This document shows positions 1 through 64,000 of a stretch of DNA of 64,000 nt, piece after piece. Origin of the DNA: Daucus carota subsp. sativus. Lineage: Eukaryota > Streptophyta > Magnoliopsida > Apiales > Apiaceae. Both the position numbers and the translations under genes were made by a program. The notes beneath the pieces are model-generated. The model did not search any database, had not been told where the DNA came from, and was given only the letters and a program-made list of their open reading frames with translations. The stretch is taken from contig NC_030387.2 of the NCBI RefSeq assembly GCF_001625215.2, positions 5,422,501 through 5,486,500 on the forward strand. Direction: 5' to 3'. Numbering within the stretch: position 1 is the stretch's first letter; each line of letters starts with the position of its first letter.

Positions 1-439
1 TTGACTTGGCAAGTGGTTACATATTTGTTTTATGAGTAGTACTTCTCGAAGACAGAGAAGGATGATTATCTGAGAGATGATGAGAGTATCACTGAATATA
101 TGACGAGATTTATCAGGTGGGTAGGATTTGCTGGGATTATTGCAAGGAACACAACACAACAGACAAAAAAGTTTAAATGAGGGTTGAAGTCGGCTCTCAG
201 GATGTCTATCATTTCTTCCATATTTCAGAATGCGATAGAGGTAGTTGATGCAACGAAGAATGTTGAGAAAGAACGCATAGATTTAGGGACCAACAAATCT
301 CTGAGTAGTCAAAAAAAAAGAAAGATATGATCAGCAGATTATACCGCAAGGTACACAGTGGTATGTAGGTCAGATGAGTCAGAAGGGAAAGTGGCGTTGA
401 CAGAATCAGAATAGAGGAGATCATTTAGCTTCTGACATA

Positions 440-665
440 CTCCCTCCGTCCCATTTTATTTGAACCACTTTCCTTTTTTAAATGTCCTAAAAGGAATGAA
501 CCTTCTATTTGTAGCATCTTTTTAAGATTATTATGACCACACATTCATGAACTACACTCATTTAATATTCACTAATTCTACTTATGTGGTTGAAAGTGAG
601 TCAAGTATTCATTTCTTAAAAACCGCGCTAGTTAAACAAGGTCAAACAAAATGGGACGACATGAG
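440..665. mobile_element. Stowaway-type MITE
   Basis: The element starts with the Tc1/mariner Stowaway terminus CTCCCTCCGTCCCATTTTA and ends in its degraded inverse (CAAAATGGGACGAC...). It is flanked by TA on both sides (438-439, 666-667). It has no coding capacity and sits inside the gag fossil. Confidence 0.75.
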
Positions 666-683
666 TAACCAATATGGTGGTCA

Positions 684-1567
684 TAGGGATGGCAGAAAAA
701 TCCGATCCGAATGGATACCCGACCGTTTCGATTCGAATGGATTTTATCGAACCCGACCGTTTAGATTTGGATTTGGATTTAATTTTTAGACCCGAACGAG
801 TTTGGATTTGGATTTGGATATTAGGTATTCCGTATCGAAACCCGACCCGAAATCCAAATCCGATCCGAACCCGATCCAAACCCGAAACCCGAAAAAAAAT
901 CCGAATAATATATATTATATTATATATTTATATATATCATATATATTATTTATAATTTTTTGAATCATGATATATATATTATTTAATTTATTAAAATATA
1001 TATTAAACTAATATACTAAGTTAAGTATATGTCAGTCACGTGCAAATGCAATTCAAGCAGGCACTCTCACTCGCGAGCCTCTCACACAGACATAAGCACA
1101 TGAATCCCTAATTTCAACATTCAAATCACCGCCTTCAACTTTCAAGTGGCCGCCTGCGTCGTGGAACTCCGATGTCCGCTACTTTATCTCCGAGTCCGTG
1201 GTTTGCCTCCGCCTACAACTTCTCCATTTCATAATTCAAACATCCTAGATTTCTTTCCTCTTAATCAAACTACTTGTATTGATTATGATACTTTGATTCT
1301 GATATGAGTGTATCTAATCGAACGCTAGATTTATGTTGATTGAGTGTATCTTCGGGTGCTTTTTAGTTCAATTATCATTTAATAATTTTTTTCACAAATT
1401 CGGGTTTGGTTAAAACCCGAACCCGATCCGAAATCCGTTGGATCGGGTTCGGGTTTTGTTTTTCAAATCCGTTCGGGTTTGGATCGGGTTCGGGTTTGGT
1501 GAAAATTTTCGGGTTCGGGTTTGGATATCACAAATATCCGAACCGATCCGACCCGTTGCCATCCCTA
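684..1567. mobile_element. hAT-like MITE with perfect 8-bp TSD
   Basis: An 884-bp element with ends TAGGGATGGCA...TGCCATCCCTA, flanked by a perfect 8-bp target duplication GGTGGTCA (676-683 and 1568-1575). An 8-bp duplication is the hAT hallmark. Both ends carry dense subterminal runs of CGGGTTCGGGTTT / GATCCGAACCCG. The middle (about 1030-1380) is unique and could be a leftover of a parental transposase promoter or a captured piece. The short ORFs inside are products of the repeats. Confidence 0.85.
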
Positions 1568-2157
1568 GGTGGTCATAGACAAAACAAGTGATCAGGGACA
1601 AATTCAACAGTTTCAGCAGCAACCTAGATAGTGGCAAGAGGGACAAGGATAAGGACGTTATCCAGTGTGTGGGGGTACCTCAATATGATTCTGATGGCTC
1701 CTTGTGTTATATGTGGTGGACATTATCCGGGAAGAACTTGTTATACACAGACTGAGACATGTTTTTTGTGTGGTTCGTTGGATCATATGACAAAGGATTG
1801 TATACTATTTCACGTAATAATGGTGGTGGAGGTAGTGACAGTGGAGGTCAACATGATCAGCAGAATCCTACAGATAGAGTCTTTGCATTGACTTATTCTC
1901 AAGTAACAACTAATCCAGTGCTGTTTTTGAAATAATTTTTGTGAGTACACGTGATACTTATTTGTTATTGGTTCGACTCATTCTATGATGTCCATATCAT
2001 ATTAATTCACATGTTCACTCTTAACGTGATCGAGCACACATATAAACAAAAATCTATCTCCATTCATATCAATTAAGACCGATGATACATACAAATTCGC
2101 TCTAATTTAATTAGCAATTATGTTCACCGTATTTATTACTCCCCCTGTTTGCAAAAG

Positions 2158-3340
2158 TGATAGAGTATATATTTACATATATTCTAGGTGATTTTATTCT
2201 CATATTTAATTGTATTTTGCATTTAATTAGATTTTTATTTAATAGATTTTAATGTTTTATTGCAGGAAGCAAGGAGTTCCTAAACTTTGAAGGAATTGGA
2301 ATAAAAAGCTTAATTTGGAGATTTATTTGAAGGAAATTCGGATTTGTTGGATTGCTTGCACATGACTCACTGTTTGGGCCATATCTTGAGTTCTAGAAGT
2401 CAGAATTGGGTGATCTTACAGCCCACACGAAGCTTGGATAATTTTCTTTAATTCAGAGATGGTCCAGTATCCAAAATCCAACAGAATCAGCCCAGAAACA
2501 GGACAGAAAAGTCAGCTACGAATTTTCCTTGAATCCAATTTTGTTTGGGAAACTGTTTTGTATTTCCTTGTAAGCATTAAAATCATATATATATTAGGAG
2601 AATAGACATTAGAGAGAATAGTATTGTATAATTAGGTTAGGTTAAAAACACTTTGTCTCTTCTTCTTCAAGACTTCGGGATTGAAGAATCCATTGTATAA
2701 TCTATCTTTATTTTCTTTTTTATATTTATTATGCTAGAGTAGATTTTATTCTAGAGTTGAGTTGAACCCTAGTTGTGGTTGATGCATGATTTTTGATGAT
2801 CTCTGGTTGATTATGTTATTTTCTCTTGCTTATTGAGTTGTGCTGATTAACAATTACAGGTCAGACGTGATTGTGTGTATTGTTTGAACCGACATGAACT
2901 TCTCCATGGAAATAGGTAGAAGGAATTGTTTGGAAGCTAGGATGCTGTGTTTAATGTCTCTAAACTGCATGATACCATGAAAATAGGTTTGATTGTATTT
3001 TAGAGAAGCCATTAATACTCGGGAGAGGTTACTGGTATTTTATAGGGCGCATCTTTCCTCTTGGGTAATTTATCTGATTAATTGGGGGAGAAAATCATAA
3101 TTGCATTAATTCATGCTAGTGGGGATACTTGATTCTAGATATTTTTAGTTAATTGATTTCTAGATTTTATTTGTATTAGTTTAATAATCTTTCAATATTT
3201 TTATTGTGTTACTTGTTAGTTGGATTAAATCAAGAATAACTAGTGTTTGATACGTTTGTCTCTGTGGGAACGACTCTGACTTACCCTACTACATAATTAG
3301 GAGGTTTGTTAGATATTTATTATTTGATAGGCACGCGACA
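2158..3340 (+). mobile_element. lone LTR (fossil), probably Ty3/gypsy
   Basis: A 1.18-kb block starting TGATAGAG and ending GCACGCGACA (TG...CA). Its tail GTCTCTGTGGGAACGACTC is typical of plant Ty3/gypsy LTR ends next to the primer site. No matching partner LTR or internal region is seen in the window, so it is a solo LTR or a cut-off LTR. No clear target duplication is visible, so the exact ends are uncertain. The 1956-2157 stretch before it is degraded retroelement-like sequence. Confidence 0.5.
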
Positions 3341-3403
3341 GCCTTGTCAAAAAGAATGTTGTTTAAGAGTTTTGCACAGATAAGCTTCCAAATAGAAGAC
3401 TAA

Positions 3404-3867
3404 GAGGGGTGTATTGGATTGAGATTTTAAAGCATTTTTTTGCATTCATGAAATCCGAGGGTATTCGATTGGGATTGTTTGAAATCCATTAAAATCTTGA
3501 GGTATTCAATTGGGATTTTAAACTATGCTACAAAATCTAGTGGTATTCAATTGGGATTTTAAATTATGCATTAAAATCCGATGGTATTCAATTGGGATTG
3601 TTTAAAATCCATTAAAATCTGATGGTATTCAAATGCTGATGGATTTTTTTTCATTTCATAAAATGATGGATTTTGTGGCATTCTTCAGTGTATTTTAAGT
3701 TTTTTGAAATCCCACCAAATTCAATGGGATTTTGAAGCATTGTACCTAAATCCTATCAACTCTGCGACATTTCATCAAGAATCCGCAAAAAATCAAAATC
3801 CCATACAATCCATTAAAATCCATAGACTAAAAACAATGCATTAAAATCCCAATCGAATACACCCCGT
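3404..3867. mobile_element. Tourist-like (PIF/Harbinger) MITE
   Basis: The terminal inverted repeats are GAGGGGTGTATTGGATT and the inverse of AATCGAATACACCCCGT. They are flanked by TAA on both sides (3401-3403, 3868-3870), the 3-bp duplication expected of PIF/Harbinger. The interior is filled with imperfect repeats of GGTATTCAATTGGGATTTTAA in both orientations. It is non-coding. Confidence 0.75.
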
Positions 3868-3998
3868 TAAATGGATAAAGTTGGAAACACCTGATCATTT
3901 GTTTTTGATAATAGAGAGCGACAATTAATAAAAAAAATAAAGAAAAACTTCTAAAACGTGGTGAATCAATTTTTTGGGTGGCCGAAAAACGTGAGAAC

Positions 3999-4592
3999 TA
4001 GGGATGGCAACGGGTCGGACTGGGTCGGGTTTCTTGAGTTCAGACCCAATCCATTATATTTCGGTTCGGTTCGGTTCGGGTCCGGATCCGGGTCCAGAAA
4101 ATGAAGATCCAGATTCGATCTATCGTTTTTTTTCGGGTTTCGGTTCGGGTTCGGGTCTATTTCGGATATTTAAAAAAAATAAAATCAAATAAAAATTAAA
4201 ATATTGATGTAATGAATATAAAATATTATTTTTATTATATTTAGATTTTTTAACGCACAATAATTGAGATTCATAAAATATTGATGAAATGAATATAAAT
4301 TCTATATTACACATATACAATTAAGTAAAATGTTTATATTCATACATAATAATTCATAATATTTCAATATATATATATTTTATATCTAACATATAACATA
4401 TAAATATATTTTGTATCAGGTTTTTATCGGGTTTCGGGTCGGGTCTCAGTTTGGAATAACTGAGACCAAATCTTTTCACATCTAAAATTAAGATCCACTT
4501 CCGAATCTAAATCCAAAAAAATTGGATTCGGGTGGATCCAATCAGATCGGAACGTATCTAATATCCATCGGTCGGGTAAAATTACAATTCCA
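3999..4592. mobile_element. degraded hAT-like MITE, same family as 684-1567
   Basis: The left end TAGGGATGGCAACGGGTCGG matches the 684-1567 element. The body has the same GGTTCGGGTTCGGG subterminal repeats. The right end is eroded (around ACAATTCCA at 4584-4592), and the expected 8-bp duplication is no longer clear. It is older than the 684 copy. Confidence 0.6.
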
Positions 4593-4822
4593 GTTGAGCC
4601 CAGGAATCTAGCAGCACTACTGTTTTATGATAGATATGTCTCGTACCTACGTCACCTACATATTTGTTTACTTGACAGAACCACAAATGCATCTCCAAGT
4701 ACTAACACAACATATATGGCACGCTTGTGACCTCGCCTCCGTTATCGAGGCCGACCCCTCTTTTGTTTCTTTCTCTACCAGTCCTAGTCCTTGTTTCTAA
4801 TTATATACATTCCCATTTCACC

Positions 4823-7800
4823 ATGCTTGTATTGCTGCCTCTCGCCGGCGGCATTACGCCGGCGACACACCCGGCTTCTAAAAACTCACTCATTCCTCCA
4901 CGACGTCGTATTCTCGTTGTATCTGCCGCAGATAGCAACATCTTTCCGTCATTTATCCCGAAACAAGTGGAGAAAGTTAAAGATTTACATGCTCAGAAGA
5001 TGGCCTCAAGAATGCAGCAACTCCCCGTTCAGGTGTTGCTTACATACATTTGTCTCTTAATCATGTTTATTTGCTTAAATGTTTATGCATTTGTGTACAA
5101 AATGTTAATTACTTGTCTATGAATACTATATAAATGTGGAAATTTCCCAATTTAGCATTGGCCATTGGGTGTATCTATTTTGGGTTTCTTCTTTTGCACT
5201 TTCAAAATTTTAAGATTTTTCAAGCCAAATTATGAGTTCAGATATGTCGTAAAATGAACAAGTTTCCTACCAAGTATTTTTACTTATATGTGAAATTTAT
5301 GCTTTAAGTTTAAGTTATAAGGGTTTAACAAAAGTTCATAAACAGTACTTTAAACTTGTCAAATCATTTATACATTCTCCCTGTGAAATAGAACTTAATT
5401 GCGATTGATGTTTGACCAAAATCAAGGAATCATCAATCTAGTACAAGTTTAATTATTTCCAAAGAGCAAAGTGTTACTTAGTAGTCAACTTAAGCATGAC
5501 AACATTCTTGCAAGCTTTGGACTCTTTGGCTGCTTAAATTAGTTACAGGCTGGAGGTATTCTTAGACGCTCGATTTTTGGATATTTAAGTGCTACAGATA
5601 TTATTGTACAGTTGATATAACTTATTACCTCTATAACCTCTTTTGTCATGAGTGAGGTCACTGGGGTGCAACCGATGTAAGTAACTAATTGAACTTCTGT
5701 TGTCACGACACAGCGGTGGCGGCCGGTGCCCCACTTGTAATAGTTGAAGCACTTTATACATAAGCAGGTCATGTCTGGAAATGAGACCATATTCTGTATG
5801 GATTACTATTTATAGAGGCAGTGACACTGTCTGTTTAAGGGTCCCTGACCAGTGATAATTTCAATTCTTTCCTTTGGATTCAAAAATTCATTACTTTCAT
5901 GTGACAAATGGTATGTAAAATTTTTCAGTATATTGTTGGAACAGTTTCGTATCCAGATTTTTCATAAAGACTGAATGAGATACAGTCTGTAGGGACAACT
6001 AGTTTGATTAATGCAGCACTACCCGACACTGATCATGTACAAGTATGGTAGATTATTTACTGCAGTGTCCAAGTTGTCAAATAGGTTTCGTATCTCGTTT
6101 TCATACTCTGATCCTAATCGTCCCTTTTAAAGCATTAAGCAAACCATGTGCTTAAAACTGATCATTATCCTAATTGTTCATTTTATTACGTTAAGCAAAA
6201 CACATGCTTAAAACTGTCTATGATACATAACACTAATGAAATTAGATTAATACATATTTCAAATTAGGTTGGTAGATATCAAAAGATCTGTAGAGTATAT
6301 CAGTTGAATCCACAAATTTGTTGCATTTCTGTTGTTCTTACCTAATTTTTTTTATTACATACTATGTAGTTGTCTTCAGCATTGGTACATCAAGATTCTA
6401 TTGTATAAGTTGTTGCTTTTATCCAAGGTCGTCTCTAACATATGGTCCATCTCACCATTGTAGCTTAGTGGCTTAAACAAGCCTATATTGAGTAGCTGTG
6501 TGAGGCCTATTGTACTTGCTAAAACAAATCCGTTGGTTCTTTTACATGGTTTTGACAGGTCAGGAGTACATTAACATACACTCATATAAATTTTATTTTT
6601 GGTAATTACACGCACTCATATTGTCGCTTACGAAAGAAATGCTTCTCACTAGTATATATTGGTTCTTATTCCGCAGCTCCTGTTTAGAGTGGAGATACAC
6701 ATTGCCGTTGCTTGAGGATGCTAATTTGGAAGCATGGGTGGTTGACATTCTTGGTTGGGGGTTTTCAGACTTAGGTTAGCTCTTCAAGTTTTATGTAACA
6801 TTACAAATCAGTATGATAATATCTGAAATGTTTTTTCAATCATTTCATGTTTTGATCTTTACTTTTATGCTAGAAAGTCGTCCAGCGTGTACAGTGGTTT
6901 CCAAGCGTGAACATCTGTATCAGGTGCTTAACTCTCTTCCTCAGTAGATAATTTTGTAACCTTTAACTTCCATCGACATATATTAGAACCTACGTTACAT
7001 ATTTTAAATGCCATTTAAGTGAAATGGCTGGCTGAATAGTATAGAATCTGCATCCATTTCACTGTTCGGTTTTTTAAAGTTATCTTTTATAGTGATATAG
7101 ACTGATGCCAAATTTCGGTTTTTGCTGGCTTCCCTAATATTGCATGGAATATCTAGTTAAATTGCACAGAACCTATAATTTATCTTGAAACACATGAGCA
7201 ATGTTATTTTCTCAGTTTTGGAAGTCCTACATTAAAAGGCCTATGATACTAGTTGGACCCAGCCTTGGAGCAGCTGTTGCAATTGACTTTGCAGTCAACC
7301 ATCCTGAAGCTGTAAGTTAATATGACTCTGTTGTTAAATTTACTGCAGCATAATTTCTAATGAAGTGTTTCTATTTTAATTTTTCAGGTTGATAAGCTGA
7401 TTCTGATTGATGCAAGTGTTTATGCAGAAGGTACAGGAAACCTCTCTAAGTTGCCTAAAGTTGTAGCCTATGCTGGGGTGAGTCTTCCATTGTAACTTAT
7501 AGGTGTACTTGGTAGTCTTTCATATATTATACAAGTGCTAATACATTAATCTCTCTTGTCAGGTTTATTTCTTAAAGAGTTTCCTACTGCGGTTCTACGC
7601 AACTAATTTAACTTTCAATGGTATACCTTTTGATACCTGTTTAGACTGGTCTCATGTAAGTACTTATTTAGAAGATAGAAATAAAAAACTAACTCATGGT
7701 TCTATTTTTGCTTTATCTTTATATTTGTTTTCCACCATGTTTTTAGTGCAACGTAATCATTTTCTTATTGTGTTACTAGATTGGTCGTTTACATTGTCTA

Positions 7801-9284
7801 TTACCCTGGTGGGTGGACACAACAGTAACTTTTATGAATAGTGGGGGTTATAATGTTCGCAACCTCATAAAACAGGTATGGTTTTTTCCAGTACAGTTAT
7901 AAGCATCTTGTCTGTATATATATTCTCATGGCTACAGGATGCACCTTACTTGTGGATTCTATTTCTATAACCTGTGCAATGCACCGTAGATGCTTTTGTT
8001 ATGTTGTGGACTATATAGTTTCATTGAAGATATATTTAATTGAATTTATATCCTCTTTTTTGTGAAGGAATCATATTCTCTTAATAACAAATAAATATCA
8101 TATTATGTTTTGTAGTTGTGAGTAGTTGAGACTTGTGCTTACCACACACACAATATATTTCTTTTGTTTGCTGGGAATTGAACCCTTGATCTTCCTTAAA
8201 ATTCTTAGATTTTTTTTAAATTTTTTAATTTGGGGTAGTGCAATACACAGACCAGATAAGTCTCTCGTGATAATTATATACAGGCTATAATGTAGTAGCA
8301 TGTGATGCACAATCTTTTGAATCCAAAAGATGGCCATCGTATATTCTCAAGAGATCTGAAAATAATAATTTGTTAATTTTGATAATTATTTTTTGGCATA
8401 TTTTTTACACGAATTAACTTATTTTTATTTTTACTATTCCTCCTGCTGCTTGTGCTGTTTTTTTTGTTTGCCTTGTTTGCTTAAGTACTTCGGCATCCTC
8501 CATTCTTTGTTCCGGGCTAATACACCATTCTTCCCTGCTTGGTGCTAGCTTTGACTTTATTCAAATGTCTCTACAGTGTACGGTCCTAATGTTTTGTCTA
8601 ATGGTTTTTTGCACACATAATGTTATAATTGATACCTTGACTTCTACTGAGTAATAATTACTATCTTTTGCACATACCATTATAAGTTGAATAAATGTTT
8701 CATGCCTACCTCTCTAAGTAGAATTTCAGTTGAAATCCATCTCAAACCTCAAAGTTTTATTTTGGTTTGACAACTGTCTATTGTTTTTCATACCAATCAA
8801 TCGGCAAAGTAATATATCAAGGATATTCTTTTGTCCCAATAACCGTGGAAAAGATGTAGAGAATTTCAGTATTTCACATTTGGGCCTGTTAATTTTGTAA
8901 TCAATTGAAGTAGAATTACATAGAATCTTCTGATGTGTTTAGTATGTGTCTGTGCAGGTAAAGCATGAAACACTTATAATTTGGGGTGAAGATGACCAAA
9001 TTGTAGACAACAGGCTTGCAGTAGTATGTACTTTCCTAAGTTGTGTTTCCATATTACTTGGGTTTGGATTCTAGTAATAAGAACCAAGCTAAAGTTTTCT
9101 TTTATGGTATATTTACCCATGCTACTTGATTTCCGATATGCAGAGATTGCACTGTGAACTTGCAAATGCAATACTACGTCAAATACCAGATTGCGGCCAT
9201 ATCCCACATGTAGAAAAGCCAAAAGATGCTGCCAAGTTGATTATGGAGTTTGTTAAAGCCGAGTCTCTTGTACTCACTAGGTAA
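4823..9284 (+). CDS. alpha/beta hydrolase-fold protein, probably plastid-targeted
   Basis: Ten exons give a continuous 344-residue protein: 4823-5032, 6464-6558, 6677-6774, 6874-6923, 7216-7311, 7388-7477, 7563-7655, 7780-7875, 8958-9023, 9144-9284. All junctions are GT-AG and phases agree. The hydrolase core shows the oxyanion tract VLLHGFD, the nucleophile elbow GPSLGA (Ser about 167), the acid in WGEDDQ (Asp about 288) and the His in CGHIPHVEKP (about 317). The first exon is Ser/Arg-rich without a strong hydrophobic core, like a chloroplast transit peptide. I chose the ATG at 4823; the longer upstream frame opens only with GTG. It belongs to the family of plant hydrolases annotated as alpha/beta-hydrolases superfamily proteins, and its substrate is unknown. 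Exon 2 is the least certain exon. The 1.4-kb first intron and the 1.1-kb eighth intron hold no other gene that I can see. Confidence 0.85.
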
Positions 9285-9828
9285 TAGGATAATTTGGATA
9301 TCGGGACAGATGGTTAGCGTCTGTTAATCTTTTCATTAAATAAAAGCTCAGTAGGTTTTTTGGTATTTTATGTTTACTGTTTTTACTCTGTTGGTAATGC
9401 ATGTATAGCCATCATCTTCTGAATAATTGTGACCTGGTTTTTAAATGTACAGTGTTCTTGGAACATGTTTTTACCTGTTTTTCTCTGGTATAAATGGACA
9501 CTCCTGTAATCTGCCAGGATTATTGACACCAGGATAGCTGGGAATTGTGCTGTTAATCTTTTTATCTATTGCAAGCTACATAGCTTAACTGGTCTTCCTT
9601 TTTTCTTTGTTCTGTATATCAATGTATAGTCATCTTCCAAATTTATGTGGTCCGTTTTTAAATGTACAGCCTTATTCAGACATGTTTTAACCTGGTTTTC
9701 TTTGCGTCCCTTTCTGCAAGTATTGAAGTCATGGAGCTTAAAGGGTATTTTTCATGTCTTGCTACTGTAAACGAATCAGATATTTGACATTCTTGCTTTC
9801 TGGTTGTGCATCACTACCACATTCAAAG

Positions 9829-10689
9829 TAGGGGTGTCGATGGATCGGATTTGGATCGGATCACCCTTAATCCATATCCTGATCCGTCTAATTTTATCGG
9901 ATTCGGATTCGGATCGGATTATAGGCGGATTTTTTAGAACATGATCCATATCCGGATCCATAGGATTATCGGATTTTCGGATCGGAGCTCCGCTCCATGT
10001 ATATTTTGAAAAATAAAAATTAAAAAGCGAAGTTATATAAAGCACACATCAGTAATTCAGTACACATTAATCCATTCTCTGAAAAGTTATAACATTACAA
10101 ATGTTTAAAGGAAACTTAAATTAAAATAAAACAATGGCATGCAGTCTGTGACTTCTGTTGGTGAGCAGGATTGCAGGAAGCCAAGAACCAAGCAACTGGC
10201 GAACAGATACTGCAAAAAAAGCAAACAAAAAAAATAATGTTCATTAGTTACCATCAAAGCATATTTCTATTAATGATCTAATTATGCCAAGTTGCAGACA
10301 ACTAGATAATTTAGCAAACCACCAGACCAGAGCATATATTCAGCAAACTACCTATTCAGCCGCAAATAATAAGGTGCAAATTAGCCGCAAATAATAAGGT
10401 GCAAGACCCATTTATCTAATTTACATTATTTACTTTTATATATAATGTAGTAGTTAAGTATTATATATAATATATATATTATAAATAAATAAATATATAA
10501 ATATAAAAGTCGGATCGGATTATTTTCGGATCGGATCATATTAAATCCATATCCTATACATATCGGATCGGATTTTTTTCGGATCGGATTTTTTTCGGAT
10601 CGGATTTTATTTTAGATGATCCATATCCGCTCCATTAGCTCTAGGATCGGACCGGGTCGGACCGGATATCCGCTCCATTGACAGCCCTA
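9829..10689. mobile_element. hAT-like MITE (GGATCGGAT family) with perfect 8-bp TSD
   Basis: An 861-bp element, TAGGGGTGTCGATGGATCGG...CCATTGACAGCCCTA, flanked by a perfect ATTCAAAG duplication (9821-9828, 10690-10697). Subterminal GGATCGGATT repeats occupy both ends, with AT-rich unique sequence between. It lies about 540 bp past the hydrolase stop codon. Its layout parallels the 684 element but the repeat motif differs, so it is a related but separate family. Confidence 0.85.
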
Positions 10690-10756
10690 ATTCAAAGCCA
10701 AGAGCCTGTTGAAACTGACAGGAGTAATATGTGCTCAGCAGAAGTGAGGCATATAA

Positions 10757-10950
10757 GAGCATCTCCAATGGGGTGCTAACTAAAGTTGCTTAAAATGACA
10801 AATCATCAAAAGAATTACTGTACTATTTTATTTTCTCTCTCTTTATTGGCACTTTTGGCAACTTTCACGAGAGTGCCATGTCATATCATGACACATATTA
10901 TGACACATGGCACTTTAGCACTTTTTTTGGGAATCACATTGGAGTTGCTC
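10757..10950. mobile_element. short Tourist-like MITE
   Basis: 194 bp with ends GAGCATCTCCAATGGGGTGC and ATTGGAGTTGCTC, flanked by TAA (10754-10756, 10951-10953). This is a common plant PIF/Harbinger MITE terminus. It is non-coding. Confidence 0.7.
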
Positions 10951-11772
10951 TAATTGAAGAAAACGTTAGAAATGCTGTTCTCAGCTCCAGGATTTGAATA
11001 AATTCTGCATAAATGTAGACAATTGTACACTTATTTTTGAAAAATATATATACAAATATATGATTTTATTTTTTGACAAATATGGCTTATAACCTTACAA
11101 GTGAGTATATGTTCTCAAAAATCTCAGGGTAAGCCAGTGTCGAATCCAAGTTCTGGGACGACAGAGAATAAACTCTTAAACACTGACCTGGGATGATGAA
11201 CATCTGGGATGATGAACATATGATTAGTTGAATGATTATTTGTATTTATTATATTAGCCGGTACGCCACGTTGATTTAGTGATGGCATCCATAAAATGCC
11301 ACAAAGCGATGCTTAGGAACTGTCCCTGCTATATTTACTCTGTTTTCTTGTTCTTGTTTGGAATCCAAGAATAGATATCAGGATTTGGGATAAAATAAGC
11401 ATAAAAAATAGAAATTGCAAATTATCTTAAAATCCTAGTCATAGTTTATTGTTAAATAGAGGAATCAACGTGCATTAAAAAAAGATAATATGAAACTTTA
11501 AATCAGAGAGAACATTCTTTTCATTAATAATAAATAAGACGAAAAATTGTCATCCAAAATCCAGAATTTTGTCTTAATATAAAGTTTCTCAAGTCATAAT
11601 AATGTAAGGCCGAATAAGTGAATTAATATATTTTGGTGGCGCATGGGAAAGATCGAGACATTTGCATAGGAGTATATTCTAAACAACATGCATACACATA
11701 CACTTAGTTTTCATAAACATTTCTACTTTCTTCATTTAAAATCCAATATTCTTACACACTGAAATCTGAAGT
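10951..11772. other. intergenic, no gene seen
   Basis: AT-rich spacer between the Tourist-like MITE and the beta-glucosidase gene. I see no exon, RNA gene or repeat array in it. The last 150 bases presumably hold the promoter and 5' UTR of the GH1 gene. Confidence 0.5.
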
Positions 11773-15558
<3,786 letters not shown>

Positions 15559-16148
15559 TGCAACTGAGCCTAAAACATCAGTAAATTCACTCATTCAAAG
15601 ATTGTAAAAACCATCTTTTCGGGAACTTGCAATATAATGTGCTTCTCCGCATTGATAAACATTGGCAAGGCATAATCTGTTCTGAAACTATCCTTAAAAT
15701 CTAAAACAAACCAGTGTTACATAAATCTTGACCTAATATCAGATAACATGAATTAGAGGGTTATATTGAAAAAACATCGATATTGTTGCAACTTATATCA
15801 AAATCAAAATCATATTGATAATGACAAATTAAACAGCTCGTTGGTATTGGAAAAAGTTTACAGGGGTGAACCAGATGGAAATAGCCAAAATCATTCGATG
15901 ATTTGGTTTGTTTTCTAACAACTCAGGGAATAAAATCCTGCTCTTTGTAAAGGATTATGTTGCTTGATTATCTATATATAAAACTCATAAGGGTTATAGG
16001 AATACCATGACTGAAGATTTATTTTTTCCTGCACATCCAAAGGACACTATGCACTCTGCTTAAAAGTAAGAGGCATTTAAAAGATGCACAGATCCTCTGA
16101 TGGAATAGAATGGCCAAAAGTGGCAAAGTGCAAGCCAAAAATAGGAAA
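15559..16148. other. convergent 3' spacer
   Basis: 590 bp between the stop codons of the GH1 gene (+) and MPP-beta (-). It should hold both 3' UTRs. No other feature is seen. Confidence 0.6.
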
Positions 16149-19100
16149 CTAATAGCGTGTCCAGTAAGTCCTGCGACGGAACCAGTTGTAATCAGGTAAT
16201 ATAGTGTTCTGGGGATCCCCAGTGGCTGCTATTACGATATCCTGCACATCCAAAACGAAGTTCTCTTCACCGATGAATTGCAATATTTTCTAGCAACGGA
16301 ATTTCAAACAAAAAGAATATGAAGACACGATAAAATTAGCAAAAAGAAAACAAACAAACAAAAGAACACTCAAGATTACTAACAAAACCAGTTTTTGACT
16401 TCTGGATGACCTTTTAACACATACTATATACTTTGCTGGAACTGCAACAACTCCTTTTATCTTGTAGAAGAGTAACTAGGCTAGCCTTAACCAAGCCGAG
16501 TCGAGTTTTGCCGAGTTCAAGTTTGAGTAGAACAATTATAAAACTCGGTTTGACTTGATAAGCTTATCAAATAATTTTTGTTATTAGAACTCAAGTTCCA
16601 ACTCGGTCCGGTTAGTGCCCACGTTTAAGGACTAACACTGATAGCAAACATTTACTTGGGAAGGCTCACCGCATACTCTCAAAATTTGCCCATAAGAACA
16701 TATTTATTCAAGAGTCCAGAACAGATGAGGGATTACCTTGTCCTCAATAAAACGTTTTGCGACGCGTTTGACTCTGCTTGAATCCACTGCATCAATCCTG
16801 GCAAATAATTCAGCATATGGAATTCTTCTGCCATATGTAATTAGCTGCACGTAAAAGCACTACATAAGAAACTATATCTAAAAATTAAACCAGGTCCCGG
16901 TTCTTGATTTGGTAGTTTTTTGTACCATGAAGCAACAGATTAGTCCATGACCATCTTTAGCTTGAGAATTCGAAACAAGAACGAACCTGACGGCCAATGT
17001 CTTCAGCAGTCCCACTAGTACCATCAAGGTGGAGAAGCAAAGATGATTTCAGCTGTAAAGTAGCAAGATTAGTGAGGAATAATCAGTAGAAATACGCATA
17101 GAAGAACCTCAGATCATCACTAAGTTAGTAATTAGCGAATAAAACTATTTTACCTGATTAGATGCACGAATAACATCATCATCTGAAACTTTGTAGCATA
17201 ATTTCGTCATTGCATGCATAATCGAATAAGCTAAATCATCACAGCTTTCTGGCTGGAAAAAAGAGTGAGTAACCAATTAGGAAATGTATTTAAAATCTCT
17301 CATCTCCTTGTACTAAAATCAAAAAGTGCTAGGTGCACAGAATTGTGTACAGAAATTTTTTACATAATGACATGACAATTGATGTGGAATGTTTTAATTG
17401 GGGTTGATATGAATACAGAGGGCTCATTCCAATTAAAACCCACCACTACAAAATTTTGTACACAATTCTGTACACCAAGCATTTTCCTGAAAAATATGAA
17501 TCATCTCACCTCTGCAGCAGCATAGATGCCGAATAATCCAGTATCTTTGTAATTGGTGTTGAAAGCCATCATGCTTTCTGCAATTTCATCTATAGCTATC
17601 CTTTCTACAAGTTGTGAACTGCAGTCATTAATAATTGCAACAATAGCTTCAGTCAGATAAGAATTGGACATTTGATTGTAAAATTCAACTCAGTAGCAGC
17701 ACGAAAAGTTATAATGATCCGTAAGAAGTACATGGAAAAAACACCAACCCGACGTGTTTTCCTCCTCCCGCATTTTTGTTCCATGACCCCAACATGCTCT
17801 GCATTACCATAAGAGCAATAGAATCGGGATCTGTCCATGATGCCCCCTCGACTGCAACTGCAAATCGTATAAGGGGATCCTCAAGATCGTGAATCCGAAC
17901 CTGATTTTGTACCAAGATAATGTTCAGCAGATTAGTATCCACAAATAAAGACACAGGGTTGCCCCTTTCGGGAGCCTCAACATATTTTACTTGTCTGATA
18001 TGCATAAACATGAACAGAACTAAGGCAGTGCTGACACCTCGGAACCAGTAAATCTGGAAGGCTCCTTAGCAACCAACTGACAAGTGGTGTCAGCATTGCT
18101 TGATAGCTTATTGAACAGTTGTTTTACTTGCTGAACAACTTCTTCGTGCTTAACAGCCCCGGATGCAGATACAACCTGAACAAAGGAACCGAAATTTTTG
18201 TTTATTGGGATGACATGAGAATTATGAGAACTTTATTTGTAGAGCATCAAAGGAATATATATACTGAGTACCATTCTGTGAGGAGCATAGTGGTCTGAAA
18301 TGTACTTCTGAATATCTCCTTTCGTTATTTTCTTAATGTTGTCAACAGGGCCAAGAATTGGTCTACCCAATGGACTATGCTGGAAAGCAGTCGCATGCAA
18401 TTGGTCGAAAACAACTTCTTCTGGGCTCTTCTCCACCTACAAACACAAACATCTCTATTGATTTAGGTACTGTTTGGCGATTTATGTACTGTTTGGCATT
18501 GCTGTTACAGACAATAATAGTTTTTTACTGAAAAACATGTAAAAATTTGTTACAGTAGCTTTTTGAAAAACCATGCCCTCCCATATTTTTGGAAAAAACT
18601 GCTTTTAAACGCGAAACTGTTACATATTTCATTATCAAACCTCAACAATAAAAAATTACCAAACAGTTATCTGATTTATACAACAAAATCTTTTTTATCA
18701 ATTTTTGACAACACTCCCAAAATACCTCATCCATTTCACGTAGAATAACATTCCGTTCATGATCAATCTGATTCTCATCAAAAACAGAGTTCTGCAGAAC
18801 ATCCGCCAGAATCTGCAGAGCCTTCGCCACATCTTTCCCCATAACCCTGGTAAAATAAGTCGTCTGCTCTCTCGTCGTATACGCATTCAAATGCCCCCCC
18901 ATATTCTCAATCTCCTCCTCCAATTTCCTCACACTCCTACTCTTCGTCCCCTTAAAAATCATATGTTCCAGAAAATGCGCCACCCCATTGGCCTCATCCG
19001 TCTCGTACCTGCTCCCCGCATCGATCCACACCCCAACGGTAGCAGTCGGGGAAGCAAGATTCGACTCGGTAGCCACACGAATGCCGCTAGGCAGAGTAGT

Positions 19101-19385
19101 GATCTTTGTCTCGGGGAATGACAATGCGGAAGCGTGATCAGCACGGCACGGGACAGGGGAGTTGTGCTGGAGGAATCTTTGGTCAGGGTGGTCGAGACGG
19201 GCGAGCTTGGATTTGATTTGTTCGGCGAGGCGGTCGTAGAGCATGTAGTTGGGAGGGGGTGGCGAGGGGAGGGAGTCGGAGTTAGGGTGGGTGGAGAGGT
19301 GGATGGAGCGGGGGAGGTGGTGGGAGAAGGGGCGGAGGGATTTGAGGGAGCGGTGGGGGAGAGAGAGGAGGTGGCGTGAAGCCAT
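16149..19385 (-). CDS. MPPbeta: mitochondrial processing peptidase beta subunit, frame broken in exon 3
   Basis: The beta subunit of MPP cleaves mitochondrial presequences; in plants it is also a core subunit of the cytochrome bc1 complex. Exons in transcript order: 19385-18726, 18436-18272, 18177-18038, 17900-17749, 17618-17510, 17252-17154, 17052-16987, 16844-16737, 16241-16149, all with GT-AG borders. The N-terminus is a Ser/Arg/His-rich presequence. The inverted zinc motif HFLEH is at residues 137-141, followed by [12 protein letters not shown] and a conserved peptidase C-domain ending [12 protein letters not shown]. The exons sum to 1592 nt, not a multiple of 3. Within exon 3 the frame of [18 protein letters not shown] does not join that of [15 protein letters not shown], with a 2-nt excess (or 1-nt loss) in the A-rich run at 18115-18125. 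All other parts are well kept, so this is either a very recent null allele or a base-call error. Confidence 0.9.
18488..18667. mobile_element. possible small MITE in MPP-beta intron 1
   Basis: About 180 bp bounded by ACTGTTTGG and its inverse CCAAACAGT, inside the 289-bp first intron. Short internal inverted similarity is visible, but no clear target duplication. The superfamily is undetermined. Confidence 0.3.
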
Positions 19386-19930
19386 TTTGGTTGGAGTCAG
19401 GGTGGTGGGTGGGAGTGGGGAGTGTGGTGAGAACAGGAGGAGGAGGAGAAGAAGATGGAGGAGTTGATGTTATTTCGGAGTGGCAGGTACTTGCCAATGG
19501 CAGACATTTCAACACGTGTAATTTCTTCACACAAAAGCACAATGCTGTAGTTTGCAAACTTTTATATAAATTTGATATCCACGTGTCATACTGTAACTTA
19601 CACTCCCTCCCTCCCAAATTAGAGCCTTTTGCTCATTTCACATGTATTAAGGAGTATTAGATGGTTGTTCTTTTTTCCATCTTTACCCATATTTATTGTG
19701 TTGACTTATTTTGTATATTAACTAGTGGTACATTAGAAATGATAAATATGAGAGGGTGAGAATGCAAGATTGTTGCTAAATTTGATATCCACGTGTCTTA
19801 CTATAACTTATAACTTAACTCACATGTTAGTTTTTTAAAAAAAAGCTGACATTATATAAAAAAAAAACGAAGCTGACATGTAAAATAGGGTGTTGGCCCA
19901 GTTAGTCACAATGACTATAACTAAGGCCCT
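19386..19930. other. MPP-beta upstream region with a duplicated 35-bp segment
   Basis: Promoter side of MPP-beta. A segment containing TTTGATATCCACGTGTC occurs at about 19567-19602 and again at 19779-19812, in direct orientation with ACGTG cores. A CTCCCTCC run follows the first copy and may be a trace of a decayed Stowaway. No gene is seen. Confidence 0.4.
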
Positions 19931-20330
19931 CTTAGACACGATCCATTAAAATGGCCGCGTCACTTCAATTTAGGGTAAAACGTGAATTCCTGACACGTTT
20001 TGGTATGTTTATAAAACACAGCTTAAATAAAACGCAAGTTCTCCTTACGTTTACAGTTAAAAATATTTATTTATTTATTAGATAAACGTCACACGCATGT
20101 GTGTTTCCATGAAGACGGGTGTTAAACTGGCGTTTCCATCATTGAAACGTTAGTTAAACTCACGTTTATTCTTTTTTCATGGAAAGCAAAGCATACTACA
20201 TACTGCTACCTGTTCCTTTTAAAAGCCTAAAACGTGACTTCATGTCTCATTTTTAGTTTTTTTACAAAATGCAGTTTTAAGTTTGATTTTAGAGTGACGG
20301 TGTGGCGTTTTTTTAGATCGTGACAACTAA
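19931..20330. mobile_element. 400-bp TIR element carrying six AAACG-N13-CGTTT sites
   Basis: The ends are imperfect inverted repeats: CTTAGACACGATCC...GGCCGCGTCACTT on the left and, inverted, TTAGTTGTCACGATCT...CGCCACACCGTCACT on the right. Between them lie six inverted-repeat sites whose CG dinucleotides are exactly 13 bases apart: 19980/19998, 20030/20052, 20084/20106, 20113/20135, 20145/20167, 20230/20252 (outer limits). Three have perfect arms and three have a single arm change, two of them of CG-to-TG/CA type. There is no coding sequence. This is a non-autonomous DNA element of uncertain superfamily; a MULE-like origin is my inference. Confidence 0.5.
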
Positions 20331-21227
20331 AACATTCAGTGTCAAAATCATGACACTGAAAGCCTTTTCTCAATAATATGGGTCTCTCAAAAAATCCTGT
20401 TAATTATATTTTAGACATGATCTTTCAGTCATCATCTAATCTTTCAGTCATCATCTAAATCTAAATTTATGCCCGTCAAATTGAACTTATATAACCTAAG
20501 ACCAAACCTTATACTAAATATTATATTTTATTTATGACATATAACATACAAATTTAAATTATTTTTTAATATTTAACTTAAAATATTTAAAATACCTTTT
20601 AGAACCATAATATTATAACATACAAATATGTTCCTAATTGTACTATTTATATTTTTAATTTATATAATTATAATACTGTTTAATATATTGAGTGCAAAAA
20701 TGTTATTTTATTTTAAACTAAATTTATAAAATTCTAATATAATAAGATGTGTTTTAATTATAACAATTTTTTATTTTATAAAGTTTACTTTAAAATATTG
20801 AAATAAATATAAAGATGTTATAATATTATCATTAAATATTTTTTTTATTAAATTTGTAATTTTGTTTCTCTAATATAGAACAAAATTAGTTAATTTTATT
20901 TAATATTATATTTTTAAATAAAAATAATAATATTGAAAATATAATTAATGATTATAGCGAATACTAGAGAATTAATCCTTACATGTTTAATTAAACTATA
21001 ACTAATGATATTTTAGCTAACAAGTGATTCGTTTATAATCAGATTTATAAGATTGTATAGTGCAAATTGTGTGTTAGAATTGTTGTATCTTTAGTTTTAA
21101 TTATTGTGTTTCTTTTGAGAAAGTGTCATAGTTAATGGTTTTTTGATCGTATAATGCGTTTTTGTTTATCGTTAATTCATGATTGTGTTATTTTGATCAC
21201 TTTGTTTTGGTAGCTGGTATATCTTTG
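20331..21227. other. AT-rich intergenic spacer
   Basis: Very AT-rich, without exons. The only structure noticed is a short tandem duplication of ATCTTTCAGTCATCATCTA near 20420-20460. Confidence 0.5.
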
Positions 21228-22515
21228 AGAAAATGCCCAGAACAACATATTCTGCTAGTCAATCTGCCTGAAATGTCATTTGTCAATATTTATGCCCAAA
21301 ATAACCAATAGTTCACGCATATTCTAAATGCGTCTACAAACATCAAGTCAATACTGATCAATCCATATTAATCGTAGTCCCTTTTTTTATGAAGATTCAA
21401 TATATGCCTGCAAACAACGAAGAAAGGCCACAATATTATAATTTAGATTTAATAAAATAATTATGATAATGTAAATTAGAGTTAAGTTCCATGTAATCCA
21501 CATATTTACTGTAGTACCGTAGACCACGTATGTTCTGCAACTATAGAATGACATAAAAACATTGCAAAATGTATGAAATTTGTTATTTTGTGAAATACAT
21601 TCTATAAATATCACTATTTCATGAAAAATATTGAAAATCATTTATGTTCGACAAGTAGAACACATATGTTCTATAATATGTACATATGTTCTGCAAACTT
21701 AACATGTTTTGCAGAATAATGTGTTTTTCACTATTTAACTTATAGAATGTTTAGGATTGTCAAAATTTTTAACAACATAATGATGTTTATAGAACATGAT
21801 TTGCAAAATAACACCATTTTGCAATGTTTTTATTCCATTCTAAAGTTGCAGAACATACGTGGTCTGCGGTACTACAGTAAATATGTGGACTACATGGAAC
21901 TTTGTTCATGTAAATTAATAGGAGTTAATATTTTGGGGTTCATATTTGGGTTTTAAAATGTTTAATTTATACTTGAAATTAAATTGACTAACGGTTAGGG
22001 TTTAGGATGGAAATCTTAGACCCTAAACCCTCGAGCCTAAACCTAATTAATTCGAGACTTCAGGGCCGTGACGCCCTAAAGCCGAGTAACCAGTTTAATA
22101 AATTAATAATTGAAACGTAAATTAACAGTCGTTAATATATTAGGATTCATATTTGAGTTTTAAAATAATTAATTTATACTTAAATAACATTTTAGGGTTG
22201 AATAGAGACACCAGAGAAGAGCTCCAAAAGTGGAACTTTATAATTTGGATTCGCATTCCGAGGATGCATATACTGCCAGATTTGTTTACCCCACGCAAGC
22301 GCTGTATGCGTGGCTGATTTGGCATCAACGATATACTTATAGGAATGAATAGATTTAAAAAGGAAAAGATTAAAAAATGAAAGGTGGTTAATACACGCAA
22401 CCTTCGTATGCGTATGTCAAGGTGCGCATGTCATGCATGCGCGTAACTCTGGTTATTTTTGGCACCATTCCCGGTTTTTGTTATTTTGGACATGTTTAAG
22501 TGATAATTGGTTATC
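21228..22515. mobile_element. non-autonomous element with inverted ends and ACGCA-N9-TGCGT sites
   Basis: The left end has ATGCCCAGAACAACA, then TATGCCCAAAATAACCAA followed by ACGCAT. The right end, read inverted, has ATGTCCAAAATAACAAA, then GTGCCAAAAATAACCAG followed by ACGCGCAT. So the two ends mirror each other over about 90 bp. Five palindromic sites lie inside: 21315-21333, 22251-22269, 22291-22313, 22395-22413, 22424-22442. A separate foldback MITE (21479-21907) sits within. No coding sequence. The CCAAAATAACC theme recurs upstream of the PMD gene at 43245, which suggests kinship. Confidence 0.45.
21479..21907. mobile_element. foldback MULE-type MITE with 10-bp TSD
   Basis: A 429-bp element whose two halves are inverted copies. 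The outer 85 bp match closely (tracts CCACATATTTACTGTAGTAC and CCACGTATGTTCTGCAACT), and weaker pairing continues inward. It is flanked by a perfect ATGTAAATTA duplication (21469-21478, 21908-21917). The duplication length and long terminal repeats fit Mutator-like elements. It is nested inside the 21228-22515 element. Confidence 0.75.
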
Positions 22516-23491
22516 TATGTCTTTCACCCTATATCTTTTGGGTTTGATTCTTACTTTATTTCATCTCTTTATTTTCTTTTTTTCCGCGAATTTTTGTCTT
22601 TCATCGAGATTTTTTTCCCGTCATTAAAATTTATTGACTAAATTTTTGGCACCATCTCCGCATGACCTTTGATGAGTCAGTGGACTTTTTTAAATGAAAA
22701 CTCTCCTTTCTTTCTACTTCCGCGGATTTTAATTTTTCATTCTGGTATTTTTTTCGTATATCAAATTTTTTATATAATTTTTTTTTGGACATTTCGACTT
22801 GCCATCTTCTAGTTAGATGAAATATTTTTTATACAAAAGAAATTCTTCTTATATTTTCGGTATTATATTTCGATACCGCTTAGGTGAAAGTCTTATGACA
22901 AAAAAATAGATAAATTATTTACAGTATTAAATAGATATATCAAATCAAGGTGTAATTTTGATATCCATAATTCATGCATGGATATTTGTCTTCCTAGGAA
23001 ACAGATACAGATAGCGGAAAGAGTCTTGGTGTCTGTTTTTATTGTTTATCTTCAAATTCATACTCACCCTGCCCCTATTATTCTGTTGAAATTTTTGACT
23101 CCATTTTTCCCAAAACTCTCATCTTTCTCTGTCATAAATCTTTTATTTCTTTTGGTAAGTGCATAAGTCTTTTACTATTTGCTGCTCAGATTTGCATGCA
23201 ATCTTAGATATGTATTTAAAGCCTACATTTTTACCAAAACAGTCTTATCTCTACTTTGATTTCTTTTAAAAACCAGAATCATCTTCTCATCTCTGTGTCC
23301 TCTGATCTGATTTCAGCCTAGCCCATTTTTCAGATGCTAGTTTTTCTCCCTAATCTAGGTTTTTCTTTATAGAATATTGAGCTAGCACTGTTCTGTGGGT
23401 TTTTTTTTGCTTGTTGCACAAGGTGTTTGATCTTTTTCTTTTACTTGGTTCTTAAATTTTTGGGAGATCAATACAAAAGACATTTGGAATT
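22516..23491. promoter_or_regulatory. upstream region of the ZAT-like gene
   Basis: Pyrimidine-rich leader sequence in the last 500 bp fits a 5' UTR. A possible 5' UTR intron donor (TTTTGGTAAGTGC) lies at about 23150. No other gene is seen. Confidence 0.35.
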
Positions 23492-24793
23492 ATGAAGGAG
23501 TTTGGATCTTTGGATGGCCGGATTTCCAAGAAGATGTCGAGAGCTGTTGATTCGAGTTCTGGTGCATCAGAAGCAAGAGTCTGCAAGCAATGTGGTAAAG
23601 GGTTTCAATCACTCAAGGCATTGTGTGGTCATATGGCTTGTCATTCTGAGAAAGGGAGGGTTTTGAGGGAGTACAGATGTTACTGGAAGAGTGAAAAGTC
23701 TGAGCCAGTCGATGATCGGTTTGATTTGGAGGAGAATCCCACGAGGCGAACAAGATCCAGAGCCGAGAGGTACAAGAAAACTGTTGATGAGACTTTTGAT
23801 TATGGGAATGATAATAATTCTTCGTCTGTTTGTGATATTGAAGACACCGAAGATGTTGCTGCGTGTTTGATGATGTTGTCCAGGGATTCTAGGAAATGGA
23901 GTGGTGTCAATTCGATTGTGAAATCTTCAGATAATCAGTCGATGGTTTTTGAGACTAAATCATCTTCGGTTGAGATGAAGAACCCTAGAGATGATGGTAC
24001 CTACTTAGCTGATGAGATTCCTCAGAGGAAGAAAGTTGTCAGTAGGAAGCTGAAGTCTAGTGGTTTGGTTACAGAGAGTGTTTCTGCTTCTGGTTATGTG
24101 AGAAAAGCGGATTCTGACATATCAATTGAAGAGCTTTTTAATCATGGTGGATATAAAGATGCTGAATTGTCAACATTTTACAACAGGGTAAAACATTATA
24201 AAACCGATGAGAGTAAGGGTTTGAAGGGAAATGAGTACGATGATGTTGGTATAAGTCGAAAGCTACTGAAACTGGACTCAAAGAAAAGAGCTAGAGATCG
24301 GTATGATGGTGTAGAACCAGATAAGAAAGTTCACAGCAGAAAAAAATATGAGTGTGTAAACTGCAACAGAAGCTTTGATTCATTCCAAGCACTTGGAGGA
24401 CATAGACCATGCCACAAAAAGGCTGATCCTTCCATTCAGTATGAGTACGACAGTGGTGACAACAGCCTGGAGAACGACATAACTCCCATCTCCACACCCA
24501 TTCGGAAGCTTGGTCAGCGTTTTGATGACAAGAAACCAGTTTCCAGAGATTTTCCAGTTGCTGCAAAAAAGAAAGACAGAGCAAAGAAATCTAAGGCACA
24601 TCAATGTCCATTTTGTTCCAAAATTTTCAAGTCTGGTCAGGCTTTAGGTAGTCACAAAAGAACTCATTCCACGTATGATCCTCCTGAAGACTTTGGCAGT
24701 TCACCTCCAACTGCACGTAGTCTAATTGATCTTAATCTTCCAGCTCCCGAAGTGGATGGTGAGTTTTATGACGACAACCAGTTCAATAACTAA
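23492..24793 (+). CDS. ZAT-type C2H2 zinc-finger repressor
   Basis: A single-exon 433-residue nuclear protein with three plant-type C2H2 fingers: CKQCGKGFQSLKALCGHMAC (C31, C34, H47, H51), CVNCNRSFDSFQALGGH (C288, C291, H304, H308) and CPFCSKIFKSGQALGSHKRTH (C372, C375, H388, H392). The first finger has ALCGH where the plant consensus is QALGGH. The C-terminal DLNLPAP (about 413-419) is an EAR repression motif that recruits TOPLESS-type corepressors. Basic Lys/Arg-rich stretches before the second and third fingers could serve nuclear import. The layout fits the ZAT1/4/9 group. Intronless coding is normal for the family. It is probably stress-related by analogy, which I cannot show from sequence. 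Confidence 0.88.
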   Translation: MKEFGSLDGRISKKMSRAVDSSSGASEARVCKQCGKGFQSLKALCGHMACHSEKGRVLREYRCYWKSEKSEPVDDRFDLEENPTRRTRSRAERYKKTVDETFDYGNDNNSSSVCDIEDTEDVAACLMMLSRDSRKWSGVNSIVKSSDNQSMVFETKSSSVEMKNPRDDGTYLADEIPQRKKVVSRKLKSSGLVTESVSASGYVRKADSDISIEELFNHGGYKDAELSTFYNRVKHYKTDESKGLKGNEYDDVGISRKLLKLDSKKRARDRYDGVEPDKKVHSRKKYECVNCNRSFDSFQALGGHRPCHKKADPSIQYEYDSGDNSLENDITPISTPIRKLGQRFDDKKPVSRDFPVAAKKKDRAKKSKAHQCPFCSKIFKSGQALGSHKRTHSTYDPPEDFGSSPPTARSLIDLNLPAPEVDGEFYDDNQFNN

Positions 24794-26249
24794 AATTGAA
24801 TCAGGCATGAGTTGCTTGTCAGCATAGTTGGTTGACGGTTCCTACCCGGAGAACAATCATCTGATAACTTGTCTCTTGACATGCACTCATGAGTTCTGCT
24901 ACAACCAAGGGAGATTAAGAAGGCAATAATAAGCAACTGTTGCTTATGTTAACGGTTTGCCAATTTTTCCTTTTCTATTCGTTTTTTTTAGAATATGTTT
25001 ACATGTTTTCAAGTCCATTAATCATTTTTGAACTGAAACCTGTGGTATGACATTCAGATTTCTTGTTGTGCTCTTAATGCACTGCTATGGTTTGTATTTA
25101 ATGTATTTTTACTTGCTATCTATAAGGACCCAAAAAATGATTATTTTTGTGTTAAGAGAAAACTTCATAGATGTTTGGCTGAGAGTGAACTGTGATTCTA
25201 CACCTGCAAAAATCTGTATTTACTGTAAATGTTTACAAACTAGATAATCTTTACAAGAATTCAGTAGGGAAGCAAAGGTACATATTTTTCATCTCCTCTG
25301 ATCATTAATATTATGAGTTTGATGAACACGTAAACAATGTTGGAAACCTTTCTGCAGGTTTACAGTAGCTACAGAAAAAAGGAAACCTCTCGAACTAAGA
25401 AAACTCTTTTTTCTGGGTCTGTTATACATTTCACGCATCTTATTGACCGAACTAATCAACCAATTTCCATGCATCTACCAATTTTCAGAATAGTTCTGTT
25501 CCGGTCTATCTTCTTTAGCCTCCTTAAATGCCCAGTCATATGCCTACCAATTGCTTTAGATACATTACTCTCATCAGTAAAGAGGTTCTCATGTAATCTA
25601 CACTTCTGCATACCCATTTTCTTTTCTGTGATAAACTTTAACGAACTTAATATGAAAAACGTTGCACAATTTGGCGGGGTTCTGCAAAGGATTGAATAAT
25701 TATGAATATCCTGATCGAATCATTCCATGTACCTCTAGCCTCATCTCTTTACTTCCAGGACAATATATGTGAAATTTTGTAGGCATACCACATGGTTTCC
25801 CTCTAACTGGCCCTTGCCCATTTTCAGTACACTTTCAGCATCATTTTGTGGGTGCGTGAATAATCAGAGTCTGATCAGTGGTTCACTACTGTCGCTTTAA
25901 AGCTAGTGCGTGTATGCCAATCTTAAGCACCTACATCGTAAGCTGCCACTGGTCTGTCACAGTCACCTGAAGAGCATTACAACATACTCAGCTGACTAGT
26001 TGCACATTTACCTTGTTTCCTTTTGAAATACGAAGATTTCCAGATTTTGAAAGATTAGTTGTGTCTAACCAACCCTTAGCTTCATCTCCTAGAACTTTAA
26101 AAGGCACGGCATATGGAACCCTGGAAGGTAGGAACTTGAAAGAAAAGGCTGCTTTGTCAAACCAAAAAAGGATGAACTTTCCATCTTTGACTGATGCTGC
26201 AGCAACTACTAATCAAGAAGTCATAACTCTACTTTCAGCTCGCCAGTTG

Positions 26250-26296
26250 CATCAGAGAATTTGACAATGTCTCCAACATTGTCAAATTCTCTGATG
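26250..26296. repeat. perfect 21-bp inverted repeat, 5-nt loop
   Basis: Left arm 26250-26270 (CATCAGAGAATTTGACAATG then T), loop CTCCA, right arm 26276-26296, with no mismatch. The identity stops abruptly outside the arms. Confidence 0.85.
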
Positions 26297-27566
26297 TTTG
26301 AAGATATCTCTTGGAAAACATTGAAGAAATCGACCCCGACAAAAGTTCTCTAAAGACGTTGCAATAACATAGATTAATTATCTAGGAAATTTGCAAAATC
26401 AAATCAAGAGATAATATAGTTTCATCTCTAGAAAGAGATAATATCATAATCGTAACTAAAGTAATAAGCCTCAATAAGAGTTCATTTTTTTTGTTTGGAT
26501 TCGGTAAATTAACATGCACATAATTCGGTGAAGGCTCACCCCTGCTTCTTACCGAGAGAAGTATATCCACTAAACTACGATGCTAGGAATCCAACCACTG
26601 ATTCAAGGGACAACTGGAACGTACCAAAGTTCACAGGTTCTAGTTGTAGTTCTTGAAATGGAACAATATTTATCATAATCAAGGGGACTATAATAATGTT
26701 ATATGGAACCAAAGTTCCCTCTTATTTACAAATATTAGATGGGTACTGGTCCCAGACATATGATCGCCAAGAAGGGGTTAAGTAACATATAGTTTCCCCG
26801 TTTAACGATTAAAAAACGTTAGGCCTGTTAAAATTTTGTTATAATCCTGGGCGGGACCAGGACTCATATTAGATATAGAACCATAAACACTAATTTGCTG
26901 GACCAAGCAGAACAGCTGGTAAAGCTATCACTCCAATTTTACACAAATGAACTCAAACCAAAAGGAGAACATACTACCTGAATTGAAGACTGGAGAGGCT
27001 GTTCCAGGTCTTGTTGTAAACATTAATTTTCAGTACCCCTTGATCAAACTAGAACTTCTGGCGACATAACAAAAACTAATGAGTAGTCTTTTAAGAATTG
27101 TAAAGAGGACACCATTTCAACAAATAATTGTTTCAAGGACTTGATTTAAAAATCATTTTTATTTAAGGACTTAGATTAAAATTTTATATAGTCTAAGGAT
27201 GTTTAAATTGATTTTCCCATTTACAAATCGATCATTATATGTATTTTTTCTCGATGATTCATGATTGTTACAAACCGGCAAATTATATAATTATAATTAA
27301 TAAAATGTCCTGACAAAAAAAATTAAAAAAAGTTATAATTGTAAAAAAAAAAAGAAAATTAGGTTCGAGTACACTCTTTATCTCAATTGAATTCTGTAAG
27401 ATATATAATTTTATTTATCTGGTAGATGGTACGAAAACAATGAGACAATATAATTAAAATGTGGCTCCATTTTTTTTGACTTATTTTAGTTCTATTTTTT
27501 GTTGTGTCCTTTTATAGACTTAAGTTGGGGAGTTGTTACGAGAATAAAGGACAAACTTTTACAGGC

Positions 27567-27732
27567 AGAAAGAAAAATAAAACAACTTCATAAAAATAAA
27601 GAATACAATATCAAATATAGCTCCACACTTTAAATAATAAAAAAAACAAGGAGAAAGAAAAATAAAACAACTTCATAAAAACAAAGAATACAATATCAAA
27701 TATAGCCCCACTCTTCAGATAATAAAAAATTA
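27567..27732. repeat. 85-bp tandem duplication
   Basis: Two copies, about 27567-27646 and 27652-27732, sharing AGAAAGAAAAATAAAACAAC and CAATATCAAATATAGC with a handful of differences. Confidence 0.7.
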
Positions 27733-28560
27733 TTATAAAAAATCATAACTTTTTTATGCAATGTGAATTTTTAAAAGAGATTTTCTATATTAAATCAGCC
27801 ATTTAAATTTAAATCAAAAATATATTATGTAGTTTCCTTGAACTTGATCAAAATACACTTGATTACTCATACTTGAGTTTATTTACAATTGACACTCTTG
27901 AAAAAAAAAATCAGGACAAATTTCGTTCGTTAATTAAATTTGTAACTAAATCATATAATTTATGATTTTACCTAAAATTATATTTACAATTCAGATTTAT
28001 ATTTAGGAAAATATTAAATTATTTTAATTTAAATTTACTTGCATAATTTGATTGATTAACTAAAGAGATGATTTAATTGTAATCTTTTTAAGAGATGATT
28101 ATTATGTAATCCTTGAGCACAATTGGATGCTCAGACCACCTTTAAGAATATTTTTAAACAAATACTCAAATTATAAGACTATAAGGCATATTAGTCCAAA
28201 AAAAAGTATTTAATCTTTACAAAAAAATGAATATAAGTTATTTTATGTAATTTTCATAACCTTAATTCCTAGTGAATATTTCAATTAATAAAATTGATAA
28301 ACTCAAGCAATCACGATGATCCTTGATCATTATAAATTGATAGCTGGAAATTGTAGGATCAGAATTATAAAAAAATCTTCATAAGAAAAAATTAAAAACA
28401 CATAGATGCCTAAGGAAATATTTATATAAACTTCTTCTTATAATTAAATTTTGTTTAAAGAGCGTTCCAAAAAAAAAAAAAAATTTGTTTAAAGTATAAT
28501 TATATGGATCTAGGACAGGATAATAGAAAGAAAATTTAGTGTTTGATACAGTTTTTACCA

Positions 28561-28712
28561 AAATTGAGTTCTGCTTGGTTTTGAGTTGTACTTAATACGT
28601 GATTCTTGCATAATTGAGTTCTGCTTAGCATGAATTGTGCTTAATATGTGATTCTTGTCATAATTGAGTTCTACTTAGTATTGAGTTGTGCTTAATATGT
28701 GATTTTGTTAAG
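28561..28712. repeat. about 50-bp tandem repeat, three copies
   Basis: Three imperfect copies of a unit containing AATTGAGTTCTGCTTAG and CTTAATATGTGATTCTTG. Further short duplications of AAAGAGCATCCTCATAT follow at 28877-28975. Confidence 0.6.
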
Positions 28713-29219
28713 TTAGAAGATTAAGAAAAATAAATAAGCTTTTAAAAAAGGAATAGAAATACAAAATATTCATCAATATAATGAAGAATAATTGAATCCC
28801 ACATTCTAAATATTCATATTATGAAATCTTAATTTTTTGTTGCCCTGATAGCTGATGCTCAACTGTTAATTGTTAAAAGAGCATCCTCATATTTAGCAAC
28901 AACAAAAAAAAGAAAAGAAAAAAAGAGCATCCTCATATGCTCAACTTTTAATTGTTAAAAGAGCATCCTCATATTAAATTAATTAGTCATTTAAATTTAA
29001 AAGAATAATATATAAAAGACAAACAAAAATAAAGACATTTGCGAGAAAAACACTTGGCATGAAAGCAGGATAGCAGCAATTTGTCACATAGTTGTCAGCA
29101 ACAACTTGTCACATAGTTATCTCAAGGTAGTAATTATCAAGTCGAAGTCTTGTGTATATATAAAGACATGGAATGATATACTCCTAGCTCTGCAGAGACA
29201 GCTAGAGAGTTGGGTGAAA

Positions 29220-31491
29220 ATGAGTTCCATGAAGACATTTGCATTGTGTGTTTTCTTCACATGGGCTAGCTTTTGTATGAGTGAGAGAGTGGAACTTAAC
29301 ATAAGAAGTGTTACATCTGTAGCAAAAACTGATGAAGATTTTATCTGTGCAACTATTGATTTATGGCCTTCAACCAAGTGTGATTACAATCAGTGTCCAT
29401 GGCCTAAAGTTGGCCTTCTTGAGTTGGTAAATTTCACTTTCTTTTTGTGTTCGATTTGTTATTAACAAATTTTTCTGTTCTGTAATAACTGAAATATCTT
29501 GTATTAATCTGTGGATGATTTTCAGGATTTGAAGAATAAGGTTTTTGCTAATGCCATCAAAGGTAAGTCCTTACTCTGTTATTCTCCATGCAATTTAACA
29601 ATTTTAAATATCAAGCTTTGAGTTTTGAGTGAGGAATAGATGTTGAAGTTTACTTGTACTTGTGGTGAACAATTGTTTTGTTGGCTTGTCTAACTTATGA
29701 AAATTGAATCACGCGAAGCATTCGACCCCTTGAGAATAAGAATTGGAGGGTCACTGGAAGATCAGACTGTTTACAAGATTGGATTGGTCACCAAATGTCC
29801 GCATTTCAAAAACAAGATGAATGTGAGACGTTTTGGATTTTCCAACGGTTGCATCACCATGGAAAGATGGGATGAGCTCAACCACTTGTTCAACGAAACT
29901 GGGTAAGTTTCTTCTGTGTGTGATTTTCTGGTAATATATGAAATCTGGTATATACCAGTGACTGGTTTAATTGGTAATCGTTGCAGGGCTAAAGTGACGT
30001 TCAGTCTGAATGCTCTTCGTGGAAGGAAATTAGAAAAGAAGAACAGCACACTTTGGGTAGGTGATTGGAACAAAATAAATGCCCAGGAATTCATGAAGTA
30101 CACCATCTCCAAAGGTTACAAGATTGATTCGTATGAACTTGGTCAGTAAAAGCAAACTTCGTATTTACATGCCGGGTGCATACATATATTTGTGATTAGT
30201 TTTTAGCACGTTTGATAGTGTAAATCAATGCAACTTGTATACAGGAAATGAGCTATCTGCATCTGGGGTTTCTGCAAAGGTTAAGGCTCGACAATATGGA
30301 AAAGACATGATTGTTCTTAGCAACCTTGTAAAAAGGCTGTATGCCAACTCTTCTTATCAGCCAAAGCTATTGGGTCCTGCTGGCTTCTACGATCAGGACT
30401 GGTTCAATGAATTCCTCCAGGTTTCGGGACCAGGAATTGTTCATGGTTTAACTCACCATATCTACAATCTTGGTCCAGGTATACAATCTATACATGTCAG
30501 ACATGATTTTAGATGTATAATAGTAAAGTTTGTCCATTCCGAAATCTAACTGTGTAGTAATGGATTCAGGTGTTGATGCAAACCTTATAAATAAAGTTCA
30601 AGACCCCTATTTCCTAGACGAAATAGCACAAACATTCAAAGATGTTTCGGAATCAGTTAAGCTATATGGGCCATGGAGTGGCGCATGGGTTGGGGAATCT
30701 GGAGGTGCTTACAATAGCGGTGGCAAACATGTCTCCAATACCTTTGCTAATGGTTTTTGGTATTTGGATCAGCTGGGAATGTCCTCCACTTTCGATCATA
30801 AGGTGTACTGCAGACAAGCTTTGATCGGAGGAAACTATGGTCTTCTTAATACAACTACATTTGCCCCTAACCCCGATTACTATGGGTAAGCAGTCCTTAT
30901 ATACAAATATGTTTCAGTCTTCATCCTGACAATGTTTAATTGCAATCTCTCTTTTTTTTAACAGCGCGTTGTTGTGGCATCGCCTCATGGGAACTAGAGT
31001 TCTTCAAGTTAGTCATGATGGATCTCCTTATCTACGTTCATACGCGCATTGTTCCAAACATTCTGTGAGTTTATTCTTAGCTTGGTACATTTTTTTACAA
31101 ATTTTTGGTAAAAGGCAATGTTTGCGGGAAATTTGATATGTGTTATTACTTATGTATGCAGAAAAGAGGTGACATAACGGTGCTTCTGATAAATATGTCA
31201 AACTCTACCACTTTTATAGTAAATACTAGGAATGATCTAAATCTTTACCCAAGTGAACGTACCGTGAGGCTCCCACCAAGAGAAGAGTACCATCTGACAC
31301 CAGAAGACGGCAACATTCAAAGCGAAGTAGTGTTATTGAACGATACACCATTGAAGCTTACAAAGTCGATGGATATCCCAAATCTGAACCCAGCATTTGC
31401 TTCTCCACTTGATCCTATCAAAGTTGCACCTGATTCTTTTGTCTTTGCAGTCCTAAGAGGTTTTGACGCTCCTGCTTGTTCTTCTTCATAA
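29220..31491 (+). CDS. heparanase-like GH79 protein
   Basis: Plant GH79 glycosidase (heparanase-like / beta-glucuronidase group), secreted, expected to act on cell-wall or arabinogalactan glucuronides. Eight exons: 29220-29426, 29526-29562, 29719-29902, 29987-30141, 30245-30478, 30570-30885, 30965-31064, 31162-31491. They sum to 1563 nt, giving 520 residues, the normal family length. A signal peptide covers about residues 1-20 (MKTFALCVFFTWASF). The acid/base Glu is in ELGNE (about E197) and the nucleophile Glu in AWVGESGG (about E315). Also visible are DPLRIRIGGSLEDQ and the C-terminal beta-domain. I chose the ATG at 29220 because the frame further upstream opens without ATG. It runs convergently with the RING gene, 772 bp apart. 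Confidence 0.9.
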
Positions 31492-32263
31492 GTAGCAGAA
31501 GAGACTGCGGTTTTCATATGATTAGTATAGGAAGACTTCAGCAGAGTAATTACGTTATAGGTTATAGTCATTTGCATTTACAATTTTGCCAGTTTACTTT
31601 AAGCATGGTCTGTCCAGGTTTGGATAAGTCTGAGGTTTACATGAACAATTTTACGGTATCCTGTTATCAATGGTTTAGGAATATATGTAACTTAGCTACA
31701 CGACTCTTTCCTTTACCAGTGGTCTAAAGAATAGGAGCACATGCACTACCTTACATAAGACTGATAGATATAGGTTACATGACCAATTTTACAGTATTCT
31801 GTTATCAATAGTTTAGAAATATATGTAACTCGGCTCTTATAGACTCGACTCTTCCCTTAACCAATGGTCTAAAGAATAGGAGTACATGCACTGCCTTTAC
31901 ATAAGAACTATCTCACTGGAAGAGGACAAAACGGAAACAATCAAAGTTGCAAAGATAACAGGACCTCTAAATTAGCACTGGTAAGAGTTCGTGCTTGATG
32001 CAGACAAAGTCTTGACATCGAAGCCTAAAAAATTAGAAATCATAACTTTATGCAACTCATATACACAATACAATTTCCACCATTCCAAAACTAACATTAA
32101 TAGCAAATAAACATAAGTAACTAATACTTAATCGTTATCAAATATAATTTATTCGAAGAGAACCACAATGACTTGTTACAAGAGGATAAAGCAATCAAAA
32201 TACATCATCACCACAAGTAGTGTGATGGGGCTACAACTTCCAACAAACTTGAAAAAATTCCAG
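31492..32263. other. convergent 3' spacer
   Basis: Between the GH79 stop and the RING stop. Two imperfect copies of about 120 bp (31640-31760 and 31765-31895, sharing ACAATTTTACGGTATCCTGT / ACCAATTTTACAGTATTCTG) lie just past the GH79 gene. No gene is seen. Confidence 0.5.
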
Positions 32264-33061
32264 TCATGTGGCCAGTTCTCTTGCGAGCCACTCCAATGCA
32301 GGATATGTGAAATACAATACCAGGAAAGATGGGAGCGCAAACAGAACAGTAATAAGTAAATACAAGGCTAAGATGGCAACACTTGCAGGGATTGCGAAAA
32401 TAACAATCAGAAGAACTAAGATTACCAATGGGATCTTGGCTGTTAAGTTGATGAAGAAATCCAAGGATTTATGGAAGGAATGGGTCCTCTCTGGACTAAC
32501 AGAACCACCGATACCATTACCATTATCACTATTTGACCCCGAGTGTCCTGATGGATGGGACCTCCTCAAACTTACACCAGTGGAATGATTTACAGTACAT
32601 GAAGCACTTTTTGCAGACCAGAGTGGTTGAGAGTCCCCAACAGTTAAGGAAGGGGACTTCAGCCTGTCACCATTTAAGCTCTCTACCATCCAAAGGAGAA
32701 AGTAGTTCTTGCAAGGAAATTTGAGGTTACCTTTGTAAACCAGTCGTAAAGTTAACAAGTGGCACCAAGGGCATGAGATGAAGAATGGAATCTGGACTTT
32801 TTGGTTCGAGAACTTATAAACAGCTAACTGAAGCCCTAGGACACAATTTTTGCAGAGTGTGTGGCCACACCATAAGACATAGGGCACGTTCTCCACAATA
32901 TTAAAAGATTCACAACATATTGGACATTCGAGTCCATCATCAGAACTGTCATTTGAGCAGGTTTCATCATCTGAGATATCTAAAGAAGCTTGACTTTGGT
33001 CCAAAGAATTTTTGTTGATCCCTCCAATGCTTCCAATAGCTTTTGTGATGAAACCCCACAT
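32264..33061 (-). CDS. membrane-anchored RING-type E3 ligase candidate
   Basis: A 265-residue, single-exon protein. A C3HC4 RING occupies about residues 46-100: CPICCESF, WCGHTLCKNC and, after a long insert, CPWC. The conserved tract NVPYVLWCGHTLCKNCVLGL is typical of a small plant RING family. It is followed by YKGNLKFPCKNYFLLWMVES, a Ser/Gly-rich linker and two adjacent hydrophobic helices (about 205-255), which would anchor it in a membrane. The start is the ATG at 33061; the open frame runs 24 bases further but only from TTG. GA-rich sequence near 34430-34520 could be a distal 5' UTR exon. The role as an E3 ligase is inferred from the RING. Confidence 0.82.
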   Translation of the reverse strand: MWGFITKAIGSIGGINKNSLDQSQASLDISDDETCSNDSSDDGLECPICCESFNIVENVPYVLWCGHTLCKNCVLGLQLAVYKFSNQKVQIPFFISCPWCHLLTLRLVYKGNLKFPCKNYFLLWMVESLNGDRLKSPSLTVGDSQPLWSAKSASCTVNHSTGVSLRRSHPSGHSGSNSDNGNGIGGSVSPERTHSFHKSLDFFINLTAKIPLVILVLLIVIFAIPASVAILALYLLITVLFALPSFLVLYFTYPALEWLARELAT

Positions 33062-34553
33062 GGTGACAGAGAAGACGTCAATCAATAGAAATTGGTCAAC
33101 TGAAGTATTTTGAAAATTTCTGACTCGTAAATTTTATTAATTTATCAAATACACAGTTGGTCCCCACAATCTCTACAGCTGAAATTCTGACTTCCATGGG
33201 TCTTTAGATTCCTCCAACTGAACCTGGAGCAGTGTTGCGTAGTTAGAAGTAAATTTCAAATGTCTCACACTCACAGACGAAGAAACAGTGACACATAACC
33301 TAAACAGATAATAGGTAAAAGTACAGATATGCTTCTGTAGAATTTAGTAAGTAGATCATATAAAATAAAAGTGCCAAAATTATATATAGTGGTATCTAAA
33401 TAGAGCTAGATGCGCACATGAGTAGAGTATATTATAAAAGAACACTAAATATTTTACTTTCTTTAGGTTTCAAGTACAATCCACATATTTCTTTCTCAGT
33501 AATTTATTAGCCTATATATATGGACTCGCTAGTAAATTGATTTATCATTAAATTACATTGTTTCGTCAAGTATAAAAGATATTAGTATTGTAACTGTTTC
33601 AGTGAAACAGCTCTCCGTCATTGACAGAAAGGGTTTAATACTTGTAATTCTATGATTATCTTCTATAAATTAAGAACAAATGGATTTTTGCCATTACCAC
33701 CCTCCGTCCCAGCGTCCCTCCTCTCTCAACCCAAGAGCCAGACCGGAAGTGAAAAAGATAAGTTATGCATTGTTCAAAAAATAGCTCTTAATGCAGTAAG
33801 CACTGTAATATCATCTACCAAAGTGTCTTCTTAAGCCTCTAATCAGAAGTAGTAAGCCCTAGAAGCTCATACTATAATTAAAAACTTTTGGAACGCGTAA
33901 TACTTTCTCTTTTAGGCATTGGAAGTCTCATAGAAGTTTCAAAAATGAGGGATCAATTCAAGTTTTGTATAATTCTTTCAGGATCGTTAGCCGCACCATT
34001 ATATGAAAAATTGTGCCCCAAACTATCTACCTACTGAAATTCATAGTACTATATAAAATTCATATCTAATGAGTCTATCTCAAATTCGCCTTCCCCGACC
34101 CTACCCGATTCAATATCTTTCCACAGTTTTACATTCATACAGGTTTATAACTTCATACATAATCCAGATTCATGACATTTTTTCTAGACTATAAAATATT
34201 AAAATATAATTCTGAGTGACAGTTAAACAAACAGTGGAAACATAAATTGAAAATAATATGATCGGATTGCATTTCACACAGATGGTTAGCAGTTGCAGAA
34301 ATGAAGCAGATGCGGAGGAGTCGAAGAACAAATGCAAAATCAAAATGAAATGAAAACAACAATGATAAATATAAATTCAAGTGAACAACTTACAGAAATG
34401 GTGGAAGAAGCATTGCAGAAGAAGAATAGATCAAGAGGTAGAGGAGGATTCTCTCTCTATATCCTCTCTCTCTCTCCCCACACTATCTCGCCTCTCTCTT
34501 TCCGTGATTCAGAACATCCAAGCTAGATCTTTTTGTGGTGAAACAAACTACTA
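33062..34553. other. RING gene upstream region
   Basis: No gene seen. CT-rich sequence at 34445-34505 (GA-rich on the minus strand) resembles a plant 5' UTR, so the RING transcript may start near 34520 with a 5' UTR intron. This is inference only. Confidence 0.35.
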
Positions 34554-34788
34554 CTCCCTCCGTCCCATTTTAACTGCTTTTGATTTTTTTACACGTATTT
34601 TAAGGTATTAAAAAAATCATATCTAAACATAATCATTCTTTATAAAATGTATATCAAATGAAAGTTTAGAATCTAAACTTTAATTTGATATAAAAATTGA
34701 ATTTTTTTATTAAGTGTAGATATAGATTTTTTGCATCTCAATATACGTGTTAAAAAGTCAAACATCAGTTAAAATGGGACAGAGGGAG
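34554..34788. mobile_element. Stowaway MITE
   Basis: 235 bp with well-kept ends CTCCCTCCGTCCCATTTTA and TAAAATGGGACAGAGGGAG, flanked by TA (34552-34553, 34789-34790). It is younger than the 440-665 copy, judging by its better ends. Confidence 0.85.
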
Positions 34789-35275
34789 TAATAAATTGCC
34801 TGACAAAAAAAAAACTACTAGTAATAAATTACAAAACTGAAATAATCTATATCTATATCTATATAATCCTAATTTGTGAATACAAACAAATTGACAAATG
34901 ACCTTTTCTGCCCTTTTCAATTTCTATTCATTATACTTTTCAAGGTCTTATCCGTAATTGCACAAGCTTAATGGGGCAACCAAGTGAAAACGGGTACTGA
35001 CCCATTACCAAAACAATTGTTTCCTTCGTGTTTTGCTGGAGGATCCGAAATCCAGCGGAGGATCCAGTCTTATTTTCGAAATGGTTGTTCAGTTGTGACA
35101 ACCCACAATTTCAGGGTACAGTTCTTCCTTCCATTTCAAAAAGCAACTGCTTAGTTTTGAAATGGTTAGTTATTTCGATCAGCTTGAAAACACATCCGAG
35201 AAGACGCAAACTAACCACTATCCGGTGACGCCGCTTCAATGAAGAACCCTCTAATGGGAATGGTGAGGATTTAAC

Positions 35276-37290
35276 ATGGAGAACGTACACCCAAATACAC
35301 AGAGGACGTCTGTCACGCCTAATGGTATGCACCTTCTTTTATTACATTCAGGCTGCGTTTTTTGTAGTGAAGATCGTTCGGGTGATGGCATCACCCCACT
35401 TGGTGCATATGTTTCGTATGCCGATATTGTGTTTGACCGATGTGTTATTGCTGATTTACAGTTTATATTTTGATTTACAGTTTATATTTTGATTTTGCAT
35501 ACCTACTATTTGATATAAGTTCTCAGAGAATTTTTTATTAACTTTTCGTGTTTTGTCCTAGAATAGAAGTAGGTCAAGTGTATGACCTGATTTATAACCA
35601 AAATCTGAAGTTGATTTTATACGCAGAATGAAGGATGGTATTTATTAATTTTGCTTGAATTTTTAGTACAAATCTCAAACTTTTCTGTTCGTTTAGGCTG
35701 GCTGCTTGATATGTTTTGTCATCCTATCTTCACCATATGTAATTTGTTTGAATTTTTTACCAACAAATGAGTGCAAGTGGACATATAAACAAGGTGATGT
35801 TGCAGTTCCTTCATCTCCAAGGCCTGGTGCAGGTATAAAATATGTGTCTACTTGAAACAAATATAGAGAGTACTTTGTAATTTTAGATAAAAATCTGCAA
35901 CTGTATTCATAGATATGTGAAAGAGTTTAACTAAGGAAAACAATAATAAACACTTGAATTTGAAAGTTGATCGTAAAGGAGCAGGTAAATCTGAGACTGA
36001 CTTGAGTCCATAAGAAGATAAGGTATTGCTGGTCCTGTGTATTTCCGCTTCTTAAGAAAATAGGATAGGATGGTCCTGTTATTGTTAACAGTCAACTTTT
36101 GTCACTCAAAACAAATGACAGCTCTGATATGACTGAAATATCGCGAGAGGAATTCAGAGAAATGGACGAACAAATTAGACCACCATTCGTGGTAATGGTC
36201 CAAGACTTTTAACATTTTGACGGACCTGGAAACACAATGTAATGCAAACAACTGGGAAATAGGCAAAGACGGAACAAAATCATGATATAATGGCTTATTA
36301 TCTATCTTTGTAAATTCATTTTCAGCCAGCACCGACTTGATTCAAAGTATATATCTCAAGCAGGATGACCCAAATATTATAGCACTAATGCAACAAGCAG
36401 AAATACTCAGTTCACTCGCACTCAAATTTGATGCAGAGAACAAAGATCAGAGTATTAATAATGCTTGGAAGGTGAGGCAATGACATTGATCTGTTATTAC
36501 GTTTTATAATGTTTTATTTTTTTGAATTTTCACATTAAGGGTGTCAATTTGGATTATTTCTTCAAGCTCTCCTACCATCTTGACTGAGCCATGCTCCTGT
36601 TTTTGTAGCATGTGCCTCTTTTTTTCATGCTATATTATATTTTTATACATAATATCCAGATTCTCCAAGAATTTCTCAGTCAACTTTTACAGGCAATCTT
36701 TACTTATTTGTTTCATTTGTTTCATGTAGCCAAGATGATCCAGGTTCACGGTTAACGACTCCAACTCCTGCTGATAAAACAAACCAGAAACTCTCTCACT
36801 CAAGACAAGCTTCAGGTCAAGTTATCTGCTCTGTGAAGTCCGCATCTTAATAATTGTCGCATACAACGAAATACAGCATATATAAAGCATTAGGCCATTA
36901 CATTTCCTCAATAGAACATTCTTAACATGTGAATGAAATTACAGGTACAAGCCATCGTTTTTAGGCTTCTAGGCTCATAAATTAAGTACAACATGTGCTG
37001 ATCATGGCATGCCATTCCAGATGCCAGCGTCAACAATAAAATTGGCCGTGTCAACGCAACCAACAGGTAAAATATGCTAATAATTTGATCTGTTAGTAAC
37101 AGCCATAAAATATGCTAATAATATTTGAGTATTCTTAATTAACAAAGGTTGCAAGTGCGTCCTGAATTCACTTTTTCGTGCCACTGTAGCATGGTATTCT
37201 GATGAAGCAAGTACCAGACCAAAATATTTGATACATGCTTTAAACAAGGCTGGGAAAACGAGTGGTTCAGGAAGCCAGAAAGTTTCAGGT
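35276..37290 (+). pseudogene. exon-like gene fragments, parent unidentified
   Basis: Several short open pieces have splice-like borders. 35276-35324 (MENVHPNTQRTSVTPN then GT) joins in phase to 35806-35832 (VPSSPRPGA, AG before and GT after). 36326-36471 encodes STDLIQSIYLKQDDPNI and AEILSSLALKFDAENKD, with AG before and GT after. 37190-37290 gives an ATVAWYSDEASTRPKYL tract. Stops intervene and no complete frame exists. I do not recognise the parent gene. The position inside the putative Helitron suggests capture. Confidence 0.35.
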
Positions 37291-38253
37291 AAACTAAATA
37301 CATCAATGCATAAGATGAAGTAGCCCATGCACCTCCATAACATTTCTGTGTTTAACTGTTCATATTTAACAAGGTTGTGCGTTTTATTGTTGTTTAAAAT
37401 ATTTAGTAGATGTGTTCAATTACATTTGGACGGGGAACACATTCCAAGGTGTTTTTTCAATGGACATGGTAATGATTTACATGATATAGGTAAAGTTCTG
37501 CGCTTCTATTCCCAAAATAGTGAGAGACATTGATTTGTATACATTTTTTGACCGCAGGTAAAGCACTGGTAAATTTAGGTAAATCACGGACTATAGCACT
37601 CATCATATGCTTCTGGCCATATTGGAAACAACAAATCAGTTGCGGCACAGAGTATGTTCTCAACATCATTTCCCCCTGTATGGTGTTTATGTGTAATTTT
37701 TTTCTCCACAACTTTTGTGACAAAGGACTGCCTGAGCTTTGCGTAGCTGTGACAGCACTAATTCTAGCTTGGGTCATTTTTTTTATTCTTTTCATGCCTG
37801 AACAATATTCTTTTTGATTTAAAATATATCTTTTCTAGAATGCAAAACTTCTGCGCTTTACATTGGCCATGGTCCATTAGGTGATAGGAACTTATAAATT
37901 TGCAGTTTTTAAATATTTGTCCGCCGATACAATTACATATTGTGGGTGTATTTTCAGTTTCACTTTTAAGCTTCCAGCGACGGGTACTAATATCCGTGTA
38001 CTCAAGATGAAGCAGCATGGATGGAAACGGTTGAAGCATTTAATTTTACTGTTGAACCATCATTTATTGGCATCACTATTGTTATTATGTTAGATGTATA
38101 TTAATCAAATAGCAGTGCATATAAAACATGGTGTAAATAGCAGTGCGTATAAAACATGGTGCATATATGATATTCTGTCTCTACTTTAATTTAGGATGTT
38201 AATGATTTTGATAGAATAGATGAGTTTGGTTTTACAACATGCTTGGATGTACC

Positions 38254-38676
38254 AGGGTGTTGAATGGGAAGAGTCTGACATATTTGAAGGGTCTGTTGAA
38301 TGGGAAGAGAAGTATTGGGAGGCTGCTGATGAATTTGATCACAAGGAACTTGGTTCAGAGAAATCAGGACGTGATTCTGCTGGAAATGTTTGGCGTAAAT
38401 TTTGGAAGGAGTCCATGTACCAGATATTTATATGGCTGATGCAATTCTGTTTTGTTTTCCTACAGAAAGATGGATCTGTGCATTTTGAGAAAACTGCAGA
38501 CAAATGGGGAAAGAACTGTGAGGGAAGTGAATGGCAGGAGAATTGGTGGCCTGGTGGGAATCCGATGGTGCCTCCGGCCAAGCTGAGAAATGTTCGCATA
38601 AGTGGTGCAGCATCGACCCAAACACATCCCTTGAGACATATCATGAGCATGTCTGGCATGAAAGGTACCAAATAAT
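38254..38676 (+). pseudogene. LESV-like starch-matrix protein fragment, broken
   Basis: The tryptophan-rich sequence SVEWEEKYWEAADEFDHKEL, GNVWRKFWKESM, EKTADKWGKNCEGSEWQENWW matches the conserved region of LIKE EARLY STARVATION 1 (LESV), a plastid protein that binds starch glucans with ESV1. After ENWW the frame shifts, and the next part (about 38550-38668) reads AEKCSHKWCSIDPNT, HEHVWHER in another frame. It stops at a point where the parent would go on for a long W-rich stretch. A 42-nt piece between ESMYQ and KDGS looks like a shrunken intron without a GT donor. So this is a truncated, non-functional copy, probably carried by the Helitron. Confidence 0.7.
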
Positions 38677-39582
38677 GAGATGTCAAATTTAGGTTGTCGG
38701 TTCTGTAGATATGATCTTAGTTGGTATTAATCATAAATTGTAAAAGTATACTCCACTTGGTTGTAAGCTGAGAAGGGACAAGGCCTAATTCTTTGTTGAG
38801 AATTCAAGAAACCAGTTATATATATATTTTTTTAGTTATGTAATTCATTTAGGCCGGAATTTTTAATCTGGGAGACTATATCACTTTCATATGTATGTAT
38901 ATTTTGTTTTCTTTCCACTTTGATTAAATTAAAATTGACATATTTATTTAGATTGCAGGACATATGAAGCAGAATTTTTTGCTAGGATTGCTCAGGATGC
39001 ATACAACTACACAGCATAATTGTGACGCTTCTAGCTCGACTCTAAGTTTCTTATCATTCTTTGAGTGGATGGTTAAAGACTTAAAGTGGAGGGAGTTGAA
39101 CACACAGAGTTTGGACAGACAATTATGCTGTTTTGCGAGATTTAGTTTACGCTACTGGTGGTCTCTTTTTTGCTGTTGCCGTAGCGAAGCAGAAAGTGTA
39201 AAAGTTGCAAGAGTACTGTTGGTTAAAGTTTATAATACTCCATTCAGTCTATCAAGTTTCCTGTTTGAATGTTGGCTCTCTGTTATCTTTCAAAATTTTA
39301 GCGCCATTTTATGATATAAATACTAATCACTCAATACTTTTTATCCACTTTTTTATTTTAATAATTAAATATTAATTGCTTCCACAATTTTACCTAAAGG
39401 GTGGACGGAGGAATTGTAATAAAGATTTTAAATCACTAAATAAAGGAATATTACTTTTTTCAAGGAAATTATGAATCTAATACATTTTCATTAAAATTTC
39501 ATTAAGCAAATGAAATTATGGGAGATGAACATAACATTAAACAAATTAGAAAATAAATATTAAATATTTAAAGAATATAAGA

Positions 39583-39757
39583 AGTATAAAGACTTAAGGA
39601 GCACAAAAATTAAAGAACAAAAGAATAAATCACAGAAACCAATATTATAGAATATAAAAAAGAGGAAGAAAACTAAAAATGTATAAGGACTTAAGGAGCA
39701 CAAAAATTAAAAACAAATATTATAGAATATAAAAAAGAGGAAGAAAACTAAAAATTC
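39583..39757. repeat. imperfect tandem duplication in AT-rich spacer
   Basis: Two copies share GACTTAAGGAGCACAAAAAT and AATATAAAAAAGAGGAAG, AAAACTAAAAAT. Non-coding. Confidence 0.5.
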
Positions 39758-40260
39758 TGAACAAAAAGGTATACAAAAGTTTCAAATAGGCCGGATAAAA
39801 AAAAGTTCTCAAAAAGGAAACATATATAATTTTGAACAAGAAAAAGATATAAAGATAAATGTTCTTATAGAGTTAAAAAGTTATTGTACATAAAAAGGTG
39901 AACACACAAAGATATAAATATAAAAAAAAGAAATAAGATATAAACATAAATGAACTAAAAAAACACAGATAAATATAAAAGATAATATTATACTTTAAAC
40001 TGAAAACTATATGCAGCTCTGTTTTAAATACTCCGTTTTTACTTTTAACCAGCCAAATTGACTATATTTTGACTAAAGTTTACGTGTATTATATATTGAA
40101 AATAATAACAAAAATTATATCATTACAAAGTATATTTATGCTATTTTAATAAGAAATTTTCAGATTTTAAAAATAATGAATAGATGATTTATAACATTTA
40201 GTCAAAAATTGATGAATTTTACTTCTTAAAAATCAAAATGAACATGTAAAAGGGACAGCA

Positions 40261-42169
40261 GAATATTTGTTTTCAATAAACTTGCACATAAACCAATTTT
40301 TATATTTATGACAGGGTGATTGAGAAATTCAATACCAAATATTTATAACAATAATAAAAGTAATTTTTTTAAAAAAAATCACAAATTTTTACTAATCAAA
40401 CATATTTTTTTTTAAAAAAAGTAGTTATCCTTAATTTAGGTGAAAAGAATTATATACATGTGTGGGTGAATTGGCCCATTATATTTTTTAGAATTTGGAC
40501 AATTGTAATGCTGCAAACAAAACATTGTTGATAAATATTAGCCAAGCATTATTATCTTGAGCTTTCAAGTTATCTTAATTTTTGACATTTTTTACCAATA
40601 ACAAAATAGAATTACAGTTAACATTGCTAATTGTTATTCTACCACCAAAAGAAAATAAAAATTACTATAATTATTCATATGAAACTTACTCCTAATAAAA
40701 CTTTTAATGTGTTTTGTGAAGTTAACAGTATCATTGAGTTATATGTCTCTGTCTCTAATTAATATAATTTTTTGTCATCGTCGACCGCCAATTATATTTT
40801 AAAAAAATTGAGGAAGATTGCAATTATCCGTATTTGAGTTCTCAACTAAGTGAGGGATAAACTGTCATGCGCTTTTTTTGATATATTTTCTAATCGTTTT
40901 TGCATTTCAATAAGGCCAGGATTGTTTGGATTAATGCTTCGGGTAGTCACATGGACAAAATTTTCGTTCTTTTTTGTTATTCATGTGTGTGTAAAGATTT
41001 TCGACAAAGTTTGTTTCAGAAAATATTTTCACTGTTTGTTATACATTGTTCTATCCATAAATATAATGATCTCTGAAGGTCATAATGCATCGAGTCATAT
41101 TCATTTCATATTTGCAAATTAAATTTTTGCAAACTGTTATGATAAATAGTTTGTAATTCTAATACCCGTTTAAATATTAATTATCTACAGGATTTTATGA
41201 GAAGTAATTTCGAATCATAATATCTTTTTTTGTCACCATCGAAAATCGGTTGAAAATATAAAAATTAAATGGAACATCAACAATTTCCGCGTGCGAAGTT
41301 AATTCCTTTCTCACAAGTTTAGATTTCAATTAGCATCTTAATATAAAATTAGCTGGTATTTGATAGGTTAACAGGTAAGTTTATGATTACTTTTACTCAC
41401 AGGTCTTGATGTCAATCTTTTGAAATGAAAGATGCAAAATATATAACAAAATACACTAAATTATTGAGGCAGCTAAGGTGGTAAGAAATCCAAGGGCTTG
41501 CTTCCATCCTATATCATCTCTGTATCTCTCAAGTAGAACAGTGGCACGTTGACTAGCAAGAAGAAAGGAAATGTTGATTGATACCAAAAACTAAGTGGAA
41601 CAATGCACAGATGCTTCTGTTCGAAATAAATAAATTTCTTCACTATTTGAACTAATAATATAAATTTGTAGTTTCTCAAAAAATAATATAAAATTTGTAA
41701 TTGATTTTAAATGTAAAATTATTATTCAGGACAATATATGTATTGGCTTCATTGGAAAAAGTTGAGATATGTTTTATTGTTATTATTTGTCTTTATATCT
41801 TTAGTTTGATTTTATAATGCAATATTTTTTTTCTTCCAAAATACATAAGTTTATTCTTATTGCAATTGTAATAAATAAATTTTTTATAAATCTGCAAGTT
41901 AATCATATTTTTGTTGTTAAAATACAACTAAAGTATAAGATTAAGAACATGTTAATCTCCTCATCACAATCTCGAACCGTTTTCATCATTTTAATATAAA
42001 ATATATTAATGAAAATCATATTTTTTATTTATTTGAATTTCAATGAATTCTGATCAGAATCATTGAAAGCTAAATGTTAAAATATGGTCAAGGTATATTA
42101 AGTGTGGTCTACACTTATAATTTAAAATATATTACAATCAATTATTTAAATATAAAAATATAAAAGTCA
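40261..42169. other. AT-rich right part of the Helitron, no gene
   Basis: Highly AT-rich, with only short open frames. A possible decayed Stowaway lies just before it (about 40030-40255, TACTCCGTTTTT start). Nothing else is recognised. Confidence 0.4.
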
Positions 42170-42401
42170 CCCGTGTGCGAAGCACGGGCCAGATTGCTAG
42201 TTATATTAATCATGCCATCAAAAATTGTCGATTGAACTAAAAAATATTTTAAAAAATATTAGCTGGGGTTAATTAAAAAATAGTTATAATAAGAGTGATA
42301 AAAATGAACAGCTAACGAGTTGCATTTAAAAATATATATATTTTTAAAACTTAATTAGTTTTGAAAATTAGTTATTAATATAATTGCTAATATTATATTC
42401 G

Positions 42402-42736
42402 CCATGTTTGAAAGTTAAAGGTTTTGGACAAAATTAGGGTTTTGAGGTGTTTTAGAGGTTTGACTACTAGAATCCGCTAATATTATTATTTAGTAGTTAG
42501 CGGATTGAAATAGAATTTTTGATTAAAAAGTTAATTTTAAAAAAACTACTTTGAAGAGTTTTGAGTCAGAGGTTTTGGTTTGTGTCTGAAAAAATTATTC
42601 ATTTAGCTATTTACCAAACAGTTTTACGAGAAACTGCTAATTCAATCTGCTAATCAAAACATCTATTTCAATCAGTTAGTCAAAACATCTTATTCAATCC
42701 GCTAACCGCTAACTTCTAATTACTAAACAGGGTCAT
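42402..42736. mobile_element. possible MITE with GCTAACC/TTAGCGG internal repeats
   Basis: The left end CCATGTTTGAAAGTTAAAGG resembles the inverse of the right end (CCCTGTTTAGTAATTAGAAG). The interior has an AATCCGCTAA...TTAGCGGATT inverted repeat at 42473-42507. No clear target duplication. Confidence 0.3.
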
Positions 42737-42922
42737 TATCAATTTAAACTTCCAAACAGTTATCAAATTATTTATCTATATGCAGATGATAGCTCATTTG
42801 GTTGGTGTTTTTTTTTTTTTTAAATGAAAATAAATCTCAGCGGGTAGCTCCGGCGAGATCTTGACTGAAGAGTTCCTTTCATTAAAAAAATTTATCATCT
42901 AACCATCGCACATACAGAAAAA

Positions 42923-43104
42923 AGGCCCTTAATAACCATATTTTTAGTGTTAATGCCCATAATAACCGAATTTGATAAAATGGCCCATAATAACCATTAG
43001 AGACGCAGACTAAGTAGCGTTTATGTTTAATAGTAAGACGCTACGTCGTGTAGCGTTTTACTCTTTTTTAATAAAGATGAAAACGCTACACGCTGTAGCG
43101 TTTT
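42923..43104. promoter_or_regulatory. PMD-1 upstream block: CCCATAATAACC repeats and ACGCTAC-N5-GTAGCGT palindromes
   Basis: GGCCCTTAATAACCAT, ATGCCCATAATAACCGA and TGGCCCATAATAACCAT follow one another at 42923-42996. They are followed by two palindromes: ACGCTAC-N5-GTAGCGT at 43038-43056, and an 11-bp-arm version (AAAACGCTACA, 3-nt loop) at 43080-43104. The two share the same ACGCTAC-N5-GTAGCGT core. A half-site GTAGCGT is at 43014-43020. A TATA-like run TTTATATATATAC follows at about 43108. Confidence 0.6.
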
Positions 43105-43244
43105 CCCTTTATATATATACTGCACTTTAACCTCAACGGCTAACCATCGAGTGTAGTGTTTATAAAGAGGTGAAGCAGAGGTGAAGCAGCTGATATATAC
43201 CATCGAGTGAGGCGAGATTATTCAACGAGTTGAAGCAACTACCC

Positions 43245-46200
43245 ATGGATTTCAGTGTATGTTCTTTAATCTTTGAGCGATTTTAATGTCATAGCTGTGT
43301 TAATCTTCACTGTTTTGATATGCTTGCTATGTGCTTGATTAAATTCCTGTGTTAAACTTCTGTGTTAGTTACTCTAACTTTCAGCTCACATAGGCTAGAT
43401 TAATTGTTGATGGATGTGTATTTTTAAGGTTTCATATGATTGCCTTCTCCCCTTTAAACCTCCAGCCACCGCAACCTTCTCCCCTTGAAACCCCATCTTG
43501 CTTACCACACTATAAGCAGCAGAATGGATGTGATGGTATTTATATGTGCATAACACTTGCATGATTAGAGGAAGTTTCCCAGCATATTATAAGCTGGCAA
43601 TGACCCACACATAAAATCAAGACGGTCTCCCCTCCAGGCTATAGGCAGACAAGAGCTAATACAAACCCATTGCCCCACAAACAATGCAGCGCAATTGACA
43701 TTAGGATTGATACAATTAAAATCATGAGCCGAGAGCTTGAAGTTCTGAGCGATGTCGAAACAAGTGTCCCCTTTCCTCACTCCGAACACCGTATCACATG
43801 TTGGCCCTGCAGGAACTGGAACTGCTCCTCCAAAAATGCATGACAATATAAAACAGTTATTGTTCTCACACAAAATAATAAAATTAATAATATATCCAGG
43901 GGCAAAACAGTTGTTTATATTAAAATGTTATAAATTAGTAGTGATCTTACTGCGGTAACCTGGTTTGCTCTGAGCTACTGCGATTCTTAAAACTGATATT
44001 ACGAAACACACTGTCTTGTAGGGGAAAAAGAGCGAGGGCTAGGGTAATACGAAACACACAAATATACATAATATTACGGTTCTTAAAACTGATATTGACT
44101 AGAATCCCGTAAATTTACATGTATCAAACACACTGTCTTGTAGTGAGGAGGGCTTTGAAATTCAGTATACATTCTTGTGGTTTTGCTTGGAGAGGTTGGT
44201 AAGGCTAGGTGAGTAAAATGGACACATGGGCTGTTGAGTAATGGTCAAGGAGTAATATGAGCCGAGCGTTTGTACTTGTTGCATTTTAGCGGCCTAGGAT
44301 TGGTTAGCTATTTGGAACTTATTTCCGCGCACACATACATTGCTTTTGTTATTAGCATGATTAATATTGATAGGATATGACTCTCTTTATTATGTATTAT
44401 TATATGTCTTTGGCTGGCTAATTAATTATGAAAATTGACATTAGCATATTAAGACATGATTTATCGGTGAATAATATACATGCTATTTTATCATATTATT
44501 GGTTATTGGATTTACATGATACTATTATATACCATTCTGCGGGAATCGTAGTATTTATATTGTGTTAATTTAGTTAGTTTCTCTCTAAAGTTAGTATGAT
44601 GTGCTGACTTTGTATTTCCTTGTTTTTGTTCACAGGCTATTATTAGAGACCAGGGACCTCGTGATCCTAGCCTTCTTCACCTACAGGCCACTCATAGGTC
44701 TCGTTCTGTCTGGAGAACTGGTGCTGCGCCCTTGCAGTATTTCAGGCGTCGTGATGCCAACCAGTCTGATTTGAACATTGATGTTCGATTGATCCCCATT
44801 CTGCAGGCAGCCGATTTTTATGGGGTAGCTCGTGTATCCACTCTTCAGCTTGATTGGAGTTTGCTTGGTGCTCTGGTAGAGAGATGGCGACCAGAGACAC
44901 ATTCATTCCACCTGCCGATGGGAGAGTGTACTATTACACTGCAGGATGTTGGTGTCGTGCTTGGGTTACCCATTGACGGAGAGCCCGTTATGTGTCCTGT
45001 AGGCCCTCCACCTGGACAGAGATGGGAGACCATCGTTGGTGAGATATTTGGACAGATTCCTCCACCCGAGGCTTTCAATAACTCGAGGCTACGGCTCACA
45101 TGGGTAGAGAGTCTCACTCCAGCGAGATTACATGATGATGCAGGCGTTGAGGAGATCAGGCTTCACGCCAAGTGTTACTTGCTACAGTTGTTTGGGGGGT
45201 CACTGTTCACCGACCATTCTGGTGGACTTATACACTCCTCGTGGGTTCATTTTGTTCGTGACCTGGAGGCGCTCGGAGGTTATGCATGGGGTCCAGCTGT
45301 TCTAGCTCGTCTATACAGGGAGCTTTGCAATGGTTGCAAAGCGAGTATTAAGGAGGTAGCTGGATGCCTTCTATTACTGCAGCTATGGGCATGGGAGAGG
45401 TTGCCCACTCTTGCCCCTGTTCGGACCACTGTTCCATTAGAGGATGTTGCTTTTTGGGAGCATCAGCTTCCAGGACCACATGGAGCCAGGTACATAGTAA
45501 CTGTGTTTTTACTGGTTTGTACATTTCAAGTTGTGAATTGTCTTTTTAAATTGACTAATGTGTTTTTTTGTATTCCTATGATGTCTATAGGTGGCTTGTT
45601 GGACATTCATTCGTTGAGAGTGATGGAAGCACTGTGACTACGTCTCGGGCGGCATTGGATGCGCTTGCTCCACATGAGTTTATTTGGGAGCCTTATGCTG
45701 GGATTCTTGATACACTGCCAGACTATTGTTTAGCCGGCCGTCATCTCTGACGCTTTCGCGGCCCCATGATATGTGTTTACATAGTCGAGCCACATCAGCC
45801 GGACAGAGTTGCTAGACAGTTTGGCATGATACAGCGTATTCCGGATCAGCCACACTACTCCCATGAGCATCACGTTATGACGCTGAGGGGCCAGAAGGTC
45901 TTGGATTATGCAGTCGTACATCAGCCGAGTATGATACACTTGCAGCATCGTCTGGAGCATATTTGGACTGATGACTTGATTGATGGTCATGCTACAGTCC
46001 CAGAGTACATGGATTGGTACTTGCCTCGGACTGTGAGGTTCATTAGTCAGTTGGGTGCACTGCATACCCACCTGGTAAGTATTTTTTGACTATTATATCT
46101 GCACTTTCTGTGATATGTGTCGTGTGTTTTCGTTATCTGTAGTTGGGGTATTAGTTGTATTAGTCGTCATGCTTTATTTGATGGGTTCTAGTAGTTGATA

Positions 46201-47057
46201 TTGCATTTGTATTCGTTGTATTTCAGGGAGTTGTGCTAGAGACTATAGCAGCCAGGACAGCAGACGTCCTCCCGGATATGTCCAAACTAGACACTCAGAG
46301 TCTGCACCATCTCCGAGATCGGAATGCATACAAGTTTGATCCACGTCAAGTTGAGGAGCAGGATGCTAGACAGGATGGGGGAGGGGAGGATGCAGGTGAT
46401 AGAGGAGGCCGTGGTGGTGGCAGGAGAGGCCGTGCTGGTGCCGGGAGAGGCCGTGCTCGTGGCAGAGGAGGCCGTGCTCGTGGCAATGGAGGCCGAGGCG
46501 GTGGACGATTAGTTGATGAGCCGGATGATGATGCTGATCATGCGGATCATATAGGTACAGGCGAGGATCGAGGCCCAGAGTCTTCTGCTACTGCTGCTAC
46601 AGCTACTGTTGCTGATGCTTCTGCTGCTGCTGCCACAGCTACTGCTACTGTAGCCGAAGCTTCTATTCGCCCTGCTGCTGCTGCCGCTGCAGCTACTACT
46701 ACCGGTGCCGGTGACTGGTGGCCTAGTTTTTCTCTAGGCCTAAGTTTGCCTTCACAGCCAGTACCTGAGCAGCAGACTTCTCAGATGCCAGATACCAGTA
46801 CAGAGCAGCCTCCTCCTGTTGTGCAGCGTCAGCACAGGATTCGGCCTTGGCATGGTACACCAGAGGTACCCCCTTTTGACTTGGGCAGCTCTTCACAGTC
46901 TACACAGTCTACGCAGCCTAGTCAGCCTGCTACGTCTACGCAACCTAGTCAGCCTGCTACGCAGCCTAGTGTACCCCCTTTTGACGTCTTTTATGTTCGA
47001 CGGTCAAAGAGGGCTAAGAAGGTTCCTGACTGTGGTACTGGTTCACATAGGGGATGA
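43245..47057 (+). CDS. plant mobile domain (PMD) protein 1, one premature stop
   Basis: PMD proteins (MAIN/MAIL group) occur both as host genes, where MAIN and MAIL1 work with PP7L in gene expression and transposon silencing, and inside plant transposons. Exons: 43245-43256 (MDFS), 44636-45489, 45591-46074, 46227-47057; the total of 2181 nt would encode 726 residues. The PMD core contains LIPILQAADFYGVARVS, ERWRPETHSFHLPMGECTIT, VLGLPIDGEPV, and in exon 3 WLVGHSFVES, PDRVARQFGMIQRIP. The C-terminus is an RGG-rich tract (GRGGGRRGRAGAGRGRARG), an Ala/Thr run, Ser/Gln/Pro repeats and a basic end. An in-frame TGA at codon 342 (45748-45750) cuts the protein after the first half of the domain. The same plan and similar splice points occur in PMD-2 at 51797. 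The 1.4-kb first intron holds an antisense LysM gene fragment. Confidence 0.75.
43565..44027 (-). pseudogene. LysM-domain protein gene fragment, antisense in PMD-1 intron 1
   Basis: Two exons. About 44027-43951 encodes a hydrophobic signal-like stretch (KTVCFVISVLRIAVAQSKPG), then GTAAG. 43827-43565 encodes a single LysM domain (CDTVFGVRKGDTCFDIAQNF, CINPNVNCAALFVGQWVC). LysM domains bind chitin-type glycans, and small one-LysM secreted proteins of this kind are known in plants. No ATG is seen at the expected start, and part of exon 1 with its flank is repeated at about 44090-44143. The C-terminus runs about 30 residues beyond the usual end. I read it as a captured or inserted remnant, though low-level expression cannot be excluded. 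Confidence 0.6.
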
Positions 47058-47840
47058 TGATATTTGTAGGTTTTTGATGACATTCTAGTTATAGGATGCT
47101 GAACTTGTGATATATGATAGCACGGATCTTGTAAATATTTTAATTTCATGTCGTATGTTTCTGTTTTAGTATAGCGTTAAAGTTTTAATAATTAAATTGG
47201 CCGACGGTTAGGGTTTAGGATTGAGAAGGAAAGTATTACGATACTAACAACATACAATCGTCTGCGGATGTACTGCTACTCACAAGGGTACTTTAGCTTA
47301 AACAATCAAATAACCAAATCAGAATCCTTATGACAAAAAATGCTTTCAACAACTGAATATAAAAATTGATACAATCTACAAGTTTAAAGCATGCAGTTGT
47401 GAATTATAATCTATGTTCCCATTGATTGCCAATTCATATACGTATCAAGGGCCAATTTCCATAGGTAAGCCATATAAAGATAAAAGAGACAAAAAAAGAC
47501 ATCGACTTTGATTCATTTGTATTGCTATTAATAATAAATATGCTACAAGGTATTGAGCTGTGATATCTCAACCAGTTCCTAAAAAATGAAATATCTTTCA
47601 TCAGTGTCTCAGTTACTCACCAGCGTTCTCCTCATTCTTGGACTTGGGGCAAAAACACATAATGTCAAGCTAAATGAAAACTTGAGGGCAATATAAGCCT
47701 CCAATTCACTACTCAAACCAGCCAATAAAAAGTATGTTTGAACACCACACTTCTTCCTTCTCAACACTGAGCTGCAAACAAGAGAAGCAGCTCCTGGCCT
47801 TCTACTTGTATAAATAATCTTAGCCAAATCGTTGTTGATA
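47058..47840. other. spacer between PMD-1 and the membrane protein gene
   Basis: Holds the PMD-1 3' UTR and the 3' UTR of the minus-strand membrane protein. A GACGGTTAGGGTTTAGGATT stretch at 47202-47221 also occurs, slightly changed, at 21988-22007. No gene is seen; the 47609-47827 minus frame has no recognisable features. Confidence 0.45.
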
Positions 47841-48905
47841 TTATTGAACTTCAGGTGCTGCTGGGGAAATATTCCGGGCTTCTAAAACTGGCTGACATTC
47901 TTCATGTGAAGATTCCAAACTGTAGGATTTGCAACTAAAGTAAAAAACTGTACTCATCATGATATCGATGAGCACTACAAATGAATACATAAGCACCAAA
48001 AGTGGTCCTTCCCATATCCTTGAAGAACCGTCTCCATAACTTAGCGTCTTCACTCTATGCTCAAACAAACCCTCCACAAATGACATCCCAATGGTGGAAC
48101 CAAGAAATATCAAGAGTCCAACTTGCGTCTGGCCCCTAATAAGTATACTCGATCTCATCAATGCCTGAGGCCCTGCTACATCCTCCAAAACCGAAATCAC
48201 AGTGGCAATATTACAAATTATTATAGCATTAGCCAAAAAGATGGAAAAGAAAAGCCCGATTAAAATTGCGAAATACACATTGAAATCAGGGGGAAACCCG
48301 ATCAAAGACAGCAAGCTGCTGACAGTAACAAGAAACACAAGGAACAACATGAGGCAACCAACCATCACGGTACAAGCCCACAAGTAAGTAGAAACAATTC
48401 TCTTCCAAATCTTGGTAACAATTACATAACACTTGTTGGCATCAAACATTCTTCTCGCATATGTACAATCCACCGAATAAACGACAGCAGCTTTCGACAT
48501 CAACAACAAAGTGATGAACAAAGGGAAGCACATTGTAGACGAAATCGCCATTTCCGAGAACTTCTGACACGACTGTCTAACGAAAGGCCTCAACGGGAGG
48601 CCACTAGACTTAACAACTAACAAAAGCCTAATCGTAATGCGCTTCACCAGACGATGATCCACTAAGAAATTCGACAACAGCAATGCTGAAACAGGGCAAA
48701 TTAAGACGCCTGTAATCGCCATAAAACCCGATAAATTGTACCGAAGAATCCTCACAGTTTCTCGTAAAATCTCAAGCGCGCTCTTGGATGCAAAATGGTG
48801 ATGGTGATCAAAGTCTTTGTGAGATTGAAGATCTAAATCAGCGTGTGTGTCATTATTTATAGAAATTGAATTGAGTCTAGGGCTTGGTCCACTAGAGACC
48901 TCCAT
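47841..48905 (-). CDS. multi-pass membrane protein of unknown function
   Basis: An intact single-exon protein of 354 residues. The N-terminus is hydrophilic with a His-rich run (DFDHHHHFASKSALEILRET). About six hydrophobic segments follow: around GFMAITGVLICPVSALLL, MCFPLFITLLLMSKAAVVY, the VMVGCLMLFLVFLVTV region, VYFAILIGLFFSIFLANAII, VGLLIFLGSTIGMSF and LLVLMYSFVVLIDIMMSTVF. The SALEILRETVRILRYN start is seen in a plant-specific family of predicted transmembrane proteins with no firm function. The minus-strand upstream region (48906-49200) contains a GA microsatellite near 49147-49168, typical of a plant 5' UTR, and a likely 5' UTR intron. Confidence 0.8.
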   Translation of the reverse strand: MEVSSGPSPRLNSISINNDTHADLDLQSHKDFDHHHHFASKSALEILRETVRILRYNLSGFMAITGVLICPVSALLLSNFLVDHRLVKRITIRLLLVVKSSGLPLRPFVRQSCQKFSEMAISSTMCFPLFITLLLMSKAAVVYSVDCTYARRMFDANKCYVIVTKIWKRIVSTYLWACTVMVGCLMLFLVFLVTVSSLLSLIGFPPDFNVYFAILIGLFFSIFLANAIIICNIATVISVLEDVAGPQALMRSSILIRGQTQVGLLIFLGSTIGMSFVEGLFEHRVKTLSYGDGSSRIWEGPLLVLMYSFVVLIDIMMSTVFYFSCKSYSLESSHEECQPVLEARNISPAAPEVQ

Positions 48906-49501
48906 TACAAGGATTGAATCGAATCAATATAAGTAGAGAAATAGAGTAAGATTAGGGCTGGGAAACTAATTAAAATAAGATCTGTATCGAATTTCGATAT
49001 GAAGCGTACCTATAAATTTGTGATGTGGATCTGAAACGTGAAGAGTTTGAGATGTGAATGGTGAAAGGGATGAGGGGGAGAAGAGGCACGTGAGAGTGGG
49101 GAGGAATCACGTGAGAGTGGCGGCACTTCTCCTTCTTCTCATGCCGAGGAGAGAGAGAGAGAGAGAGATGAGTAGCGAGGGAGAAACGATTGATTAGTTA
49201 GATAATTTGATTCGTAACTTATTATGAGACGAATTTGGTGGTTTATTTTTTGTTTGCTTCACTTTTCCCCAATTTTGGATCTACTCACTTCTCCTTGTTG
49301 AGAGTTACAATTATCCCTCATTGTACAAGTCCTTTTTCCTTTCTTAATTTTTCAAACCCTGTTTAGTCTTTCTTTCCCCTGTTTATAAGTCTTTGATTTG
49401 GGCCGGACTTGTTGAGTTTTTCTCCTTTGACTGGGTTGAGGCCCAACATGTCCCCCACAATTGTAGCGTATTCATCTCTTTTTTCTTGAATCTTGTATTT
49501 T
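48906..49501. other. upstream region of the membrane protein gene
   Basis: Promoter and 5' UTR sequence for the minus-strand gene, with a GA repeat. From about 49200 it turns T-rich and leads into the short frame at 49502. No other gene is seen. Confidence 0.4.
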
Positions 49502-49743
49502 ATGTCTCATTCGCGAATGAATCAGTCTTCCTCTTCTCAAACGATCATTGACACTATCGGCAACACTGTCTTCGATGAACTCGCCCCTTTGCAGTCCGTT
49601 CAAGTCCTGCATTCTTCTTCTCACAATATTGCTACTTTGGAGAGTGATTACAATGCTCTCGAGCCAGTTGATCCTGAGATCTTGGAGATGTCTGAGCGTA
49701 CCCCTTTAAGGATGGAGTCTTCCACGGCTCCTTCAAATTACTG
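49502..49743 (+). other. short Ser-rich open frame, probably cut by the MULE locus
   Basis: An ATG-started frame (SHSRMNQSSSSQTIIDTIGN, FDELAPLQSVQVL, SERTPLRMESSTAPS) that loses sense where the GGCTCCTTCAAATT repeat begins at 49726. It could be the first exon of an old gene or element interrupted by the locus to its right. I do not recognise it. Confidence 0.25.
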
Positions 49744-49780
49744 ACCACCCGGAACACATTCTTTACAAAACTAACCACCC
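49726..49780 (+). repeat. left copy of the GGCTCCTTCAAAT repeat (candidate MULE end)
   Basis: GGCTCCTTCAAATTACTGAC, then CACCC, then CTTTACAAAACTAACCACC. It is matched by a direct copy at 54561-54614. Another CACAAAACTAACCACC follows at 49794. Starting with GG, it is a plausible MULE terminus. The inverse right end is not in the window. Confidence 0.5.
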
Positions 49781-49825
49781 AAATTTTCGTTTCACAAAAC
49801 TAACCACCCTAATTCAACACCCCTC

Positions 49826-49930
49826 GGGCGAACACAGAAGAAAACATTTTTTTCAGCCGAGATTCTGCGAAGGGCGAACAGGAAGAACTCAGGCAACTGT
49901 GTTCGCCCCTGCCACGGGCGAACATAGTTG
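49826..49930. promoter_or_regulatory. TGTTCGCCC-N7-GGGCGAACA palindrome and half-sites
   Basis: Full palindrome at 49900-49924 (spacer CTGCCAC), extended by CAACT/AGTTG outside (49894-49930). Half-sites GGGCGAACA are at 49826-49834 and 49872-49880. It lies just upstream of the PMD-2 transcription unit. Confidence 0.7.
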
Positions 49931-50424
49931 TGCACATCTGACGTGTCCGGCCCAGTCAGGGGCGGCCACGTGTCCAACATAACCCTTAAACCCACCCCCC
50001 CTGTTTCTTCTTCACTTCGCCGCAGCACCCATTTTCAGATTTTACACCACAAGCTTTGTATTTCAAGATTTTATATACACACAAACCACAAGCTGCAATT
50101 TGTAGAAGAAAGGGAGAAAAGAGGGAAAAAGGAGCTTGCTTTGCTACTTTCACCGGATCAATTCATCAATTTCACCCATTTTCGAGGTTTTTCCACCATT
50201 CTCAATCTGATTAAAATGCATGCATGTATTTTTATAAATTTGATAATGATTGATCTTAGTTGCTAGTAGATACAAATTATATGACAAGCTTGATTAGTAA
50301 TTTGTTTGATAATTTATAATGGGTTTTGTTAGTTGGTATTTGTTAGTGATAATTTTAGTTTAGATTAGTAGTTGGTGATGATTGTTGTTGATTAGTAGTG
50401 CTAGTGATAATTTTAGTTTAGATT

Positions 50425-51352
50425 AGTAGTTGGTGATGATTGTTGTATTATTTACGTTAGGAGTAGATTAAATATAATCAATTTAATTTTAGCTTTTATT
50501 GAATTAAATTAAATTAAATTAAATCGAATTAAATCGAATTAAATTAAATTAAATTAAATCGAATTAAATGAAATTAAATTAAATCGAAGTAAAGTAAACT
50601 TGACACCATTAAATTAAATAGGTTAGTTGGCCTTGGTTAGCTTTAAGCATGGGATAAGTAGTTGGTGATGATTGTTGTATTATTTACGTTAGGAGTAGAT
50701 TAAATATAATAAATTTAATTTTAGCTTTAATTGAATTAAATTAAATTAAATTAAATCGAATTAAATCGAATTAAATTAAATTAAATTAAATCGAATTAAA
50801 TGAAATTAAATTAAATCGAAGTAAAGTAAACTTGACACCATTAAATTAAATAGGTTAGTTGGCCTTGGTTAGCTTTAAGCATGGGATTAGTAGTTGGTGA
50901 TGATTGTTGTATTATTTACGTTAGGAGTAGATTAAATATAATAAATTTAATTTTAGCTTTTATTGAATTAAATTAAATTAAATTAAATCGAATTAAATCG
51001 AATTAAATTAAATTAAATTAAATCGAATTAAATGAAATTAAATTAAATCGAAGTAAAGTAAACTTGACACCATTAAATTAAATAGGTTAGTTGGCCTTGG
51101 TTAGCTTTAAGCATGGGATTAGTAGTTGGTGATGATTGTTGTATTATTTACGTTAGGAGTAGATTAAATATAATAAATTTAATTTTAGCTTTTATTGAAT
51201 TAAATTAAATTAAATTAAATCGAATTAAATCGAATTAAATTAAATTAAATTAAATCGAATTAAATGAAATTAAATTAAATCGAAGTAAAGTAAACTTGAC
51301 ACCATTAAATTAAATAGGTTAGTTGGCCTTGGTTAGCTTTAATCATGGGTTA
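50425..51352. repeat. 4 x 232-bp tandem array
   Basis: Units begin at 50425, 50657, 50889 and 51121, each starting AGTAGTTGGTGATGATTGTT. Each unit contains runs of AATTAAATTAAATCG and the tract GGTTAGTTGGCCTTGGTTAG. Copies differ by only a few bases. A partial unit precedes the array near 50360. The array is in the presumed 5' UTR intron of PMD-2, whose coding exon begins right after a TTTTGCAG acceptor. Confidence 0.9.
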
Positions 51353-51796
51353 GTTCGATAAGAAAGACTTTGAATAAAACTCAACGACTCCCTTAAATTT
51401 AGGAAATACGTTTTTTTGATTAGAATAAAAATTTAAATTATACAATGTTATATTATTCCAATAAATAAAAAAAATAAGATTTGTAAAAATAGTTAGAGAT
51501 AATTATTTCGAATTTAAAATTAAGTAATAATGTAAAATAATAAATATAGTACAATCTTTTGGATTACAATTAATATTATAAATATAATCAACATAATTTG
51601 AGTTTTTATAAATTTAATTAAATTAAATTAATTCGAATTATATCACAAGATTTGTAAAATTAGTTAGACATAATTACAATTAAAATTAAAATCACAATGT
51701 TATATTATTACAATTAAAATGAAAATTTTTTCGAATATTGGATTTAATGAAACAATTTCAAATTTAATAACAAATATTTTGAATTTAATTTTGCAG

Positions 51797-54343
51797 ATGG
51801 ATGTCGGTCGTTCTGGTCCCGGACCTTTAGACGGGAGTTTGTTGACATTACAGTCTGTGCACAGGTCTCAGGTTGTGTGGGACAACATAGAGGTAAACTC
51901 CTTCTTTAGTGCAATTTTTTTTACATTTGTATGAGTCTGTAGCCTATAGGGACTAATATTTTGTGCACTACAATTATTTCAGCCACCCCCTGATTTCAGA
52001 TTGAGGACAAATTTTGGGGAGTATTGGAAGCAAGTTCGAGCCCACAGACCGCATCAGATGATCATGGATGCAATCAGGGATTTAGGATTTGATTGCATAT
52101 TTAGGCTGGGACAGTTCAAGCACGACAGGGGTTTGATTACAGCCTTTATCGAGAGATGGCGTGGAGAGACGCACACCTTCCACCTGCCGTTCGGAGAGGC
52201 CACTATCACTCTTGAGGATGTTCATCACATTCTCGGGTTACCCACTGAGGGTGATCCACTCATCCTCCGTGGAGCGAGTACCAGCGTGGAGGAAAGGCGC
52301 GTGCTAGTACGCGAATTTCTTGGGCTATTACCAGAAGCCAAGGACGATGTTAACCGAGGTGGTTTAAAGATCAAATGGCTTGTGGATAACTTCGGGTCTT
52401 GTGAGCGGTTGGAGCAGTTGGATCCAGAGGATATAGGTTATGGTGTACAGCTTACCTACCATATTCGGGCGCACCTACTATGCGTTATTGGATCATTGTT
52501 CCCCCACAGCAGCGGGAACCGCGTGCAGCTTGACCTTCTATGGTTAATGAGGGACATGGACCAGCTGCGTCGGTATAGCTGGGGTAGTGCTGTTCTTGGC
52601 TTCCTATACCAGAAGCTATGTTCTTCTAGCCGGGATAACTGTACTGATTTCTGTGGCTACGCCACATTGGTACAGGTAATACTAAACCAACCACAACTTT
52701 CTTTCTCGTCTTTATTGTTGCATTATTTATTCATCATGTGCACTTATACTAACCTTGCCGCTAGGTGTGGATTTACGAGCGCTTTCCGTCACTAGCGCCT
52801 AGGCACAGGGGTCAACCCTTGTTCGAGTACCCGCTGGCGCTGAGGTATGTTGTCACTCCTTCTGTTGATTAACTTCAATTCATATTTGTTGCATGTATAA
52901 CCTCTGACCACTTATGCCAACTTCCACTGTAGGTGGAAGGCGCCACTTAGGCGTTGTCAGGTGCCGCATGCGCAGAGCCGCATGACACAGTATGAGTTGG
53001 ATGCGTTGACACCCCGACAGTTTCGATGGAGGCCATATGCTGATTTACCTGCAGAGCATCACCCGGAGGCCACTGTGTACTTGCGTTGGACGGCTCCCGC
53101 CCCCATGATGTACATGTCCTACGTCGAGTGGTGCTACACGGACAGGGTGACGAGGCAGTTTGGTTTTATGCAGGGTGTACCATATTCCTCTCCCTACCCT
53201 AATCATCAGGAGCTGCACAACCACTACAACGAGCAGGTTGATTGGATGTACGCGAGGGAGCCATTTGTTGATCTTTGGGATACGCGCATGGAGCGTGCCC
53301 TCGCATCTCCTCCACTTATGCATGGCGAGGGTTGCACTGCCTCATACCTGCCATGGTTCCACAGGGTGACACGTCGAATCATCATTAACCCCTTACACTG
53401 GCCACAGCAGGAGGGTGCCTTCCAGGGAACACAGCTCTCGACACAGGAACTGGTAAATATACAGCTTAAATATACATGCTTAAATATACATGCTTAAATA
53501 TACATGTTCTCAGCTTGTTTTGTACACTGTTCTGACTTAAATATACATGTTTGTAAACAGGAGGAGCAGTTATCCGCTATGCAGCGTGCCATTGACCCTT
53601 ATGCTCCTGATTTGGGTCTGGCAAACCATATTTTACAGGATATGGTTACTCGTGTACAGCGTCGACCTACGGAACAGGCCCCTGCCAGACCTAGGGCACG
53701 GGCTCCTGCAGGGCGTAGGGGACGACCACCAGTCACACCGGTAGTGCCCGAAGAGGGCACTTACTACACCCATGTGGGTAGCTCACACCTTGCAGGCACC
53801 TCACATTCTGCAGGTCATGATGGAGCAGGTACTTTTGAGGCTGGTGGTTGGTCTCCATTCATTCAGCCTTCTACATCTGAGGGGGTTCCATGGCCCCAAA
53901 GGAGCAGATTAGGGGATGATGAGGCACAGGACGATGAGGGTCCGTCACAGGATCACTTGTCAGAGTCATATGTATATCGTCCTGACATGTCATTCTTAGA
54001 GGATCACACACCTCCCCCATTCACCCAGGAGCCGTCCTTTGGGAGCAGTACATACAGATTCGGGAGTCCACCTGTCACGTTCACGCCGATGATGTCCACC
54101 AGCGGCCAGGGTTTTACCACACCTTTACCCGCTTTTGCTTCATTTGCGGGGGATAGTAGCCCCTGGGCGTACGCACCTGTGCGTCCACCGAGAGCAGCAG
54201 CACAGCCGTCGGAGGTTGAGGATGAGTCTGACCATGAGGAGCCATCCGAGCATGAGCAGAGACAGCAGCCACCTAGAGCTGCGAAGGGGAAGGGTCGTAG
54301 ATGTCACACTGGAAGTCACTTCTTCGGGCATACGAAGAAGTAG
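51797..54343 (+). CDS. plant mobile domain (PMD) protein 2, intact
   Basis: Five exons: 51797-51892, 51983-52675, 52765-52844, 52933-53452, 53561-54343. They sum to 2172 nt, an unbroken 723-residue protein. The PMD runs from about residue 40 to 420: FRLGQFKHDRGLITAFIERW, THTFHLPFGEATITLEDVHH, ILGLPTEGDPL, LWLMRDMDQLRRYSWGSAVL, then WIYERFPSLAP, RVTRQFGFMQGVP. The tail is proline/serine-rich with acidic patches (SEVEDESDHEEPSEHEQRQQ) and a basic end (AAKGKGRRCHTGSHFFGHTKK). Long clean frame, tandem arrays and adjacent transposase suggest it belongs to a MULE rather than being a host MAIN-type gene. The exact role is unknown: transposition, nuclear targeting or relief of silencing are all possible. 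It is related to PMD-1, but the two have diverged a lot. Confidence 0.82.
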
Positions 54344-54560
54344 GCTTTTTGGCTTCCCCTCGTATGTACTTTGTTTATGTGTATGCACTTTTATTATGCA
54401 TTTGATAATGCATTATGTTTATCTTTATGTACTTTTATTCGGGTAGAACGGTTTATGTACTTTTATTATGTTTATGTTTTTTGTTCACTCATATTGTTGT
54501 ATAATGTTAGCACTTTCCGTTTACATGATAACATAACAAATGACATAACATAATAAATGA

Positions 54561-54614
54561 GGCTCCTTCAAATTTCTAACCACCCTAAACAACTTCTTTA
54601 CAAAACTAACCACC
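54561..54614 (+). repeat. second GGCTCCTTCAAAT repeat
   Basis: A direct copy of 49726-49780, about 200 bp after the PMD-2 stop codon, with the same CTTTACAAAACTAACCACC part. It could mark the start of a second element unit. Confidence 0.6.
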
Positions 54615-54627
54615 TTTTTTTAAAATA

Positions 54628-54785
54628 CTAGCTTATAGCCCGTGCAAGGCACGAGAGCTTTTTAATTATTTAGAAATTTTTTAAATATATTTTAAATGGT
54701 GTGGAAAAATTTAATTTATAAATAATAAATTAAAATTTTCAATTAAATAAAATTTGAAAAAAAAATTGAATTTTTTTTAAAATAC
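54628..54785 (-). mobile_element. Helitron-like 3' terminus on the minus strand
   Basis: Read on the minus strand: hairpin CTCGTGC-CTT-GCACGGG, then CTATAAG, then CTAG followed by T, a standard Helitron 3' end. TTTTTTAAAATACTAG occurs on both sides (54616-54631 and 54771-54787), so the inserted piece may be only about 157 bp. Its 5' end is not identifiable. Confidence 0.35.
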
Positions 54786-54787
54786 TA

Positions 54788-55198
54788 GCAAAATAATCAC
54801 GATAGAAAAAACAGATAATCGAGCGTATAGAACAGGTAGTTGCGTGTTAAACATCCAAAACGGTGAGTCACAAGATCCAAATGGGCAAGTCAAGTAGTAT
54901 GATAATTGAGTTTGTGGTAATTAAAAAAGCGAGGAGTGTAAACGCAAGTGATACGAGGCAAGCCCTTGTATGTTCGCCCGACTGGGGGGCGAACATGAAT
55001 TTTATTGTTTGTCATTGCTAACAAAGCCACACAAACATAGTACGCATCAACATACCACTTAAAATTCCACTAAAACATACGAGTGGGCACTTACAAACGT
55101 AACACGAGCAAACAACAATTGGAACAGTTATAAAGATAGATAGACAGATGTGCATAAGTTAAACAGCATTGGAAGCCAAACACATAACATGAATAACA
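54788..55198. promoter_or_regulatory. spacer with second TTCGCCC palindrome
   Basis: ATGTTCGCCC-N7-GGGCGAACAT at 54970-54996 (spacer GACTGGG). The rest should include the 3' UTR of the minus-strand GRF gene. No coding sequence is seen. Confidence 0.65.
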
Positions 55199-55522
55199 TC
55201 ACACATCCTCAGCATCCCATCGAGATCCATCACCTTTCATGGTCTTCCTCATTCTTCTTACTCTTTCGGCATGCTTCGTCTCCATTTCTGCCACTTCCGC
55301 TGCCTGCGACCATTTGAGGTCACTTATTTCCTCAGCAAGTTTGTTGATGACCACAGTTGAACGGTTGTCTAGTCGATCATCTAGCCATAGTAAGTAACCA
55401 CAACCAGTTGCGCCGTCAGGACATTGCAACATCCGTCTACCAACGTCGGGACCGTTGTCCCGACAAACCCTCTTAACAAGGGCTTTGTCACAGTAGCACT
55501 TATCGGCAGCAGCGGAATCCAT
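55199..55522 (-). CDS. small GRF-type zinc-finger protein
   Basis: A 107-residue single-exon protein. Residues 9-48 resemble a GRF zinc finger: CYCDK, then GRRMLQC, then C-GYLLWLDD, with three to four Cys and the G-R-x-hydrophobic-C and Y-x-x-W signature positions. The rest is a charged helix (EEISDLKWSQAAEVAEMETK). Small GRF proteins with a coiled-coil tail are common in plant repeats, and GRF fingers bind nucleic acid. The minus strand has a TATA-like TATAAATAAG at about 55570-55580. It sits between PMD-2 and the transposase, so it is probably an accessory gene of the same element. Confidence 0.65.
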   Translation of the reverse strand: MDSAAADKCYCDKALVKRVCRDNGPDVGRRMLQCPDGATGCGYLLWLDDRLDNRSTVVINKLAEEISDLKWSQAAEVAEMETKHAERVRRMRKTMKGDGSRWDAEDV

Positions 55523-55741
55523 AAATGATATAATGTGTTTGAGCTAGTGATGAAAGTGAGATGATGAGGGAGAACTTATTTATAGGCGAAAATTACATAG
55601 AGGTCACTTTAAAATATTAAAATGTAAATAACTTAATAAATAAGACTGAGTTCGCAAAGTAGGAAAGGACATGGACAATGTATTATTGATTAACATAATA
55701 AGAAAAACAACAGTACATGCACGTTGCCAGGACATCAACTT

Positions 55742-56170
55742 TTATCCCTTTTTTGAACAACCCTCCCCCATTTTTTTCCCCTTCACAGATTTAAGTTCTT
55801 CATCATGCCTCTCTCTAATCCTCTCCTTCGCAGCGTATTCTGCCGAGCTTTCTCTCAGCAAACCTATCCTTTCCTCATCCGTGATCTTTCCTTTCAAGAA
55901 GGCATCATTTATATCCCGGTCTTTTCTGTAGTGATATTCACGTAGCGGGCGACCGACTCCATGCAGAACTTCAATATGGGTCTCATCCTTAGTCGGCACC
56001 CAGTGTTTGCCCTGTCTCGCTTCTCGATACTCCAACAACCGCATCTCCGTAGCAAACTTCATCTTCTCCGCATCCCTTTCCATGGCAATTGAAACAAGTC
56101 TTCTCGTTTTTGTACAACTCCATTCTTCCATCCCGTCGTCAAGCTTTCTAGATTGTTTCTGCTTGTCCAT
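55742..56170 (-). CDS. accessory protein A of the MULE locus (unrecognised family)
   Basis: A 142-residue single-exon protein, charged and mostly helical, ending in Lys-rich KGKKMGEGCSKKG. I do not recognise the family. It contains EYREARQGKHWVPTKDE, which matches TRRARNGKDWVPTEQE in the 61889 gene and TTRRIRKG in the 63685 gene, so the three form one local family with an R-x-A-R-x-G-K-x-W-V-P-T motif. A TATA-like box TATATATAGTT (minus strand) lies at about 56230. The third TTCGCCC palindrome (56322-56348) lies upstream. Confidence 0.6.
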   Translation of the reverse strand: MDKQKQSRKLDDGMEEWSCTKTRRLVSIAMERDAEKMKFATEMRLLEYREARQGKHWVPTKDETHIEVLHGVGRPLREYHYRKDRDINDAFLKGKITDEERIGLLRESSAEYAAKERIRERHDEELKSVKGKKMGEGCSKKG

Positions 56171-56321
56171 GAGATGTTTTTAGTATGAGCAGATGAGAAG
56201 TTCGAGTATGTGTATGGCCTTAGTTCTAACTATATATAAACAAATTTACTCAATTATCACTTCAACTGATGACTAATCAATAAAATAATATCAATTCAAT
56301 ATTTACAAAACAACCCATTAT

Positions 56322-56348
56322 ATGTTCGCCCTCTCTTCGGGCGAACAT
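56322..56348. promoter_or_regulatory. third TTCGCCC palindrome
   Basis: ATGTTCGCCC-N7-GGGCGAACAT, spacer TCTCTTC. Arms identical to the 54970 copy, spacer length the same but sequence different. About 150 bp upstream of the 55742 gene. Confidence 0.75.
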
Positions 56349-56544
56349 AACTAATTAGCTTCTTTCAAATTATGCGATCAAATTATGTTCCAAAAATGGT
56401 TTTTAGGCCCCGAAAACCGGGTCCGGAAAGTCATTCTTAGTAAAACTGGCATATTTTGGTCATTTTCACGCATTACAAAAGTACACTTGTCTACGTTGAT
56501 TTTTGTTAACCAACAAAATTGGGGGTGAAAGCACTCCAAATTAT

Positions 56545-57564
56545 GATTTTTCGACCCCAGAAAATGGTCATAAAAGTCATTTTTCGACTCAAATTAGCTT
56601 ATTTTTTGGCGTTTTGACGCATTTACAAAACTCCCTTCCCTATATTTTTTGATGAAATTTTTTGCTTCCCATCAAAATAGGGTGTGAAGACTTTGGTAGG
56701 AAAAAATTTCATGAAGAAATGGTATCCGAAAATATGTTTTTTTGACTCGTGAAAGTGGTCTGAAAAATCAATATATTCGTGGAAAATGGTAGTTCTTTGC
56801 ATTTTCAAGAATTTCAAAAAATGCCCTTATTCTATTAAAAAACGATCTGATTATGTTCCAAAACATGATTACAAAACTACACTTGATTTTTCGACCCCAG
56901 AAAATGGTCATAAAAGTCATTTTTCGACTCAAATTAGCTTATTTTTTGGCGTTTTGACGCATTTACAAAACTCCCTTCCCTATATTTTTTGATTAAATTT
57001 TTTGCTTCCCATCAAAATAGGGTGTGAAGACTTTGGTAGGAAAAAATTTCATGAAGAAATGGTATCCGAAAATATGTTTTTTTGACTCGTGAAAGTGGTC
57101 TGAAAAATCAATATATTCGTGGAAAATGGTAGTTCTTTGCATTTTCAAGAATTTCAAAAAATGCCCTTATTCTATTAAAAAACGATCTGATTATGTTCCA
57201 AAACATGATTACAAAACTACACTTGATTTTTCGACCCCAGAAAATGGTCATAAAAGTCATTTTTCGACTCAAATTAGCTTATTTTTTGGCGTTTTGACGC
57301 ATTTACAAAACTCCCTTCCCTATATTTTTTGATTAAATTTTTTGCTTCCCATCAAAATAGGGTGTGAAGACTTTGGTAGGAAAAAATTTCATGAAGAAAT
57401 GGTATCCGAAAATATGTTTTTTTGACTCGTGAAAGTGGTCTGAAAAATCAATATATTCGTGGAAAATGGTAGTTCTTTGCATTTTGAAGAATTTCAAAAA
57501 ATGCCCTTATTCTATTAAAAAACGATCAAATTATGTTCCAAAACATGATTACAAAACTACACTT
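56545..57564. repeat. 3 x 340-bp tandem array
   Basis: Units start at 56545, 56885 and 57225, each at GATTTTTCGACCCCAG. They are near identical. The array is bracketed by copies of a 60-bp stretch (GTTAACCAACAAAATTGGGG, GTGAAAGCACTCCAAATTAT) at about 56485-56544 and 57563-57622. The identical short frames inside are an effect of the repetition. Confidence 0.92.
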
Positions 57565-57816
57565 GTTTACGTTGATTTTTGTTAACCAACAAAATTGGGG
57601 GTGAAAGCACTCCAAATTATGATTTTTCGAACCCATAAACTGGTAATAAAAGTCATATTTGGTTGGAAAATTGGGAACTATAATATAATGCGATTTAAAT
57701 GTTTAAAGCCGGGAAAATTCATTAAATCAACTAGAAATGTTACAAGACTTTTTCTTGCCTTACTAAGTCACTGAGGCAAAATAATACATAGTAACATCTA
57801 ATATGTGTACAATGTA

Positions 57817-60618
57817 TTATGCATTGTACATGGGGCACTTCTTGTTCCGCTTCGTATGACCTTCTTGCTTGCACCGACTACATTTGTGTCCCGTTCGGGA
57901 ACCGTCCATCTCGGTCCGTATTCTCACCGACTGCCCCCTTTGGCCTCGCTTTGCTCTTCTCTTTCGCATGGCCTCGTTCGGCACCACGGTTCCATACCTT
58001 GCCATGCTAATGGGAGTTGCACATCCCAATAGCCGGTTGCTGGTAACGGATATATCATAGGCTCCCACATATTTTGCAAAACGGGAGTGTAGTGGTAAGG
58101 GCCGATCCACTGTTTCCAGTTTATGGAATTACGATTACACCCAGCAATCAGATGAGAACATGGAAGGCGATGACAGGCCCATTTCCCGCACGTGCAAGTA
58201 CCCCTTCTGATGTCCACGACTTGTGTGTTTCCGCCCTTTTCCACACCTTTCAACCTGTACCTACGCGTCTTTACGGAGAATAAACCACTTTGCCGGTTAA
58301 ATGTTTCAACGTGGTGGGCGTTAGCCCTCTCAGTATTGGTTTCCAACATTCTCCTAGCTCGCAGGCAGAGTTCATGACCTTCTTGCATGCTTTCTAGAGC
58401 AGCGTTTCTCTCCTTGTTCACCGTCCTTACAGTTTTGTAAAAGAGGAATTCCATCATTGCGGTGACCGGTAGGAAGCGAGCTTGTCGAATGTTGCCATTG
58501 AAACTCTCCGTCACGTTGGTAGTGGCTTGGCCGTAACGAGCGTGGCCTGTGTCATGACAGATGGTCCACAAGGCAGGATTTATCTCCCGCAAATATGTCA
58601 CCGCTTGGGGAGAAATGCGGGCAATATGTTTCATGTAAGCCTCGTGCTTTCTTATTTGTGGTGTTCGGCCTGCTAGCCACATGAACATCTTCAAGTCATT
58701 TCCCGGGTGATGTTTGGAGAAGTTGCTTCTCACATGGTGGAGGCAGTATCTGTGAACACCAAAAGGTTCAGTGAAGCCGTTGCGCTCATCATTCACTGCA
58801 GCGAGGATCCCGGGGGCACGGTCCGATATAATACAAACGCCAAGTCTCTCTCGGCATACATGTATTCGTAGAAGACGTAGGAACCAGGACCAGTTCTCCG
58901 TAGTCTCCTCATCCACGAGGGCAAAACAGATTGGATATTGGTGGTTGTTAGCGTCCACTCCCACCGCAACCAGCAACTTTCCATTGTACTTTCCCTTGAG
59001 GAATGTACCATCAATTGAAATGACTGGGCGAGCGTGCTGCCATCCATCAATCATCGCCTTTAGACACCAGAATGCGCGAACAAATACAGATTTGCCAATC
59101 TCAGTTTGATGTGGAACCGCATCAATCTCCATTACGCTCCCTGGATTTGTACTTGCCATGACAGAGAGGAACTGTGGTAACTCATTATAGGTAGTCTGCC
59201 AATTGCCATAAAGGGTCTCCATTGCCGCCATCTTCCCCCTCCACGCTTTGCTGTAACTAACAATGTGCTGGAACTCATCGTTCACCATTGTTATAATGTT
59301 TGTTACCCTAAGATTTGGGGTTTGTGAAATCTGTTGAAACGAACAAGTATTAACAATCAAAAGGACAAAAAATCAGTGTCAATAAGAGACAATAGGTTGT
59401 GCGACTTACGTGTGGAGCAACCAATGACCCTATCATTTTTGCTGAAATCTTCTTATGATCCTGTGTCGGCCTATCCAACAAGCACGTGTGTGTCTCAGGA
59501 CATTCTGTGATTTCAAACATACCGTGCTGCTTTTTCTTCGCCGCCCTTAACTTCCACTTACAATCATAGACTGTACACTTGACTTTGTATTTTTGCGTAG
59601 TGCTTTTTTGCACAACAAAGTTCCGATTCATTTTAATATGTGCCTCCTTAACCGCCGAGATTAGAACCTCTTTGTTACGAAACATGGCTCCGACGCCTAA
59701 CTCATCAACGGATGGATTGAACCCGTGGGACATGATAGTGTCCACATTGGACACTATCTCAGTCTCGTACTGCTGAGATCCAAACCATGCAGCCCTTGGT
59801 ACATAAACAGACATATCGCGCGTCTGCAACGAGGTATTCCCCTCTCGGACTTCATCCGAGTCGGCTTCTGAAAAGTCTTCAGATTCTTCCTCAACCTCTT
59901 CGTCTGACAGATTCCAATCCGAATCGTCACTTGTAGTTAATGCTCTTTCCGTGGCATTTTCTTCATCTTCTTCGTCCCCGTGAAGTGCAAGATTCACAGC
60001 TGCACTTCTGTCTCGCGTTTGACGAGGCTGCGACAATTGTATGTCCTCCTCAGCAACTTCTGTATGCCCTACGGTCCCGTAGTTGTAGCCACTTTGGAAT
60101 ACGCTATTTGACCATCCGGCCATAGACCCCAACTCGCTTCCTCCATAGTCGCCACCGTAACCCCCACCACAGTTTCCTGCATAGTTCCCATCATATTGTT
60201 GGCTATCAAGAAATGTATGCGACTGCCCAGATTGTTGGGTCCATGGGGCTTCATAGGGTTGGCTTTGCTGAGCAACACTCTCAGCTTCAACAAACATCCA
60301 TACGTCTCCCATCCCATACAAAAATCGTCCGGGGATGCTTAGCATCCTCCTCACATCGTCGTCCGACCTAATGGACTTTGCAAAATATCCTGTTACGAGG
60401 TTACCGACACCAAGTCTAGGATATTTGAAACTGAGTTTCAAATTCCAGTGATGCCTACTTATGTTCATAACCTCATACACAATATCGTGTAACTCTTCCA
60501 ATGTAGTGCCGAATTCGATAAACCTCATCTCTTTTGGATCAGCCGTATAGATAACATCGTTATCTTGCTTCACGATTTCACCGCCCCAAAAGATGTTCAC
60601 GTTTACGTAGCTTGCCAT
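57817..60618 (-). CDS. MULE (MuDR-type) transposase
   Basis: Exon 1 is 60618-59410 (403 codons) and exon 2 starts at 59330, joined in phase by a GT-AG intron. The N-terminus is a PB1-like MuDR domain (FGTTLEELHDIVYEVMNISR), followed by an acidic linker, and a Mutator DNA-binding zinc domain (VVQKSTTQKYKVKCTVYDCK, ending ETHTCL). Then comes the MULE DDE domain: ISIDGTFLKGKYNGKLLVAV, CIISDRAPGI and TTNVTESFNG supply the acidic residues. Next is a SWIM finger CTCGKWACHRLPCSHL. A C-terminal zinc knuckle (CSRCKQEGHTKRNKKCP, ending at 57817) lies in another frame: a 1-nt shift occurs between the SWIM finger and the knuckle, near 58000-58020. Without it the frame ends at 57924 (871 residues). The catalytic part looks whole, so the protein may still act. 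Confidence 0.9.
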
Positions 60619-60710
60619 TTTTGTGGTTGTGTGTTTTTGGGTGTTTGTGTGCTTCTCTAATTTTTGAAGAGTTTCAAACTGGGTTTGCTGTGTTTAGATG
60701 TGATTCAATA

Positions 60711-61684
60711 TGCATGGAGAGCTGCAACATATAAAGAGAAACATACTGTGCATGAATAGTAGGCTAGCTAGTTGAATAATTGGTGCTTCACAAGTGTAAT
60801 AATGCATAGGAGGTGACTATACGTATACTGTGCATGAGCAGGAGGAGTTATAATTGCTCCTTTGATAAAAGGGGTTTCAAGCACTCGTACGAAACAGAAG
60901 CATTTACATAAACTTATTGCTTATGGTGTTAAAGCAATAAATAAACGGGATAAATAAACGGAATAAAAACTTCTCCTATTTATTTTTATTTAAATCAAAT
61001 AAAACAATCAAAAAATTAAAAATAAATAGTTGATAAAATTTTAAAAATCTAATAATATTAGCAAATATTTTTCTAATGAGAACAGTCGTATCTGATAATG
61101 CAGAGGTTCATATGATCAACAGTAGGGCATAAATTAAAGGTTCTGCAAAAAGAAAAGCTGCAGTTCACTAGTAATGCATTATTTTCAAGGGGAATCAATG
61201 AATCCTTCAATAACATATCAAACTGCAAGGACTTGTCATATCAAACTTTAAATATGAGTAGTCTACTCGCCCCTTTAAATTGCAGTTACTGTTCTTCTGT
61301 GCATGCATTACAAGTTTGACTGAAAAAGATACAAGAGGTTCTGCAAAAATACATGGTTCACATGTGTACAGCAATAAGCATGACATGATAGCTTGACAAC
61401 ACACTCCAACTCTACAGTAATATGCATGCTTTGTATAAAATACCTGCAAAAGAAAGCTGAAGAAAATTTTAAGATACCCTAGACAAAAATGCAGCAGAGA
61501 CTTGTCATTTCGAAATTTTAAACATGCAAGAAGAGCAGTGCAGGGAGTTGCCATAATACAAATTTTGAATTATGTCATAACTGCAACTACTTTTGAATAT
61601 ACATAATATTACAACAATAATTCAATGTGGAGCTGTCCTATAAATATGTTCTCCCCCATACATTCAACACATACACTTCACTCA
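60711..61684. promoter_or_regulatory. bidirectional promoter repeat, copy A
   Basis: A 974-bp block nearly identical to 62540-63629. Its left edge carries a minus-strand TATA-like box (TTTATATG, about 60728-60736) about 115 bp upstream of the transposase ATG. Its right edge carries TATAAATA on the plus strand (61639-61646), but no plus-strand gene follows there; the 3' end of the 61889 gene does. Confidence 0.65.
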
Positions 61685-61888
61685 ATTTGAGTCAATTTGG
61701 AAATGAGTCACTCAATTGATACATTTGGACGAAACGAGTCACCAACGTGATATTTATCCCATAAATAAACTTAAAGCAACAGAAGCATTACATAAACTTA
61801 AACGAAACAAAAGCATTACATAAACTGAATTTACATAAACTTAAAGAAAATTACATATTGTTTTCAAATGAGAACATGACATAAGTTC
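61685..61888. other. 3' flank of the 61889 gene
   Basis: Short repeats of AAGCATTACATAAACTTAAA and GAGTCACTCAA. Probably the 3' UTR of the minus-strand gene. A related tract, GAAACAGAAGCATTTACATA, occurs inside both promoter repeats. Confidence 0.4.
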
Positions 61889-62407
61889 TCAATCCTTGGT
61901 GATGTCCACAATATAGTCGGAACCATATTCTTCGGTTTCATCATCATCGTCCTCAGCGTCAACATCTCCCCAAATTGCCCAATAATCAGCTTCATCACGT
62001 GCATCAAGTTTAGCCTGCAATGCATCGCATTCTTGCTCAATTCCAGCCATGTATCGATTGTAGCGATCATCAGAAAATGCAACACCCAACGGACGAAGTC
62101 TGTCTTCTAAAAGTTTATCAACTTCAGGATAACGTCTGCCCTCATCCTCAACCTCCTGCTCTGTCGGCACCCAATCTTTGCCGTTTCGAGCTCTCCTAGT
62201 AGAAAACTTACGTTGCAAATAGTACGCATGATCCCGCTTGATCTCCAACGTCTGTGGTGGTTTGCTTTTAGGAGCTAATGCAGGTCGTTGGTTGTTTAGG
62301 TTGCTGCGCATCCCTCCCAACAATAGCTCCGGTTGTTGTCTTCTCTGTTGTTGCTGTTGCAGGCGTTTTTCGTATCCGGGGGACATTGGCCTTTTACCCT
62401 TTTCCAT
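61889..62407 (-). CDS. accessory protein B of the MULE locus (unrecognised family)
   Basis: A 172-residue single-exon protein. Basic, Gln-rich N-terminus (EKGKRPMSPGYEKRLQQQQQ), PELLLGGMRSN, then STRRARNGKDWVPTEQEVED, and a strongly acidic C-terminus (DVDAEDDDDETEEYGSD). Its start is clearly homologous to the 63685 gene on the other strand, and its middle to the 55742 gene. Function unknown; the layout recalls small DNA- or RNA-associated accessory proteins. It is transcribed leftwards from promoter copy B. Confidence 0.65.
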   Translation of the reverse strand: MEKGKRPMSPGYEKRLQQQQQRRQQPELLLGGMRSNLNNQRPALAPKSKPPQTLEIKRDHAYYLQRKFSTRRARNGKDWVPTEQEVEDEGRRYPEVDKLLEDRLRPLGVAFSDDRYNRYMAGIEQECDALQAKLDARDEADYWAIWGDVDAEDDDDETEEYGSDYIVDITKD

Positions 62408-62539
62408 CTTGGTGCAGTTGAAGTAATGAAAGAAATATTGTTTTCGATGTATTTTCGTAGTTGAAATGTTGAAATTGAGTTCAATTTATAAGGCAACTGG
62501 CCAAGGAATTAATGTTAGGCAAAAATTCTTAGTAATTGG

Positions 62540-63629
62540 TGCATGGAGAGCTGCAACATATAAAGAGAAACATACTGTGCATGAATAGTAGGCTAGCTAG
62601 TTGAATAATTGGTGCTTCACATGTGTAATAATGCATAGGAGGTGACTATACGTATACTGTGCATGAGCAGGAGGAGTTATAATTGCTCCTTTGATAAAAG
62701 GGGTTTTAACCACTTGTACGAAACAGAAGCATTTACATAAACTTATTGCTTATGGTGTTAAAGCAATAAATAAACGGGATAAATAAACGGAATAAAAACT
62801 TCTCCTATTTATTTTTATTTAAATCAAATAAAACAATCAAAAAATTAAAAATAAATAGTTGATAAAATTTTAAAAATCTAAAAATATTAGCAAAAATAGT
62901 AGGACTCGGAATCTTCCATTTGGATGTAATACCATTCATAAAAAATGTGTGAAACTCAATATATAATATTTTCAAAATTTCCACTAACGATAGAGTAATA
63001 TTTTTGATACAAATTTTTCTAATGAGAACAGTCGTATCTGATAATGCAGAGGTTCACATGATCAACAGTAGGGCATAAATTAAAGGTTCTGCAAAAAGAA
63101 AAGCTGCAGTTCACTAGTAATGCATTATTTTCAAGGGAATCAATGAATCCTTCAATAACATATCAAACTGCAAGGACTTGTCATATCAAACTTTAAATAT
63201 GAGTAGTCTACTCGCCCCTTTAAATTGCAGTTACTGTTCTTCTGTGCATGCATTACAAGTTTGACTGAAAAAGATACAAGAGGTTCTGCAAAAAGACATG
63301 GTTCACATGTGTACAGCAATAAGCATGACATGATAGCTTGACAACACACTCCAACTCTACAGTAATATGCATGCTTTGTATAAAGTACCTGCAAAAGAAA
63401 GCTGAAGAAAATTTTAAGATACCCTAGACAAAAATGCAGCAGAGACTTGTCATTTCGAAATTTTAAACATGCAAGAAGAGCAGTGCAGGGAGTTGCCATA
63501 ATACAAATTTTGAATTATGTCATAACTGCAACTACTTTTGAATATACATAATATTACAACAATAATTCAATGTGGAGCTGTCCTATAAATATGTTCTTCC
63601 CCATACATTCAACACATACACTTCACTCA
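62540..63629. promoter_or_regulatory. bidirectional promoter repeat, copy B
   Basis: Same block as 60711-61684 plus an inserted segment of about 116 bp near 62895-63015. The left edge has the minus-strand TTTATATG box (about 62556-62564) upstream of the 62407 ATG. The right edge has TATAAATA (63584-63591) about 95 bp upstream of the 63685 ATG. So one block drives a divergent gene pair. Confidence 0.7.
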
Positions 63630-63684
63630 TTTTATTGTTTGTCATTGCAACACTTCTTCTTTTAATCACTTCAATCACCCCAAA

Positions 63685-64000
63685 ATGGATAAGGGCAAGG
63701 CACCAATGACCCCCGGCTATGAAAAACACCTAAAAAAACAAGAGAGAAGACAACCGGAGCTATTGTTGGGAGGAATGCGCAGCAACCAGAACAACCAACA
63801 ACCGGTCGTGCAACAAAAGCGTCGCCCACCAATGGGACGGATGGCGACGAATCAGCATCCAGGGGGGGCTCCAATGAGCCTTAAAGAGGAGATCTTACAG
63901 GAGAAACGTCGCCAGGCCGAAGAGCACGCTCGAGAGCTGGCCCAGATGAAATTCAACAACTCTTGCCGCAAGTTTACTACTAGGAGAATCAGAAAGGGCA
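63685..64000 (+). CDS. accessory protein C of the MULE locus, cut by the window edge
   Basis: The first 105 codons of an open frame: MDKGKAPMTPGYEKHLKKQ, RRQPELLLGGMRSNQNNQQP, a basic Pro/Arg tract, a helical EEILQEKRRQAEEHAREL, and FNNSCRKFTTRRIRKG at the edge. It is homologous to the 61889 gene, to which it is divergently paired across promoter copy B. The WVPT part of the motif would lie just beyond the window. Function unknown. Confidence 0.65.
   Translation, partial: MDKGKAPMTPGYEKHLKKQERRQPELLLGGMRSNQNNQQPVVQQKRRPPMGRMATNQHPGGAPMSLKEEILQEKRRQAEEHARELAQMKFNNSCRKFTTRRIRKG

What the first reader, a model, noticed from the sequence alone, without database searches (positions are those of the whole stretch)
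19977..56348. Four blocks of element-specific palindromes share one CG-N13-CG geometry
Seen directly: at least 14 short inverted repeats in four separate blocks. Arms differ per block (AAACG/CGTTT; ACGCA/TGCGT; ACGCTAC/GTAGCGT; TGTTCGCCC/GGGCGAACA), yet in every one the two CG dinucleotides are separated by exactly 13 bases. Several imperfect sites differ only by CG-to-TG or CG-to-CA. Two blocks are tied to PMD genes and two to gene-less elements. Known: VANC proteins of Arabidopsis VANDAL MULEs bind family-specific clustered short motifs and relieve silencing locally. Inference: these are recognition sites of a dimeric element-coded protein (accessory, PMD or transposase) with a fixed footprint and changing specificity, sensitive to CG methylation.
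Basis: partly seen in the sequence, partly recalled or inferred. Interest (0 to 1): 0.87.

Follow-up and report, generated by a model that had tools for sequence, protein, structure and literature searches.

The report
Paired-CG binding sites in plant transposons
Four groups of short mirror-image DNA sites in or beside plant jumping genes all hold two CG pairs exactly 13 bases apart although their surrounding letters differ, which looks like the docking pattern of one family of two-part proteins that may switch on or mobilise these elements.

Summary
The four blocks contain 14 CG-N13-CG places and all 14 are palindromic (at least 7 of 13 pairs); elsewhere in the window 8 of 49 are. For CG-bearing inverted repeats with arms of 5 or more, spacing 13 has 14 cases; no spacing from 0 to 30 reached 14 in 500 dinucleotide shuffles. 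Block by block, 13 is the commonest spacing in all four.

New here: block B is a 1,303-bp element without a long ORF, flanked by an exact 9-bp target-site duplication, as in Mutator-like elements (MULEs). Both ends of B and the left end of C carry three TGCCCAAAATAACC-like units 28 to 31 bp apart. The palindrome next to each end of B is 31 bp from the third unit. In C the palindromes stop about 7 bp before a TATA box of the PMD gene. So the blocks are not four independent inventions.

Best reading: units dock the transposase; palindromes are fast-changing sites of a dimeric element-coded regulator, like CACTA TNPA or VANDAL VANC sites. The binding protein and methylation sensitivity are untested. 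Block A could not be placed in a family. No host genome was held.

The parts
19978..20000 (.). A1 palindrome AAACG-N13-CGTTT
   Evidence: arm 8, 8/13 pairs
20030..20052 (.). A2 palindrome AAACG-N13-CGTTT
   Evidence: 8/13 pairs
20084..20106 (.). A3 decayed site, right CG now TG
   Evidence: 4/13 pairs, outer AAA/TTT intact
20113..20135 (.). A4 imperfect CG-N13-CG site
   Evidence: 8/13 pairs
20145..20167 (.). A5 palindrome AAACG-N13-CGTTT
   Evidence: 10/13 pairs
20230..20252 (.). A6 decayed site, right CG now CA
   Evidence: 9/13 pairs
21218..21226 (+). Left target-site duplication TATATCTTT of element B
   Evidence: exact 9/9 match
21227..22529 (.). Element B, 1303-bp MULE-type element with no ORF of 120 aa or more
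   Evidence: 9-bp duplication; termini GAGAAAATGCCC and, inverted, GGGTGAAAGACA
22530..22538 (+). Right target-site duplication TATATCTTT of element B
21234..21306 (+). B left end, three phased terminal units
   Evidence: spacing 31 and 28
22451..22522 (-). B right end, three phased terminal units
   Evidence: spacing 30 and 28
21315..21333 (.). B1 palindrome ACGCA-N9-TGCGT
   Evidence: centre 31 bp from the third left unit
22293..22311 (.). B2 palindrome
22395..22413 (.). B3 palindrome
22424..22442 (.). B4 palindrome GCGCA-N9-TGCGC (both outer bases changed symmetrically)
   Evidence: centre 31 bp from the third right unit
42917..42995 (+). C left end with three phased units GGCCCTTAATAACC / TGCCCATAATAACC / GGCCCATAATAACC
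   Evidence: spacing 30 and 28, highest phased-repeat score in the window
43003..43020 (.). C degenerate site, CG-N12-CG
   Evidence: read by eye
43038..43056 (.). C1 palindrome ACGCTAC-N5-GTAGCGT
   Evidence: 10/13 pairs
43081..43103 (.). C2 palindrome AAACGCTACA-N3-TGTAGCGTTT
   Evidence: 12/13 pairs
43110..43118 (+). TATA box after the C palindromes; ATG at 43245 read by eye
44636..45637 (+). PMD-coding exon of C
   Evidence: PF10536 E 9.6e-53
49733..49810 (+). D1 left end, three phased units ending in CTGACCACC or CTAACCACC
   Evidence: spacing 30 and 29; only weak likeness to the B/C unit model
49826..49834 (+). D lone half-site GGGCGAACA
49872..49880 (+). D lone half-site GGGCGAACA
49900..49924 (.). 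D palindrome TGTTCGCCC-N7-GGGCGAACA
49944..49968 (.). D imperfect palindrome TGTCCGGCC-N7-GGGCGGCCA
   Evidence: 10/13 pairs; half-sites 46, 44, 44 bp apart
51797..54343 (+). PMD gene of D (two ORF stretches carry the PMD)
   Evidence: E 5.3e-42 and 6.2e-16
54561..54614 (+). D2, second copy of the D end (two units)
54971..54995 (.). D palindrome
55199..55522 (-). Small GRF zinc-finger ORF with predicted long helix
   Evidence: PF06839 E 1.6e-7; (low-confidence model)
55742..56170 (-). Small accessory-like ORF, TATA at 56238
56323..56347 (.). D palindrome, 85 bp upstream of the TATA of the accessory-like ORF
57924..60618 (-). MULE transposase in two ORFs
   Evidence: MULE PF10551 E 1.7e-19; MuDR DNA-binding PF03108 E 1e-9

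Best explanation
The palindromes are recognition sites of a homodimeric, sequence-specific regulator made by these MULE-type elements or their autonomous relatives. Each subunit reads a CG-containing half-site; the CG pairs lie 15 bp apart centre to centre, about 1.4 turns of B-DNA, and the 13-base spacing is fixed by the dimer. Shown: the sites, their spacing, the freer spacers, their place beside phased terminal units in B and C, and a TATA box downstream of the C sites and of one D site. Inferred: the terminal units, which B and C share, bind the conserved transposase; the palindromes, whose arms differ by family, bind a faster-evolving accessory protein (GRF zinc-finger protein, 'WVPT' accessory or PMD protein). 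By occupying unmethylated CG sites it would keep the element's ends and promoters open, switch on (or autoregulate) its genes and help ready the ends for transposition, as TNPA does in CACTA elements and VANC in VANDALs.
For: Excess at spacing 13 over every other spacing. Arms 90-100% identical against spacers 10-46% within blocks (12 sites compared). Long half-sites are local: all 8 exact TGTTCGCCC half-sites of the window lie in D and 6 of 8 are paired at N13; 5 of 7 exact ACGCTAC half-sites lie in C. An element without a long ORF that has transposed (B, exact 9-bp duplication) keeps palindromes at both ends, the nearest one 31 bp from the third terminal unit at each end. Terminal units shared by B and C: with each of three ends left out in turn, the model of the other two scores it 30.2, 34.3 and 39.8, while no stretch outside these three ends exceeds 15.7 and none overlapping a training end at a shifted phase exceeds 18.1 (top 14 of each list). 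TATA boxes follow the C palindromes by about 7 bp and the 56323-56347 site by 85 bp. CG in every arm, and two CG-to-TG/CA variants in A.
Against: No binding, expression or methylation data. No other copies could be examined: no host genome is held and three scans of viral contigs found no relatives. Block A has no target-site duplication, its two ends do not align beyond shuffles (30, shuffle maximum 41), it does not align to C (28 and 25, shuffle maxima 47 and 41) and is not found by the unit model, so it may belong to another family. C's end aligns to B's left end beyond shuffles (64 against 41) but to B's right end only as well as the best shuffle (43 against 43). D1's units match the B/C model weakly: rank 13 and 7 in two of four models, outside the top 14 in the other two, and D1 has only a half-site next to its units. 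The promoter link is partial: of 7 gene-start regions scanned for a TATA box, 4 had one, and only 2 of these 4 have a palindrome close upstream; D1's PMD region had no TATA match, and the transposase start has neither (with site positions). No right end was found for C or D. C and D sites would also fold as hairpins. Neither small-protein model is reliable (pLDDT 71 and 56).
Confidence: 0.45

Rival explanations
1. The palindromes are bound by the MULE transposase itself, as part of a composite terminus (three units plus a dyad) that assembles the transposition complex.
For: In element B the nearest palindrome centre is 31 bp from the third unit at both ends. Element B, without a long ORF, keeps mainly what is needed in cis. 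A MULE transposase with a MuDR DNA-binding domain lies beside the D sites.
Against: Arms differ between B and C although their terminal units are alike; further palindromes lie away from the unit arrays found (54975, 56327), and the C sites and one D site lie upstream of TATA boxes.
Confidence: 0.28
2. Host transcription factors bind the palindromes; the elements captured ready-made promoter sites.
For: C sites lie about 7 bp before a TATA box; one D site lies 85 bp upstream of another.
Against: One geometry with four different arm sequences is unusual for one host factor; sites also lie near both ends of element B, which has no long ORF.
Confidence: 0.14
3. The structure acts as nucleic acid: cruciform, hairpin RNA or small-RNA source.
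For: Each of 10 sites folded (of 14) gives a hairpin as single-stranded DNA; the four C and D sites among them reach -10.4 to -12.2 kcal/mol with z -4.6 to -8.1.
Against: Arms and loops vary, so stability differs widely (-4.2 to -12.2; A and B sites -4.2 to -7.6); a hairpin has no need of CG at one fixed place.
Confidence: 0.08
4. Chance or copying of one palindrome within each element.
For: Sites within a block share arms; A spacers (46%) and C flanks (55%) are more alike than random; limits of C and D were drawn around the sites; C alone is matched by 25 of 2000 shuffles at some spacing.
Against: 0 of 500 whole-window shuffles at any spacing; k=13 tops all four blocks; spacers 10-46% and flanks 28-55% identical, unlike recent copies.
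Confidence: 0.05

Closest known systems
CACTA (En/Spm, Tgm) subterminal repeats bound by TNPA-type proteins
   Same: Family-specific, often inverted motifs just inside conserved termini, varying between elements while termini stay conserved; suggested methylation sensitivity (passages of PMC2613891).
   Different: CACTA has CACTA termini and 3-bp duplications (same passages); here 9 bp and other termini. No fixed CG-N13-CG dyad appears in the passages seen.
VANDAL elements and VANC anti-silencing proteins (Arabidopsis)
   Same: MULE relatives with short family-specific motifs in non-coding regions and accessory genes (passages of PMC5735166, and PMC10398659).
   Different: VANC motifs YAGTATTAY and AGTTGTCC/AGTTGTAC are non-palindromic, lack CG and lie in tandem repeats; no DUF1985 or DUF287 match in the 11 distinct stretches scanned here.
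MULEs carrying PMD genes
   Same: PMD beside a MULE transposase, also antisense with an unknown ORF as in MULE-Solanaceae_1 (table passage of PMC6446971). Anti-silencing by captured PMD has been suggested (passages of PMC5418596, and PMC8616336).
   Different: The passages seen describe no palindromic site next to the PMD gene.
MAIN/MAIL1 'DOWN' motif (Arabidopsis host PMD proteins)
   Same: A promoter motif tied to PMD proteins (passages of PMC7156037).
   Different: The motif letters do not appear in the passages seen (they are in a supplementary figure), so they could not be compared; recognition of the motif is only hypothesised there.

Membership tests
MULE superfamily (element B) | 9-bp target-site duplication | tested here: met
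   TATATCTTT exact on both sides; the only exact 9-mer pair in the ranges searched
MULE superfamily (element B) | Terminal inverted repeats | tested here: inconclusive
   10 of 20 terminal bases inverted-identical; unit arrays are inverted at the two ends
MULE superfamily (D complex) | MULE transposase with DNA-binding domain and SWIM zinc finger | tested here: met
   PF10551 E 1.7e-19, PF03108 E 1e-9, SWIM E 4.2e-4; that the D sites and this gene form one element is inferred
MULE superfamily (block A) | 9-bp duplication and matching ends | tested here: not met
   No duplication at the expected ends; ends no better than shuffles
MULE superfamily (block C) | Both ends and duplication | tested here: inconclusive
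   Left end only; no right end with a matching duplication and terminus
VANDAL/VANC | VANC protein with DUF1985/DUF287 | tested here: not met
   No match in the 11 distinct stretches scanned; the window may not hold whole elements
VANDAL/VANC | Loss of methylation at sites on VANC expression | not testable with these tools
   no methylome
CACTA/TNPA | CACTA termini and 3-bp duplication | tested here: not met
   element B starts GAGAAAATG and has a 9-bp duplication
Dimeric DNA-binding site | Inverted half-sites at fixed spacing with free spacer | tested here: met
Methylation-sensitive site | Binding blocked by CG methylation | not testable with these tools
   only two CG-to-TG/CA variants seen

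The most novel reading that the evidence does not exclude
MULE-type elements of this plant carry a two-layer end code: slowly changing phased units read by the transposase, and fast-changing CG-N13-CG dyads read by a dimeric accessory protein (PMD or GRF type) of fixed footprint whose half-site specificity diversifies by family. This would make the element's PMD proteins sequence-specific anti-silencing factors that act on their own promoters, giving a DNA target to a domain of unknown function.
Probability: 0.2. Interest if true: 0.85.

Novelty: new variant of a known kind. Interest (0 to 1): 0.6.

Why it matters
How transposons escape silencing without waking the whole genome depends on family-specific pairs of protein and DNA site; TNPA and VANC are the examples met here. 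A constant dyad geometry with changing half-sites would be a natural series for watching such a pair co-evolve, and a testable target for PMD proteins, whose function is called unknown or undetermined in the passages seen.

Tried and rejected
Whole-genome test of the geometry: not possible, no genome held. Relatives by protein in viral contigs: three scans, none found. Right ends for C, D1 and D2 by duplication plus terminus: no convincing pair; the best 10-mer for C (one mismatch, at 44330) has no matching terminus. Block A as a MULE: suggested by eye from GAGAAAAGGC at 20371 (minus) and GGCC units, but not supported by duplication, alignment or unit model. A solved structure matching the PMD stretch of C: none. 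Structure models of the GRF and accessory ORFs: low confidence, show only helices; no fold search was run with them. Literature: 10 searches (one search found no paper, one search listed 20 of 26). None of the listed titles and abstract starts describes a CG-N13-CG palindrome or phased terminal units in MULEs; this is a limited open-access library, and of the listed papers I saw passages of eight only (PMC7156037, PMC5735166, PMC6446971, PMC10398659, PMC2613891, PMC7385966, PMC8616336, PMC5418596). The left arms printed for the D half-sites are shifted by one base; one search gives them correctly. The first four residues printed for PMD gene C come from a one-base slip (the ATG is at 43245); the rest of that frame is right.
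Full report
What was checked. All CG-Nk-CG pairs with k from 0 to 30 were listed with the length of the complementary arm around them. With arms of 5 or more, k=13 has 14 cases while the other 30 spacings share 110. With 6 or more it is 10 against 47; with 7 or more, 8 against 26. In 500 dinucleotide shuffles, made in 1-kb pieces, no spacing reached 14, 10 or 8 respectively; the highest values were 10, 5 and 4. Shuffled per block, spacing 13 is the commonest in all four (3 in A, 4 in B, 2 in C, 3 in D). C alone is the weakest: 25 of 2000 shuffles reach its count of 2 at some spacing.

The sites. Fourteen places in the blocks have CG-N13-CG exactly, and all 14 are palindromic by at least 7 of 13 pairs; among the 49 such places elsewhere in the window, 8 are. 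In blocks A to D the arms of the sites compared are 100, 90, 100 and 100% identical, the spacers 46, 37, 20 and 10%, and the flanks 28, 29, 55 and 42%. That comparison used 12 sites; A3, A4, A6, the imperfect D site 49948 and the N12 site of C were left out, and the arms were chosen as the shared part, so the contrast is favoured. It is still what a dimer reading two half-sites would leave, more than what recent duplication would. Long half-sites are local: all 8 exact TGTTCGCCC half-sites of the window are in D, 6 of them paired at N13; 5 of 7 exact ACGCTAC half-sites are in C. The five-letter arm of A is too short for such a test once a mismatch is allowed. In D1 four half-sites (two lone, one in a perfect palindrome, one in an imperfect palindrome) are 46, 44 and 44 bp apart.

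What they sit in. Block B is an element of 1,303 bp with an exact 9-bp target-site duplication, TATATCTTT, and no ORF of 120 aa or more. A nested inverted repeat lies inside it. Its two ends each carry three units like TGCCCAAAATAACC, at spacings 31 and 28 (left) and 30 and 28 (right); C begins with three units at 30 and 28 that give the best phased-repeat score of the window. A weight matrix built from two of these three ends scores the third at 30.2, 34.3 and 39.8; in the top 14 of each list no stretch outside the three ends exceeds 15.7, and shifted overlaps with training ends reach 18.1 at most. The test is strongest for C, since for either end of B the other end of the same element was in the training set. 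C's end aligns to the left end of B well beyond shuffles (64 against 41) but to the right end only as well as the best shuffle (43 against 43). D1 has its own array of three units at 30 and 29 bp, which resembles the B/C units only weakly. In B the palindrome next to each end is centred 31 bp from the start of the third unit; in C a degenerate N12 site is centred 29.5 bp away, and the first exact palindrome 65 bp away. So B and C are cousins, D perhaps, and the common geometry may be inherited and not reinvented. Block A is the exception: no duplication, no match to the units, and ends no more alike than shuffles.

Genes. C and D carry plant mobile domain genes (PF10536, E 9.6e-53 in C, 5.3e-42 and 6.2e-16 in two stretches of D); D also has a MULE transposase (PF10551 E 1.7e-19, MuDR DNA-binding domain E 1e-9) on the other strand, a GRF zinc-finger ORF (E 1.6e-7) and small ORFs, two of which share a GK.WVPT stretch. 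The C palindromes end about 7 bp before a TATA box at 43110, with an ATG at 43245; the site at 56323-56347 lies 85 bp upstream of a TATA box for the small ORF 56170-55742. Against this, TATA boxes at 55584 and 62490 have no full palindrome close upstream, and the D1 PMD region and the transposase start gave no TATA match. D1's PMD ATG stands directly after a splice-acceptor-like GCAG, so its promoter could be far upstream, near the palindromes; this is inference.

How it most likely works. Conserved units plus variable palindromes is the logic described for CACTA elements, where termini are conserved and subterminal motifs vary with their binding protein (passages of PMC2613891), and for VANC proteins (passages of PMC5735166). 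I therefore read the units as transposase docking sites and the palindromes as sites of a dimeric accessory regulator that keeps ends and promoters active. The transposase itself is the strongest rival, because the palindrome keeps its distance from the units at both ends of B. A hairpin role is unlikely but not excluded for C and D. CG in each arm makes methylation control attractive; the evidence is only that two of the six A sites have one CG turned to TG or CA, and that 10 of 17 CGs of A stand at site positions, which is partly circular because the sites were defined by their CG.

Limits. One window of one plant; host not identified; no second copy of any element; no binding, expression or methylation data. 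C and D lack a right end, and their block limits were drawn by me. Recalled, not from a call: that such termini are typical of MULEs, beyond what the passages of PMC6446971 state, and the 10.5-bp helical repeat behind '1.4 turns'.

Noticed in passing
21484-21902: Inverted-repeat structure with 88-nt arms (94% complementary) nested inside element B.
   Followed up: no
43565-43927 (minus): ORF with a LysM-like look (recalled, not searched) lying inside the putative first intron of PMD gene C; perhaps a captured gene fragment.
   Followed up: no
50495-51300: Four copies of a roughly 232-bp AT-rich tandem repeat between the D1 end and its PMD gene (seen in the sequence; spacing).
   Followed up: no
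56544-57523: Three copies of a 300-bp stretch at 340-bp spacing (99-100% identical) between the small ORFs and the transposase stop.
   Followed up: no
60711-61482 and 62540-63427: Direct duplication 1.83-1.95 kb apart (pieces 94-99% identical) around small accessory genes on opposite strands.
   Followed up: partly
55199-55522 (minus): Small GRF zinc-finger ORF with a predicted long helix next to D palindromes; a candidate dimeric binder.
   Followed up: partly
850-4500: Stretches rich in CCGAACCCGATCC-like repeats with inverted arms.
   Followed up: no
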